Source: Asterochloris sp. CNOR1
Taxonomy: Eukaryota; Chlorophyta; Trebouxiophyceae; Trebouxiales; Trebouxiaceae
DNA length: 64,000 bases
Direction: 5' to 3'
Assembly: GCA_963969365.1 (NCBI GenBank)
Contig: OZ017747.1
Location: forward strand, 1,922,001-1,986,000
Made by a program: the position numbers and the translations under genes. The notes beneath the pieces are model-generated. The model was not told the origin of the DNA. It made no database searches and worked only from the letters and a program-made list of their open reading frames with translations. How positions within the stretch are numbered: position 1 is the first letter of the stretch; each line of letters starts with the position of its first letter. Positions 1 to 64,000 of the stretch are shown one piece after another.

Positions 1-3000
1 TGAACCGTCCTGGGGCCATTGCTGCCCAATTATGGTTTGGGTACAGATTGTGTTCCAGGTGGCAGCTCCTGCCACAGCATGAGTGCTGCAATAGTGCCAG
101 TCCTGACAGCAGCTAAAACCACTTACTCGCAATTCCTGCCTGATTGGGTTGAGCACCAGCACAGGCACCACAGGAGTGGCAGTTGTCATTGCTCCACGAG
201 GAGGGTGGCAGGCTCCCGCAGCTGCTGAACCAGCAAACCCTTGAGGGGTTCACCTTCTCCCGCTTAAGGTCCAGGTCCAGCTTCTTCTCCAGGTTGCGGC
301 AGGCATTGTCATGGTCTCGCGCCTCCTTCAACGTCATCAGCTTCACGTCCTTCTCCTGCGTCTTACGCAGGATCTCGGACACGCGCAGGGCCTCGCGCTC
401 CTGAGCCTGCAGCCACCGGCACACGACTTGGCCTCCAGAGTGCCCGAGCTGCACAGAGCTGCAAATGTGCCACAGCTTGTGTGGCATGGCGCGGCATCGG
501 AGGTGTGCAGGCTGCACTGTCACTGCCGCGATGAACGCCTGCACCTGCAGTGGCGCTGTGGTGCACTGATGAGCAAGCTGCCGCAAGCTCTGTCCTGGGA
601 GGGCGACCTGAGCTCACAGCGTCGGCAGTGCGCTGCCCATGGCAGATGTGGGGAATGGTGCAACATCATTGGAGAACACATGGCGGCGGCTGCACTTGAT
701 GTGAGGTGCTCGTGGCCGACTGGTGCCCGCATCTGCTGCCGAGGTACATGGGGATGAACAGGCATGGACAGCCTGCTGACTTCATGCCTTGATGGCTTCC
801 TGCCAGGTGCCGGGCTACCAGAGTAAGTATGGCTCGCTTTATTGGGGCAAGGATGGCTTTCTGCTGCAGGCACGCCACATGCAGGCCGACCTGCAGGTAG
901 GCCAGCTTGCGCTGCTCCTGCTTGGCGGCCTCACGCTCCCTCTGGAGGTGCTCCTCCCTGATGCGCTCAGCCTCCCTCTGCCTGAAAGCAGAAATTGAAG
1001 CAGTGAGACAACTGTGGGCCAGTCTGGTGCCCCAACACTCAGGCGCCTGTAAATGCCTCAGCCTTGTCCCTGACTCTCCAGGCCTTTCCGAGTGCAACCA
1101 TCCTGATAGGACTTCTGTGCAGCTTGCTTAAGAGGCTGGCTCCAAATAAGCTTCATCCTCATGCAAGAGCGCGAGGACATCTGATGCGTGTCTGCATCAC
1201 AGATTGCAAATCGACCAGGCCTGCAAGACTTGCGCCTCACGCCTGCCACAAGTAAGCAACAGCACAGCCGCAAACGCCACAAAGCCGAAGGACAGAGAGA
1301 AGGGCTGTGCTTGATGTGCAGGCCTGCTACAGGCAGACACAGCAGCAGCGCCAAGCACAGATCAGACATACACATGGCATGCCTTTCAAAGCCGTGGGTG
1401 CCACCACCAGCAGTGCAGCAGCAGCCGGCAGCAATCGCAAAGCAGCAGCAGCACACAACAAGAAGAGCAACGCTCACTTGCGCCTCTCCTCATTGTGCGC
1501 CTGCTTGGCGTCAAAGTCCTCCCGCTTCTTGATCAGAATTTGCTTGTTCTGCTCCAGTGCAGAGGTGATACGCGCTTCAGCCTTGGCACGGGCCTCGGCG
1601 TTCTTTAGCGCCGCCTCCTCCTGCTGCTTCTGCTTGATCTGCAGCAGCACACAGGGCTCTGTGGCAAGCAGAGCACAGGCACAGCAGTGAGCAATGCTGA
1701 AGCCAGCACTGAGAGGGAGGCAGCTGGTGTCCATTTCCCAAGACAAGGTGAACCACTGCAGGGACACATGCAACTGGCACATCTTATGTCAGCCAGACAG
1801 GCAGCACCTGCCTCAAGTGCTCCCAGTGCTGCTGGCTAGCTGACGGGCCAACCTGTCCAAGCTTCATGTCCCTGACAGCCCTCCTTCCCAGACACACACT
1901 GCGCCGGTCGAGGTGAGATGCTCCAGGTGGCCCATCTGTGTGCACTGAACATGGCTGCAGCCCTCCATTCATCACGCAGAAGATGCATAAACCAGGACAA
2001 CCAGCAGTCCTCATCTTCAGGCACTGCACCAGGGAGCCTCACCTTTTCGCGCTCTACGTCCCGGCGCTGCATTTCCGCCTTCTTGCGGTCCACCTCCTGC
2101 TGCTGCTCCCACAGTATGCGCTCCGTCTCGCGGCGAGCCTGCTCAGACTTCTGGATGCGCTCCTGCTCCCTGCAACCCCCCACAGGCAGTTGCGCGGGGC
2201 TGGGAGTGGGGACTGGAGGTGCAGACTGCACCCCTGGCACATGGGACAGGATGATGCAAAGCCCAGCAAGGCGGCATGTGCCATGACTAGTGCCTGCTGG
2301 ACTGGTAGCTGCTCAGTAGGAGCCGGTTGCCAGTGACATGGCAATGCCGGCCAGGACAGTGTCGACGGAATGCAGGCTGCCCCGGGTTGCCTGTCCACTC
2401 AGGGGACAGTTCCTCAAGCTGCGTGCTTTGTGTGTGTGTAGCCTGTGCCCCAAGCCTGCTTGCCTCAAGTGGATGCTGCTGTGAACACAGATGTGGACGC
2501 CACAGACAACTGTCACGGCCAATTGAGGGGTGATGCCCTTGCTGCAGACAGGCCACTGTCCCCCTTGAGATTGCACTACACAGCATGCACGACTGGGAAC
2601 CTCACTTGAGGTAGGCCTGCTTGCGGCGCAGCTTCTCCTCGGCAGCCTCCCTGCGCGCCTGCTCCATCTCGCGGGTATAGCGTGCAGCCTCGATGGTCTT
2701 GATCTCCGCCTCGCGCTCCTCATCGTCCTGCAGCACGGCGGCTGATGTGAGGCCATGCTGTGCCTGTTGACATGCAGTGTCGTGGAGCACAGCTGGTACG
2801 CAGCCATGCAGTCACAGTGCTGGCTGTCTCTGGCTTGCCCAGTTGCACCACTGGCATCCTTGCTGGGTCACTGACAGGTCTGCTTGCAGGCTGCGCTCTC
2901 TGCAATGCGTTGCTTGCATCATGAAACGACTGCTGCCGACCACCGTGTCGGCTGACAGCACAAGCAGCAAGACCTGCTGCAGGAGGCAGGCAGAGAGGCC

Positions 3001-5530
3001 AAGTCCCTGACAGCCAGATCACCTTGGCGCGCTGCAGCTCGCGCTCGCGTTGTTGCCTGCGCCACTCTTCGTCTGCAGCCGCCTTCTGTCGCCGCTGCTC
3101 CTCTGCACGCTCCTCCAGGACACGCAGCTTGGCCTTGGCCTTGTCCTGCACAGGCAGGCAGCGCCAGTTTCAGGGGCGTGCAGGGGGGACATCGTCTAGG
3201 ATGTGTAGCTTACGCTTAAGCAATAGTTCCTTGCACATAGACAGCACCCAGTGTGTTTCTGCAACAGGCACCGCTCAGCATGCACAGCTTACACCCAGGC
3301 CTTGTTCTGGCGTCGCCTTCTTGGGCAACAACTGAGTCAGGCATGCGCAAATGTAGCTTACCCAGGCACAGTGCAGCCCTGACTTACTCTTGTTGCAAAA
3401 CAGCAGGTGTGGCTTGCAGCCAGACACCAGTGATGAGCACAAGCAGCAGCCAGCCAGGTGCCAGACATGGTGCAAAACCCCTTTAGGGCAGGCGGCTTGC
3501 CTGCAGCTCCTTGCGCATGACTTCATATGCGACCATCTGCTGCATCTCGCGCTCCTGGCGGCGCTTCATTACCTCCAGCCGCTTGGCCTCCTTCTCAACC
3601 TGACATGGGAGGCAGCAGATTATGTGGCCCAGCCATCGTAGCCACAAGGTTGCTCATGGCCACAAGGTTGGAGAAAGGTTGGCAGCTTCTTCAAGACTCT
3701 GTAAAACTGCTGGGAGCAGCACTCGTTGCAGCACACGATCAGCAAATCAAAGTGCCATCAAATGGCCACAAAGGAGATGCTGACAGATGCTCACACAGCT
3801 GCTGCTGCTGCTGCTACAAGCAAGGTGCTGAGGCACTGCCCAAAGTCCTCACATCAGCTCCATGCAGCACTCACAGCCTCAGACTGGCCTGTCCTGTGAC
3901 GCAGCTGCATACTCTTCTGACCTCACGCGGCCAATCAGAATATGCCTGTCGATCCTGTCATGAGGTGGGTCTCGCAGCAGCACATGCATGCCATCACTAC
4001 AAGCTCCTGACCGCTCCAGAATGGTGCACTTAAAACGAGCTGCAGCGGCATTCACAGACCGAATGAAAATTGGTCTCCCCTGCCGGATGCCTTGCTGGTG
4101 GCTCACCATGTCGGCGTTCTCCAGGTGCGCTGCCTTGCCCCCGGGGTGCGCTCCTGCGGCGTCCTTCTTGCCCCCACCATGCTCCTCCTCCTCAATTACA
4201 TGCTTGCGCTCCTCCACCAGGGCAGCCAGACGCTCCTGCAACAGCCAGGCAGGCCCATCCAGACACGAAACAGAGATGTCTTCCAGCTGAAGTTTGCCGC
4301 CAACGCCAAGACTGGGCTGCTAGTCGCATGTGCTGACTGGCCCCTGCAGCCTCAACACAACTGCCTCCTGAACCACCTCTGCAAGTCAGTGCACGCTCAG
4401 CTGCTGTGCACTGTACTGTCTGGCCTGCAGCTGCCAGCTGCATCAAGGCAAGCCCAGCCAATCATGCAGCGATGCACTGGACAGCTTCAGGCTTGCCACG
4501 GCAGCAAGTCTCACCGTGCGGATGGTCTCACAGTGCTTGTATGCAATATCTGCGAGCTCGTGGTCGCCGTGTTCCACGTGCAGGAACCATTCCATGGGGA
4601 CATGGCGCAGCTCCGAGGGCTCCACCCCCAGGCGCAGGCAGGCCTCCACTGAGCGCGGGCTGGTGGGCTCCAGGCTGCCTGACCGGGGGTCTGCAGGGGG
4701 CAAATGGCACTGGTCTAAAGTTCATGTTGTCAGAGCAAGGACTCAACTCACCTGAGCAAACATTGCAGTGGTCACACAACAGCAAGCTCCCCCATGCAGA
4801 CAGCAGGCACGTGCACAGTGCAGGTACACGGAGAGTGCAAGCACAGGAACACAGCGAGTGCAGGCTAATGGGGTCTGGGCTGCCTGGCTGGGGTCCTGGA
4901 AGGGGCTACACACACGCTGGGGCAGCTGCATGGTGATCACAGGCTCCAATTGGCCAGATGCACAGGCAGCTTGCGCAGAGCAGTGCAGCGGCAAGGGCTG
5001 CGAGCAGTCAGGCTGCTGGTCTGCCTGACAGGGCATGTGTGGGGAGGCGCTGCTGTGCAGCATGGGAAGTCACCGTTGGCTCTCTCAATCACATCTGAGA
5101 TGGTGACTTTGTTTCTGTCTCCCCGAAGGGCCTCAGCCTGCATGGACAGCAGGCGGTGAGGACAGGTGGTTTCCCAGGTGGTTGTAGCACTCAAACAACA
5201 AACATCATACTGTCAGCTGCCGAGGCTGCTTCAAGGAGCTCACCTTGGCCCGCTGCAGATCCTCAAGCCACACATGGGGTGGCCTCTGTGACTCCTCAGG
5301 GTGCAGCTCTGCAGCACGCGTGGCATTGTTAAGGCCAGCTTTGACAAGTGGCTGGTTGTTTGAATTGGCAGATGCCTTCTTTGGAACATGGAAGGGCCTC
5401 ATTGGCAGCCCAGGGTCGTCTGAAAATGCAGAGGCAATGCACATGTGCATGTCATGCTGTCAATCCTGGACCCCTGTGGCTCACCATTGCCCGATGGAGG
5501 GCTTGCTGCCCGTGCAGGGGCAGGAGACAT
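1..5530 (-). CDS. CCDC177-like coiled-coil protein (C-terminus beyond left edge)
   Basis: Multi-exon gene read leftward. I place the start at the ATG ending at 5530; its short first exon encodes MSPAPARAASPPSGN and joins an exon at about 5251-5418. A globular part follows near 4535-4700 with the motif SPRSVEACLRLGVEPSELR, which resembles the N-terminal block of animal CCDC177 (established only by recall). Next come long Arg/Glu/Lys-rich coiled-coil exons at about 4140-4241, 3497-3599, 3024-3148, 2602-2730, 2040-2170, 1475-1650, 860-980 and 243-410 (for example QAREAERIREE-type heptads). They are separated by introns without coding signal. The coiled-coil exons resemble trichohyalin/plectin-homology proteins of cilia, so a cytoskeletal or ciliary role is possible but is inference. 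The stop codon is not in the window. No catalytic motif is visible. Exon borders are approximate. Confidence 0.7.
4650..4905. repeat. Exon-edge copy in intron of the CCDC177-like gene
   Basis: The start of the minus-strand exon at 4651-4700 (reading PRSGSLEPTSPRS after its acceptor) recurs as a decayed copy at about 4856-4905. By eye the two are about 70% identical over 50 bases. The copy lies upstream in the intron and keeps a CAG at the position of the acceptor. Confidence 0.55.
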
Positions 5531-5868
5531 CCTGCAGGGAGGGAGCCCTTTTGAAAGGCCCCAAGGGACGTGTGACCTGAAATGCGGAGCAACTTGAAGA
5601 CCGCGCAAGGAGCTTGCTGCTTTGCCGGCAGTGCTAGCAGCGATGCAGTTATGTAGCCTCAAGGCAGAGGCGTGTTCTTGACCTATTTTTCACCAATCTG
5701 TCCATCTGACAGTTAGTCCTGACTGATGCAGTTCATGCTTTCCATGGGGTCTTCTCTGCAGTGCGGGGGGGTCCCCAGATCAGGGGGGCAAGTGAATGGC
5801 AGTACGGTGAGTGCAACTTCGATTGTTTGCTGTTTGTACAGACTTCAGCAGGATGCCTCTTCCTACAC
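5531..5868. other. Short intergenic gap between two minus-strand genes
   Basis: These 338 bases separate the start of the CCDC177-like gene from the last exon of the phosphatase gene upstream of it. I see no conserved reading frame. The segment should hold the promoter of the coiled-coil gene and the 3' end of the phosphatase transcript. Confidence 0.4.
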
Positions 5869-8800
5869 CTAGCGACCTGCTGGAGATGCCTGCTTGCTAT
5901 GCTTTATTGTCCAGGGCTGAGAACGCACTGTCATAGGCTGCCCCGCAATATGGCCTGCTCTGGTGGGGTTACGGCTCTGGCCTGGACAATCAAGAAGCTG
6001 TTCCTGATCAACTGCATCTTCAGACTGAGCTGATGAGGCATGCTGCTCAGCGGCAGTGTCCCCCAGCCCACCCTCCACCTGGTCGCACCAAGACGATGGC
6101 TGCGAGGGCGGTGAGAGGCCGTGGACTTCTGCATTCTCCTCCACCTGCAGTAGCAGCCATGCACAGCTTGGCTGCTGGGATACACACACAAGCGCATGGC
6201 TGTGTTCACTCTCAACAGCAGGTTGCGCACTACTTGCACGCTGCTTTTTTGTATGTCACAGGCAAGGCATCTGCAGCTCAGGCCACACCCGGTCCTCACC
6301 ATGGCAAAGGGGCTGGGCGGTGCTGGCGAGCGTGCGCTCCCAGACTCGGCTGTCAGTAGGCTGCTGGTGCTGACATTGAGCGAGGAAGCGCTGCCAATGG
6401 TGGGCAGCTGCCTGACCACCTCCCTGGCGGGGGTGCGCTGCCTGTTCTGCATGACTCCTTGCAGCTCGGCGACACCGAACCCCAGTGAAGGGTTGGTAAC
6501 CAAATCAGAGTCCTCATGCCTGCAGCGTTGGGGCCTGGCATCACTTGCAAGCAAGCCTATGGGCCCGCCTGATATGTCTTGCAAGGCAGCGATCAAGTCC
6601 AGCTGGTGCTCCGTGGAATGATGATGCCATTGACGCAAGCAGTAGTTGTTGTGTTCTGCTGTATGTGCTCGGCTCCTTTCCTGGGGAGCATTACAAACAG
6701 ACATAAGGGCAACCTGACGGCAGGCTGCTGAGACAGGGCACACCTGATTGGAATGACCATGCACGCCACTCAACAATGCGCAGCCATGGCATGGCTGGTT
6801 CCTGGAGGCATTGCAGGGCAGGCCACTTACTGCAGCTCAGACATGGCGTGGCTGAGGGAGAATCCAAGGCTCTCATTGTCGCTGATGCCCGAGCTGTGGC
6901 TGGTGCCCAATGCACTGCCCCTCCTGGCATTGGCTGGGGTGATCCTGTGCTGCCTGCCGCTGCTGCAGGCAGGGTCCTGCGGAGTGGAGACTTCTGCCTC
7001 CTGCACACCCCCCTCCTCAATGATGTCAGATATGCTGGAGTGCTGGTGCCCCCGACGGCTGCTGTGGGCCTGTTTACTTCGCGATGCCTCATCTAGGCTG
7101 GCCCTGCGCAGCACAGGGTACGTGCGCAGAGCAGCTACCACGCCAGGCGACTGCTGAGTGCCTGCTTGCCATGGGGCCACCGCATCAAGAAAGGCGTGAG
7201 CGCAGCGCAAAGAGTGGTCAAGATAGCTGCAGGCTAGGCACCCACTTATTGTGAGGGCCTTGTCCTGGCCCTACAGAACACAGGATGGCAGGTGTGGATG
7301 TGGGCCAAGAGCCTGGCCAGCGCAGCAGCTGTGGCTGCTGGGTCTTCCAGTTTAGAAGGCAGCTACTGCCAAGCAGCCGACGTCGCCACCTGCCAGGCAC
7401 GGTCTGGTGCAACAGCAGATCAGCAGCTGGTGCCAGGCTAGGACGTCTGCAGTGATGCTCTGTCTGCTGGTGCCTGCTGGTGGTGGCAGCCCGCACACAC
7501 CTCAACCTCTCTGTGCGTTGGCGCCCCAGGTGCTCTGCCACGCTCCTGAAGTCGCTGGTCAGCGATCCTAAGGAGGGCACAGGGCGGGCAGCCCGCTGCT
7601 CGCCTCCCTGCAGAAGGTATCTCTGGGTGAGCAGGCTGGCACGGCCTGGCATTAAGGTCTCGCAGGTCAACAGCCCCCTGAGCTGCTGAACTTTTGAGTG
7701 AACACCACCACCGCCAGCAGCACCGACATGTGGGGTAGGGGAATGCAGTGAACATGCCACCTGGTAAGAGGAGCCCCATGGCAGCGCATGCAGAGGACAT
7801 TAACCTCAGCACCTCTGAAATGCCTCTAGCAGTGCTGCATGCAATCTGTGAGCAGCTTGGCAAGAGCAGCCCTGATGTCGGTGCTGCATGCAGAAGGCTT
7901 CCACCTCAGCAGGAGCGCCTCCAGCAGTGCTGCATGTAGTTTGTGTCCATACCAGCAAGCACAGCGCCTCACTCAGTCTGTGCAGCCAGTGCCACTCACA
8001 GAGGTTAGCCACCTCAACAGATGGCACACACCTCTGGCGACTGGCGGCCGTCGGGGGAGGTGCTGCCAGAGTGCGAGTGGGCGCAGCAGTGTGCATAGCG
8101 GTCATGCAGTTCTGCCACAAAGCGCTCGTGCTTCACGCCAGGGGGCCTGGCGGCAGCAAAGGCCTTCAAGGCCTCGTCGACTGTCAGCCCACAGGCCTGC
8201 ACGAGGTAGCTGCAGACCACAAAGCCGGTGCGATTAAAGCCTGCATGGCAAAAGGTCACTATTGGCGGTGGTTGCAGGTACTGACCTACACGCCCGGCAT
8301 CGCGCCTGCCAGGTTGCTGCAGTACCTTGAAGGCTGCTGCAATTATTCAGCGCAGGCAGATTCCTCGATAGCCTTGCCTCCTTTGATTGCAGCTCACATT
8401 GTTCAGCCAGCCGCTCAGCTCACCATAGGCGCAGTGGATGGCGATATACTCGTCAGGGTGCTGCTCCCAGAAGCGCTCGGCAATGTCAATGACCTGCTCA
8501 ACTTGCTCTGCGAGAGGGAAGACCTTTGCCACAAGCTGCACGTGCTGGTAGGCAACATTTGGGGGCACGTCCTCAGCATAGAGCGTCTCATGGTTGGAGA
8601 GGTCTGCATCAGCAGGGACTGATGTGGGCGGCAGCCATACACACAGCGCCCATGCAGCGCTGCAAGGCTTGGCAGGCCTGAAGGCACCAGCAGTTGCACG
8701 AAGCACCATTACAGATGAAGCAGCCAGAAGTCCCCTGTGAAAGCCAGGAGCTGGGGCCGCTGACAGTGCTGACATAACCAGGGGTTGTCGTGCAGGCAAG

Positions 8801-9300
8801 CGCCAGCTGGGGGCTCAAGGCTCTAGCCATGTGGCAGCTCTGCATCCTTTGTGTTGCCACAGCCGCTTGCCCACCTATGATGAGGCCCACATGTCGTCCC
8901 TTGCTGCTCTCCTGCTCCAGCAGATCTGAGACGCTGAGCCGAAACTTGGGTGCAGCATCCAGACTCCAGTTGTCCAGAATTGCCTGGCTCAGGGGTGTCT
9001 TCATTGGCACAAACTTTGTGGGTTGCACTGCATCCCCAGTTGCCTCATAGTCTCCCCTGCAGAGGAGTCAGAGCGGCTATGGCATCACTGCATGCTTGTG
9101 TGCTTTGCAGCTGGTGAGTGATGCATGCAATTTATTCGAACACTTACCATTTCTGCAGCTTCTGCAATACACTAGGCCCTTCACTCTCTTTGTCGGACAC
9201 AGCAGAGCGGCTATTGACCCCTCGGGGCCCATTGGCCAGCGGCTCAGCAGAGGCGCCACGCCCTGCCAGCTTGCTCAGCAGGGCGATTGCTGTCACACAC
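5869..9300 (-). CDS. mRNA-capping-type RNA triphosphatase/dual-specificity phosphatase with Ser-rich tail
   Basis: The exons at about 8874-9063, 8433-8611 and 8031-8247 join in phase into one cysteine-phosphatase domain. Its first exon has KFVPMKTPLSQAILDNW, the second DLSNHETLYAEDVPP, and the active-site loop is HCAYGFNRTG, split by an intron after the glycine. ARPPGVKHERFVAELHDRY follows. The HCxxGxxR loop followed by ARPPG is the signature of the RNA 5'-triphosphatase domain of mRNA capping enzymes and PIR1. No guanylyltransferase domain follows. Instead, Ser/Arg-rich low-complexity exons are read at about 7500-7680, 6830-7160 and 6300-6560, ending with a final exon near 5869-6153. Those tail exons could belong to a separate gene. 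The 5' end is uncertain: an exon at about 9150-9300 joins in phase but has no in-frame ATG; the first in-frame ATG is near 9004. Confidence 0.7.
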
Positions 9301-9403
9301 TTAGCAGAGCACTGAGGTGGTCAACACAATGAATGCTTTTGACTGATTCAGGCGCCAGGTTATAGTCCAGCGCGTGTGCAGTGCCTGCACAGCCAGATCT
9401 ACA
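9301..9403. promoter_or_regulatory. Divergent promoter interval (phosphatase / oxidoreductase)
   Basis: About 100 bases lie between the leftmost plausible 5' exon of the minus-strand phosphatase and the ATG of the plus-strand oxidoreductase. A shared bidirectional promoter is inferred from position only; I see no TATA box that I would defend. Confidence 0.35.
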
Positions 9404-12400
9404 ATGCAGCACTTCCCAGAGTCAGTCAGTGATGGGCTACAGCGTGCGGTGGACAAGATAAATGAAAACCGTCAGCCTTTGTTGGTTGCTGCTGGCGTGA
9501 CTGCTGCAGCAGGGGTAGCTCTAGCAGTCAGGAGGCGATCTGCTAACAGGATCCCCTCATCAGGGCCGTACACATCTGTGAGCGCATCAGACCTCTTCTG
9601 GCCATCTTCCCTTTTGCCTCCAGATCTGCCACTGTTGTGTGCATTGATCGGTGCTGATTGGCAACTTGCATCCCCAGCGGCACCAGCAATCACACATCCC
9701 CATCTGGACAATTGTTCGCTCCCTGACTGCAGGATACCCTGCCAGCTGGGGCCTATGACTGCGTCATTGTGGGCGCTGGCCCCTCCGGCAGCACAGCGGC
9801 CTATTATATGTCCCAAGGAGGGGCCAAAGTGGCTCTCCTGGAAAAGGAGCACTTCCCCCGGGACAAGTACTGCGGCGACGCAGTATGCACGCCAGCCATC
9901 AACATCCTGACCGAGATGGGGGTCATGCAGGAGCTCATGGAGAAAAACGAGGCTCACTTTGCAGACGCCGGCGGCTTCGTCAGTCCTGCAGGGCTGTCGT
10001 ACATTGGTGAGCAGCCCTGCCTCACTAAGGCTGCCCAGCAGGCTCTTATGAGGCAGCTGATGGGGCTTGCAGCACAGCCAGTGCTGTCTTCTGCCATGAG
10101 CAGCGGCTTTGGAGGGGAGGTAACATCTTTTCACGTGGTGTCTAGGGGCTGATCACACAGACAGCCTCAAAATCATTGTGCCGCCCTGGTGGCTATTGTG
10201 TCAGGCAGGTAAAGCGCCTGAATGCAGGACTTTCAAGTCTCTGTGCAGGCAGCAGCGAGTTGTGCATGCAGCCTTCAGGCGGCCCTTCAGTGGCAAGCTG
10301 GGCAGGGTACCTGACAGGGCATGCGTCACCCCTCTGCAGGTGTGTCAGTGGAGAAGCTGGGCACAGCTGCGGCCTGCGCAGTCAAGCGCATCAACCTTGA
10401 CAAGCGCATGGCAATGGCTGCTACGCGCCAGGGCGCCGAGCTCAGGGAGGGGTTTGAGGTTACAGAGGCAGAGCTGGACCGGGAGCGAGGCCTCTACCGT
10501 GTTGTTTCGGCAGATGTGAGTCCCCCTCAGTCTCAGGCACAGCGCCTGTCTGCCCAGTCAGCCAGTGAGCCCTCACCTGTCTGCGTCTGTGCCTGTTTTG
10601 TTGTGAACGACAGCAGCCATGGCTGCCTACTAACAGGCTGTGCAGCCCAGCTCCCCACCCTGCTTGCTGCTCTTCCTAGAGGGAAACCCAAGGATGTACA
10701 CAGTAGCCAATTTGCTTGCTGTCTGCAGCCCGTGAAACTAAGTCTGCCTTAGTGTTGGCTGTATATGCAGGAAACGCAACAGAGTCAAAGCCGCTGTGCT
10801 TGTCTGCCAGCTGGGTAGCCAGTTTGCTGCCTGAGTCTGCAGGGCCACAAGGTGGAGGGCCGCATCCTGATAATTGCTGACGGTGCCACCAGCAAGCTGG
10901 CGATGAAGATGGGATATTGCACAGAGCCTCCTCGTGGGATCTGCAGCAGGGCCTTTGTGGAGGGCGGCACCCACAACACTGACTACGACGGTGAGCTGCT
11001 GCCCGCACAGTGGGTCAGTGCTGCAGGCCAGACAGAGGGCTGCACCTTACTGGAAGGCATTTACCACAATGATTGAGGTGCCAAAGGCGGCGCCACCAAC
11101 ATGGCCAACACTTCCGTCTCAGTAAGCGCAGCCAACTTCAGGTTGGACTCAGTCTTTCAAGGCCAGCCCGATGCAGCTTTCCTCACCTGTTTCATGCTTG
11201 CAGGTGTGTGCTTTTATCAGAGAGAGTCTCTCCCGGGGTACTCAGCCATCTTCAGGCATCCCAACGATGAGCTGAACTTCTGCTACTATTTGATACCCTG
11301 CGGGAAGCAGGGATGGTGCGGCGACGTGCAGGCAAGGCATTGCCTCAAGCCTTGCCTCAATTGCGATCGATCCCCCAGCTCAGAAGCCTCCTAGATTCCT
11401 GTGGTCAGGCAGGTATGCAGGGTGCCTGAGCAAGCTCCAAGAGGGTCACTGACCTCCCTGTACAACCTGCTGCCTTCTGGAGACTGTCATATTGTGGGTG
11501 GTAGATCTCGCTCACCACAGCTCTTCAAGTGAAGTAGAGCGCCATTAACAGGCCCTCGATCTGCTCTGAGCAGTGCCGAAAAGCATGCCCTTCAGCGCCT
11601 GCACGAGAAGAGCCTGAAGCAGGTGCACCGGCCCATCCTGACACTGCTGCCAGTGCCTCAAGCCAAATCCAAGCACCCATAAGCCAGCTGCCTGGCTTTG
11701 CAGGAGAAGGACCTCAAGCGGCTGCATGAGGGCGCCATCAAGGATGACCCTTTCATCAGTAAGTCTTTGGGGCCCAACGCAAAGATCGAGCGCATGAAGG
11801 CGGCCAGCCTCAGGCTAGGCGGGCAGGGCCTGCTGACGACCCACGACGATCACCTCATCATTGTGGGCGATGCTGCGGGGCACATTGACCCCCTCACGGG
11901 CGAAGGCATCCACACTGCCATCATGGTCAGCCGTGCTGGTCCACTTGCATGCTGCCCACATCCTGTGCAAGCTCGCAAATTTGAGATGTAACGGCGGCGT
12001 CTGCTTTGACTGGATCCAGCAAGGAGCAGCTTTGATGGGCAGTGGCCCGCATGCTGAATGTCATGCAGCGTGCACTTGTGTGTGTGATAGGCGTGGTGTT
12101 CCAGTAAGGCATGGTTACCTAAGAAACAGCTGCCAGCCGTTCTGCTGCCGGCGGCTGACCCTTGTGTGTGACAGCACTTTGTCTCGAGCTGATGGCTGTC
12201 TGCAGGGCGGCAAGGCTGCTGGACAAGCAGTCCTGAGCATGAGGCAGACGGGTGACTTCAGCAAACTCTCGACCCGTCAGTATGAGAGGCGCTGGATGGA
12301 GTTGTTTGGCCACGACTTTGTCCTGGTGAGCAGTCTGCTGTGCGTCAAGGCTTCTGGCACCTCATAGGATCTCAGCACATGCACTCAGCCTTGCTCAGCC

Positions 12401-12805
12401 CCCTGCAGCAGCAATCGTACCTCAGCGGCAAGAATAGCGCTGCTTCCCTTGGGCCAGGCTCAGCATGTTCTGAACATCTGCCAGGTCCAGCAGCTGCATT
12501 GATTGTGTTGGCGAGGCAGACCTCCTATCCCGTTCCTAAAGGCTAGCTGCGTGTTGCAGTCACGTAAGGGAGCCGCCCTCATCTACAAGTACCCCATTCT
12601 GCTGGACGCATGTGCCAACGAAATGCAGCGCAAGGGGGATGCCATGATGGCCAAGTGGGCTGAGGTCATGACCTGCATGCGGCCCAAGTCCTATTTCCTG
12701 CGGCCAGACGTGGCTGTTTCGCTGGGCTTTGCTGTTGTCCGGGAGTTTTGGAATCAGCATGTAGTAGGCAGGCCAGATCTCTACAAGGCTGGAGGTAAGC
12801 AATGA
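9404..12805 (+). CDS. Geranylgeranyl-reductase-family FAD-dependent oxidoreductase
   Basis: Eight exons splice in phase to 493 residues: 9404-9577, 9733-10006, 10340-10515, 10843-10990, 11204-11325, 11704-11925, 12206-12325, 12560-12805. Residues about 22-43 form a hydrophobic stretch ending in Arg residues, probably a membrane anchor. The dinucleotide-binding motif VIVGAGPSGSTAAYYMS lies near residue 66. The second FAD motif GDAAGHIDPLTGEGIHTAI is diagnostic of the geranylgeranyl reductase family. The sequence is clearly not the standard ChlP, whose N-terminus differs, so the substrate (an isoprenoid double bond or another lipid) is open. The donor after exon 6 is the weak GTCAGC. The start was chosen as the first ATG of the frame. 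The stop TGA at 12803-12805 overlaps a would-be donor, and reading through it gives the natural end AGGKQ. STT7 follows 210 bases downstream on the same strand. Confidence 0.85.
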
Positions 12806-13015
12806 GGGACAGCGAGAGCGCAGAGAGAGGCTGCATCCACTTTCCTTGATGACCCCCCTCCCCACTGTCCAAGAGGCTCTCCTCCTTTCTCCATGACTCT
12901 GACTTGCAGTTACATGACCATAGACTTTTGCCACCGAACAGGGCCGCACAGACATCAAGGACTGACATCCTGATTTAAAAGGAAAATCTTGACGACGCGC
13001 AGCCGCTGTGCAGCC

Positions 13016-16000
13016 ATGAATCGTTGTGCAGGGCAAACGAGCTGCAGCTATGTGCATGGCTGCCCAGCATCTGAAAGGAGTAAGTGGGGCCAGCTCAGAT
13101 CACTTGGCCTCCCCTCACAGAGGCTGTCCAGACGTCAGATGAAGCGCCAGGGGAAGCACATAGTCGCAGCCTTGTCTCCGGAACATTTTGGGGACATGCT
13201 GCCTGCTGTGCTCGACCATCTGAGTTTGGCTTATGAGCGCGTCACGCTGCCATGCTCAGCAATGAACTGTGGGGATGCCATTTATAGGAGGTGCGTGGTC
13301 TGCATGCGCCAGGAGCTACCATCATTGATGCGTGCTGCTCATGCTTGATGATCAAGGTGTTGCCGCATGCACGTGCTGCTTGGACAGGCCCCAGGCTGCT
13401 TACTTTATCCCTGCAGCACGCTAGACCCAGTGCTGCGCTTGGAGCAGAAGGGCATCAACCCAACAGGCCTGGCCCTTGTCTTTGCTGTCCTCCTGTACCT
13501 GACGGCCACACCAGGTGAGCAGACCTCCCTGATGTTCTGCTGATGTGGAAGCATTCAGCAGGTGTGGTGCATTCACCAGTCTGCATCTTGCATCCCCTCA
13601 CGCCATGCTGTCTGCAGGCGTGCTGGCTGGGGCGGTGGACTATTACATCCTCTCAAGGTGGCAGAGGCTGCAGGACAAGAATGTGTTCACCAAGGTGAGG
13701 CAGAATGAGGCAGGCTTCCCTATTGGCTTGTGACAGATGCTTGCACGGCATGCTGGCACAGGGAGGATCATGGCGGGCACGCTGCTGATCACAGGCATGC
13801 TGCAAAACCCAGCTTCCATTTCCTCTTGCAGGATGACTTGAAGCTGGGCAAGAAGCTTGCCACTGGGGGCTTTGGCACGGTGTACAGAGCAGTGTTGGAC
13901 GATGGCTCGCCAGAGGGGCGGCAAGTCATTGTCAAGAAGGTAGGGCAGCAAACAGGCAGGTCCCTCAACCAGAAAGCCCAGGCTGCACCATGCCAGTCTG
14001 CACTTCCAAGTTTACAGACCATGAAGCCTGGCACTCCCCGCCTTGAGTGGCAGGGCAGCTGCCAGCAGGGGTATGTCGAACTTTCTGGACACAGTGAGGC
14101 CATGCAGATTGTCAAGCAGGAGCCCAGAGGCCCCAAGCTCATGCCAAGCATGGCTGCTGCCTGCCCTTACTTTGGGGCAGCTCCCCATCCGCCCCTATGC
14201 TACCCATCTGCAGGCCCACTTGAGCAGAGTGCTGGGTTTCATCAAGAGTCCCGCTCCCACATGCAGGCCAAGGAGTTCGGTGAAGCTGAGGTGTGGATGA
14301 ATGAGCGCCTGATGCGCGTGGCCCCTCGCAGCGTGGCCGAGTTCATAACGGCCTTTGAGGAGCAGCGCCCAGAGACCAAGCGGCGCAAGAGCGCAGCCCC
14401 AGAGCCCCTGTGGCTGGTGAGTTGCAGCGGTGGCCACCAGATCCGCCACATTGCCGTCTTGTGAGCATGCTTCAGACAAGTCCCCCTTGTGCTGCTCAAG
14501 TCAGACCTCTTTGCTAGTAACATGACGTCTCAACACTTGTGTAAGACTGAGCTTGTGATCCACAGGGCGGGCAGGCAGCTCCAGGCACCCACCCACCGCC
14601 ATGCAGGTGTGGCAGTATGAGGGCGACTATACGCTGTGGGATTTGATGCAGAAGAAGGACTTCCCATATAACATGGAGCCCCTGCTGCTGGGAGGGGAGC
14701 TGGACTTGCCCAAGGGGCCAAGACGGAAGGCACTCACCATCCAGCTGGTGCTGCAGCAGGTAGGACCTGCAGGGCTGGGCATGTGGGATCCAAATGGATT
14801 GTAAAATGCAGTCTGCAGCTCTGCCGCGTGGCTGTCACCACCCAGCTGTTGCTGCAGCAGCTAGGCTGTCTGATGCCACAGCAGACAAGTTTAGCATGGC
14901 TTCACATGCGTATGTGCCTCAAGTGGCAGCTACTACCAACCAGCTGGTGGTGCAGCAGGTGGGTCAAAGTAGGTCCTCTGCTGCACAGCGCACCACAGCG
15001 TACCACACTTCTCAGCTGCCCTGGCAACCAAAAGCACTGGGTGTCAGGCTCCTGGCCAGGGCAGCTGTGTGAATAGGGCATGTCTGGTCAGGCCTGTGCT
15101 TCAGAGGCGCCCTCTGCCTCAGCGCTGGGCAGGTGACACATTGCCAGGGTAGCTGCATTTGCCAAGCTTGGCTAGTGCAGGGGCACTGGGGCAGTGTCCT
15201 GCTGGCTGTTTCTGTTTGCGTGTCTTGCTTGCCAGTGTTGACCACCTGTGCTGTGCCCTTTGCGCTCCCCCGCAGATTTCTAGATCCCCTCAGCAAAACT
15301 CTCCACCCGTACCTCCCTGTCCCTGCACGTAATGCACATGCTGGAGGCATGCAACGCAGGGGCCAGGGTGCCCTGCTAATGCCAGCCGCCTGCACCATGC
15401 CAGCTGCTCCCCAGCTCATCTCAAGCCCTTTTCTCTCCTGCCTCTGCAGGTGCTAGAAGCATTGAAGGCCTGCCACGCAACAGGCATCGTGCACCGCGAC
15501 ATCAAGCCCCAAAATGTGATCATCAGCGCAAAGGCCGGGCGCGCCAAGCTGATTGACCTGGGGGCAGCTGCTGACCTGCGGGTGGGCATCAACTACATCC
15601 CCAACGAGTTCCTGCTGGATCCACGCTATGCCCCACCCCAGCAGTACATCATGAGCACCTCGGTAAGCTGCCACTGGTTGACTTGGTGTCTGCCCATGGC
15701 CGCTCTGAGATACCTTGCCGAGCCCCAGCAACCACGATGCGATTTCACCAGCATGACATGAGCACCTGGGTGAGTCCCAGCAGATTGACTCAAAGTTTTG
15801 GGGCATGTCCTGACAGGCTGGAAAATTGCTGTTGAGCCATGCCTAGGCCCATAGACTGGCCACAGGGCTGCCTCTCAGCATCTGCGTCACAGCACCATGT
15901 CATGAATCTTTTGGTGAGCATGCAGATTGGCCGGGGCTGCACGGCTGGCCGGCTGACTTTGGGCAGCAGCCGTTGGCATGACCATAGCAGGGCCAGAGCA

Positions 16001-18247
16001 GGGAGCTACTGTACAGAGCCTGGGCTTGTCCAGCCTTAGTCCAACCCCTGCCAAGGCTCCCCCGTCTCATGGCTGTTGCAACCAGTCGCAGTCTGTAGGT
16101 TGCTGGCTGCCGTGCTGTTGCTGCACGCCCCACACAGTCCGCCTGCCCTGCTGTGCAGACTCCAAGCGCGCCGCCGCTGCCCCTGGCAGCCACTCTGTCA
16201 CCCATCCTGTGGCGTCTGAACAGCCCCGACCGCTTCGACATGTACAGCGTGGGCATGCTCTTTCTGCAGATGGCCTTTCCACCTCTGCGCAGGTGGGGCC
16301 TCCTGGCAGAGCTGCAACTGATGCCAGCATGTGCTGTGCCCTCTGTTGCATCGTTCTCTCGCATGGTTGGCCATGATGGCGAGCAGGCCGAGTTCGCCTT
16401 TGCGCCCTTCATGCAGTGGGGCAGCACTGCTTGGTACCTTGCCAGCAGCTGTGCTACCTGCCTGCAGCGACAACAGCCTGGCCTCTGTACCTTGCTACCA
16501 GCTGTGCTGCCTGCCTGCAGCGACAACAATCTGGTCGCCTTCAACCGCAAGCTGCAAGGCTACAACTACGACCTGAGCCGCTGGCGGCAGGCCCAGCAGC
16601 GGCGGGGCAGCAAGGATCTGCAGGAGGGCTTTCAGGTAAGCTGTGCTGTGTTGGCTAGCCGGCTGATCCCCATGCCTTGTGCCAAGGTGGACGCTGCGCG
16701 AGGGGCACGCCGCACATGCTGTGCCTGCTGCATTTGTGTCTCCAGACTCCTTGGGGTTGGACTTGCAGGCAAGCTGCGGCATGCTGCGGCATGCTGAGGT
16801 GTGTTAGGCAACAGCAGGGTGACAGCCAGAGCGCTCCCATGGTTGCCCACCCCCTTCAGGAGGGTGCAGGCACAGAATGCAGCAGGCGCAGCTCACTGCT
16901 TCTGCAGCTCTTGCCATAACGTCCGGCAGGAGGGTGCCATGGCATGCACGCCCCTTCAGCCGCTGCCTGCATGCACCAGTGAGGTCTCAGGCTGTGCTGC
17001 TCTTCATGCACAGGTGCTGGCGCAAAATGGCGGCACAGGCTGGGACCTGCTGACAAAGCTGGTGGTGTTTGAGCCTGGCAAGAGGTTGAGCGCGAGGGCA
17101 GCACTGCGCCACCCCTGGTTCGGGGCTGGCCTGCTGGGCTCTGTGGCTCAGGCACTGGACCGCGTGGGGAGCAGCATGGGCGACGTAAGTAATGCACAGT
17201 GCAGCCGTGCTGCATTTTCAGGCTGCCAACAGTCTTTTCGGTACTTCATATGCAATGCTCAGGGTCAGCATTGCCATCATTGAGCGGTCTGCTGCCATCA
17301 ACATCAGGTTGCTGCACAGGCATCCTCTTGCCAGACCTGAAGGCAGGGGCCCTGGCAGCAAATGCCAGGGCCCCTACACACTGAACAGCTCCTGTTGTGA
17401 ACAAGCCAAGGTCTAACCCGATTCGCGATGCTCTGGACCCCTGTGCATTGCCCCTGTTCAGGTGGGTGGGGAATGGCTGAGCGACGCGATGTCCAAGTCA
17501 GGGACAGAGCGCGTCGGGGGCCTGACAGAGGCCCAAATCTCTGAGGAGCTGGAGGGCGACTTTGCAGGAGAGATGCCAGCCAATCTGCGCAATGCAAGCA
17601 ACACAATTGCCTGGTGGCGCTCGCGGCAGGCGCTGCTGGACTTCAAGGTGCGCAGCTGTCTCTTAGAAGGGCTTGCAAGGTGACGTCTCAGGGCGGTTTG
17701 TGTTTCCTTGCTGCTGTCAGGCCTCGAGGTACAGGTCTGAAGGGGTTATTCAGCTGTGTTGTTGTATCTGAGGTAGTGCAGTGCTGGGTGCTGCTGGGCC
17801 AGAGTTGGCAGAGGCGCTGCTGCCTGGAATGGCGCTTCCTTTGCAGCACTTACCCCTCTCACAGTACCATGTGCCACCGCCAGGCGTTGATGGATGTTGC
17901 GTCTGAGCGTGTCTCCCTCTGCAAAGATCAAGTGCCTGTTGGCCGCAGTCTAGGCATTGTGCCCGTCCCCTTCAGCACCCCTGCTCATATGGCCATTTTG
18001 CGCTGCCAGACAGGGCTCACAGCCTTTTGTGGGGCAGCAAGTGTTGTCGGTGTCGTTCCTGGTGGCCTGCTTCAGCCACACATTGGAGCCCAGTTGGCAT
18101 GGCCAGTGCTGACAGTGCATCATTGCACTGCAGATGAAGCAAAAGCAAGCGAAGCTGAAGAAGGGGTTCAACAAGGGCATCAATAAGATGCAGATGTCTG
18201 CGCGCAACACAATTCGCGAGAGCCGCAATCCATTCATGCAGGTGTGA
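13016..18247 (+). CDS. STT7: State-transition thylakoid kinase STT7/STN7
   Basis: Twelve exons splice in phase to 597 residues: 13016-13290, 13417-13514, 13618-13694, 13832-13939, 14267-14416, 14607-14759, 15450-15662, 16159-16292, 16521-16635, 17014-17184, 17462-17647, 18134-18247. STT7/STN7 phosphorylates LHCII when plastoquinone is reduced. A basic, Ser-rich N-terminus looks like a plastid transit peptide. The lumenal redox pair is present in [15 protein letters not shown] (Cys-x4-Cys), followed by a membrane segment ([18 protein letters not shown]). Kinase motifs: VIVKK lysine, HRDIKPQN catalytic loop, [17 protein letters not shown] in place of DFG, and [19 protein letters not shown]. The tail [15 protein letters not shown] matches STN7 rather than STN8. 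The glycine loop reads ATGGFG, so its first Gly is Ala. The end is at TGA 18245-18247; an alternative is splicing at that point to 18331-18360. Confidence 0.92.
14731..14960 (+). repeat. Three copies of the exon 6 donor edge of STT7
   Basis: The end of exon 6 with its donor (14735-14766) is repeated at about 14834-14866 and 14929-14962. Each copy reads close to CCAGCTGGTGCTGCAGCAG followed by GTAGG, CTAGG or GTGGG. The second copy has lost the GT; the third keeps a plausible donor. Confidence 0.75.
16434..16539 (+). repeat. 53-bp tandem duplication of the exon 9 acceptor of STT7
   Basis: Two adjacent copies with a 53-base offset, nearly identical by eye, each contain CTGCCTGCAGCGACAACA. The acceptor AG falls at 16467 in the first copy and 16520 in the second. 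Only the second keeps the reading frame ([19 protein letters not shown]), because 53 is not a multiple of three. Confidence 0.85.
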
Positions 18248-18600
18248 GCACAGCTTGCAGACATAGCCTTGTGTACTGCTCTGTTGTGACTTAGAGGCTG
18301 TGTCCTGATGCTGTGTCAGTCTGCCTGCAGATTTTTGGAGGAGGCCGCACGCAGGGCTAAACATTGCACCATATATTTACTTTTCAGGGCCTCTTGCCAA
18401 AATGTGTGTTGTGTGGCCTTCATCTTGACATGATCTGGGGCAAGTGTCAGCAAATTTTGAGGAACACTGATTGTTTGCGCAGCCCAATTGGGCTGATGAC
18501 ATTTATTCTGGGCGCACTCCAATTTTGTTTGCAGCTGTGTGTCACTAGCTGCCAGTGGATGAAGTGATACATGCTCGAAATTAGGGGAATACATCTAGCC

Positions 18601-20833
18601 TTACCACGTGAGCGGAATGCGCATCTCCCTGTTCACTTCTGGCTCAGCCTCTAAGAGTGCAAGGTCCAGCGACAGTGGTTTAAGTTTCTGTCGTACAGGT
18701 TGGCACTGGATTAGCTCAAGCAGGCTGCCAAGGAGGTGTTGTTCCTGAGTGGGGGCCTGTTGCGCATAGCTACTTGCTGCGAAGGCCCTGAGCTCAGCCA
18801 TCCCCTGCAGTGGCGTCAGGCAACAGTCTCAACAAGGGGCTTGACAAGCAGGCCAAAGCGAGACATGCTGAAAGGCAGACACAGGGAGAGCATACAGTGC
18901 CAGCGCAAGATCATGATGCACCTGCTCTGGCAGCCCACAGTGCACCAAAATGACACCCAGGTCCCTCCTCTCATTGGGTTGCCTGTCTCCACAGAGCAGC
19001 ACCAGACGCTCACACGCTGTGCGAGCCCGCCTCAGGTCCCCTGCAGGCATGAGTGGAGTGAGCAAGCGCAAGCACCAGAACGGCCCGCACATCAAAGCTG
19101 GCCTGCCTGTCCACGCCAGATCCCTGCCGCACCTGCGCCTGGGCTGGTGAAGATGCCCCTCTGCAGGCGGTGTGCAGCGCTCCGAGACATAGCTTGCACA
19201 GCAGCATCATCCTCTCCCTCGAGCACAACCTGCAGCCCAACGAGCAACACGGTGTCGCTGCCCCATTTCCTGATGGGCGGAAGGTCCGAAGACCTCTCAT
19301 GCTCGCAGAGCTCCAGAGCCCATGACACGTTACCAAGCTGCTCAACCAGCAAGTCGACTGCACCTTGGCAGCGCCAGCGAAGCCACCTGGCCTCATGCCG
19401 TCCATCATGCCGGTGCTCCAGGGGAAGGGCCAGAAAGCTCGCTTGAGAAAGCGCAGCATCTCAACCAGAGCGTCACTGGTGCAGGTGTTGAGCATGGAGC
19501 CATCTGGCTGCAGGACCATGCGGCGGGTCATCGCTGGCAGTGCCTGTGCGGCAGGCAGCCTGCAGCAGCCAGACACACATATGCTGCCTGAGGCAGGCTG
19601 AGCAAGGTGGGGGAAGCTGATAGAGCCTGAGCGTGCCGGCAGCCTGCAGCCACCCTCATGACTGTATAGGCTTGCTCCATGTGGCAGAGCAGGACGCGGT
19701 GTTCTGGGCAGGCCGATGCTGTGGGGGCTGGCATGCAGCAGCAGGCAGATGCTCCCTGTGGCATGAGGGGCAATCAGGCCAGCTGGCCGCTGTGCTGCTG
19801 TGGGCAACATCAGCCAAAATGCACCTGCAGGGGGAAGTGCAGGCAAAGAAGCCTGCCTGCTTGCATCTCGGCAGGTGAGTCAGGGGCTGGCATGCAGGCA
19901 CCTAGCGTTCTACCAATCCCCTGTGACCGTCTCCCAGTTTCGTCAGCACCATTAATAGGCACCCTGACATACAGCGAGTGTCCCTTCAGCAGGCATGCAG
20001 GCATGCAGCAGCTGCAGGTGGAGCTTCACCATCCCACCTGCTTGGGTCGTTGCAGTCCATACGCACTGCAAAGTCCACTGCGCCCATGCGCAGGAGCCTC
20101 TGCATGACCTCAGCGTACAGGACTGCCAGTGCAGCAGCGGTGCCCTGGCGCCGAATCAGCACCTCGTTGAGGTACGCATTCCTGGCGTCTGCAAGGACCA
20201 GTGGGGAGCAGCGCCTCAGCAGTCTGCAAGCCATCTCGTGCTGCATTGGGCCTCTGCTTGCTGCAGCAGGGTCAGGCCGGACATCAGGCTGCCATCACCT
20301 TCCCAGACGCCGGGGTGATCCACGATGGCATCAGCTGGCAAGCCGGAGCTGGGCAGGTGGAATCTGCGCTCCTGCCACAGGAAGTCGCCAACAACCTGCA
20401 GCCATGTTTCAAGAGCTGCCTGGTGCACACGAACAGCGCTGATTGCCCACAGGCCTCTGCAACTGCCATCCCTCTGAGTGGAGTACCTCGTGGGCAGACG
20501 CCAGCGATCCCACCTGCAGCGCTGCTTCAGGCGGCCTGTCCGACGCCCTGCAGCTGTCGTTGTGGGAGAGCCTCCCCAGGCTTGGGAGTCTCTAGATCTG
20601 TGCAGCAGACAATGACTGCACGCCCCGATGCTTGCCTGCAGCACTGCCTCAGGCTGCCTGTCAGAAGCCATGGGCCCCAGCCTCTCCAGTCGGGCAGCAA
20701 TGTCTGAAGCCAGCCGCTGGATGCGCTGCTGGTAGGGCTGCAGGGGGAGCTGCACGCTGCCGTGTGAGACCAAGGCATCGTCCTCTGCTGCCACGTGTAG
20801 GGCAGCCTCAGCCAGGTTGATGCTGCCCTCACC
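18601..20833 (-). CDS. SirB1-like transglutaminase-fold/TPR protein
   Basis: Minus-strand exons give a recognisable order of SirB1-family blocks. At about 20643-20833: INLAEAALHVAAEDDALV, the conserved start of the family. At about 20300-20430: ETWLQVVGDFLWQERRFHL. At 20049-20187: DARNAYLNEVLIRRQGTAAA followed by LAVLYAEVMQRLLRMG, the core that matches the family's N-ESLLNDVLxRRRG pattern. At about 19440-19560: DALVEMLRFLKRAFWPFPW. At about 18900-19040: GDLRRARTACERLVLLCGD, the TPR-like C-terminus. The last exon ends with TAA at 18601-18603. Bacterial members lie near sirB/prmC; algal members are mostly uncharacterised and often plastid-directed. The catalytic Cys of true transglutaminases is not evident. 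Upstream exons towards 21200 are possible but I could not connect them. The gene converges with STT7. Confidence 0.72.
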
Positions 20834-21396
20834 TGTGCAGCCATTTGAGTGAGTGTAACTTGTCACTTGGTGCTGAACACGCTGCTGAGCCAGGGAATGA
20901 GGCACTCCACAGACATGGCGCCAGCATCAATGGGCATCACCATGCAAGAACTGTCAAGGCATTTGGTCCAGTGCTGGCAAAACAGGAGCAGGAGTGGTAA
21001 AGGCTTGACCTTGAGCAAGGCATCTGAGGAACGCTCGTCGAGATTTGAAGGCATGCTGCGCAGACAAATCTTGCCTGCAGGGCATGAGATGGAGATGAGG
21101 GTGGAACAAGGCATGTACATGCAGGAGACATGGCTGCGGCACCTGACCTCCTGTAGTGCACATCTGCTTCTGGTGGCACTCTGGAGTCACCAGCACTACT
21201 GCTGAGCACATTCAGTCTAAATTTCTTCCTTGAAAAGCACCCGCTTCCGCTGCTGACATGAGAAAGCAAGAAGCTGTGGGACCTCAGGTCAGCTGAAGGA
21301 TGCACCTTTGGGCTTGGGGGCTTCATATGCATGAGAGAGATGGATTTAAAGTCCGGGGGCCACAATGAACGGGCATGGGACTGACAATTCATGTAA
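20834..21396. other. Interval between SirB1-like gene and LINE fragment
   Basis: No confident gene. A minus-strand open stretch near 20960-21120 (DERSSDALLKVKPLPLLLL) may be a 5' exon of the SirB1-like gene. The remainder would hold its promoter and the 3' flank of the LINE. No poly-A tail or clear target-site duplication is visible next to the LINE. Confidence 0.35.
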
Positions 21397-22656
21397 TCAT
21401 GGCAAAAGCAGCACTGATTGATGCATAAGCAGCGCTGCACGCACATACTTAGCAAGCAAAATTGGGGGATGGTCATCAAAGAGGTCTGTCAGAGTCTGTC
21501 CTGGCGTCTTGAATAGGTGGCTGTGGGCGTTGCGCAGGTCATCGAGCTGGGGACAGTGCAGCAAGATGTGTTGCTCGTCTTCTATGGCGGTTGCTGATAT
21601 GCAGAGGCGGCAGGTCCTCTCGTGTCTGGCTTCTGATGTGTAGCGGCCTGTCTCAACTCTCAGCCTGTGGCTGCTGCAGCGGATATGGGCCATTGATTTG
21701 CGCAGTCTGTAGCCTCTGATCTGCTGGATGTAAGGTTGCGTGGTGTACGCTGCGCTGAAGCCGCGCATCTGCTTGTACGTTGCCACGGTGCTGTCTGAGT
21801 TCTCCGCAAAGAGCCGCTCATGGCGCTCTGTGCTGGGGGCGCTGGCAGGCCTCCCGCGGGCCTGCAAGGCAGCAAATCCAGCAGGGGTACGCAGGAGCCT
21901 AAGGTTTTCCACATTGGGTGTGCCGTCAAACATCGCCCAGAACAGTGGGTTGTCAGATGCAGTGCGAGTGACATTGCAGATGCGCAGCCTGAACTTGTCA
22001 ACTTGTTTTTGCCAATGCACAGCAAGCGGGTATCTGCCAAACTCAGCCAGGGCAATCAAGTGGTGCGTGGTGCGTTTCACTCCCAGCAGGCCACGTAAGA
22101 ACTGGAGGTGGACGCCTTCCAGCACTTTGGTGACTGTGCTGCTGGCATCATGGTGCCAGAACCACACCTCACAGCCATAGCTGAGGATGGGCAGCACCAA
22201 TGCATTGAACAAGTTGCACATGCGCTGGGGGTGCACATAGCCAAGCTGGAAGCATCTGCGGCGCATGGCATGCATGGCTTTGCATGCAGAAGCTGCAAGA
22301 CTCCCCAGAGCAAGGCGGAAGTCCCGTTGCGTGGCATGGAACCACAGGCCCAGATATTTGAAGCTGTCCTTGCGGGTGAGCACTCTCCCGCCGTATGTGA
22401 AATCCCGGCAGGGGGTGTGCCGCAGCTCAAAGACCAGCACCTCAGTCTTTTCCAGGTTCACTGTGAGGCGCCTCTTCTTGCTAAAGACCTGCAATGCATC
22501 AAGCATGTTCTGTAGCCCCTCTGCTCTGGTGCTTAGTATGGCAAGGTCGTCTGCGTAGAGCAGCAGCGGCACAGGCTTTTGCATCTTCCACTCGCGGCCC
22601 GCAGCTGTGAACCAGTAATCGGCAAGGCTTGGAGCGCCATTGCCTGCATGACCCAT
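21397..22656 (-). mobile_element. 5'-truncated non-LTR (LINE) retrotransposon reverse transcriptase
   Basis: An uninterrupted 419-codon frame encodes the second half of a LINE-type reverse transcriptase. The catalytic motif LLLYADDLAIL lies near residue 34, followed by NLEKTEVLVF, the thumb FKYLGLWFHATQRDF, ALVLPILSYGCEVWF, and a C-terminal zinc-binding zf-RVT block (CRLC-x-H-x-LLHCPQLDDL). The upstream half of the polymerase (fingers and motif A) and any endonuclease are missing, so the copy is dead on arrival, as is usual for 5'-truncated LINEs. The open frame with no stops suggests a fairly recent insertion. It lies between genes, not inside one. Confidence 0.88.
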
Positions 22657-22874
22657 TGAACTAAAGATCTTTGACCATTTCGATTGTCATATTCACGGCA
22701 GCTGTATCCTGAGCTCAGGTGGGCGCGCTCAGATGACATCATAAGGCTTGCCCACCCGAAAACTTTCGAGATCTCACTTGGCACACCGTGAACACTGTGT
22801 CATCTGCAGGAAGCCAGGTCTGCAGGAAGCCAGCTGACTTCAGCTCAGAGACTTGACAGCCTCAAGGCGCAACT

Positions 22875-24012
22875 ATGAGCAATGTACTGGATCTCGCATG
22901 GTACAGATACAACAAAGAGCTGGAGCGGGAGCCTTTGAAGACAAAGGCTGTCACATCAGGCATGCAGCACCTTCTTGTCACGACCTGATGCAGGTGTAAC
23001 AACGCCAGACCCTTGTTGCAGGCATACTGGCGGGCATTTCTGACATAACAGCCCAGAAGTTGGTGTCCAGTCGGCCTCTGAATTGGAGGAGGACGCTGGC
23101 AATGGCGCTGTTTGGGCTGGTGAGCTCAGCAGGCTGTGTCAAGGCCTGGGCCAGCCCATAGCCACAGGGTGCCATGAGCCTAATCTGCGGCAATTCCTGC
23201 AGAGCAGACAGGACCACCTGGACGCAAAGGGGTGCAAATGCCTGTCTTGCAGGTGTATGGGGGCCCTAGCAACCACTACTGGCAGGACTTCACAAACAAG
23301 ATGCTCAAGGGGCGAAAGGATAATGCCAGCGTGGTCAAGAAGCTGCTGCTGGACAACCTCGTCTTCAGCCCTGTCTACAATGTGCTGATGATGACCTACA
23401 TCTCAGCAGGTGCAGTAGTCCGCTTGCGCCTGAGGGTTGTCAGCTTGGTCAAGGTCATGTCTATGCTGCACTTCTCCAGCTGCTTGACCAGTCACACCTT
23501 GCTGCTGTGATCCAGCACTTCATGTGCATCTAATGCAGTGGTGGAGGGGCGCAGTGCTACATACACCAGGAACAAATTGACCACAGACTTCCCTCAGCTT
23601 CAACTCAACAGCTGGAAGGTGGGGCGCTTGCCATGGTTCTGATGTTTCAGCCCTCAAGCCGCAACGGCAGCAGCTGATACAGCTCCTGACTTCTGCAGGT
23701 GTGGCCATTGATCTCTATCTGCATCTATAAGTATGTGCCACTCAAGGTAAGGACTGGCAGTGTTTGTGACCTGCCATCGTGTTCCATGGCACAGAGGCTT
23801 GGATGACACATGATTGGTGCTGCTGCAGCTGAGGACGCTGGCTGTCCAGCTGGTGGCACTTTTCTGGTGAGGCCCTGCTTGACAGTTTCAGATCTTGGAC
23901 ATGGTTTGTTACAAAAGCAAAACCTTGACTCTGGCAGATTTTCTACAGGGGCACCTTTGTGATCTTGCGGAGTAGGGCAGCAACCTTACCGCCTGTCCCG
24001 CACCGACCCTGA
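22875..24012 (+). CDS. Mpv17/PMP22 family membrane protein
   Basis: Seven exons give 189 residues, a normal family length: 22875-22959, 23022-23119, 23253-23409, 23539-23618, 23699-23746, 23829-23866, 23949-24012. The family blocks are in order: WYRYNKELEREPLKTKAVTS at the N-terminus, GILAGISDITAQ, NWRRTLAMALFGL, GGPSNHYWQDF, KKLLLDNLVFSPVYN, FPQLQLNSWK-VWPLISICIYKYVPLK and a final LVALFWGTFVILRSR. Mpv17/PXMP2 proteins are four-helix channels of peroxisomal, mitochondrial or plastid membranes. Intron 1 has a GC donor (GCATGC), required by the frame. The last acceptor used is TTCTACAG; the more upstream CAG would create an immediate stop. The gene lies downstream of the LINE and converges with the SET gene. 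Confidence 0.88.
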
Positions 24013-24334
24013 GCAGTTTGACATGAGCTTGTGACAAGTTGTGCTCAGAAAGGATCAGAGGTGCTGCCCAATATCTGACAAAGATTGAGCTGCACCTCAC
24101 TCAGGACAGTATCTTGTGGCTAAATGCATATTGATCTCTTTTGAAGCCATTTCGAAACGTGTCGCGCCCCACTGACTCATACATATGGGCGAGCGGTAGT
24201 TGTGTAGCTGTCTGAAGTAGCAGGAAGCCACTTTTGTAACATATTGCAGCTTAGTCAGAGCAACAGGCACTTGACCAGCTCACCTTGTGGGCTCATAGTT
24301 TTCGCCTGAGCATGGCGTACATGAGATTTAGCAT
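24013..24334. other. Convergent 3' interval (Mpv17 gene / SET gene)
   Basis: About 320 bases between two facing stop codons. The base composition is more AT-rich than the genes. I see no coding frame and assume both 3' UTRs lie here. Confidence 0.4.
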
Positions 24335-25996
24335 TCAGGTTTCTTGAGAGCCCAGATCGATTTGGCAGGCAGGCTCACCATAGCAGATCAGTAATTCATG
24401 GCCTGCAGGGACAGGCTTGTACGTCCACAGCTCCATGCGGAACTCCTGCAGCATTGGGCTGACTAGTACAACATGGCTTTGGGCCATACTGATGTGCTGC
24501 TCTGCAGACTACCCAACACCAGCAGGGCCTCACATCAAGGTTCTCGATCCATTCGACATTTGGGTGCCCTTCCCCCTCGCTGGGCTCGTTGATCAGATGG
24601 GCCAGGAAGGGCTTCCAGCGAGGATTGTCATTGACATCCTCTAAGGGATCCATGGTCCAATCTGCCGCCAGGGCAGAAGGTGGCAGTCTATGGAGAGGAG
24701 CAGAGCATAGGCAACAGACATGCAAGCTGCACTCACTGCTTGCAGCCAGGGCGCTGCTGTGTCTGCAAATTGGGCGGGTCGCAGGAGATAGTAGTTCAGG
24801 CAGCTTAGGCTTTTCACACCTTGTGGAAGCTGTGTGCCTTCATTGAGCTTGTTCCATGCCAAAGTAATGGGCATCATGGAGAGCCCATACCTGCAAGTTT
24901 GAGCATTAAAGAAGGGTGCCACAGCATGCTCTGCACACAGGCAATGGCATTGTGCTCAGGACGGCCAGTCATAACAATCATTGTGCTGGTGCGCCTCACG
25001 TGGCATTTGTCTCGCCTGCAGTCGACCAGCTGGTGGGTCAGTAATGCCTGTTGCAGATCAGGCCGATGTCCACAACCTGCATGCTCCAGCAGCAGCACTC
25101 CAGCAGCAAATGAGCTGCAAAGCCCCACCTCGGTCCATCATGGTAGAGTACTCGCTGGTCAGGTATATGTTGCCGCCATAGATTCCCACAAAGGTGTGAG
25201 GAGGAAGATTCTCACGTGCGACCACTGCACGCCCCTTGAAGGGGTGGTCGTGCACAACGGCAACCTTTGGGTTGCTGATGACTGCAGGTAAACACAGCCC
25301 AGGTCAGCATGCATACAGCTGCCACATAATCTGAACCCAGCTGGACACAAGATTGGATACAAGGGCCCACAACTCCTTGACCACTCTTGAGCCAGCCCAA
25401 CATGCTCAGGCAGTGTGCCCGCACTAGCACTTGCCTGTCTTTGGCCCAAAGAAGGCCTTGTCCATGACCAGCACAGGCTCCCCTGGGCCTGTGTGATTCA
25501 TGCGCTCGATCAGGAGCTTCACGGTGTTCGGCTGTGGTCTACAGGTCTTGGACTGCGCCCTCTGCTCTTCGAAATCATGCCATGATTCCCCAGAGCTGAA
25601 AACATCAGTGTTGCCCCAGTTGAAGCTGAATGCCAGGGGCTGGACGAGCCACACAGCCGCTATTAACAGTGCAAGCACTGCAAGGGCACCAGCTGCTAAC
25701 AGTCTGAAATCGAGCTGCTGCAGAGGTGCAGGTGCAGGCCTGCGAGGTGCCAGCTTGGGGCTGGTGGGGGAACTGGGATCTGCAGCAAGCTTGCCAGGGG
25801 CAGCTCCTGCTCCGACTTGCCTGCGAGGCCCAATCTTGGCAGACTGATTTAGCTGCTGGATGCAACCGTTGCACCGTTGACCAAGTCATTGACCTGATCT
25901 AGGCCAACTTGGCGCCTCTCTTCCTGCTTGCCCTAACTCACGTGGAAGCCAGCTGAAGCCACACCAACTCCTGTCCCTCAGCGGCGGCAGCAGCAT
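24335..25996 (-). CDS. SET-domain protein with N-terminal membrane segment
   Basis: The SET domain, typical of protein lysine methyltransferases, is read from several exons. About 25107-25280: VISNPKVAVVHDHPFKGRAV, then RENLPPHTFVGIYGGN, the usual SET opening. About 24860-24900: YGLSMMPITLAWNKLNEG. About 24500-24655: FLAHLINEPSEGEGHPNVEW, matching the RFINHS-PNVEW block. About 24335-24440: YKPVPAGHELLICYG, matching GEELLxxYG, ending at 24335. A long 5' exon (about 25440-25850) starts with a Pro/Ala-rich stretch, then a clear membrane helix (LLAAGALAVLALLIAAVWLV). The ATG at 25996 (MLLPPLRDRSW) splices in phase to it, but this first junction is my weakest call. A GC donor (GCAAGT) ends the long exon. 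The canonical NHS motif is LINEP here. Substrate unknown. Confidence 0.68.
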
Positions 25997-26161
25997 TTAG
26001 ATTCCTTGGCAAAACGCTCTGTATGTGCTGATCACTGCAGCCAGCGGCCCAGATCTGTGCCCGTCTTGCGCCTGACTAAGGCATTGCAGTGCTGAGAGTC
26101 TCTCAGCAAGGCAGCAGCTGACAAGACAATCATAAGGCAAGGGCAGGAGGCAGGAGAAGGG
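25997..26161. promoter_or_regulatory. Divergent promoter interval (SET gene / eIF3d)
   Basis: 165 bases separate the two ATGs, which point away from each other. A shared promoter is inferred from spacing alone. Confidence 0.4.
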
Positions 26162-29100
26162 ATGCCGGCAAACTTCAAGGTCCCTGCAGTGGAGGACAAT
26201 GCTGATGGATGGGGCCCAACTACTGTGCCTGAGCAGCTGGAGGGCATCCCCTATGCTCCCTTCACCAAAAGCGAGAAGATAGGGCGCATCTCAGACTTCA
26301 CTCAGTCTGGCTTCAACAAATATGGAGGTGTGTGCTTCTTCTACTGTGCATGCTGACGGCTCTTTGCCGCAAGCAGCGCACCGCAATTTCACATGACACT
26401 GGTCAGACTCTGCTGCTGGCCTGTGCAGGGCGGTATGGCAAGGACCAGGCACCCGGTGTCTCCGTGTTCAATTTCTTCCACAATGAAGAGGTAGGCTCTC
26501 TGCCAGACCACCTGGGGCTAGACGGCAGTCAGCATGCAGCTTGACCAAGTGCGTCCAGAGAAGGTGCCCACCAGAAGGGCAGTCCTTGTGTATTGTGCCA
26601 GGCAGTTGCACTCACCACAAGAAGAAAGACCGCCACTTGTGCCCTGGCGAAGGGCTTTGGTTGTGCCCTTTGTGCATCGGCTCCATCCCCACTGATGCCT
26701 GTGCTGCCTGCCCAGCATTTACACAAGTACAAGTCTCGTTCACTTGCGCCAATGCTGCCACCGCCTGTCCCTGCAGGAGGATTCCTTTCACTTGGTGGAC
26801 AATCGCCCAACGATGAAGACCCGGGGGGCACGGCGCTTCCAGCCGCGCTTCATGCGCCGCGACGTGGCCCAGGCACGCGGGCAGGAGGTGACGCAGCCCC
26901 AGCAGCGCACCAAGGGCCGCCAATTCAAGCCCTGGCAGATGGGGCGGGACCAGGGTCGGGTGAGTGCGTGCCAGGCACCCTCGGCCCTGCTGGAGCAGAG
27001 CTGCGCGGTGCCGGGGTTTCATTGGGGAGGCAGCTTGTGCTTGCCTAGCAGACGCAGCTGTGCAGGGCACATTTTCCGTGTGGGGCTTGCATCGAGCAGG
27101 CAGCTTAAGCTTGCCATGCACCCACTGTCACGCTTGGCACGGTCAGTTGGACCTGACATTGAGAAGGCTGGGGAGCTCAAATTATGCCTGCACCTTGTAT
27201 GGAGTCCAACTGGAGCTTGTTGTGCCATTGTCTGTGCAAAGCAGGCGCTTGCACCACTGCAATCGGCCGTCATGCAGTGTGCACCAGGCAGAAGCCATTG
27301 CGGCACAGAACCTGGGTAATGTCGGCTGAGCTGGACCTTCTTGTTCCTGCGCTGCAGCCCGTGAACTACAGCAGCTCAGTGGACATCAGGCCAGAGTGGA
27401 GCGTGGTGGAGCAAATTCCATTCTCCAGCCTGACCAAGCTCAACTTCACAGTGGCCAAGCCTGAGGAGGTCACTTGCTGCACACACCATTGTGCTTTCTG
27501 TGTTGCAGAGTTGCACTTGTTTGGCAGGGGGCTGAGGAGCCGCTTCCTGCATAGACCCCTGGCGCAGCCTGCTGAGCGGTGCCGGTTGACTTGGGGGCAC
27601 CCAATAACTTGGACAAGCTCCCTGCCGCAGCCACACTCAAAAACTTGGCATGCATCTTGCCGGCTGCCTGCAAGCTGCCAGTGCACGAGCAACTCTCTCG
27701 CACACTTGAAGGCTGGGTTGGCATCGAGGGGTCCCTGTGGCAGCCACTGGTGTCCAGACCTCGCCTGTCTGCTGCTCCCTGTGCTTTTGTGCGGAAGGCA
27801 TCGCGCATCGCGTGGATCCCTTCTCGCAGATCATGTTCTGCGGCGTGCTTGAGTACTATGATAAGAGCTACGACCGTGTGACCCCCAAGGCGCCCTGCCC
27901 CCTGCGCAAGACTACACGCGTCTTCCGCAGCGTCACCACCTCCGATGACCCCATCATCCGGTGAGCTGCTGGGGCCCGGCTGGGTGTCCTGTCAGGGAGT
28001 TGCAGGGAGTGGCAGCCACGTTGTGCCATGCAGCTGTAGTTGCCCCATGGCCGACTATGCCTGTAGCCAGCTGCAGGGTCTGGTGTGCTCATCCTGCATT
28101 GGCCTGGTGTCTGGGCCTTCCCAGGCATGACAGCAGCTTCCCGGGCGCGCCCTTTGCCGGGCCTGAGCTGGCAGGGAGGCTGTGCAGGCTGACCATCCCT
28201 GGCTCCCTTGCAGGAAGCTGGCCAGCGAGGACCAGGCTCGTGTCTTCATCACTGACGCCCTGTTGACTACTCTGATGTGCGCACCGCGCTCAGTTTACTC
28301 CTGGGACATTGTGGTCACCCGTGCAGGTGTGCCCTGGGACAGTCATCAAGCGCTGTGCTGCATCCTGACAGAAACATGCCTGCCAGTGTTGTCATGTTCC
28401 TCGCCTGGTTGTGCACTAAATTGCCAGACTTTGTGCTTTCAGCTCAACGGGAGGCGGCTCAGCATCACCTGTCAGGCTGCCATGCCTGCCTGGCAACGTG
28501 TTCTGCTGCAACCTGTTCAGTAGCTGCTGCCATGCTTCTGCCCCTGGCCCATTTACGTTAATGCAGTGGCCCACGCTGCTGTGCCTGCTCCCGCCCTGCA
28601 GGCGACAAGCTGTTCTTCGACAAGCGGGACGGCAGTAACCTGGAACTGCTGACTGTCGCTGAGACAGCGCCAGAGGCAGTCCCTGAGGACAAAGACAACA
28701 TCAATGGCGTGCAGCACCTCAGCATTGAGGCCACCGCCACCAACCAGGCCTTCTCTCAGCAGGCAGGTCCCCCTTCCAACCTGCTGCACTGGGATCTGCC
28801 CAACCCGCCCCTTCGTTATGCTGGGCGTCTGCTGTACTGTGACTGTCCAGGCTTGCGCAAGCTGGCTTCAGCACCAAGGCTGTCTCCAGCAACCTGGCCT
28901 TCTGTTGGAACGCTTGTCCTGGCAAAGCTTGTGATGCTTGGTCTGGATGTGGTGCTGCTGCACATGCCATCCAGTGCTGCTCTTGTGCTGGGGCCTGTCT
29001 GCAGGTCTGGGACGCTCTGGAAACTCTGAAAAGATCACCACCGCTTGACCTGCTGCCACAGGTGCTTGTCAGCAGCGGCAAGAAGTTCAAGTGCGGTGCC

Positions 29101-31406
29101 CCCCACCCCTTCGTAAACCCTGAGTCCAACGAAGAGCTAGCTGCGACAGCCTACCGGTGAGGGCTGCCAGACCGTCCTCCCTGCTGTGCCCGGGGCCCCA
29201 GCTCTGCCTGAGGGTGTCAGTGGGGTTGCGTCTGTCAGGATGTTGGCTGAGCTGGTGCCTCCTTGTGCCTGGAATTGCCAACGTCTGGGCTCAAAGCCCT
29301 GCCCTGTATGTGGCTTGAGAGCGTCAGCCCTGCCAATGTGCATGTCTGTGCATCAGGCCGTCTTGCTGCCGGCGTGCAGGCAATGCATCACAGGTTGTGG
29401 GCCACTGGTCTTGGCCTGCAGGCACTGGCCATCACACCTGCTGGGGTGCAGGCATGGCAAGTGCCAGGTGTCAGGGGCCCTGCATGCTCCCAGATGAGCT
29501 TGCCCTGGTGTGGTTGCAGGCACCTGGTGTCTGGTGTGAACTGCACCTCGCCCCAGGCCTGCGGGCCCTGCATGCAGCCCCCCGCATCATCCCCCCGCCC
29601 CCCCCCCCCCCCCCCCCCCCCCTCCCCTCCACCCCTTCTCCCAATGCCAAGCTCTCACGCCGGGCCTGCAGGTATCGTAAGTACAAGGTGTCGGAGGATG
29701 TGCAGTTGGTGGTGCGCTGCGAGGTGGACGGCGTGATGACCCACAAGGGGCAGGACGAGTTCCTCTCCATCAAGGCGCTGAACGAGTATGACCCTAAAAT
29801 CACAGGTGAGCAGGGAACCTTGGGGCTTGCCAGTGGGCAGGCGCTGCTACCTCCTGGCGCTCGCAAGTGCGATCTACCCCAGCATCACAGGGGAACGGCA
29901 AGCCACAAGCCAGTGCTGCCACAACATCTGAGGAGCCTGTGCCTGTGCCTGCTGGCAGATGAGTGGAAGTCCATCAACTTGATACAGAAGATGTTGGCCA
30001 GAAGGGTCTGCTGCCAGTGCTGGGCAGGCGCTGGCACTTTGCGGCTCCCAGCAGGCATGCACCTGCTGACAGGCGGGCGTGAGCTGGCACCTCACGGCCT
30101 TGCCAGCCAGGTGCAGGCAGGCTGCAGCAGCTGGCAGACCTGTACGCAGCAGACCGCAGGCAGCTGTCAGCCAATGCACTGTGGACGTCAGCCATGTGCT
30201 GGACATGAGTCGCAGGCCGAGCCCTGCAAAGTGCTCAGGCATCCAAGTCTCACCTGCATGTGACCTGCAGGCTTCACCCATCAAACTGCATGCAGCCAGC
30301 TGGACACCTGCATGTGTGCTGTGCAGGTGTTGACTGGCGGCAGAAGTTGGATGCGCAACGTGGCGCAGTGCTGGCCACGGAGCTGAAGAACAATGCCAAT
30401 AAGTTGGCAAGGTGGACGGCAGCCGCAATGATATCAGGGACTGAGCTCATCAAGCTGGGCTACATCAGTCGGCACCACCCACGGGAAAACAGGCACCACA
30501 CCATCCTGGGCACTCAGGTGTGCTTTGGCAGGGGCCTATGCAGAGTGCATGTCCCTCACAGAGCACCACACCATTATTGGCACACTGACAAGAATCTGGA
30601 AAGTGTGTCAGCGTGGTGCAACCAAGGTGCTGCACATGGCAGAAAGCGCTGGAGGAAGACGCCAGCCGCATGCAAGCATGTTTGCCACGCTGTGTCAACA
30701 GTGCAGTCCCTTACTGCCTGGATGCATCTGCAGCTTCAGCAAGCTGTCATACTGTAGCTGGGCATGATCACCCAATGCCCTGAGGCCGCCCTTTATATCT
30801 CAAAATGCTGCATGGGGCCACATAGACTGTGCTGTCTGCTGCAGGTCTGCAAGTCCAAGGACTTTGCTCAGCAGATCAACCTGAACATGGACAACTGCTG
30901 GGGAATTGTGCGCGCCCTTGTGGACCTGTGTCTGAACCTGGACGAGGGCAAGTACCTCCTCGTCAAGGAGCCCAACAAACCCATCATCAGATTGTACAAT
31001 GTCCCCGGGGACTCATTCACCCTTGAGCAGGTGGGGTATACCTTCACTTTCAAGGTCCTGGGCCTCAATGGTTGACAATTCAGCAAGCGCTTCGCTGCCA
31101 CCTGGCTGCAAAGTTGGCCGTGCTTGCTGTCAGTCTGGCAGAGCAGGGCGTCTCATTGTGGCACATTCACACCTGATCACCCCAGCAAGGCGCTGTGTAC
31201 TTGTTGCTTGTGTGATGCCTTCTTGACAGCTGCCTTTCAGCTTGGTAGGGGGTGCAGATGCTCTTCGCATGAGTACTATGCCCACTTTTCCATGCCTGCT
31301 CTCCTAGCTGCTGCAGAATTACTCAGAGGAGCCCATTCAGGAAGATGAAGAGGCACCTGAGGCTGATGTTGGGCAGGAAAAGGTAGAGGACAAGGACGAC
31401 GAGTAG
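26162..31406 (+). CDS. EIF3D: Translation initiation factor eIF3 subunit D
   Basis: Twelve exons splice in phase to 540 residues, close to the usual eIF3d length: 26162-26327, 26429-26490, 26777-26959, 27358-27468, 27830-27960, 28214-28326, 28602-28762, 29062-29156, 29672-29805, 30327-30517, 30845-31030, 31317-31406. eIF3d is a peripheral subunit of the 43S preinitiation eIF3 complex and binds certain capped mRNAs. Diagnostic stretches are [20 protein letters not shown] near residue 10, [61 protein letters not shown] and [14 protein letters not shown], with an acidic tail ending DKDDE. Intron 7 has a GC donor (CAG/GCAGGT); using the GT four bases later would shift the frame. A TGTAA signal follows the stop. 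Confidence 0.95.
29598..29622 (+). repeat. 25-base poly-C run in eIF3d intron 8
   Basis: An uninterrupted run of 25 C residues lies about 50 bases upstream of the acceptor of exon 9 and inside a C-rich tract. The length may be a sequencing minimum or error, since homopolymers this long are unstable. Confidence 0.8.
30490..30592 (+). repeat. Exon-edge copy in eIF3d intron 10
   Basis: The end of exon 10 (AGGCACCACACCATCCTGGG at about 30491-30510, then the donor) is repeated at about 30561-30580 as AGAGCACCACACCATTATTGG, slightly shifted. It is a decayed donor-edge copy. Confidence 0.6.
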
Positions 31407-31467
31407 TCAATGTGCAGTGGGGCAGCTTTTTCCATATCCCTTGAATAGTCTAGAAATCCGCAAACAT

Positions 31468-31472
31468 TGTAA
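31468..31472 (+). terminator. TGTAA poly(A) signal of eIF3d
   Basis: TGTAA is the standard green-algal polyadenylation signal. It lies 62 bases after the eIF3d stop and within the 128-base gap to the converging pyruvate decarboxylase gene. Confidence 0.55.
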
Positions 31473-31534
31473 AGTGACCTTTTGCAGCGTCTGGCATCAG
31501 GACTGTGGGCCTCTGAAATGCCATACTCAGAATG

Positions 31535-34500
31535 TCACTGGGGATTTGGTGGGCGGTTGTTGGCAGCTGCGACCCTGGATCCCCACTCCAGCAGCTCCTT
31601 GCTGGTGTCATTCTTGTCAATGATGACTTCCAGAAAGCACAGCCTGCAGGCAACCAGGATAGGCTGCAGCTGGCTTTATGGCTCAATCACACAAAACTAC
31701 AGCTGCAGTAGAGGGCAGGACAGGCTCTTCGAGAGGACATTTGCTGCAACAGCAGCAGACACACTGTGCAACATGGACTTCCATGAGTGCAGCTGCGGGG
31801 ATGCGCACTTGTCTTCGTGCTCTGTCTCTGCCGCATGAATGGCTTCCTGCAGCTCCTCCTCAGTCTTCACCTGCAGATCCCAGGGCCAACGCGTGAGCAG
31901 TGGCAGATGCAAGCTGACCAGACAGCACACCCTCTATTCTGGGGCTGCAGCAGGAGCTTATGCAACAGTGGAAGGAAACAGGAGTGCAAGCAGGACCAGC
32001 ATGAGGCTGGGCAGGCCAGCCTGAGACAATGGCCTGCGACAGCCCAGCTCACCACAGTTGTGAAGACATTGCCAGCGCCATTGTCCATTGCAGAGACCAC
32101 CTTGGCGTATGACCACACTGCAGCATGGCAGCAGAGTGCCTCATATTGATATGACATGCAAAAATCTTGGTGTCTCAGGTGCCCACCTGGAATGTAATTG
32201 TAAGGCCTGCAGGTGAAGATGATGGCGTCAGAGCAGGCCTGATTGCTTCCTATCAGTTTGGCACAGCTTCGTTGTGCACAGCCTGTGACAGGTGTGCAGG
32301 TGCCTCACCCGTCATGTATCTGCACTTCTATAGTATATGACGCGTTGTTCAGGAGGAAGACAACTGCAGCAGTGGTGAGAACAGTGGGACGATGGGCCCC
32401 AGCGTGTGTTGCGCTTGCGTCAAATGCTTCACTATGTTGCCACGCCGCTGGGCAACTCAGGTAACTACAGGAGCTGCCCTGTCACTATGTTGATTACCTG
32501 GATTCAGCTTGTACCTCATGACAGTGGAAATGTCCTGCAGGCAGGTGAGAAGGTCACTCAGAACCAGACATACGGCATAGGGCAGTGCGGAGACTGGAGA
32601 ATTGCTGCGGCCGTTCCTGCACATGCAACATAGTTGTGGACAGAGGCAGTACAGCAATGGCAACCCAGCGAGCACGTGCTGATCAGTGGCCGCAATTACC
32701 CCTCAGGCCACCGACCTGGGCTGTGACCTGGAAGGAGCCATCCCCTATGCAGGCAATGACCCTCTTCTTGCCGCGCAGGGCAGCTGAGTAGCCAAGCAGC
32801 GCTCCCACTGACCATCCAATGCTGCCATATTGCATCTGCAGAGCAGGGGGTGTCAGCAGCAGTCTGCAGGGACGAGTGAACAGCAGAGTGAGAGGGGTTC
32901 CAACTCACCTGGAAGTCATACCTGCAAACAAGCAAAGGTGTGTCAGTGCAGCACAAAGTGAGGCAACCTGCCACAGACAGGCCAATAAGCTGCCCCATGA
33001 GGCAGGGGCCCACCCAGTGCAGGTACCAGGCAAGGACTCACATGCAGCCCTCTGGCAGCTTCAGCTTCTGCCCATTGAACCAGGCGTCCCCAGTCTCTGT
33101 GATGACAGCTGACTGGGAGGTCAGCATGCCCTGCACCCCACTGCACCGTCTTAGCCAGGATGCTGACTCAAACTGTAGTTGACGGACAAGCAAAGGAAGG
33201 TCTGCAATGAGGGTGCCCGCCGAGGATGTCTCACCTGGACATGCTTGAACAGATTGTTTGTGCGCAAGGGGGTGCCAGGCTCCTGTGCAGGGACCTCAGG
33301 TGAGGGCATGTACCTGCAGCAGGCATGCACCAGGGCAAGTCCCTCACGCAGTAAGACATGCAAGGCCATGATGCAAGATGGTTTGACGCCCGCACACAAC
33401 ACTCTGGACTGTCCTTCCATGGTGCAGAATCTGTCAGCAGAGCTTACAGCACATGCCCTCATACGCTGCCAGGGCAACACCCAAGAGTGGGTGCATGCGC
33501 AACACATCTACAGATGGTGGAGGGCCTGCCCAAGATGGACTAGCCCATGCAGGCATGTGTGTGGGGGTAGATGCCTACAGGTGTTGCAGAGCCAGCCTAA
33601 AGTGCCGCCAAGCAGCCCTCAACGGATGCACAGCACATCTCTGCATGCTGCAGGGCCTGCTCACATGCGCTGGTAGTTGTCAAAGGCCTGACTGTTGGGC
33701 TTGAGCTCCTTTGCCAGCTCGTGCAGGAAGTCAGACATCAGCACGCAGCCAAATGTGGCCTTGCCTGCAACTGTCACCCTGAAGTCCTGGATCTGCAGGC
33801 ATGGCACCAGCAGGCCTGGAGCTCCCAAATTGTGCAGGCTGCGGCAAGGTACCCACTGGACCATTGCCATGGGCAGCATTGCAAACACCTCCCAAGATTC
33901 CCTGGCTGACAGGTGCTGATGTGGCGCAACAGGGGCAGCCAGCAGAAGCAACACGCTGCCATCAAGCTCACATCGACCATCTTCTCCTGCTTTAGCAGCA
34001 GGGAGTACCCTACTGAGCTGTAGTCATTCTGAACTGCTCCAGCAAAGATATATGCATCTGATGCCTGCACAGCAGGGATACCGTAATGGTCGGGCATGCA
34101 TGAAGATGCTATTATTGCTATTGGCTGTGGCTGTTGCAGCAGCTCTGAGGCCAACGACGCATGTGTGGGCAAGCCCTGTGCAGTGCAGACCCGTGGGGGC
34201 CACCTGAAGTGCCTCTGCCCACCTCGACAATCTCGACAGTGAATGGTGTTGACACTTGGCCCCAATATGAGCCAATGAAGCGAGGGTGAGTCTCTGGGAA
34301 GAAACTCTTTGCATTGGGCATCACTGCCACTGGGTATTCAGCTGCATCAGGGGGCAGAAGAGTGGCACCATTTCAGCTGACACGTATCACTGCGTAAACA
34401 TGACATCTTTGTAGAAAGAGTGGGGCAGAGCTACTTGGGATCCAGCTGCCCCCGGCAGGGCAGCAGGCACACATGTGGGCTCAATGAGCCACAATGCATG

Positions 34501-36423
34501 GCTGCGCATGGCTCATTGAGCCCACTTGGGATCCAGCTGCCCCCGGCAGGGCAGCAGGCACACATGTGGGCTCAATGAGCCATGCGCAGCCATGCATACG
34601 CAGCATTGCAGCCCTCACATGCTTCCGCCACCTCCATGAACTGCTCCTGGGCTTTGCAGGGCCACCGCACCTTGACGCCTGCGACCATCACCTGCAGAGG
34701 GCAGTGTGCAGCCTTGAACAAGCCTTCTGCTTGCTGCACGACAGATTGGCTGCAGCTAGCCCAGCAGCATCAGTCTCCTGCTACAGACCTTTTCAGGCAC
34801 CTCAAGACTATGACAGGTATGTGTGAATTGTAAAGGATAGACGCTGATGGCCCCTGAAGCAAGGTTCCCAGGGCCTGTGCTGGGTCACAGGTGAACTGAG
34901 CTTGAAGGTGCCTCCCGCACGCTCACCGGGCGCGTGGCCTTGTTGAGGAAGCCTGCAGCCTCCTTGACAGCTGCACGAAGGCTTTGGGGGTTGGAGAGAC
35001 GCGGGAACAGGGAGAAGGGGACAGTGGGGGTCTCGAAGGTCGGATGAGACAAGCCTGCCAGGTTGCAGCAGATGCTGATGTACACTGGCTTGCTCTGGCG
35101 CATTGCATTGGCGACGGCCCTGTCGATGAGGGCGTGCCCTTGTTCCACATTCTGGATGATCACCTGCAGAGGCCAGGCCTTTAGCTGGCGTAGGTGGTGA
35201 ATGCAGATCGATGGTCGCGCGCGTGCAGCGGCCAGGCTGTCCCAACCCTGTTGGCTGCAAGGTGTGAATACTGTGGTTGCTTGTGTGTGCTGCCCACCTG
35301 GTCGCAGGTGACCTCCCTGAAGCACCTGCGTCAAGGCAGCAGCAGTGACTCAGCAGCATAGTTTGGCAGCAGGCCAAGTCAGGCTTGGCCTTTGATGGCA
35401 CGTGTGGATGCAGAGGTGTAGCCGCTGGCAGAGTGCGGCAGCACCCCAATTCCTCAGGAGCTGTGAGAGATGTGGGACGGAATAGGCGCAGTCCAGACCC
35501 ACCTGAACTCCTGCATGGAGAAGGGTCAAGCTTGACGCATGACACTCCTGGAGGAAAGCAGGCAGAAGCTTCAAAGGCTACGCACCCACCTGCATGAAAT
35601 CGGTTTCGCCAATAGTGTGGTGCAGGATCCTGGTGGTGCCAAAGTCATTGCTGCAGCCAAGGTGGGTCAGCAATGCTGGAGACCAGCTCCAATATCAACA
35701 GGCCAGGGCCTGAGGGGTCTAGATGAGGCAAGCTCAGGCTCTCAAGAGCCTTATTGCAGACAGGCTCACCTGTTGGGCCCACCCACAACGCAGATGACTG
35801 GGAGGTCTTCAGAGTAAGCCCCAGCAATGGCATTGATCACACTGAGGCCACCCACTGTGAAGGTAACCACACAGCATCCTACTCCCTTGGCTCTGGCATA
35901 GCCATCTGCTGCATAGCCAGCATCTGCGGGCAGCACAGGCGGGGTCAGCTGCAACAGCCAAGCAATGGCTGGCCCTCGTCAAGTCAGCCACTGGCATGAT
36001 GGCTTACTGAGCTCGTTGCAGGTGTTTATCATGTTCAGCTTGGGCTCTGCAAGAAGCTGGTCTAGCAGGAGTAAATTGAAGTCTCCTGCAGGATATGAGT
36101 TCAGTTAACTTTGGCCAAGAAGCTTCAGGTTGCATGCCTCAAGCCAAGCTGAGCAGCGTCCAGCTATCAGCCCAAGCCAGACTGAGTGGCCCAAAATATT
36201 CATCTTGATGCCACCCATCCAAGGCAGCAAAGACCAGGGCTCACCAGGGACTGTGAACCAGTCCTGCAGGGCAGCATGCTGAGATGAGTAACCCAAATGC
36301 ATGAGATGACATAGCTGCGTGCTCCGAGCTTGCCTGATGTTGGAATCCAATGTTGATGGCTCTCACCTTGACACCAACCTCGGCCAGGCGTGAGGCAAGA
36401 TGCATACCCAAGGTGCGCCCCAT
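31535..36423 (-). CDS. PDC: Pyruvate decarboxylase
   Basis: A thiamine-diphosphate enzyme that converts pyruvate to acetaldehyde and CO2 in fermentation. Exons run leftward from the ATG at 36423 ([19 protein letters not shown]), followed by [18 protein letters not shown] near 36020-36090, [15 protein letters not shown] and [20 protein letters not shown] near 35780-35930 (with the active-site Glu in the preceding NEL), [12 protein letters not shown] near 35600, and [19 protein letters not shown] near 35050. Later come [20 protein letters not shown] near 34000, [17 protein letters not shown] near 33070, [20 protein letters not shown] and the ThDP-binding motif [10 protein letters not shown] near 32710-32830, and [15 protein letters not shown] near 32320. 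The C-terminus [20 protein letters not shown] ends PPNPQ at TGA 31535, exactly as in plant and fungal enzymes. No targeting peptide is obvious. Exon limits are approximate. Confidence 0.93.
34433..34597. repeat. 59-bp direct repeat with 31-bp inverted arms in a PDC intron
   Basis: Perfect 59-base direct copies lie at 34433-34491 and 34524-34582. Between them, 34495-34525 is the exact reverse complement of 34567-34597 (arms starting ATGCATGGCTGCGCATGGCT). The transcript could fold into a long hairpin with a 41-base loop. The segment lies in an intron of the pyruvate decarboxylase gene, between the exons near 34300 and 34920. Confidence 0.9.
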
Positions 36424-36716
36424 TGCAAAGCTCTGCTGCAGGCTTCTGTGTTGATCTGGAAGTTAAGTGCCTGATCGATCGCACGATGGCCACGAAAAGC
36501 CCTTGACCTCTTTGACTTCTTAGCTATAGCTCCGGAACCAAGGAAGGGGAGCCAACATTTCCCCTGGCTTACAGCACAAGCATTGTAGTCCAACAAGCAC
36601 AAATAGGGTTATGAGCAGCACAAACAGAGTGAGGGCCTGAAGAGATGACACTGCTGCATTTCAAAATTTGTCGCTTGCCACTGGCTTGGATATAGGGGTG
36701 CAATGCTGCCAGAAGA
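36424..36716. other. Gap between PDC start and downstream end of the phosphatase gene
   Basis: About 290 bases with no coding signal. It should contain the PDC promoter and the 3' UTR of the upstream minus-strand gene. Confidence 0.35.
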
Positions 36717-39700
36717 TCAGAAACAGCCGTCAAGTCCACAGACCATGTCCTCCAGATTCTCGCGTGTCACGGGGATGGCCCACCTGCCCAGGTGGGCAGT
36801 GTAGTTGATGCACCGTATGGAGCCATTCTGCTCAGACACATCACCAAAGGGAAACTCGATAATTGTCATGCCTCCACAGTCACTCCTGCAACAGCAGCAA
36901 TGCTTTCCAGTTGCCAGCGATGCTGCCTGCAATGCATCATGCGAGCCTTACCTGAACATTGAGACCCTGTCCTGCCCCAGACCCAGGCACATGCACAGCA
37001 TGGCAGCAATGACTCCCGAGTGGCCCACAACTGCCACCGTCTGGCCTCCCTGCGCCTGTGCAGCCTCCACCACCTGCTTCCAGGCTCGCAACACACGCTC
37101 CCACAGGCTGCTCAGGGGCTCGCCACCCTTTGTGTTGTCGCTCAAGGCCTCACTGCGCAGCTGCAGGGCATCAGGTACTAGAGGATGTTGAGGGGCAGGC
37201 ATGACCCTTGAGGCGGTTGCGGCACAGCTGCAGCTCTGCAGCCTCTGGAAGTGCAGCACAGGGCTGACACTAGATAGCATCCAAGTATCTCAAGCACGCA
37301 TGGCATGAGTGGACAGTGCCGATGTGACTGCTGCAGCCATGCCATGTGAGGCAGGCTTTGCAGCCACCTAGAGAGCTCCGCACCCGAGCGGTCGGCTCGC
37401 CCTCCCACTCCCCAAAGTCGCGCTCTGTCAGCTCCTCCATCTGCTGCACAAAGGGCGTCACACCAAAGCCCGTCAGGCTCTGCAGCTTACTGATGGTCCG
37501 AGCTGTGTCAGCTGACCGCTTCAGGGGGCTGCTGAAGAGCGTGTCAATCTGCAGCAGACAGGCACCTTTGATCACAGCTGGTGACCAACTCGTGTCTGCT
37601 CTCAAACGCTGCTTCATGCCTTGCAGCCAGGCTCTAGCTCTCTGGCTCTCTTCACAAAGCTGCACGGGGCAGTCACCCCCTTGGCTCCCAGTGCCTTCCC
37701 TGCCCTGCATGTCAGGGGCATGCCAAAGTCGCCTGCACAGGCTCTAGCCTTGCTGTCTGCTGTGCAGGCTCCGGCATGGACTGCATGGTCCTCCCTTCTG
37801 CTGATGTCCCACCTTCATGTCCATCAGCAGCTCAGCCGTCTTGTTGGCCTGCACCTCCCCCAGAGGCGTCAGCGCCTCGTCCTTGCGTCCCAGCAGCAGG
37901 CCGTCCTCTGTGCTGTAGGTGGCCCCATGGCGGATCATGACGATGCGCGCAGTGGGTTTTGGGACTGAGCTGTCTTCAGGCGTGAATGGCGGCCCAGGGC
38001 TCTGCAGGACACAGCTCTATAGTGGGCACCTCAGGGCTTGCATGCCTAGGTGGCAGCTTGCTGGCAGGCATCGGAGCTGCCTGTGACAGCTGAGCAGGCC
38101 CAGGCACCCATCCCGTGCAAGGGGGTAGCCATGACACCAAGACATGTCACTGCCTTCACACCCAGTTCCCAAGAGACACAGCACCTCAGGAAGTCGTGTG
38201 TTGTGTACCGCTCTGCCATGCTAGCACCAGCCGCAGGCAGCCCGCAAAGCAACAACAGCAGACGCGCCTGGTTGAGCCTGTCAACTGTGACCAACGGAGG
38301 CCCACCCTCCTGCGGCTGGAAGTCCAGCACTGTGGTGGCGCCATTGCTCTGTAGGAGACGCCGAAAGTAGGAGGGGGGCAGCCCTGTGGCTGTGGCGATC
38401 ATGGCCTGGTTGACTGCATTGTGAGCCACCACCAGGGCACAGCGCATGCCCTGAATGTTCAGCGTCTGCTGCCATGCCAGGGAGGCCCGGTGCCACAGCT
38501 CCCTGCACAGCAGCAGCAAGCAGGCGGACATGCTGGCTGCCTGGGAGTCTGCTGCTGGAGCAATGAGCCTGCCAGCATGCATGGTGTCTGACAGCAGACA
38601 TCATGTGCAGGCTGAGAGGTGCACAGCACACGCCACAGAAGGGATACAGTTTAATGGCTCTGGGACTTGAGCTGTGCAGCCCGTGTCACACAAAGGGACA
38701 GCATATACATCTGGGTGGAAACTCTGCGGCTGGGCCTCATCCTGACCAGACTGAGCCTTCAAGTGTGGTGGCAAGGGGACAGACCTGACAGGTGCGCGCC
38801 CATCGATCATGAACTCGGCAGCCTGCTTCTGCCACATGCGGTACTGCTCCCCATACCGGTCCTTCCCTTGCTGCTTGATCAGGCCCTGTAAGTGCAGGAC
38901 AGCCCAGCATCAGCAAACCAGGTGTAGCTTGGGCTTGTGAAGAGCAGTGGCCTGTGGACAGCCCCTGCCAGCATAAGAGCACTGAGGATCAGTAGGGAGT
39001 CCCATGGCAGCTACAAGATGGCCACCCAGTCAGCCCTGGCGCATCGTGCAGCCTGCCTCACCCAGCATATGCGCAGCAGGAGCTTGGCAGATGCAGGAAG
39101 ACAACACAGCCAGCTGTTCCTGCTTTTGTTGATTTTCCAGGTACAGCCAGATTACAGAAATGGCAGTTGCAGCACCAGTCTGCAGCCAGCCCTGGCCAGG
39201 CATCCTTTCAGGTGCTCAACAGGGCGGCAAAAGCATGGCAACAACACTGTGTGCCATGGCAGGCACCTGGAAAGAGTAGAGGTCAATTTCCCTCAAGCTG
39301 GGCAGGACTTTGACTGGCCCCTCGCGGGCGTTCCACACAATTTCTGCGGTCTCCTTGGCGCGCTGCAGTGGGCTGTGGATAAGCATGTCAAACTTCTCCT
39401 TCTCCAGCTGCAGGCAGGCAGAACACCAGTCAGTGCCAGCTGGTACCTCGTTCAGCAACATCTGACCCAATGCATACTGCATGTGGCAGAAGTTAACCCT
39501 GTAGCATGAGGCCAGTTCAGCACCCCCAGTAAAAGTGACAGTGCTCGTGCTGGCACATCAAAGGCGCCTGTGTCTCCGCAGCAGATGTTCACAGTGTGCT
39601 CCACTGAACAGCTGCTGCCGCACCAGGACTCTGGTTGTGTCAGCCTGCGCCTGGCCACGCTTGGTCAGATAGGAAAAATTGGAGCTCCCCTGAACCCGCC

Positions 39701-40256
39701 CCTCTGCATTCCAGGTGCTCTGCCCATGCCGCACCAGAACGATGCGCTTGGGGCTGGTGATAATTGGCAGTTGCAGGGGCGGGGCATCCTCTCGATCACC
39801 TGCACAGGTACATGACAATGGTTGGCTGCAAATTGCTCGAGGTGCAGTGCTTGAAGGTCACAGTCCGTGCTCATCGTGCAGAGTTGAAATCACAAGCGTG
39901 TGTGCCTGCATCAGGCCCAGCTCAACACCTGCCAGCTGCCTACTGGTGGCACAGTGTGAGCAGGAACTCAGCTGACCTAGCTCTGAAAATTCGTCGCTGC
40001 CCTTCCATGTGAAGTCCTCCTCTGCAACCTGTGATCTGGCTGATGCCGGCGCCTCTGTTGCACTTGCACGGCATACAGTGGGCCCACTGGGCTGCTGCTG
40101 GGCCTGCTGTATGGCCTGCTGCTGCAGACGCAGTGACCCTGTGTGACTGGCTTGTCTTGTCAGAGGTACGAATGCTCTCGAAAAGGGCTGGCCAGTGCCA
40201 TTGAGGCCAGCATTCGGGAGAGGAGATGTTTTCATGTCGACCTCAGCGCCATGCAT
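36717..40256 (-). CDS. Double histidine-phosphatase, 2-carboxyarabinitol-1-phosphatase-like
   Basis: Two phosphoglycerate-mutase-type domains in one protein. The start at 40256 (or the Met seven codons later) gives an N-terminus rich in Ser, Gln and Ala, with no acids early, consistent with a plastid transit peptide. Domain 1: IVLVRHGQSTWNAEGRVQGS (about 39700-39760), FDMLIHSPLQRAKETAEIVW and LREIDLYSFQ (39270-39400), then DRYGEQYRMWQ, and CALVVAHNAVNQAMIATATG (38380-38450). Domain 2: MIRHGATYSTEDGLLLGRKD (37880-37938), DTLFSSPLKRSADTARTISK (37490-37550), LTERDFGEWEGEPTARV and VAVVGHSGVIAAMLC (37000-37040). It ends LDGCF at 36717. The layout and the first-domain sequence match the plant CA1P-phosphatase homologue, which removes the Rubisco inhibitor 2-carboxyarabinitol-1-phosphate; that activity is inferred, not shown. 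Confidence 0.88.
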
Positions 40257-40689
40257 GCATGCGAACAGTGTGACGTCAGCGGTGGACCAGGCTGCCCTGC
40301 ATGGACTTGTAGGTGCAGTCTGCAGATGGCCCTGATCTGATCACTACTTCTGCTTCTGGCAGGTTGAAGATGCACCCCATGTGTTTCATTTTGGCTCCCC
40401 TACAGTGCCATCTTCAGGCTGGACAGCTTGCTTCTTACTCAAGAAAGAATATCATGGCATCAAATTGCAGGAGCTCCCAAACACAACACAACATCACAGG
40501 CATGCATACTGCATATGGGCTGAAAATCTAGCTTTTCAGCAACAGATGGGGCAGCTGGACGCGACCAACCAGGTACTTTGCATCGTTCAGATAGGAGGGG
40601 AAGCTGGGAGGGAATGGCCTCATAAATGCTGTCATGTTGCAGGATGGTGCCAAGCATCGTGTGGCCTCTCCTGACCTGTGAAAGGTGAT
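40257..40689. other. Gap upstream of the double phosphatase gene
   Basis: 433 bases with no frame I would call coding. It should contain the promoter and 5' UTR of the phosphatase gene and the 3' UTR of acyl-CoA oxidase. Confidence 0.4.
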
Positions 40690-43600
40690 TTACAGCTGTA
40701 GCCAGGTCGAACCAATCTGCTTCCAGTCGAAGGCGATTGGTGCCTGCAGCAGGTGGTCTGGGATGCCGAAACCCTCACACAGCCTTAGTGCAACTCTGCC
40801 GTCATCGGCGGCCAGCTTGCTGCACAGCCCATTGACCTGTATCCTGATGGCTGCTGCGTGGGTGCCTGCAGGGGCAGCAGCAAGTGGTGACATTGATGCT
40901 CGTGACCCAAGCGACAGCCTGCTTAGCGGGAACAATGCAAGTTGCAGTGCTCACCTTGCAGAATGCCAGCTGCCAGGTAGAAGGACAGGCTACGCTCCAC
41001 CCTGGTCAGACCGTAGAGAACTGCTAGCACCTGTGCAAAAGCTTGGTTCAGAAACGATACCTGGCTTGGTGAGAGTCATTCCAAATAAAAGACAAATGGC
41101 AACAGCCAGACAAGGGCTCTGACTGAAAGGCAGTAAGTCAGCAGTACCTTCAGCGCAGCCTGCATGGGCTTGGGGGCAGCAGCTGCCTCCTCAATAAAGC
41201 CCTCAAAAGCCACCCGTTCAATATGAGCCCACCCCAGGGCCACCACCTGATCCAGCTCAGCCTCAAAGGCCTCTGTGGCAGCCACTGCTGCCCTCTTGCC
41301 TGCAGCAAGGCTGACAATTGGAAGGGCAACTGTCCAGAAGAGTCAGAGGCAGCATACTCCTACACACACCAGGTTCCAGCACAGTGCAGATTGGGCATAA
41401 GTGAGGGTCAAGAGGTGGCTGAGAAGGTCAACAGGAGGTCTTTGCGATGCAGAGCATTGTGCATGAAGTCTCTGCTGCGGAGGCCCAGGACACCAGGCCA
41501 AGCCGTCACGAGCGGCTGAGAAGGTTTATGAGGAGTCCTGAGAGCAGTGCGGTCAGACTCGTCAAGGCGGCTGAACTATAGCCAAGACTGACCTGAGCCG
41601 GCGCCCTTGGATGCCCTCGTCATGGCCAGACCGATCTCTGCTGTCAGCATCTGCTCCCTGAAGGTGAGCAGGCCAGCAATCTCCTCCGGCCCAGACACAG
41701 CTGGCGAAGAAATGGTGGGCCGCTGCGGCCGCTGCGGCGCCTTCATGGCAGTATCCAGCAGTCCCTTGGAGACCTGCAGCGCACAGGACCGGGCTGATAA
41801 AAGCCAGAGGGGTTTGAGCAGGCACCAAAAGCTATTGGATGCGCGTCGTGCATTGCCAAGTTTATGCGGGGCATTGGGCACTGTGGGGCAGGTTCATCAG
41901 CTGATCAGGAACAGCTGGGCACTATGGTGCACGCTCAACAGCTGACGTGCTCACCTGCTGCATGAGCACCGTGTTGTCGCCCTCAAAAGTCACGTCCACA
42001 TTCATGTCCGTGGCCATAGGCCTGCAAGGTAGAGGATCTGTCTAAGGGCCTGCTCAATATTGAGCAGAGAAACCAGCAACGCCACCCAAAACACAAACAG
42101 TTGCTGCCAAGCAGCAAGGCACCTCAGGCTCACCCAATCTTATTGGCTGCCAGGAAGCCCTGACCGCCGCAGCACTCCCGGCAGTGCTGCAGGATCTCAA
42201 CCCGCCCCCAGGTGGCTGCAGCCTTGATGCCGCTGGACAGGATGTGGATTGCCTTGGCGTCCTTGGGGTCCTTCTGCACCACCATCGCCTGCAGGACACA
42301 GTGTAGCATATGCTGTTGTGTGCTGAGATGACAAGCTAAGAGGCAGTGGCAGTCACACAAAGCTACTCTGAGGTTTCTCATGGTCAGCTGGAGGTTGCCC
42401 CCAGCGCATAGCGTAGGCTGACGCCAGTGCAGGCAGCAGTGGGTGGCACCCCTTCAGCTTGAACATGACAGGTGCTGAGCATAAGATGAGGCAACCTCTG
42501 ACAGAATAGCAAGCCTGGCTACTGACTTCAAGTCCAGGCAGGCCTTCACCTTGAGCTTTAGCATTGCCAGATGCATGGCATAGGTGGAAGCCAGGCCTGG
42601 CAGCAGCCTGCGCTGGTGAGTGACGTACTCCATCACTCTCCTTTCCCCAAATTGCGGCCTCTTGCAAGCATACCGGATGGCGATGGAGGTGCCAATCTTG
42701 GAGGCGTCAATGGCCCCCTGCCCAATCAGCATGCGGCCTGCGGCCGACAAGACACTCTGCAATGCTGACCTTTCCCGCCCTCAAAGCCACAGAGGGTTGC
42801 GGAGTAACATGCTGTACAGCCAGAAGCAGGGTTGCACATCTGCAGCAGGGGCTCGCAACACGGCGGGTGCAGCGAGCAATGCATGCTCACCCGTGGTCAA
42901 CCCGCCCACAGTGACGCCAAAACGGGCTGAGACGGAGGGGATCTTGGAGCTGTATGTGCCATCTGGGGCCACAGATGCATAGGCATCCAGCAGAGCATCG
43001 CGGGGCACACGAGCCTGCTTGAACCACATCTGCCCATTGTCCACGCCCTGCAGCAGCAGGTTCATGGGGCAGCGTGCCATGAATGCCTTTGCAAGGGGCC
43101 ACATTGCAGCGAGAAGTGGCAACAGGGTTTGAAGCACAAGTTGACCAGAACTAAAGTAGCTAGAGCTGCTGCACAACAGAGCTGGGGGACAGTTTGGTCC
43201 CTGATCTAATTGTTTCAGCAGCAGGGGCTCACATTGAGGCCCATTTTGGGCCCATTGTCCCGGATGGTGACGCCTGGTACAGGGCTGCCATCATCGTTCC
43301 TGATGCGCACCACAAAGACATGGGGCCCCTCCCACTTGCCATTGATGGTCAATTGGGCAAACACTGTGCAGACCTGCAGAGACATGAGGGCCTGTGCAAG
43401 CCGAAGTGACCTTCACAACTCAAACTGAAAATTGTTGCCTTTCGCAACACTGCCGAGCAGCCGGCATGCTTCAGAGTGGCCAGAGCATGTGCCCCACCTT
43501 GCCATGCTGCGCAGCACCGCCAATCCAGAACTTTGAGGCTGTGTCGTCAGGCGTGACAATCACAAATTCCTGGGTGTCCTTGTCATATGTGGCCTGCAGT

Positions 43601-44805
43601 CAGGGAGGCCAGTCAGTAGACAAGACTCTGTGAAGCTGCTGCTCATGCCTGTCTCTGGTGGATTCAGGGCCGAAAAGGGCAGGAGTGGTACCTTTGTGCC
43701 CACCTGCACCTCAAGCCCATTGCCAGGGCTCGCAGAGAGCGCACACAGCAAAAAAGAGGATGCTGTCGCAGCTGACCTGTGTCTCGATGCCCATGACATT
43801 GCTGCCATGCCCCAGCTCTGTCATGCCAAAGCAGCCAGGCCAGCTAAGATCGTCCAGGTGGGGCAGTACAGTCTCGTGATGCTTGGCAGTGCCAAGCTTT
43901 GCAACAGTTCCCCCGCAAAGGGTGAAGTGCACGCCTGCCTGCAGATCACCGCTTGCGCCGTCAGTTTTTGTAATGATATGTGCACGAGATGGAAATGAAG
44001 TAGTGACCTGCCTTGATTGATAGAGAATAGTCGCACAGCGCCAGCACCTCCAGGCCTGCCATAAACTTGAGGGGATCTGCAGAGCAGGTAAGCCAGCCAG
44101 GTGTTGCTGTTGGGCTCTGCCACTGCAAGGGCTGCAGCATGCCCACTGTCAACGATGCAGGACAGAAGCCGCAAAGTAATGGCACCGCAAGAGCAAGCAG
44201 GCACTGTTGCAGGGGCTGCCACTGCAGGGTGCAGCATGCTTGCTGTCATTCAAGCAGGTCAGGGGCCGCACAGTAGCGCCATGCCAAGAGCTGCAGCAGG
44301 CTCACTGTCAATGTAGTCCTTTGTGACAAAGTAGCGGCAGTCCACAAACTTCTGCAGGCGCTCCAGGGTCTGCTGCCGGAACTCCATGACACTCAGGTAG
44401 TAATTGGCCTTGTACAGAGGGTCCTGCAACCAACAGCAGAGGCTGCTTATTCGCCGGCATCTGTGATGAGCCATGAGCTTGTGACACACTCCCAGACGTT
44501 CAGCACTGCATCTGGCTGCAGAGGCCTCCAGCTTTCTTGCATTCTGCTGACATGGCGGCAGCTGAGGTGGCACTCATCAGTAACCGTGAAGGTACCTTCA
44601 GAAACTCCATCATCTGATCACGCATCTCCACATTGTCCCTAGTTGCCCAGAGGTACAGGGCACGGGGGCTGAAGTCAGCAGACAAATGGGTTTCGGAATC
44701 TTCTGTCAGCTGCTGGGCAACATCCTCAAAGCTCTCCAGCCCAACGGCTGAGGTGAGGTGCCTGCTCAGCACTTCCACACGTCGGCCAGGCTGCTGCTGA
44801 GCCAT
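40690..44805 (-). CDS. ACX: Peroxisomal acyl-CoA oxidase with N-terminal PTS2
   Basis: First enzyme of peroxisomal beta-oxidation: acyl-CoA to trans-2-enoyl-CoA with H2O2 formation. The ATG at 44805 begins [19 protein letters not shown], which holds a perfect PTS2 nonapeptide RVEVLSRHL at residues 9-17. Family blocks follow in order on the minus strand: [80 protein letters not shown] (FAD/substrate motif), [103 protein letters not shown] with catalytic-Glu region [14 protein letters not shown], and a C-terminal domain ending [13 protein letters not shown]. The stop at 40690-40692 overlaps a TGTAA signal. There is no SKL-type PTS1, consistent with import through PTS2. Exon limits are approximate. 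Confidence 0.93.
42385..42610 (-). repeat. Decayed copies of an acyl-CoA oxidase exon edge
   Basis: The minus-strand exon ending at 42551 encodes [19 protein letters not shown]. In the following intron, 42385-42450 still translates [13 protein letters not shown] and about 42470-42530 translates [12 protein letters not shown] then MFKLK. The family has only one such block, so both are intronic relics. Confidence 0.75.
44107..44320 (-). repeat. Three copies of another acyl-CoA oxidase exon edge
   Basis: The exon segment coding [12 protein letters not shown] (about 44280-44318) has relatives at about 44118-44156 and 44215-44251. All three share GCTGCAGCA, a CACTGTCAA-like core and flanking bases. 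The second and third copies fall in the intron. Confidence 0.7.
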
Positions 44806-45002
44806 GACCTGAGTCTGAGCCGGTTACTTTCTGATGTTGCAGTGGCAAATGCCAATGGGTTACGAGGCCCGCAAAAGCAGCTGTTGTTGTTGTTGTTGTT
44901 GTTTAAGAGCCATCAGGTCAAAGTCCACTTGGCTTCTATCTTACTCCTGTTCTCCAAAAATTTGCACCTCGACAAGCCCAAGGATGTAACAGCAGGGGAG
45001 GC
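44806..45002. promoter_or_regulatory. Divergent promoter interval with (TTG)n microsatellite
   Basis: 197 bases lie between the ATGs of acyl-CoA oxidase (minus) and the BAR-PH gene (plus). A run of about seven TTG units lies at 44882-44903. The interval is AT-richer than its surroundings. A shared promoter is inferred from position. Confidence 0.5.
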
Positions 45003-48000
45003 ATGGATCCCCTAACAGCTTCTCTGTTCAGCCAGAATGTTGAGGAGCACCTTCCTGAAAATGAACCCGACTGCGCTTCCACAAGCAATCTGACGCAGCT
45101 TGAAGCCCCAACAGAAGTATCTGAGACTGCATCATGCTCAAAGCTCCTGACAGCCAAGATCACCACTGCAAAAGCAGGCAGTGCGGGAAACCAAAGCCAG
45201 CAGAGTGATGCCCTGCATCCGCTGAGCCCCCAGGCCAGCACATCCTGTTCCAGCTTGCACAGCAGCACTGGCACAGAGCATGCATCCCCGCTTGATGGAA
45301 GCGAGCCTCAACCTGATGCGCAGAAGCCAAGTTCATCAGCGGATGACCTGCACAAGGGGCGCTGGCGCACCGCACAGGATGCAGAGCGTGCTGTGCACTC
45401 GCTGAATGGCAGGCAAGCACCCAGGCCATCTCGACAGCTCATATGTGCACACCGCTCCGCAGAGGCAGGGCACTCTTGATGAGACAAAGCAGCCCAAGGG
45501 GTCATTGCTTGTTTTAGCTAGCTGCCTTGTCTGCTGCATCTTTGGTCAGCAGGCCTTGCGTCCCAGCTATCCTGTCGATTGCCAGATGTCACTGCCCGCA
45601 CTGCCAGCCTGCACGATGTAGCCTGCAACATGGCTGTGAGCACTGCATTCTGACACGGCAGCTGGCCTGTGCCAGTGTCATGGGTCAATGCTGCGCTGAT
45701 TCCCCGAATGCTCCCCCATCACACCACGTCAGCAGCGCTGGCGCCATCCACATCGCCGCCCTGCACAGCAGGCATTTTGGGTGTCCTGCAATCCTGGCTA
45801 CTGAGCCTAGCTCCCTGGCTGCTGAACTGCGGCACGTTGCCAATCCCTCCAGCGGGCGATTGCCCACTCCTGCGTCGCTGCCCGTCAACCCCTTTTCCCC
45901 CCGGCCTGCCTGCAGCGCCAGTGCCAGCAACATCACTCGCAGCGCGGGGGGGGGCCCTGCTGGGCTGACCCGCCAGCTGGTGCAGCATGCCATCCGCCTG
46001 GGCAGCTCTGTGCTGCACAGTGACGCGAGCACCAGCTTCCGAGCCATCGCGCGCAACCCCTCCCTGGCACGTCAGGCGCGTGCAGAGCTGGACCACCAAC
46101 ATCGAGGCAGCGATGTCGCAGGTCAGCCCAGCCTGCCCATCTGAGTTGTGCCCCTTGCCTCAGAGATGGGCTTGCTCGTGCACGTGCCTCTGCGTGCACC
46201 TGGCTCTCTGCGTGACATGACCCCTTCATGGTGCTGCTGCCAACCCAGCCAAAGAACCTGCCTGGCCACCACAGCCAGTCGCCAGGCCCTGAGAGGCGAG
46301 CAGCCTGTTGGGCAGAAGGGGCGCCCGAGCCCCTCTGATGGCTCCCTGCTGCAGCATGCAGCCCTGTTCAGAAGCCTCTCTGCAGGGTCCCAGATGCCCA
46401 CAGTGCAGAGCTAGAGCAGCAGTGGGCCTCCCTGGCAGCTCGCTGCTGCAGCCTGCAGCTCTGTCGGGCCCTGATGCAGTGCACCCTCTTGCAGGCTCCC
46501 TGATGTATGCCCACGATGCGGAGCTGGAGCGCCAGTGGGCCTCCCTGGATGGCATCACTGCAGACGCGCTGGAGGAAAGCCGCATCAATTGGGAGCTGGC
46601 GGGGGTCATCTGCGCGCGCATGGGCGCCAGCCGCCGCTCCACAGAGAGGCTCCTAGGAGTACTGCAGGTAGGCCGCACCTGCATGCCTCCTGGCTTGGGC
46701 TTGCCACAAGGCGCACTTGCAGCATGCACTCCTCAGCCTGGAACCTGCCAGAAGCTTTTAGGCTGCTGTGGGGACAGCTGAGCCCCCAATGCACGCCAGG
46801 CGCTGCTCCGCAGAGATGCTCCTGAGGGTGCTGCAGGTGTGCCTGCCACCACGGCTGCGTATTTGTGATGGTGTCGCTGCCGGCGGTGAATGGAAGGCAG
46901 CAGCAGGCGCCATCCGCCTGCTTGCCTGCCTACTCATGCTGGTCATGCTTTGCACCTGCATGTCTGCCAAATCTGCAGGCACTGGGGCAGCATGCTCAGG
47001 GTGCTACAAGTGCCCACTGCTCTGGGGCTGCTGACATCCAAGACAAAGTTTCGCTTGCTACCGGCATTGGCAGTGGCTGAGACGGCCCACGACAGGGCTG
47101 GGACAGCACTTTGCTTGCTGCGGGCAATGTGAGCGGCTGCAAGGGCCTATGCCAGGGCTGGGACAGTAGCCTGCTGGCTGCAGGCACTGGGAGCGGCTGA
47201 GACGGCCTATGCCAAGGCCATGACTGCCATCAGCCATGTCCCCTTGGCGGCTGAGCGCGATGGGGACACCCTGCGTGCTGCCCTCAACGCATTCTCGGAC
47301 CTGCCTCAGGCAGTCGCTCAGACCCACAGCGCGCTGCAGATCGGGATGAGCACCGTCACGCGCAGCCTGCACGAGGTCGTCACCGAGCTCAGGTGGGGCT
47401 GGGAATGCTCATCGCACAAGAGTTTTGCAGCTAGCAAGCCGCCAAGTTGCTGCCATCAGTCACAGCATCGACCTCTGCTGCATGCCAGTAGCAGAGCTTC
47501 TGCATGCTGCCTCTGGCAGGAGTTGTTAAGGCAACGACCAATCAGAAGTGGGCACCTGTCAAGCCGGCCTAGCGTGTGGAGCCAGCCATAGGCTGTGCTG
47601 AGTCACAGGCCCCTGCCTGCTGATGCGTGTGGGGTTGCCGGCGCCCCATGGTCAGGGGACTTTGCCAAAAGGGCTTCCCACGCAGAGCCGGCCGTAGCCA
47701 GATGACCCTGCAACACGTCTGGCTGTGGTCCCTCAAGTACTGTCCCCCTGGCTGTGCAGGCAGGGCTGCCTGGAGCTGCAGCACAACTGCACCAAGAGAC
47801 ATGGCCACAGTGCTCATGCTGATTTGCGCCGGTTGTTGCTGCAGCAAAGTTGGTGATTGTACCTGAGACTTTGTCTCCTGGCTGTGCAGGCGGGGCTGCC
47901 TGGAGCTGCAACAGACTAGCACACAACGGCATCATGCTGTCGAGGAGGCGCGGCGTAGCCTCCAGCAGACCTTCATCGTTCATCAAGACTGCTGCAGGTG

Positions 48001-49679
48001 GGCAGGCAGCCTGCATGAGTGCTGGCTGCTCCCACAGGCAGCCCAGAGTCAGCCTGCATCCCTCAATGTGTGCCTGCCAAATCATTCCTGTCAGGTTGGA
48101 GCAGACTCCAACATCAGGAGCCTTTGACCTCGTCGCAGCCATATGCTTACAATTCCTGTGCAGGCATTTGGATTGCTGCAGAGCCGTTACGTGCGCCTTT
48201 GCCCTGCTGCTGGCAAGTGGCAGGTCATGCTTGATGCATCTGGCTCCCATGTGCTCGCAGCACGGAACCTCAGTCTGCTTGCCGCATGCGCTGTCTTCAT
48301 CATCTGCCTTTGGCTGCAGGGCTTTTGACCTGGCCATGATGGAGCGGCGGCGGCATCGCAGCGGCAGCAGTGTGCGTCCTGTGGAGCACGACCCCTGGCT
48401 GTCTGAGTCCCACATGGTGCAGGGCTACGCCAGCCTGCAGCAGACTCAGACACTGGAGCGGGATTTCCTTGCAGCGGCCTTTGAGCTGCTGAGAGGCCTG
48501 GAGGAGCGGAGGATGGACCTCGTCAAGAGGGCCATTGAGGCCTACCTTCAATGCTACAGGTTGGTAGCTCTGTGCCGGCTTAGAGAGCGAGGGCAGTGAA
48601 CAGGGTCCTCAAGGCTCACCTGCCATGCTGGGGTTCAGCAGCCCCCATGCCATCCCTAGAGATGGGAGCCTCCTGCATGGAGACAACTCCAGGGTGAAAA
48701 GATGCACGTCACAGGTGGGGCCAGGTGCAGCGCGCCTGCCTTGCACCGCCTGTGTGCGGTATGCCCTCCAACAAACATTCACGAGGCAGTCACCAGGCAT
48801 GTGTGTAGACGCATGTGCACTATGCTGCATATGAATTAGGCCAAAAGTTTACAGCAATCCTGCGGTGTGCAGGCTGCAAGTGTCCCTCTGACGCGCTGCA
48901 AACTATTCATCTGAGGCACTCAGGGCACCTCAGGAGATCACCATCTCATCTGTTGCTAGCACACAGCAGAGTGCTCTTGCCGCGCTACCTGCAGGACCAG
49001 CCTGGGGCCCATGAAGCATAACACAGAGGAGCTGCACAGCCTGCTGCAGCGTGTGAGTAGCTCTGAGGACCTGTTGGAGCTGTCTCAGTCTGCAGCTGCT
49101 GCCAAGCAGACAGGGGCAACCCTTGCAGCCCGGCAGGCAAAAATGTTGGAGTCTGTGTCGCAGGAGCTGCTGTGCAGCCCAGAGATCATCAGGTGCAATT
49201 TGCTTGCAGCCTGGTGCATCTGCTGCCCACAGACAGGAGCGCTGGTAGTTCAAAGGCATCTGCACTGTCCTGGAACCATGGAACGCAGGCTGCCACTCTT
49301 ATAACTATTTCACTCCACCTGTTCTCTTGGGACGTACAGGCAGGGAGAGATGGCGCAGTGGATCCCTCAGAAGCAGCAGTGGAACAGTTTGCATTTCATC
49401 CTCACACGCGCAGGCTTCCTGCACTGGTGCCAGTCCTTCGAGGAGCCGACACCGGTGGACTGTCTCAACCTGGTAAGATGCCAGTTCCTGGCTGGTGAGG
49501 CGCCCATCTTGAATCTGATCGAGTCCAGCAACCATGCACTGAACCTCTTTGGCCACAAGACACGCATCATATCGCTGAAAGCCAATGGCATAGAGGATTG
49601 CTGTGAGTGGGCAATTGGTTTACGTGAGGCAATAGCAAAAGCCACTGGCAGAACACCAGAATCACACCAAAATGCATGA
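45003..49679 (+). CDS. BAR-PH domain protein
   Basis: The ATG at 45003 opens a Ser/Thr/Pro-rich disordered exon. Later exons join in phase. About 45750-46115: LTRQLVQHAIRLGSSVLHSD. About 46492-46668: GSLMYAHDAELERQWASLDG. From about 47184: AETAYAKAMTAISHVPLAAE to SLHEVVTELR. About 47891-47998: LELQQTSTQRHHAVEEARRS. About 48321-48559: FDLAMMERRRHRSG to MDLVKRAIEAYLQCY. Near 49000-49191: MKHNTEELHSLLQRVSSSED. Last exon near 49341-49679: a PH domain from MAQWIPQKQQWNSLHFILTR to IEDCCEWAIGLREAIAKAT. The helical middle with the ETAYAKAM signature looks like a BAR-superfamily dimer, and the PH domain binds phosphoinositides in known relatives; membrane curvature or trafficking is the likely role. 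The junction after the first exon may use a GC donor (GGCAG/GCAAGC at about 45410) and is uncertain. Confidence 0.75.
46389..46845 (+). repeat. Exon-edge copies flanking a BAR exon
   Basis: The start of the exon at 46492 (including its acceptor and TGCCCAC...GGGCCTCCCTGG) has a decayed copy at about 46378-46433. The end of the same exon with its donor (46625-46675) has a copy at about 46793-46843 (CAGAGATGCTCCTGAGGGTG, CTGCAG, GT) and a weaker one near 46988-47015. Confidence 0.75.
47051..47230 (+). repeat. Three 60-bp tandem units ending in a BAR exon
   Basis: Units start at 47051, 47111 and 47171 with an exact 60-base period. The third is the real acceptor and exon start (GGCTGCAG/GCACTGGGAGCGGC). 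In units one and two the acceptor CAG is replaced by CCG and CGG, and unit two carries an in-frame TGA, so they cannot serve as exons. Confidence 0.88.
47747..47920 (+). repeat. Duplicated acceptor, 130-bp offset, in the BAR-PH gene
   Basis: CCTGGCTGTGCAGG plus GGGCTGCCTGGAGCTGCA occurs at 47747-47781 and again at 47877-47911 with only one or two differences. The second copy is the phase-compatible exon start (RGCLELQQ); the first keeps a usable-looking acceptor. Confidence 0.85.
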
Positions 49680-49779
49680 GCCCCTTTCCCCCCCTTTGTC
49701 CTCCCCCCGTTTGCTAAATTTGAGCTTAAGCAGAATTTCATTGATTGATCACTCAAATCAGAAGCCACTTCAAGAGGGG

Positions 49780-51230
49780 TCAGGATGCTGCAGTTGGCAA
49801 TGGCTTGCCTGGGATCCTCACAACCTGCAGGCAGGCACAAATGCATTGTAGAAGTGGGCTGGACAGAGGTCGTAGGGAACTGCAAAGCAAAGAGGAATCC
49901 CTGTGTCAAACATACCTTGTAGTCTCTCACACTGGCACCTAGCCTGAAATTGGATCCCAATTTTAGCGGCCGCGGCATGTTGGGCCTGATCCAAACGCCA
50001 TCAAGGTTCGTTCTGTGGGCTGCAGAGAACAGCAATGGCTAAGCTAAGAGGCAGCTGCGGGCTGCACAGTCACATTTCAGGGAACAGCAGTGCCCACCTG
50101 AGGCTAGGTCTGTCAGGAACAGCTGGCCACTGTGGTCTGTGCTGAGGTGCGCATGCTGCCTGGACACAGAGAGGTGCTCCACGACCACCTCGCAGTCGGG
50201 CTGACGGCCAAAGATGCAGCGTTGGCCGGGCTTAATCTGGTCAATGAGGATGTGCCCCATTGTCTTGCCCTGCCGAAGCACTTCGACAGCCACTGCTGCG
50301 GGGGATTCCTCCACTTTGAGCACAACTGCAGTCGTGGCGTCCCTGCAGAGCGGCAGTCATGTGCCATGGGGTTTGCATGCTGCGAGCAGGAAGGGGCTGT
50401 CAATCTTGGCACCATGTTGTCATGGCAGTCCAGCTCAACAGTAGATGTGCTTTGGTGCAGGGATCATGACTTGATTGCGTGTGCTGTGCGCTGCGTTTGG
50501 TGACCCTGCCTGGCAAACACTACACCAGAGGCATCAGCTCCATCTCCTACCACATTGAGCAAGCTGCCAAGCTGACCTGGCCTCTGCAGCGCTCTCTGAA
50601 TGTCGCTCACCAGACCTTGACCGAGGCCTCTGCTCACCTCTGCAGCCGGCAAAAAGGCAGTGAAACTGGCTGCAGGCTGGCCACCTCGTGTACCTGCACA
50701 TGGGCATGCTGAGCAAGCTGGCAGGCATTGACAGCGCAGCAGTCAAGCCCAGCATGATGGGCAACCTTTGCACTTGCCCACCAGCAGGCTGAGCAACATA
50801 CTGGCAGGGCATCTGCAGTACAGACTGTTGATACCTTGCGCCTTGTCTGCCAGAACCCTCCCAGACTATCTATCTCCTCTCAAACTTTAGGCTGGCGAGC
50901 ACAGCGGGCGCACCTTTCGGTATCCCTGAGCCGACCCCTGCCTGTCTCCCTATCTCTGGACCTGCTTCTGCAGCGCCTGCTTCTGCCATCCCGCTCCTCA
51001 CCATGTGCATGGCCCCGGCTGTCATTCCTGTCCTCATTGCTATCGTGCCTGAGCTTGTCTCGGTCCCTATCCCTGTCTCGCCTGTCCCCACCTCGCTCCA
51101 AGTCCCTGATTCTATCTGGCGACCTCTGTCGCTTGCGGCTGTCACCTTGTGCCCTGGCAGGCTCTGGTGCCTTTATCTGAGGCTGCTGGCTGCTGGCTGG
51201 ATGCAGGAAGTGCACCTGCACAAGCCCCAT
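49780..51230 (-). CDS. FHA-domain protein with RS/RD-rich N-terminus
   Basis: A 5' exon from the ATG at 51230 encodes a strongly charged segment (RKRQRSPDRIRDLERGGDRR, then alternating Arg-Asp pairs and SRSRDRETG). A small exon near 50590-50640 continues the theme (EQRPRSRSGERHSESAA). The exon at about 50090-50335 is the first part of an FHA phosphothreonine-binding domain: GQRCIFGRQPDCEVVVEHLS then VSRQHAHLSTDHSGQLFLTD. The next, near 49924-50025, completes it: PLKLGSNFRLGASVRDYK. It ends VVRIPGKPLPTAAS at 49780. RS-rich N-terminus plus C-terminal FHA is the architecture of SNIP1 and plant DAWDLE (RNA processing), but the FHA sequence also resembles NIPP1 or kanadaptin. The splice from the 5' exon is not resolved. 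The gene converges with the BAR-PH gene. Confidence 0.7.
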
Positions 51231-51464
51231 ACAAGTCAGCAGTCAAGCAATGCTGGATGACACCACATTGACTGTCAAAGGAGCTGACGGGCAGATGCCA
51301 TCTGTTGGTGGCCCTGACTGCAAGATATAACAAGGAGCATGCAAGCAAACAGGTCACCCTCCAGGGACGCCCTGTCCGTGTAATGGCAGCAACAGTGGCC
51401 TCAGTCAGAAGCCCCAGCTTGAGGCTCTCATACCCAAGCAGATGTTTACAGGCAGCAAGAGCCC

Positions 51465-53963
51465 TCAGCCGGAGGCTGTGCTTACCCTCAGCTTTTCGCC
51501 AGCTGCTGCATCATCCAGCTGCACCACCGGCGCATCAGCCCCACGACCTCCAGCAAAGTCTGCAGCGTTGCTCCTGCAGGCGGGGCACAATCTTGTGGGC
51601 AGCTTCCCCAGGAAACCTTGCAACAGCCTTCTGCCCCGTCAGATTGCCTGAGCAGCAAGCCACAGGTCTGCAGGCCCAAAATACATATCTGCCGGCGGGC
51701 ACCTGGCAGGCTGCAACCAGCAAAAAGCACAGGACTCTCTCAGTCCTCCCTGAGCTGCAGCAAGCCAGAGGGCTGCAGACCCCCAATTCACAGCCGCAGG
51801 CAGGCTTCTAGCCAGCAGTAGCGGATGACCCCCTACCTTGCTGGCAGGGCAGGTCTGAGTGCACATGCCGGGCGCAGGCCCCTGCAGCAGAACAGCACCC
51901 ACCGGTCTGTTATGCCCAGCACAGGCTCAAAGGCGCAGAGCGCCTGCCAGAAGCCTTGATTGGGGTTGACCAGGCTGCGCCGGCCATGGCAGTGGGTGCG
52001 TGCCTTGGTCGCATTCCAGCCAAAGCGCCGCATCAGGTAAGCCATGCACAGCGTGGCTGAGCGACTCACCCCGGCCCCGCAGTGCACCAGCACGCCTGCA
52101 GCGCAGCAGCGTGCTGTGTGCTGGAGCATTGCCAGCAGGGCAGCCGCATGTGTGGACGGGGTGTTGAGCAGGGCAGCAGCAGGTGTAGGTGGGTTACGGG
52201 CGCTCCTCAGCAGGGCTGTAGCTGAGACAGGCGCTCGTCTGATCTTGTCCTGTTGAGCCAACCAGACAGTGTTGCTGCAGCATGCAGGCGTCTGCTGTCT
52301 GTTTGCCCCTCAGCAGCCTGCATGCTTCAAAGCAGCGCACACACAGCCATCCCTCAGCCCCACACAGGAGAGACTTACCCTCCCCCTTGGACCGTGCCTG
52401 CTCAATGAAGTCAAAGCTGGAGCTGAAGTGCTTGCTGATGTTTTCAGTGTCCAGGTCAGCCAGCTGGATCTGGAGGTGCCTAAAGCCCTTGGCAGGCTTC
52501 AGATTCTCAGGGTTGTTGTGGATGGTGATGATGTTGTTCACCCTGATCTCCTGCGTGTGCACAGAGCACAGGTATGGTGCAGCCCTGATGATGGCAGGCT
52601 GTAGCAGATGCATTTCCAGTGCCGCAATGTCTCAGATCTCCCAAGCCATGTTGGCTGCAGCACGTGGCGTTTACAGTGCAGCAACCTGCAAGCAGGCAGA
52701 AGCTTGTGGGCTGCAACAGGTGTGCGCATGGTGCAGCCGTGCTCTGCAGTCTGCTCCAGGCCACAAAGCCCTGTTTGCAGCAAAAGGCTTCCGGGCGCAG
52801 GGCAACCGGCGCCAGAGACAACACCATGGCATGCAGCAAGTGCTCGCCTGCAGACGCTCTGTATCAGTTGCATGGTCCCAATTGCCAAGGTAGAGCAGCC
52901 CTGGCAGCATCTCACCAGGGAACCTGCAGGGCAGAGGCACAACTCAGGCGCCGCATCTCGGTAGGCAGTTGTCTTGAGTGGGTTCCTTCGAGCTGCCTTG
53001 TCATAGCCTCACCACATCTTGCCCATGCAAGGGTGTGCATACCAGCAGGCGTTGCCAGGCAGTTGAAATGCGCTTTCGGTGCAGCTGCCGCAATTCTTCA
53101 TGGTACCAGCCTGCACAGAGCTTGCGCACATGAGCAAGCAGGCCTGGCAGCTGCGCTGCAGAGTCTCCTGGGCTTTCTTACTGCTTCATGGCGTTTGCCC
53201 GCACAGAGGTTGTGCACACAAATGGCAGCTGCTTCTCAAACTCCTCGAACCTGCAGCCAAGATTCACTTAAGTCACCTGCTGCAGAGGTGCCTGAATGGT
53301 CACCTGCTGCATGATGACCAGATGTTGGATGCTGCATACCCCTTGCTGTAAGCCATCAAAGTTCCGACCTTGCCTTCTTTGGTTAGGAAAGCTAGCACTG
53401 CAACCACCACCCTTAGGTCAGTGCCTGGGTGCAGGTAAGCGGCAGATGGCAGCAGGGCCGCAGCCTCCTAATCAGCTTGTTACCAGAGTGATCCTTTCTC
53501 AGGCCAGCATCGCCGTACACAATAACCGACTTGCCCCACCTGCAGCAGGCTGTCCGTGCCTTAACAAGGCAAGACCTGGCAAACAGGCAGACGGCATATC
53601 TGGTCAGCATGGTTGGCTGCTCACCAGCAGTCCTTGGCCCAGGGCTTGTTGTATTCATTCTGTGAGTAGTCCTGCACATACGAGGCCGAGGTGAGCACAG
53701 GTCTGGCACCAACACTCCCAGCCAAAGGAGTTTTCTTCCTGGTGGAAGAGAGTTGACCAAAGCAGTAGGTTGTAGTCACAGCAGCTCACCAGCAGAGTAT
53801 CCCCATTGGCTGTCGCCCTGATACAGAAGGCACTCATGATGTGACCACGCTTGAACTTGTTCTGAGACCGCACGTCCAGCAGCCATACCATGGGGTCATC
53901 TGGACACCTGGTGAAGACTGCTCTGAACAGTTCATCATGAGCAATGAACTTGACATGCACCAT
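51465..53963 (-). CDS. Rhodanese-DSP phosphatase (MAP-kinase-phosphatase-like)
   Basis: The likely start is the ATG at 53963 (MVHVKFIAHDELF); the frame upstream has no ATG. The first exon is a Cdc25/rhodanese fold: DDPMVWLLDVRSQNKFKRGH. It is followed by YVQDYSQNEYNKPWAKDCWW near 53650, WGKSVIVYGDAG near 53540, and FEEFEKQLPFVCTTSVRANA near 53170-53240. The phosphatase domain starts with GEMLPGLLYLGNWDHATDTE near 52880-52930. It continues RVNNIITIHNNPENLKPAKG near 52490-52540 and has the catalytic loop VHCGAGVSRSATLCMAYLMR (HCxxGxxR) near 52030-52090. The C-terminal exon near 51487-51590 has CPACRSN and DDAAAGEKLR. The order rhodanese, FxxxYPFxC-like linker, LYLGxxxxA DSP is that of animal MAP kinase phosphatases. 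The rhodanese lacks an obvious catalytic Cys, as in MKPs. The end at 51465 is tentative. Confidence 0.82.
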
Positions 53964-54233
53964 GAAGGCTGTGTTTTCGCAGAAGCTGTCAGCAGAAGCT
54001 GAACTCAGCAGGATCTCCCTAGGGACAGTTGTGAAGCACAACCTGGTCTGTGCCTGGCGCAAAGGCACATGCAATTTTTCCAAGAATGCAAGCGAGCCCT
54101 GACCTCAGGGAGGGAACCCGCGGTCAGGCGATCCAGGATCCCAGACCATCAAGCAGGCCTCAACATGGTGACCCAAGCACATACAGTGTCCCTCTGGGTA
54201 TTCGTGTCTCCCGTAACACAGCAGATTGTTGTC
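53964..54233. promoter_or_regulatory. Divergent promoter interval (rhodanese-DSP / MND1)
   Basis: 270 bases separate the two proposed ATGs. An open frame continues upstream of the phosphatase ATG for about 120 bases without a Met, so part of this interval may be a 5' exon instead. Confidence 0.35.
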
Positions 54234-55592
54234 ATGCTGGGCCTGCAGAGCAGAAAGAGGGGACTGAGCCTTGATGAGAAGCGCGGCAAAATCCTTGAGA
54301 TATTCCATGAGAACAGCGATGTGTTTCAGCTCAAGGTGAGGGGCCCACGGTCGTTCAGCTCAGCATCCTGCCCAACCAGCCAGACAAGCAAGCAATGGTG
54401 CAGGACATTGAGAAATCAGCATCGAAGCGGGGAGTGGTGCAACAGACAGTGAAGGAGGTGCTGCAGGTTGGTCACACAGCGTCTCATCAAGTGCCTGTGC
54501 TTCATCTCACAATGAAGCAGCACAGGATGACGTGGCCTGTCTCCATGCAGAGCTTGGTAGATGATGATCTTGTTCACCAGGACAAGATTGGAATCTCAAA
54601 CTTTTTCTGGCGAGCTGACTGGGCTGTCTCTGGGCTGAGCTGCCTGCACCCCTGCCGGTGTTGGGATGTGTGGCTGCAGCTGAGCAATGTCCTGTGCCAT
54701 GCAGGTCCTTTCCCAGTGAGGCAGCTGTCAAGGTGAGCGTTGGCTGCGCTGATGTCCTGTCCTCATGCATCAACAGCATATCCGCGCATTTGCTGACCCC
54801 AGCAGGGCCCTGTGTGCAGCTGGAAACAGCGCAGCAGAAGCTGCAGACACAGCTACAAGACAACGAGACCTCCATCATCCGGCTCAAAGAGCAGATAGAG
54901 GCAGAGGGTAGGGGCAAGGAGGACTCGGTGAGGCAAGCAGCCGTCTACAAGAACTGTGTCTCCCCCAAAAGCCCAGTTGAGCGCCTGCCTCCAAGCCTGG
55001 CAAGGCTTTGTGTCTCAGCAGGGACCAGCGCTGCCTCTGACGCATCACACGCTGGGCTGCCCTGCAGGCAGACAGGGGCCAAATGCTGGCACATGTGAGC
55101 ACACTGGAGGCTGATGTCAGGAAGACAGACGCAGAGCTGGAGCAGTACTCCGGAATGGACCCTGAGAAGTTTCGCAACATGGGTACCCCATCTCGAGCTG
55201 CCATGTTCTGCTGCTGTCCGAACCACCATTGAGCAGCAGCGACATTTCCTGTCCTGCCTGCTGCAGAGGACGCGGCTGACATTGCCAAGGAGTCTGCTAA
55301 CAGATGGCTAGGTGGGTGTATTTGCCACACCAGGGCTGTGTTGCCACACCAGGGCTGTGTTGTCAGGCAAAGGACTGCAGACAGGGCCTGTGATATAGCT
55401 GCAGACAACATCGAGGGCTTGCTGGACTGGGCAAAGGCAAAATTTGAGGGGCGTGGCGCTGATCTTGAGGAGTTTTTCAGACAGGCAAGCTTTGGCAATC
55501 ATCACTTTGCTCTTCATCGCCATGCAGAACCAGATGAATTATCGCTGCAGAGTGGTTACACAGACGAGATGACTGCCCTGGACAAGGAGTGA
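54234..55592 (+). CDS. MND1: Meiotic nuclear division protein 1 homologue
   Basis: Eight exons in phase give 235 residues: 54234-54335, 54404-54466, 54551-54609, 54705-54732, 54820-54927, 55068-55182, 55267-55311, 55405-55592. MND1 pairs with HOP2 and stimulates RAD51/DMC1 strand invasion in meiosis. The winged-helix N-terminus has GLSLDEKRGKILEIFHENSD, VFQLK, SKRGVVQQTVKEVLQSLVDD and DKIGISNFFWSFPSEAAVK. A coiled coil (KLQTQLQDNETSIIRLKEQI, then STLEADVRKTDAELEQYSGM) and the terminal block AADIAKESANRWLDNIEGLL plus DWAKAKFEGRGADLEEFF follow, all family hallmarks. Intron 3 uses a GC donor (CTG/GCGAGC), the only choice that keeps NFFWSFP. In the last exon, a 43-base GC-AG segment (about 55483-55525) could be optional; unspliced, the protein ends EPDELSLQSGYTDEMTALDKE. 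Presence of MND1 implies a sexual cycle. Confidence 0.92.
55322..55359 (+). repeat. Exact 19-bp tandem duplication in MND1 intron 7
   Basis: TTGCCACACCAGGGCTGTG occurs twice in immediate succession, directly after the donor of exon 7. It shows recent tandem duplication near a splice site. Confidence 0.9.
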
Positions 55593-55948
55593 ATTCACTT
55601 GACAGACAAATTTGAGAGTGCTTCACACATGTCAAGATCAGCATGCACCCAACAAAGGGTGCTGCAACAAAGTCAAAGTGTTTCTGACTAGTTCAAAGGA
55701 AGGGCCAATCACAAGGAAGGAGTTGATGCCGGTGGACTAATCAAACAGAGCAAGATGAGTAGTGCACTCTGTGGACTGCCCCTGGTCAGGTTTTGTTCTT
55801 CTCTTTTTGAGCAGCATTTGAATGGATCATACAGGCTATTTGTACAGGCACCCAAAACGCTGCATGCACTCAGCCATGGGCAGAAGTCTCAGTGCAACGG
55901 CCTGCAGCTGACATGGCAGTGTAATACCATGAGCGCTCAGCGTGCTCA

Positions 55949-58900
55949 TCATGCCTTAGGTGTCTTGTGGGAGTAGATGATGCTTTCCAGCTTTGTCATT
56001 TTGGCAGCTGCAGCACAATCAATACAAGACATGAGAATGACCCCTGGCTGAAGGCTGGAGAAAATGGAGGCACTTGTGGGGACTTACCTATTGCGAGGTT
56101 ACGCTCCTTGGCCTGCAGGACAGCGGCAGCAGTGGGCACTCTATGTGCAACAGTCAGGAAGTCACAGCTTGAGCAAGGGTCAGACGGCAAAGCATTTGAT
56201 GTTGCCAAAGCTCATCATCTGCCTACAGCCACACCTGACACAGGCAGGTAGGCAAGCTGCTTGTTACTGATCCCCAGGGGCGGCAACAGCTCACATGGGC
56301 GCCCTCATGCAGAGGTGCCTGTGGTGCACCGGCTGACCTTGTGTCCAGTGTGCACAGCCTTCAGATAGTTTTCGTGCAGCTCTGCCAGCTCCATCTTGCA
56401 TGCCACCAGCTCCTGCAGGCATGGACCGCAGGCAGATGGGGTGGCAGCAGCCTCAGCAGCTGTGGGGGGCACGAACTGCACGTTTCAGAGCTACAAGCTC
56501 AGGAAAGGTAGGTGCAGCTGACTCTTAATGGACAGCTCTGAGCAGCACTCATGATGAAATACAATCACTTCACAGGCAAAGCTGCGGCTGCTTGGTCCTC
56601 ACCGTCATGATGCTCTCATTCTCGTGCCTCAAGCTGGCCACTTCAGCCTCGATGTCAGGCAGGGAGCCAATAGCAGCGCTCCTCAGGTCATGCATGAAGC
56701 GCTCTGGTGGCGTGGCCTGGCCAGGTGAGCCCTGGGGACTGTTTTTGCGACTAAGGCTGAGCTCACGCTCTGCATCTGCCAGCTCGCCGCTGGTTTCCTG
56801 CAGGTGCTGCTCCATGACATGCTTCTCGAGCAGCATTTGTGACCTGCCAGGACAAAGGTCCTCAGTCAGTGCCTGGCCAGCTCGCATCATACACCTCTTC
56901 ACCAGGCATGGACCCTAAGGCCTGTTAGTGGAAGCACACCTCCCACTCAGACCTTGTATGCCAGGCAACTGCGACACGCAATGCCTGGCCGACAGTGTAA
57001 CCACTTTGCAAAGCAGGACACAGAGAGGCCAGCAGAAGCTGCAGCACCTCTGCTCACTGCTTGGCTCTATCATCCCACGCAGCCCTCAAGCTGCTGCTGC
57101 CCAGTTCCAGCAGGGGACAGGCACAGCAATGAGACTGCAGCTCGTTCAAGCACCAGCTTGGTGCATACCGCTTGGCCTCGCTATCCCGCACTGCCTGGCT
57201 GAGCTTGAGCTGCTGCTCCTGTGCCTCCAGCAGTTGAGCATGCAGCTCCTCCACCTCCTGCTTGGCGTGATCCTCCATGTCCAGCATCTGCTGCTGCAAC
57301 GCCAGTACCTCCTCAGCGTTGTGGGAGCCATGCATGGCCACCTGCTCCCGCAGGTTCTGTACAGCAGGAGCGCACAGTCAGAGATAGGTTGCTGCGATGC
57401 TGCTGCAGAGTCAGCACTTGTTGGCATTGTGCATTCTACAAGCTGCCTGTTCCTCAAGTCTCTGCAGAGCAATTGTTATCCTCTGAGCAGAATGTCAATG
57501 CATCTGCTGCTGCTTCTGGAACATCCGCTACTCCTTTCCATTTGAGTCACGACCCCAGGCAGCAAAGAGCTGCTAAAGTCCTTAAGCATTGCCCTGTAAG
57601 AGAGCACGGCTGACTCACACTCAGGTACACAGTCGCATTACATGACATTTGGCTGGGCCAGCTGCAAGGTAAGTATCTGAACTGCTGCAGGCCTCACCTC
57701 AATCTCCGCGTTCAACTCCTCATTGACTGCCATGGCCTGCCCAAGCTGCGCCTGCAGCTGTGTGATGTCGGCCGCCTGCTGCTCGCTCTGTGTGCGCAGA
57801 GCCTCAAAAGTGTTCAGAGCAAGCTCCAGCTGCTGCTGCGGGGCTGTCTTGCTCTGCACAAGTGGCACAGGACAGGCTTCAATGTCACAGCATTTACAGC
57901 TGGCAAGCTTTTTTGTGTGACCTCTCATAAGGGCTTCCAAGCCTGGGGGTATGAGCTGCCAGATGCAGTGAGCACAAGTCATGTGGACCTCTGCGATCCT
58001 CTCACAAGAACAGGATGAGTTGCATGCACCCATTCCGCACCCACCCGCACCTCAACTGCCTGCTGGTGGGCCCCAAAAGTAGCCTGAGCCTTGGCCAGGG
58101 CGATGCGCAGGCCGCTGTTTTCTGCCTGAGCCTCCTTCAGCAGCTGCGACAGGGATGAGCGCTGGTCTGCCAGCTGCTGCTGCAACGCCTCAGTCTCCTG
58201 CCGGGCAGCTGCCAGCTCCTGCTCCTGGACCTGACGCACAGAGAGTGTGTCGTTTAAGTCATACTTGGATTCAGGGGCATGCACACCATGCAGCCTGCAC
58301 GACAGCGCAGTCTGCAGTACAGAGGCATGCCTCTCGCGCTCAATCAATCTTTGTGGCAGGCACACCTCTGCAGCCCCTGCACGCTGCTCCGCCTGCTGCA
58401 GCTGGACGTGCAGGCTATTATTGGCGCCTGCCAAGTCCTCCAGCTCCTTGTGTGCACTGGCCAGCTCCCTGCATGCCGGCAGGCCCCTGTCAATGCCAAC
58501 CGGGGCATGACTGCCCCAGTCGGGCTTTGAGGAGTGGCCCAAGCCATCTGAAGAGATCAGTGATGCATCACCCCGCTTACTACAGATGCACAAGCACGCT
58601 CATGCTGGCATCATCACTATCCCATCCCAACCTGTTCTTTTCTTCTAGCTCAGCGGCGCGCGTGCCAGCAGCGGCGCGCCTCTCCTCCAGCTCGCTTTGC
58701 ATGTCATCGGTGAGCTGCCTGTAAGAGGTGAGCTGCCTGTAAGAAGCAGGATGCGGCAGCCTGATAAGTATCTGCTGCAGGCTGATCGGTGATGCAAACA
58801 ACTGTAGGAGACGCCTGCAGGACTGTGGTGCATGTGTATGCACATATGAGGATCAGGACAGCTTGCATGAGGCAAGTGACCCTGTGTGAAAATTGCTTCC

Positions 58901-61900
58901 GCACGCTGTCTCAACGATCTGATGTGAGAGGAAGGCAGCTGCAGGCCGACTTGCCTGAGTAGCCGCTCTGGATCCCGGGCAGTGGGGACCGAGACTGTCG
59001 AGATCGCCAGTTTCTGCTTTAGCTGAGCAACCTCGATACGGGAGGTCTCCAGGTCCTCTTCGAGAGACGATGCTCGACCTGCTCCCGCCTGCTTGGCCGC
59101 GATCAGCTGGCCCTGCCACATCACCATGCTGGCTGAGGGAGGGAGCAGCACACAGAGGGGGACAGCACAGGCAGATGGCAGGCTGAAGGGGCAGATGTAA
59201 CAAACTTGTGGACTGGTCAAAGGTGGTCAGGCTGATTTTGGATGGAAGTCCCAATCCATGGACTTCGCCGCAGCTGACATAATCAGGACTCACCTTGAGG
59301 TCATCAAGCTCAGCTGCATCAGCAGCCTGCTGGCCCTGCACTACGACAGGCGCCTCTCTGGAACGCTGCAAGTTCACACGTTCATGCTGCAGCTGGGGCA
59401 CCCGATCAGAGGGATGCTCTGAGTCCACACCTGCTGTCTGCAGCTGTGCCTGCATGCGGGCAGCACATAGCAGGAGACAGTGGTGGACTGGAGGAAGTGG
59501 AGGACATGCAGCAGGGGCTCAGCGCTGCGTGCTCAGCAGGACATGACAAGGCGGCATCCTCACAAGCCTAGGTGACCATGATGGCGTTGTGGCCTGCCGA
59601 GATACAGCAAGCAGCAGGCGCCCAGCATGGCATACACACCATGGCTCAGGAGGTGCCAAAGCAGCTCTCTGCACCTGCAGCGGTGCATTTTCCGCCTCCA
59701 GCTGCTGCAGCTGACTGTGCAGACCAGGGACCTGCTCCACCTGCTCTTGCAGTGCACTTTGGTCCTGCTGCAGCTGCGTGTTCTGTGCTTGCAGCTCCTC
59801 CTTCTCTTGCTGCACACGCTGCAGGAGAGCAGGTGAATCATTGATGACTCGTGCCGTCAGACTCCCATCAGCCCCAAACTCTGGCTGTCGACAGCCTCGT
59901 GGTTCGGCCACCAGAAGGCAGTGCCACACACCGAGCAGCTGCAATTGCTGGAAATCACCAGGTGACGTGCCTCAGGGACCTGCACCAAGAGGCTGGCGAA
60001 AATGCAGACAAGGGTATGCACCTGAATGACCTGCACGCTTTCCTGTGAAGTCTGCAGGGCTTCAGCGTGACGTTGCTCCCAAGATGCCTTGTCCCTGGCA
60101 TGGCGCTCCTGCTGCTGCTGCTTGGCCATGGCGTCTGCCTGGCCACTGCTGCCAATCTCCAGTTTGCGACGCAGCTCATTGACCTGCCATACAAAAGGCT
60201 GATCAACACCGCGCTAGGAGGCTTGACTGTACTGTCAAAGCTTGGCTGCAGCCTGATTGCAGCCCTGTTCTCCGTATCAGGTGCAGCATGCACATGCCAT
60301 GCGCGACCATGGTGTGCTCGCCATGTAGACCAGGAGTTGACACTGCATGACGCCACACCTGCTACAGCATGGTCCCAAGAATAGCACTATAATCATGTTC
60401 TCAGCTTGCTTGCCTCCTCCCCCAGAGACAACACGCTGAACTCCACTGCCACTCCTTGAAGCATTCACATACAACCCCTCAAAAGAGCTGCCTCTGTGCC
60501 TGGCACCCATACACAGCACTGCAGCCCACATCCAGAACAGCTTGCCCTCAGCTCTACGGCCATCACACAATGAAGCTGCTGCATCAGCACTTCAGCAATA
60601 GTAATGGAGCTGCACTTGCCACCTTCTCCAGGACCACGACGCTCACATCAGAAGATGGCTCCCGGCTGTGAAGAGTTAGGGACTCCCTTGAGCGTTGCAG
60701 GGTTGCTTGGACCTCATACCCAGCATTACTGGCAGCCACTACCTAATCATTGAACAGCTAAGCCCACCTCCTTCTCCAGGGCCACCACGCTCTGGTCAGC
60801 AGAGGACCCCAGCTGCTCCACCATTGCCTCCACCTGCCCCTCTAGCTCAGTCGCGCGGGACTCTGCCACCTGCCGCTGCGCCTCACTATCCCGCAGCTGC
60901 TGCTGCAGCTCCAAAACTGCAAGATCGCCTGAGGGGCCTGCAGCGGCCTGCCCCTGAGGCGGCTGCTGCCGAAGGGCATCAAGCTGGTGCCGCAGCAGGT
61001 CGCACTCGGCTGCAATGCGGCGCACCTGCAGCCCAGCACAGAGCCCTGGAGGCAGGTTCAGTATCCCATGCACAGCCTGCAGGCTGCACACCAAGCCAGA
61101 CACAGAGGTTGCCCCCGCCAGCAGCGTTCTGATGGGCAAAGTGCCTCTTCTGCAACCAACAACATAATGTCAGCAAACTGGAAGTGGGCGCCCAATGCTG
61201 CAGGAGCCCAGCGTCTCAGGCCCGCACGAAAACGGCCAATTTAGGCAGAGACGGCGGCAGCTTGCTGGCTTTCCCTGCAGACCCGGCAAGGCCCACCTGA
61301 TGGGCACTGCACGCCTGTGGCTCAGCACTCATCTCGCTCAGCAACATGGCCGCCTGTGGCCCAGCAGTCGTGCTGCCCAGTACCATGCGCCTGCAGGCCC
61401 ACCAGTGGGTTTTCTGCGCCAGCCTCGCTGCCCTCCCCCTTGCGCAGCCCCAGCTGGGCCTCCAGCTCAGCCACGCGCTCCTCAGCCAGCTGGCGCTCCA
61501 GCTGCAGCTCCCGCACACGCCCAGCATCTGCCAAGCCTGTTGGGCGGGCCTGTAGGCCAGCCACCTGTTGTGCCAGGGACTGCAGGCGGCAGGGCGTCAC
61601 TGTCAGAGCTGCTGGCTTCCTGCCTGTGGCTGGTCGTGCAAAGGGATTGTCGCACTGGACCCTGGGTCAATCCGGCCTGCTGTCTGGCGACCATTAACAG
61701 CTGAATGCCCTTGCGGCGCTCACAGCCTGTCAGCAACTGACCTGGTGAGTGGTGTCAGGCCTAGACATGACAACTTCCAGTTGGGCACGCATGCTGCCTG
61801 GCATGGCAGTGCCCTGCACAGTGCCTACATCCATGCAGGTGCCTGCATGCAGTGCCCTTCAGGGAGCAGTGCCCTTCAGGGGCCAGGCAGTGCTGCTGCA

Positions 61901-64000
61901 CAGGGCACTCACCTGATTCTCTGCCTGCAGCTGCTGCACCTCCTCCTGCAGGGTGGCCATGTCATTGTCCTGGTCGCGAGCCACGCTGCGGTCAAGTGCC
62001 TCTGCCTCAAGCTGGCGCACTGTGGCCTGCAGCTGCTCCTTCTCCTGTATGGCAGCATGGGCAGGGATCAAAGAATCAGTGTCAAAGCAGCTGGGCCATG
62101 TTCCTCAGCAGAGGTCAGAGTCATCCCACACATAGCCCACCCAAAGGACGGCCTGCACATCTGAGAGTCAGCTAGGGCCACAGCACCTTTAAAATTCACA
62201 GCTCAGATTGAGATTGGCCTGGGGTCGTGTGGAAGCAATCTGTTGCCGTGGCAGCGAGCCTCAAGATTGTGCAGCTGCACCCTAGCGCCACCCACTGTGC
62301 CCAGCCTGGCCCACCTGCTGCAGCTCATGGTAGGCTGCCTCCATCCTGCGCTTGTGATCAGCGGCACTTGTGCGCAGCTCGTCCCTGGCAGCCTGCAGCT
62401 GACTGATCTCATTCCTTGCTTGCTCCAGGTCCTTGATGCTGCGCTCCAAATCCTGCATACACAGCCAGAATCCATCAAGCTGTCCTCAAAGCAAAGATGA
62501 AGCACCCAGGCTCTATGTAGCCAGGCTCACAGCGCGTGAGCACTGTGTGGAGGAAGTTCCCTTGTGCAAAGGGTGCACAGTCTGTAAGAGGCATCTGTTC
62601 CGGAGTGACCTCACCCCTTGGAGGTGCATGGGGCTGTCTGGGGGAGAGGAGTGCACCGACGTGCTGATGCCCCGCAGGTGGTGCTGCTCAGGCTGCTGGC
62701 CCACAGACAGCTTGTGCTGCAGGGCTGGCACTGGCCCCGCAGCCTCATCGCCCTCAGACACCTTGCTCAGCCTGCACACAGCTCATGACTTTGTCAGTAG
62801 CCAATCTGCTTGGGCTTCAGGGCCAAGCGTGCTGGAGGCCGGCAGTTGTGGCAACCTCGGGGGAGATTGGGTGACACATTTTCAGCAGTCTTGATCCCAG
62901 TGTTTGAAGGCACAGAGGCTGCTGCAGTCAGATGGTCCCAGAGGCAATCTTGAGGGCACAGGTCTTTGCTGTGCTAGCAAAGCCGAGTGTAATCAAGGCG
63001 TACCTGTGTTGGGATTTGATGGCCTGCACTGGTGCCTCCTGAATGTGGTCCTCAAAGCCCCTCAGGTCCTGGTCATGATAGTGGGCGTCCTCATTGCTGG
63101 ACAGGCCAGACATCACGGAGACCTCTGTCATCTCATCATCAGAACCCATGGCCTGCATGAAACCCTTAGCATCTATAAAGGTGCCAGGCAAGCACCCTCC
63201 CTTTTCGAAGCACCAGTGCAGCTCCCTACAACTGACTTGCAGCGGCCTTCCTAGCGCACTGTGAATGCCCAGGGCACACTTACACATCTGCCACTCATGA
63301 GCGACCAGCGGCTGCGTACTGCTGATAAAAAACACTTGGCCTGTAGACAAAAGCTGAACCACAAATGCTGAGCCAGAAGCTGCAGCTGTCTAACATCCCT
63401 GCTCCACCTGGCGACCGCACATACCTGTCAGCAAACAGCAGATGCAGGAGAGCGCCTTTGACCACCCGGTGAACACTGCCAACCAAAGGCTGACCTCATG
63501 CCCATTGGTAGCAGCATCACACAGCCTGGTCTGTGCTAGCATAAGCCATTGCGCTGTTGAGACACCTGCGGCAGCTGCCCGGTCCCCTTGCCAGCCATGC
63601 TCCATCTGGCTCAGTGCAGGCGGATGCAGTGCCGCGCACCTTGACCATGTGGCCCGACACCTTGAGGCGCAATTGCCCCGCAGGGAGAGCTTTGGAGAAG
63701 CCCTTGCCTGCGCTGAAGGGCGTCTGCACCACCAGGTGCTGCTCCTGGTGCTCCATGGAGACGTGCTTGGCCATGTCCACCACCACCTTGCTGACAGTTA
63801 CCATGCTATCGTCATCGTCTGCCTTTGCTGCTGCCTGGACTTTGAAGACGTACTCCTGCATCACAGTTCTCTTCAAATCAAAGGGTGCCTGCACCTTCAG
63901 GCCCCTGCACCTTCAGGCCCCCGCCCAGCTCATGTGTGCTCAGCTCTGAGAGGCTGTCCTTGGCCTTTAAAACAAACTCCTGCAGCAGCGACACTTCCAT
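55949..64000 (-). CDS. Long NT-C2/coiled-coil protein (golgin/EEIG1-like), possibly 5' partial
   Basis: Exons run from the right edge. An ATG exactly at 64000 gives MEVSLLQEFVLKAKDSLSEL and may be internal. An exon near 63640-63880 (FDLKRTVMQEYVFKVQAAAK, KVVVDMAKHVSMEHQEQHLV, RLKVSGHMVKVRG) resembles the NT-C2 domain of EEIG1/EHBP1-type proteins. An acidic linker (GSDDEMTEVSVMSGLSSNED) near 63080-63160 precedes at least fifteen coiled-coil exons rich in Gln, Glu, Leu and Ala between 62450 and 56340 (for example EKEQLQATVRQLEAEALDRS near 62030, LQQEKEELQAQNTQL-type near 59780, LQQQMLDMEDHAKQEVEELH near 57270). The last exons read ELVACKMELAELHENYLKAV near 56340-56410, AKERNLAI near 56110, and KMTKLESIIYSHKTPKA, with TGA at 55949. 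A tethering or cytoskeletal scaffold is likely; no specific function can be assigned. Confidence 0.75.
58710..58745 (-). repeat. Exact 18-bp tandem duplication of a splice acceptor, in frame
   Basis: On the minus strand TTACAG/GCAGCTCACC occurs twice with an 18-base period directly before the exon coding DDMQSELEERRAAAG. Both AGs are in the same frame, so using the first adds the six residues QLTSYR before QLTDD. Confidence 0.85.
61850..61882. repeat. 17-bp tandem repeat in an intron of the long coiled-coil gene
   Basis: CAGTGCCCTTCAGGG occurs twice with a 17-base offset, near the acceptor/donor side of the exon coding EKEQLQATVRQLEAE. It is a small recent duplication. Confidence 0.75.

Follow-up and report, generated by a model that had tools for sequence, protein, structure and literature searches.

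The stretch of DNA analysed here (the window) is 64 kb long and comes from the 56-Mb genome of Asterochloris, a lichen-forming green alga. Introns in several of its genes contain copies of neighbouring exon edges, and these are listed below together with other local repeats. Exon boundaries throughout are predictions of our own gene finder, which produced some false exons.

4651-4906, minus strand: putative CCDC177-like gene, acceptor (4690/4691) and first exon bases (4651-4701), with a copy in the intron at 4856-4906 (score 18.5)
11574-11730, plus strand: oxidoreductase gene, 11574-11622 weakly resembling the exon start at 11704
14729-14963, plus strand: STT7-like kinase gene, exon end and donor (after 14759), with two extra copies at about 14830-14865 and 14935-14963
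15640-15776, plus strand: STT7-like kinase gene, downstream copy, about 107 bp away, of the exon end at donor 15662 (score 10; limits of the copy approximate)
16434-16534, plus strand: STT7-like kinase gene, acceptor (16520) and exon start, with a copy 53 bp upstream (score 35.5)
30493-30583, plus strand: eIF3d gene, intronic copy, offset by 70 bp, of the exon end at donor 30517 (30493/30563)
34433-34614, no strand assigned: intronic 91-bp tandem duplicate that is also palindromic, with inverted arms (TRF score 262)
44126-44311, minus strand: acyl-CoA oxidase gene, donor edge (44305) and its intronic copy at an offset of 159 bp (44126/44285; score 19.5)
46394-46548, plus strand: BAR-PH gene, exon start (46495) with an intronic copy 113 bp upstream (46394/46507; score 27.0)
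46625-46838, plus strand: BAR-PH gene, exon end and donor 46667 copied 169 bp downstream (46625/46794; score 25)
47050-47218, plus strand: BAR-PH gene, 60-bp tandem copies at an acceptor whose exon begins at 47184 (47050/47110; score 46.5)
47747-47913, plus strand: BAR-PH gene, acceptor (47889) and exon start, with a copy 130 bp upstream (47747/47877; score 32.0)
51652-51805, no strand assigned: intron-intron pair without a junction, 51652-51700/51757-51805 (score 21.5), one of many such pairs
58709-58744, minus strand: exact 18-bp tandem repeat
60619-60803, minus strand: coiled-coil gene, intronic copy, offset by 148 bp, of the exon end at donor 60767 (60619/60767; score 19.5)

An earlier note on this DNA had attributed such copies to at least seven genes and named seven. 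Five of the named genes have pairs scoring at least 14, the threshold at which we listed pairs. The case of eIF3d (Pfam eIF-3_zeta in the N-terminal part) is weaker, with a score of 13.5, or 12 when splice motifs are left unscored. The oxidoreductase pair falls below the threshold, and its resemblance at the DNA level is not separable from chance; the piece at 11574-11622 is nevertheless very probably intronic, because it is absent from all five aligned orthologous proteins (from Asterochloris, two Trebouxia and two Coccomyxa). The copy in the putative CCDC177-like gene, at a spacing of 205, is decayed (TGCAG versus TCCAG). The acyl-CoA oxidase gene contains the Pfam domain Acyl-CoA_dh_M, and the pair in the coiled-coil gene still scores 18 with motifs unscored. 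The same note had placed an exact repeat at 58710 in an intron. The repeat exists; the gene finder puts it in an exon, and it may either copy a TTACAG acceptor within an intron or repeat 18 bp of an exon in frame.

In the STT7-like kinase gene, the pairs formed by the copies at 14734, 14835 and 14935 have scores of 23.5, 21.5 and 16.5, at spacings of 101, 199 and 98. The extra copies lie within a 690-bp intron (14760-15449), and the match of the hand-trimmed protein to MsStt7d continues across the exon join at this intron. The copy at 16434/16487 is 48 bp long with an identity of 0.90. In the BAR-PH gene, the copy at 46394 does not keep the acceptor hexamer in the aligned position, and the array at 47050-47218 has a TRF period of 60 with 2.6 copies. 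The copies at 47747/47877 are 37 bp long and 95% identical, and the sequence between them is not homologous (spacer p = 0.54 and 0.27).

To this window we added five 40-kb stretches of the same genome, giving a sample of 264 kb. Simple repeats were masked, overlapping pairs were merged to the best-scoring one, and the search range began at 10 bp and ended at 400-600 bp. At scores of at least 16 the sample contains 133 direct repeats at offsets of 10-309 bp (65, 55 and 13 pairs at offsets of 10-109, 110-209 and 210-309 bp), and none at each of three far control offsets (1000-1099, 5000-5099 and 9000-9099 bp). One block dinucleotide shuffle per region gave 0, 1 and 0 pairs in the three near ranges. 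The excess is present in all six regions and wanes past about 300 bp, and it confirms that the decayed local copies reported in these introns are real. Inverted pairs are near background (5 at scores of at least 16, versus 1 in shuffled sequence and 3 at far offsets, in 264 kb), and we rejected inverted copies as a general feature that would signal template switching.

If the pairs are decayed tandem duplications, the remainder of the repeat unit should also be homologous. This is so in 58 of the 117 spaced pairs at p ≤ 0.05, compared with 11.4 expected, and most strongly in intron-intron pairs (24 of 34). In the other 59, some with highly similar copies such as 47747/47877, homology of the rest of the unit is undetectable, so simple tandem duplication does not account for every pair. 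With gapped extension only 15% of copy ends rise above the 95% control level, and most stop at the matched segment. This outcome counts against simple tandem units; the rest-of-unit test is the more sensitive of the two.

We then asked how often an exon edge has a copy in the nearby intron, leaving the splice motifs unscored and accepting scores down to 10. Copies were found at 23 of 398 acceptors and 23 of 395 donors (46 of 793 junctions), where far controls predict 2.4 and 0.3 (9 matches among 345,016 positions for acceptors and 1 among 347,535 for donors). In the window alone, 3 of 110 acceptors and 5 of 113 donors were flagged. Although the motifs did not contribute to these scores, AG stands at the aligned site in 11 of the 23 acceptor copies and GT in 8 of the 23 donor copies, which bears out the claim that splice sites were copied along; many copies have lost them. 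Junction copies lie on the intron side in 25 cases and on the exon side in 2, compared with 17.5 and 9.4 expected. Copies cluster no farther than about 40 bp from exon edges. Gene models and orthologues suggest that splicing continues to use the site nearer the exon. Pairs joining one junction to another are also over-represented (9 versus 2.2 expected), perhaps through errors of the gene finder.

This clustering, together with the 63 of 151 listed pairs that contain a predicted junction (42.9 expected), would fit a process in which some property of junctions, such as breakage during transcription, turns exon edges into preferred sites of copying. We consider such targeting unlikely. The other 88 pairs contain no junction. 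Donors of robust exons show no enrichment (9 of 260, versus 10.1 expected), and the excess at robust acceptors (21 of 269, versus 10.3 expected) is lost, with 5 remaining, once motif columns are left out of the score; this is a strict criterion, under which pairs that end at the motif are removed as well. A simulation of random duplication without targeting (values averaged over 4 or 8 replicates) gave 63 exon-anchored and 108 noncoding pairs, compared with 62 and 111 in the real data, a match that hinges on the chosen age profile (neutral ratios range from 0.58 to 1.35). One feature that favours targeting is that real copies reach less deeply into exons than simulated ones: 81% versus 57% stay within 60 bp (KS p = 0.0011). 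Among the simulations, early runs with units of 30-220 bp (30-160 bp in one run) and all predicted exons fitted less well than those with observed spacings and with robust exons. A version with selection against exon-rich copies and the same ages (xsel40 p1) fitted the depth and left too few exon-anchored pairs (11 to 108), and was rejected. The initial enrichment is lost with robust exons and neutralised motifs, the simulation reproduces the ratio without a special target, and the proposal that junctions are one is not supported.

The copies might instead be functional alternative exons or exon ends under selection. Their reading frames contain few stops (6 in 734 codons in exon-frame copies) and the aligned AG or GT is kept in 19 of 46, but spacings are spread evenly modulo 3 (51, 52 and 56), mismatches lean only slightly towards third codon positions (0.166, 0.166 and 0.217), and the copies are missing from aligned orthologous proteins in two genes, for which not all isoforms are covered. 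We regard this explanation as very unlikely. Dispersed mobile introns or other transposable elements have next to no claim on these data. Introners are reported in 5% of surveyed species (PMC9860276), but we found no supporting evidence here: in a whole-genome search that skipped very common words, the arrays at 14729-14963, 47050-47218 and 47747-47913 each occur once and match only themselves, and the repeat excess fades beyond about 300 bp. The birth of new introns by tandem duplication, which the earlier note had suggested, is exceedingly improbable as an explanation. Under the Rogers model the donor and acceptor edges should be homologous, at a spacing equal to the intron length. Four of 634 introns have matching edges at scores of at least 14 (0.00 expected), but orthologues make 46668-46836 (BAR-PH) part of a larger intron, the supposed exon at 46837-46941 being missing from all four aligned orthologues, and 14760-14955 ends at a false 3-bp exon. 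These two are refuted; 33739-33842 of sampled stretch C9, ending at an exon of coding score 1.0, is weak, and 14391-14713 of sampled stretch C1, out of register by 3 bp, stays a candidate.

We think it likely that the relics result from random short-range duplication followed by decay, with splicing sparing the copies in introns. The genome would undergo frequent random duplication of about 20-200 bp, direct and largely tandem. Copies that disrupt exons would be removed by selection, and those within introns or spanning exon-intron junctions would survive because splicing keeps using the exon-proximal site, so that the extra copy remains in the intron and the intron lengthens. The surplus copy would then decay by substitutions and small indels. 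Exon-edge copies would stay recognisable for longer than intron-intron copies, their partner being a conserved exon edge, which would explain the prominence of exon edges and splice sites. The near excess and the intron-side bias support the earlier idea of intron growth by local duplication with decay, and orthologues place copies in introns in the oxidoreductase and BAR-PH genes. Short tandem duplications arise from slippage or from repair of staggered breaks. The pairs here resemble such duplications in their direct orientation, their size of tens to hundreds of bp and their lack of a sequence family; they differ in being mostly decayed relics, from which the mutational mechanism (slippage during replication, or staggered breaks that are filled in) and the ages of the duplications have to be inferred. 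A few exact tandem pairs make it plausible that duplication is continuing.

A stronger version, to which we give only a modest chance, is that an unusually high rate of 20-200 bp duplication is a main driver of intron length, through a one-way splicing ratchet in which the exon-proximal site is retained and copies whose exon part exceeds about 60 bp are purged, since the splicing machinery would take them for exons. If so, the depth limit would let exon definition be read with genome sequence as the only data.

Random local duplication with decay has parallels in known systems. In the potato RdRp gene (PMC4974935), a tandem duplication across an intron-exon boundary produced a new intron. Both there and here a local duplication crosses the boundary and copies splice signals, but here the copies lie inside existing introns and no new intron is demonstrated. 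Intron gain by tandem duplication likewise involves exon sequence that is locally duplicated in tandem and partly spliced out, whereas its donor-equals-acceptor signature is essentially absent here. The pattern looks like ordinary tandem duplication and decay rather than a new route to making introns. We found no report of decayed local intron duplicates in Asterochloris in the literature searched, and the word 'tandem' does not occur in the available portion of the Asterochloris genome paper.

Decayed local duplicates make up part of the intron sequence of this intron-rich alga, and splicing allows introns to grow across junctions while the protein stays unchanged. Gene finders and surveys of intron gain can be misled by decayed copies of exon edges into calling new exons or introns; our own gene finder made such an error at 46837-46941. 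If the duplication rate proves unusual among algae, this genome would be well suited to measurements of intron lengthening.

After masking simple repeats, we scored self-matches without gaps at all offsets in several ranges and found 65, 55, 13, 7 and 2 direct pairs scoring at least 16 at offsets of 10–109, 110–209, 210–309, 310–409 and 410–509 in 264 kb (the window and five 40-kb stretches of the same genome), and 0 pairs in each of the far ranges 1000–1099, 5000–5099 and 9000–9099. Block dinucleotide shuffles gave 0, 1 and 0 pairs in the three nearest ranges, so the local copies described in an earlier note are real and far above chance. The excess appears in all six regions, and the 159 pairs scoring at least 15.5 at offsets of 10–600 have a median identity of 0.84 and a median matched length of 36 bp. 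Inverted pairs no more than 600 bp apart and scoring at least 16 number 5, against 1 after shuffling and 3 at far offsets; the strongest in the 264 kb is an 81-bp inverted repeat with a 31-bp loop (L014:1256–1448, beyond the window). Within the window, an intronic 91-bp tandem duplicate at 34425–34620 has a very long, nearly perfect predicted hairpin (–134.6 kcal/mol on the minus strand, z –9.73); it matched only its own locus in a genome search and may be a precursor of small RNAs or an inverted element that has decayed.

Asterochloris is a lichen photobiont in the Trebouxiophyceae. The assembly studied here (56.38 Mb in 21 contigs, with the window on contig 2) is more contiguous than that of Asterochloris sp. 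Cgr/DA1pho (Astpho2), for which PMC6652019 gives 56 Mb, 151 scaffolds and a mean of 9 introns per gene. Exon and intron labels came from a self-trained hidden Markov gene finder, whose converged model has 684 exons averaging 134 bp and 640 introns averaging 239 bp; the donor consensus is AG|GTGAG and the acceptor consensus TGCAG|G. We called an exon robust if it was at least 90 bp long with a coding score of at least 12 outside copies, a test that 403 of the 684 fail. Predicted protein pieces have Pfam matches over the curated cut-off to FAD binding, protein kinase, eIF3d, acyl-CoA dehydrogenase, Mnd1, reverse transcriptase, Mpv17, dual-specificity phosphatase and TPP enzyme; the FCH match of the BAR-PH protein is under the cut-off. 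For the oxidoreductase gene, a JGI Astpho2 model gives the top protein match (96% across the whole query), the aligned part being identical except for one extra predicted exon and two residues adjoining it. Orthologues rule out the predicted exons 11574–11622, 46837–46941 and 48182–48223 as false. The gene finder also merged three neighboring genes at 31535–44805, among them acyl-CoA oxidase and TPP enzyme; the third presumably encodes a protein with repeated phosphoglycerate-mutase-like motifs. A 45-bp C-rich tract within a predicted eIF3d exon (29591–29635) is of doubtful coding status, and the reverse-transcriptase domain at 21445–22656 on the minus strand (RVT_1, E = 1.5e-11), joined by the gene finder to neighboring sequence, is probably a transposon fragment.

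We compared the placement of the 151 pairs with a score of at least 15.5 and an offset of at most 400 to that expected under random placement.

Placement of pairs relative to exons, introns and exon-intron junctions
Intron-intron: 47 observed, 52.1 expected
Exon-intron: 46 observed, 36.0 expected
Intron-junction: 25 observed, 17.5 expected
Exon-exon: 17 observed, 18.9 expected
Junction-junction: 9 observed, 2.2 expected
Intergenic: 4 observed, 9.3 expected
Exon-junction: 2 observed, 9.4 expected
Intron-intergenic: 1 observed, 1.9 expected

A predicted junction lies within 63 of the 151 pairs (42.9 expected). Surplus junction copies sit on the intron side in 25 cases and on the exon side in 2 (14 and 0 with robust exons), a contrast suggesting that splicing uses the exon-proximal site. 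To seek copies of the adjoining exon edge in the nearby intron we used a test anchored at the junction with the splice motif unscored, which flagged 23 of 398 acceptors and 23 of 395 donors. Far controls, six in all, covered roughly 3.7 times the number of positions and gave 9 acceptor and 1 donor matches (2.4 and 0.3 expected). The exon-edge copies that the earlier note saw in introns are borne out. The aligned splice dinucleotide is AG in 11 of the 23 acceptor copies and GT in 8 of the 23 donor copies. In the window alone, 3 of 110 acceptors and 5 of 113 donors were flagged, some listed window pairs being missed because the test requires reliable exons and intron labels.

When only robust exons are counted, 9 of 260 donors (10.1 expected) and 21 of 269 acceptors (10.3 expected) have a copy. 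Leaving the splice-motif columns out of the score lowers the counts to 6 and 5, in a strict test that also loses any pair with homology stopping at the motif. The 3' splice site TGCAG is strikingly uniform (T 91%, G 97% and C 98% at the three positions preceding AG, in introns predicted by the self-trained model in the window and L002–L021), and acceptor pairs are clearly raised past the threshold by this conserved motif. We also simulated random tandem duplication and decay in a model where exons are conserved and the exon-proximal site is kept. A linearly declining rate yielded 63 exon-anchored and 108 noncoding pairs per replicate (62 and 111 in the real data) with identities near the real ones; other neutral age profiles reach ratios up to 1.35, so the match is agreement, not proof. 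One mismatch persists: the reach into robust exons is at most 60 bp for 81% of real copies versus 57% of simulated ones (KS P = 0.0011). Both measures are fitted (ratio 0.50, KS P = 0.88), with a lower total count, if exon-rich copies are selected against, ages are older and exons are more strongly constrained.

In a decayed tandem unit the intervening sequence should match the flank as well, and it does so in 58 of the 117 spaced pairs (11.4 expected): 24 of 34 intron-intron, 16 of 43 exon-intron and 8 of 19 intron-junction pairs. The other spaced pairs show no detectable match of this kind, among them the strong pair 47747/47877 at an acceptor and exon start of the BAR-PH gene, and gapped extension seldom passes the matched segment; these pairs may have undergone later deletion or insertion, or have arisen by non-tandem copying. 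Three arrays searched genome-wide were each present once, which disfavors Introners or transposons as the source of these three. There may also be room for some function, judging from the rarity of stops in the copies (6 of 734 codons). Against this, the spacings of the 159 pairs take no account of reading frame, being even modulo 3, the third-position bias in mismatches between exon and intronic copy is only slight (0.166, 0.166 and 0.217 at codon positions 1, 2 and 3), and in two genes the copies are absent from the orthologous proteins.

The earlier note further suggested that duplication could create introns, for which we find no good evidence. Donor and acceptor edges match with a score of at least 14 in 4 of 634 introns (0.00 expected). 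Orthologues place one of these, 46668–46836 in the BAR-PH gene, inside a larger intron, and 14760–14955 in the STT7-like kinase gene ends at a false 3-bp exon, the kinase match of the hand-trimmed protein crossing a larger intron. The candidate at 33739–33842 ends at an exon with a coding score of 1.0, and that at 14391–14713 is 3 bp out of register and adjoins a weak exon.

The best account of the copies is random local duplication, splicing-out and decay. Local duplication would be frequent and random in position, the duplicates would be spliced out and then decay, and exon edges would be conspicuous because one copy of the pair is conserved. Earlier work has already described tandem duplication across junctions (PMC3443670, PMC4974935); the abundance of such copies in the Asterochloris genome may be notable.
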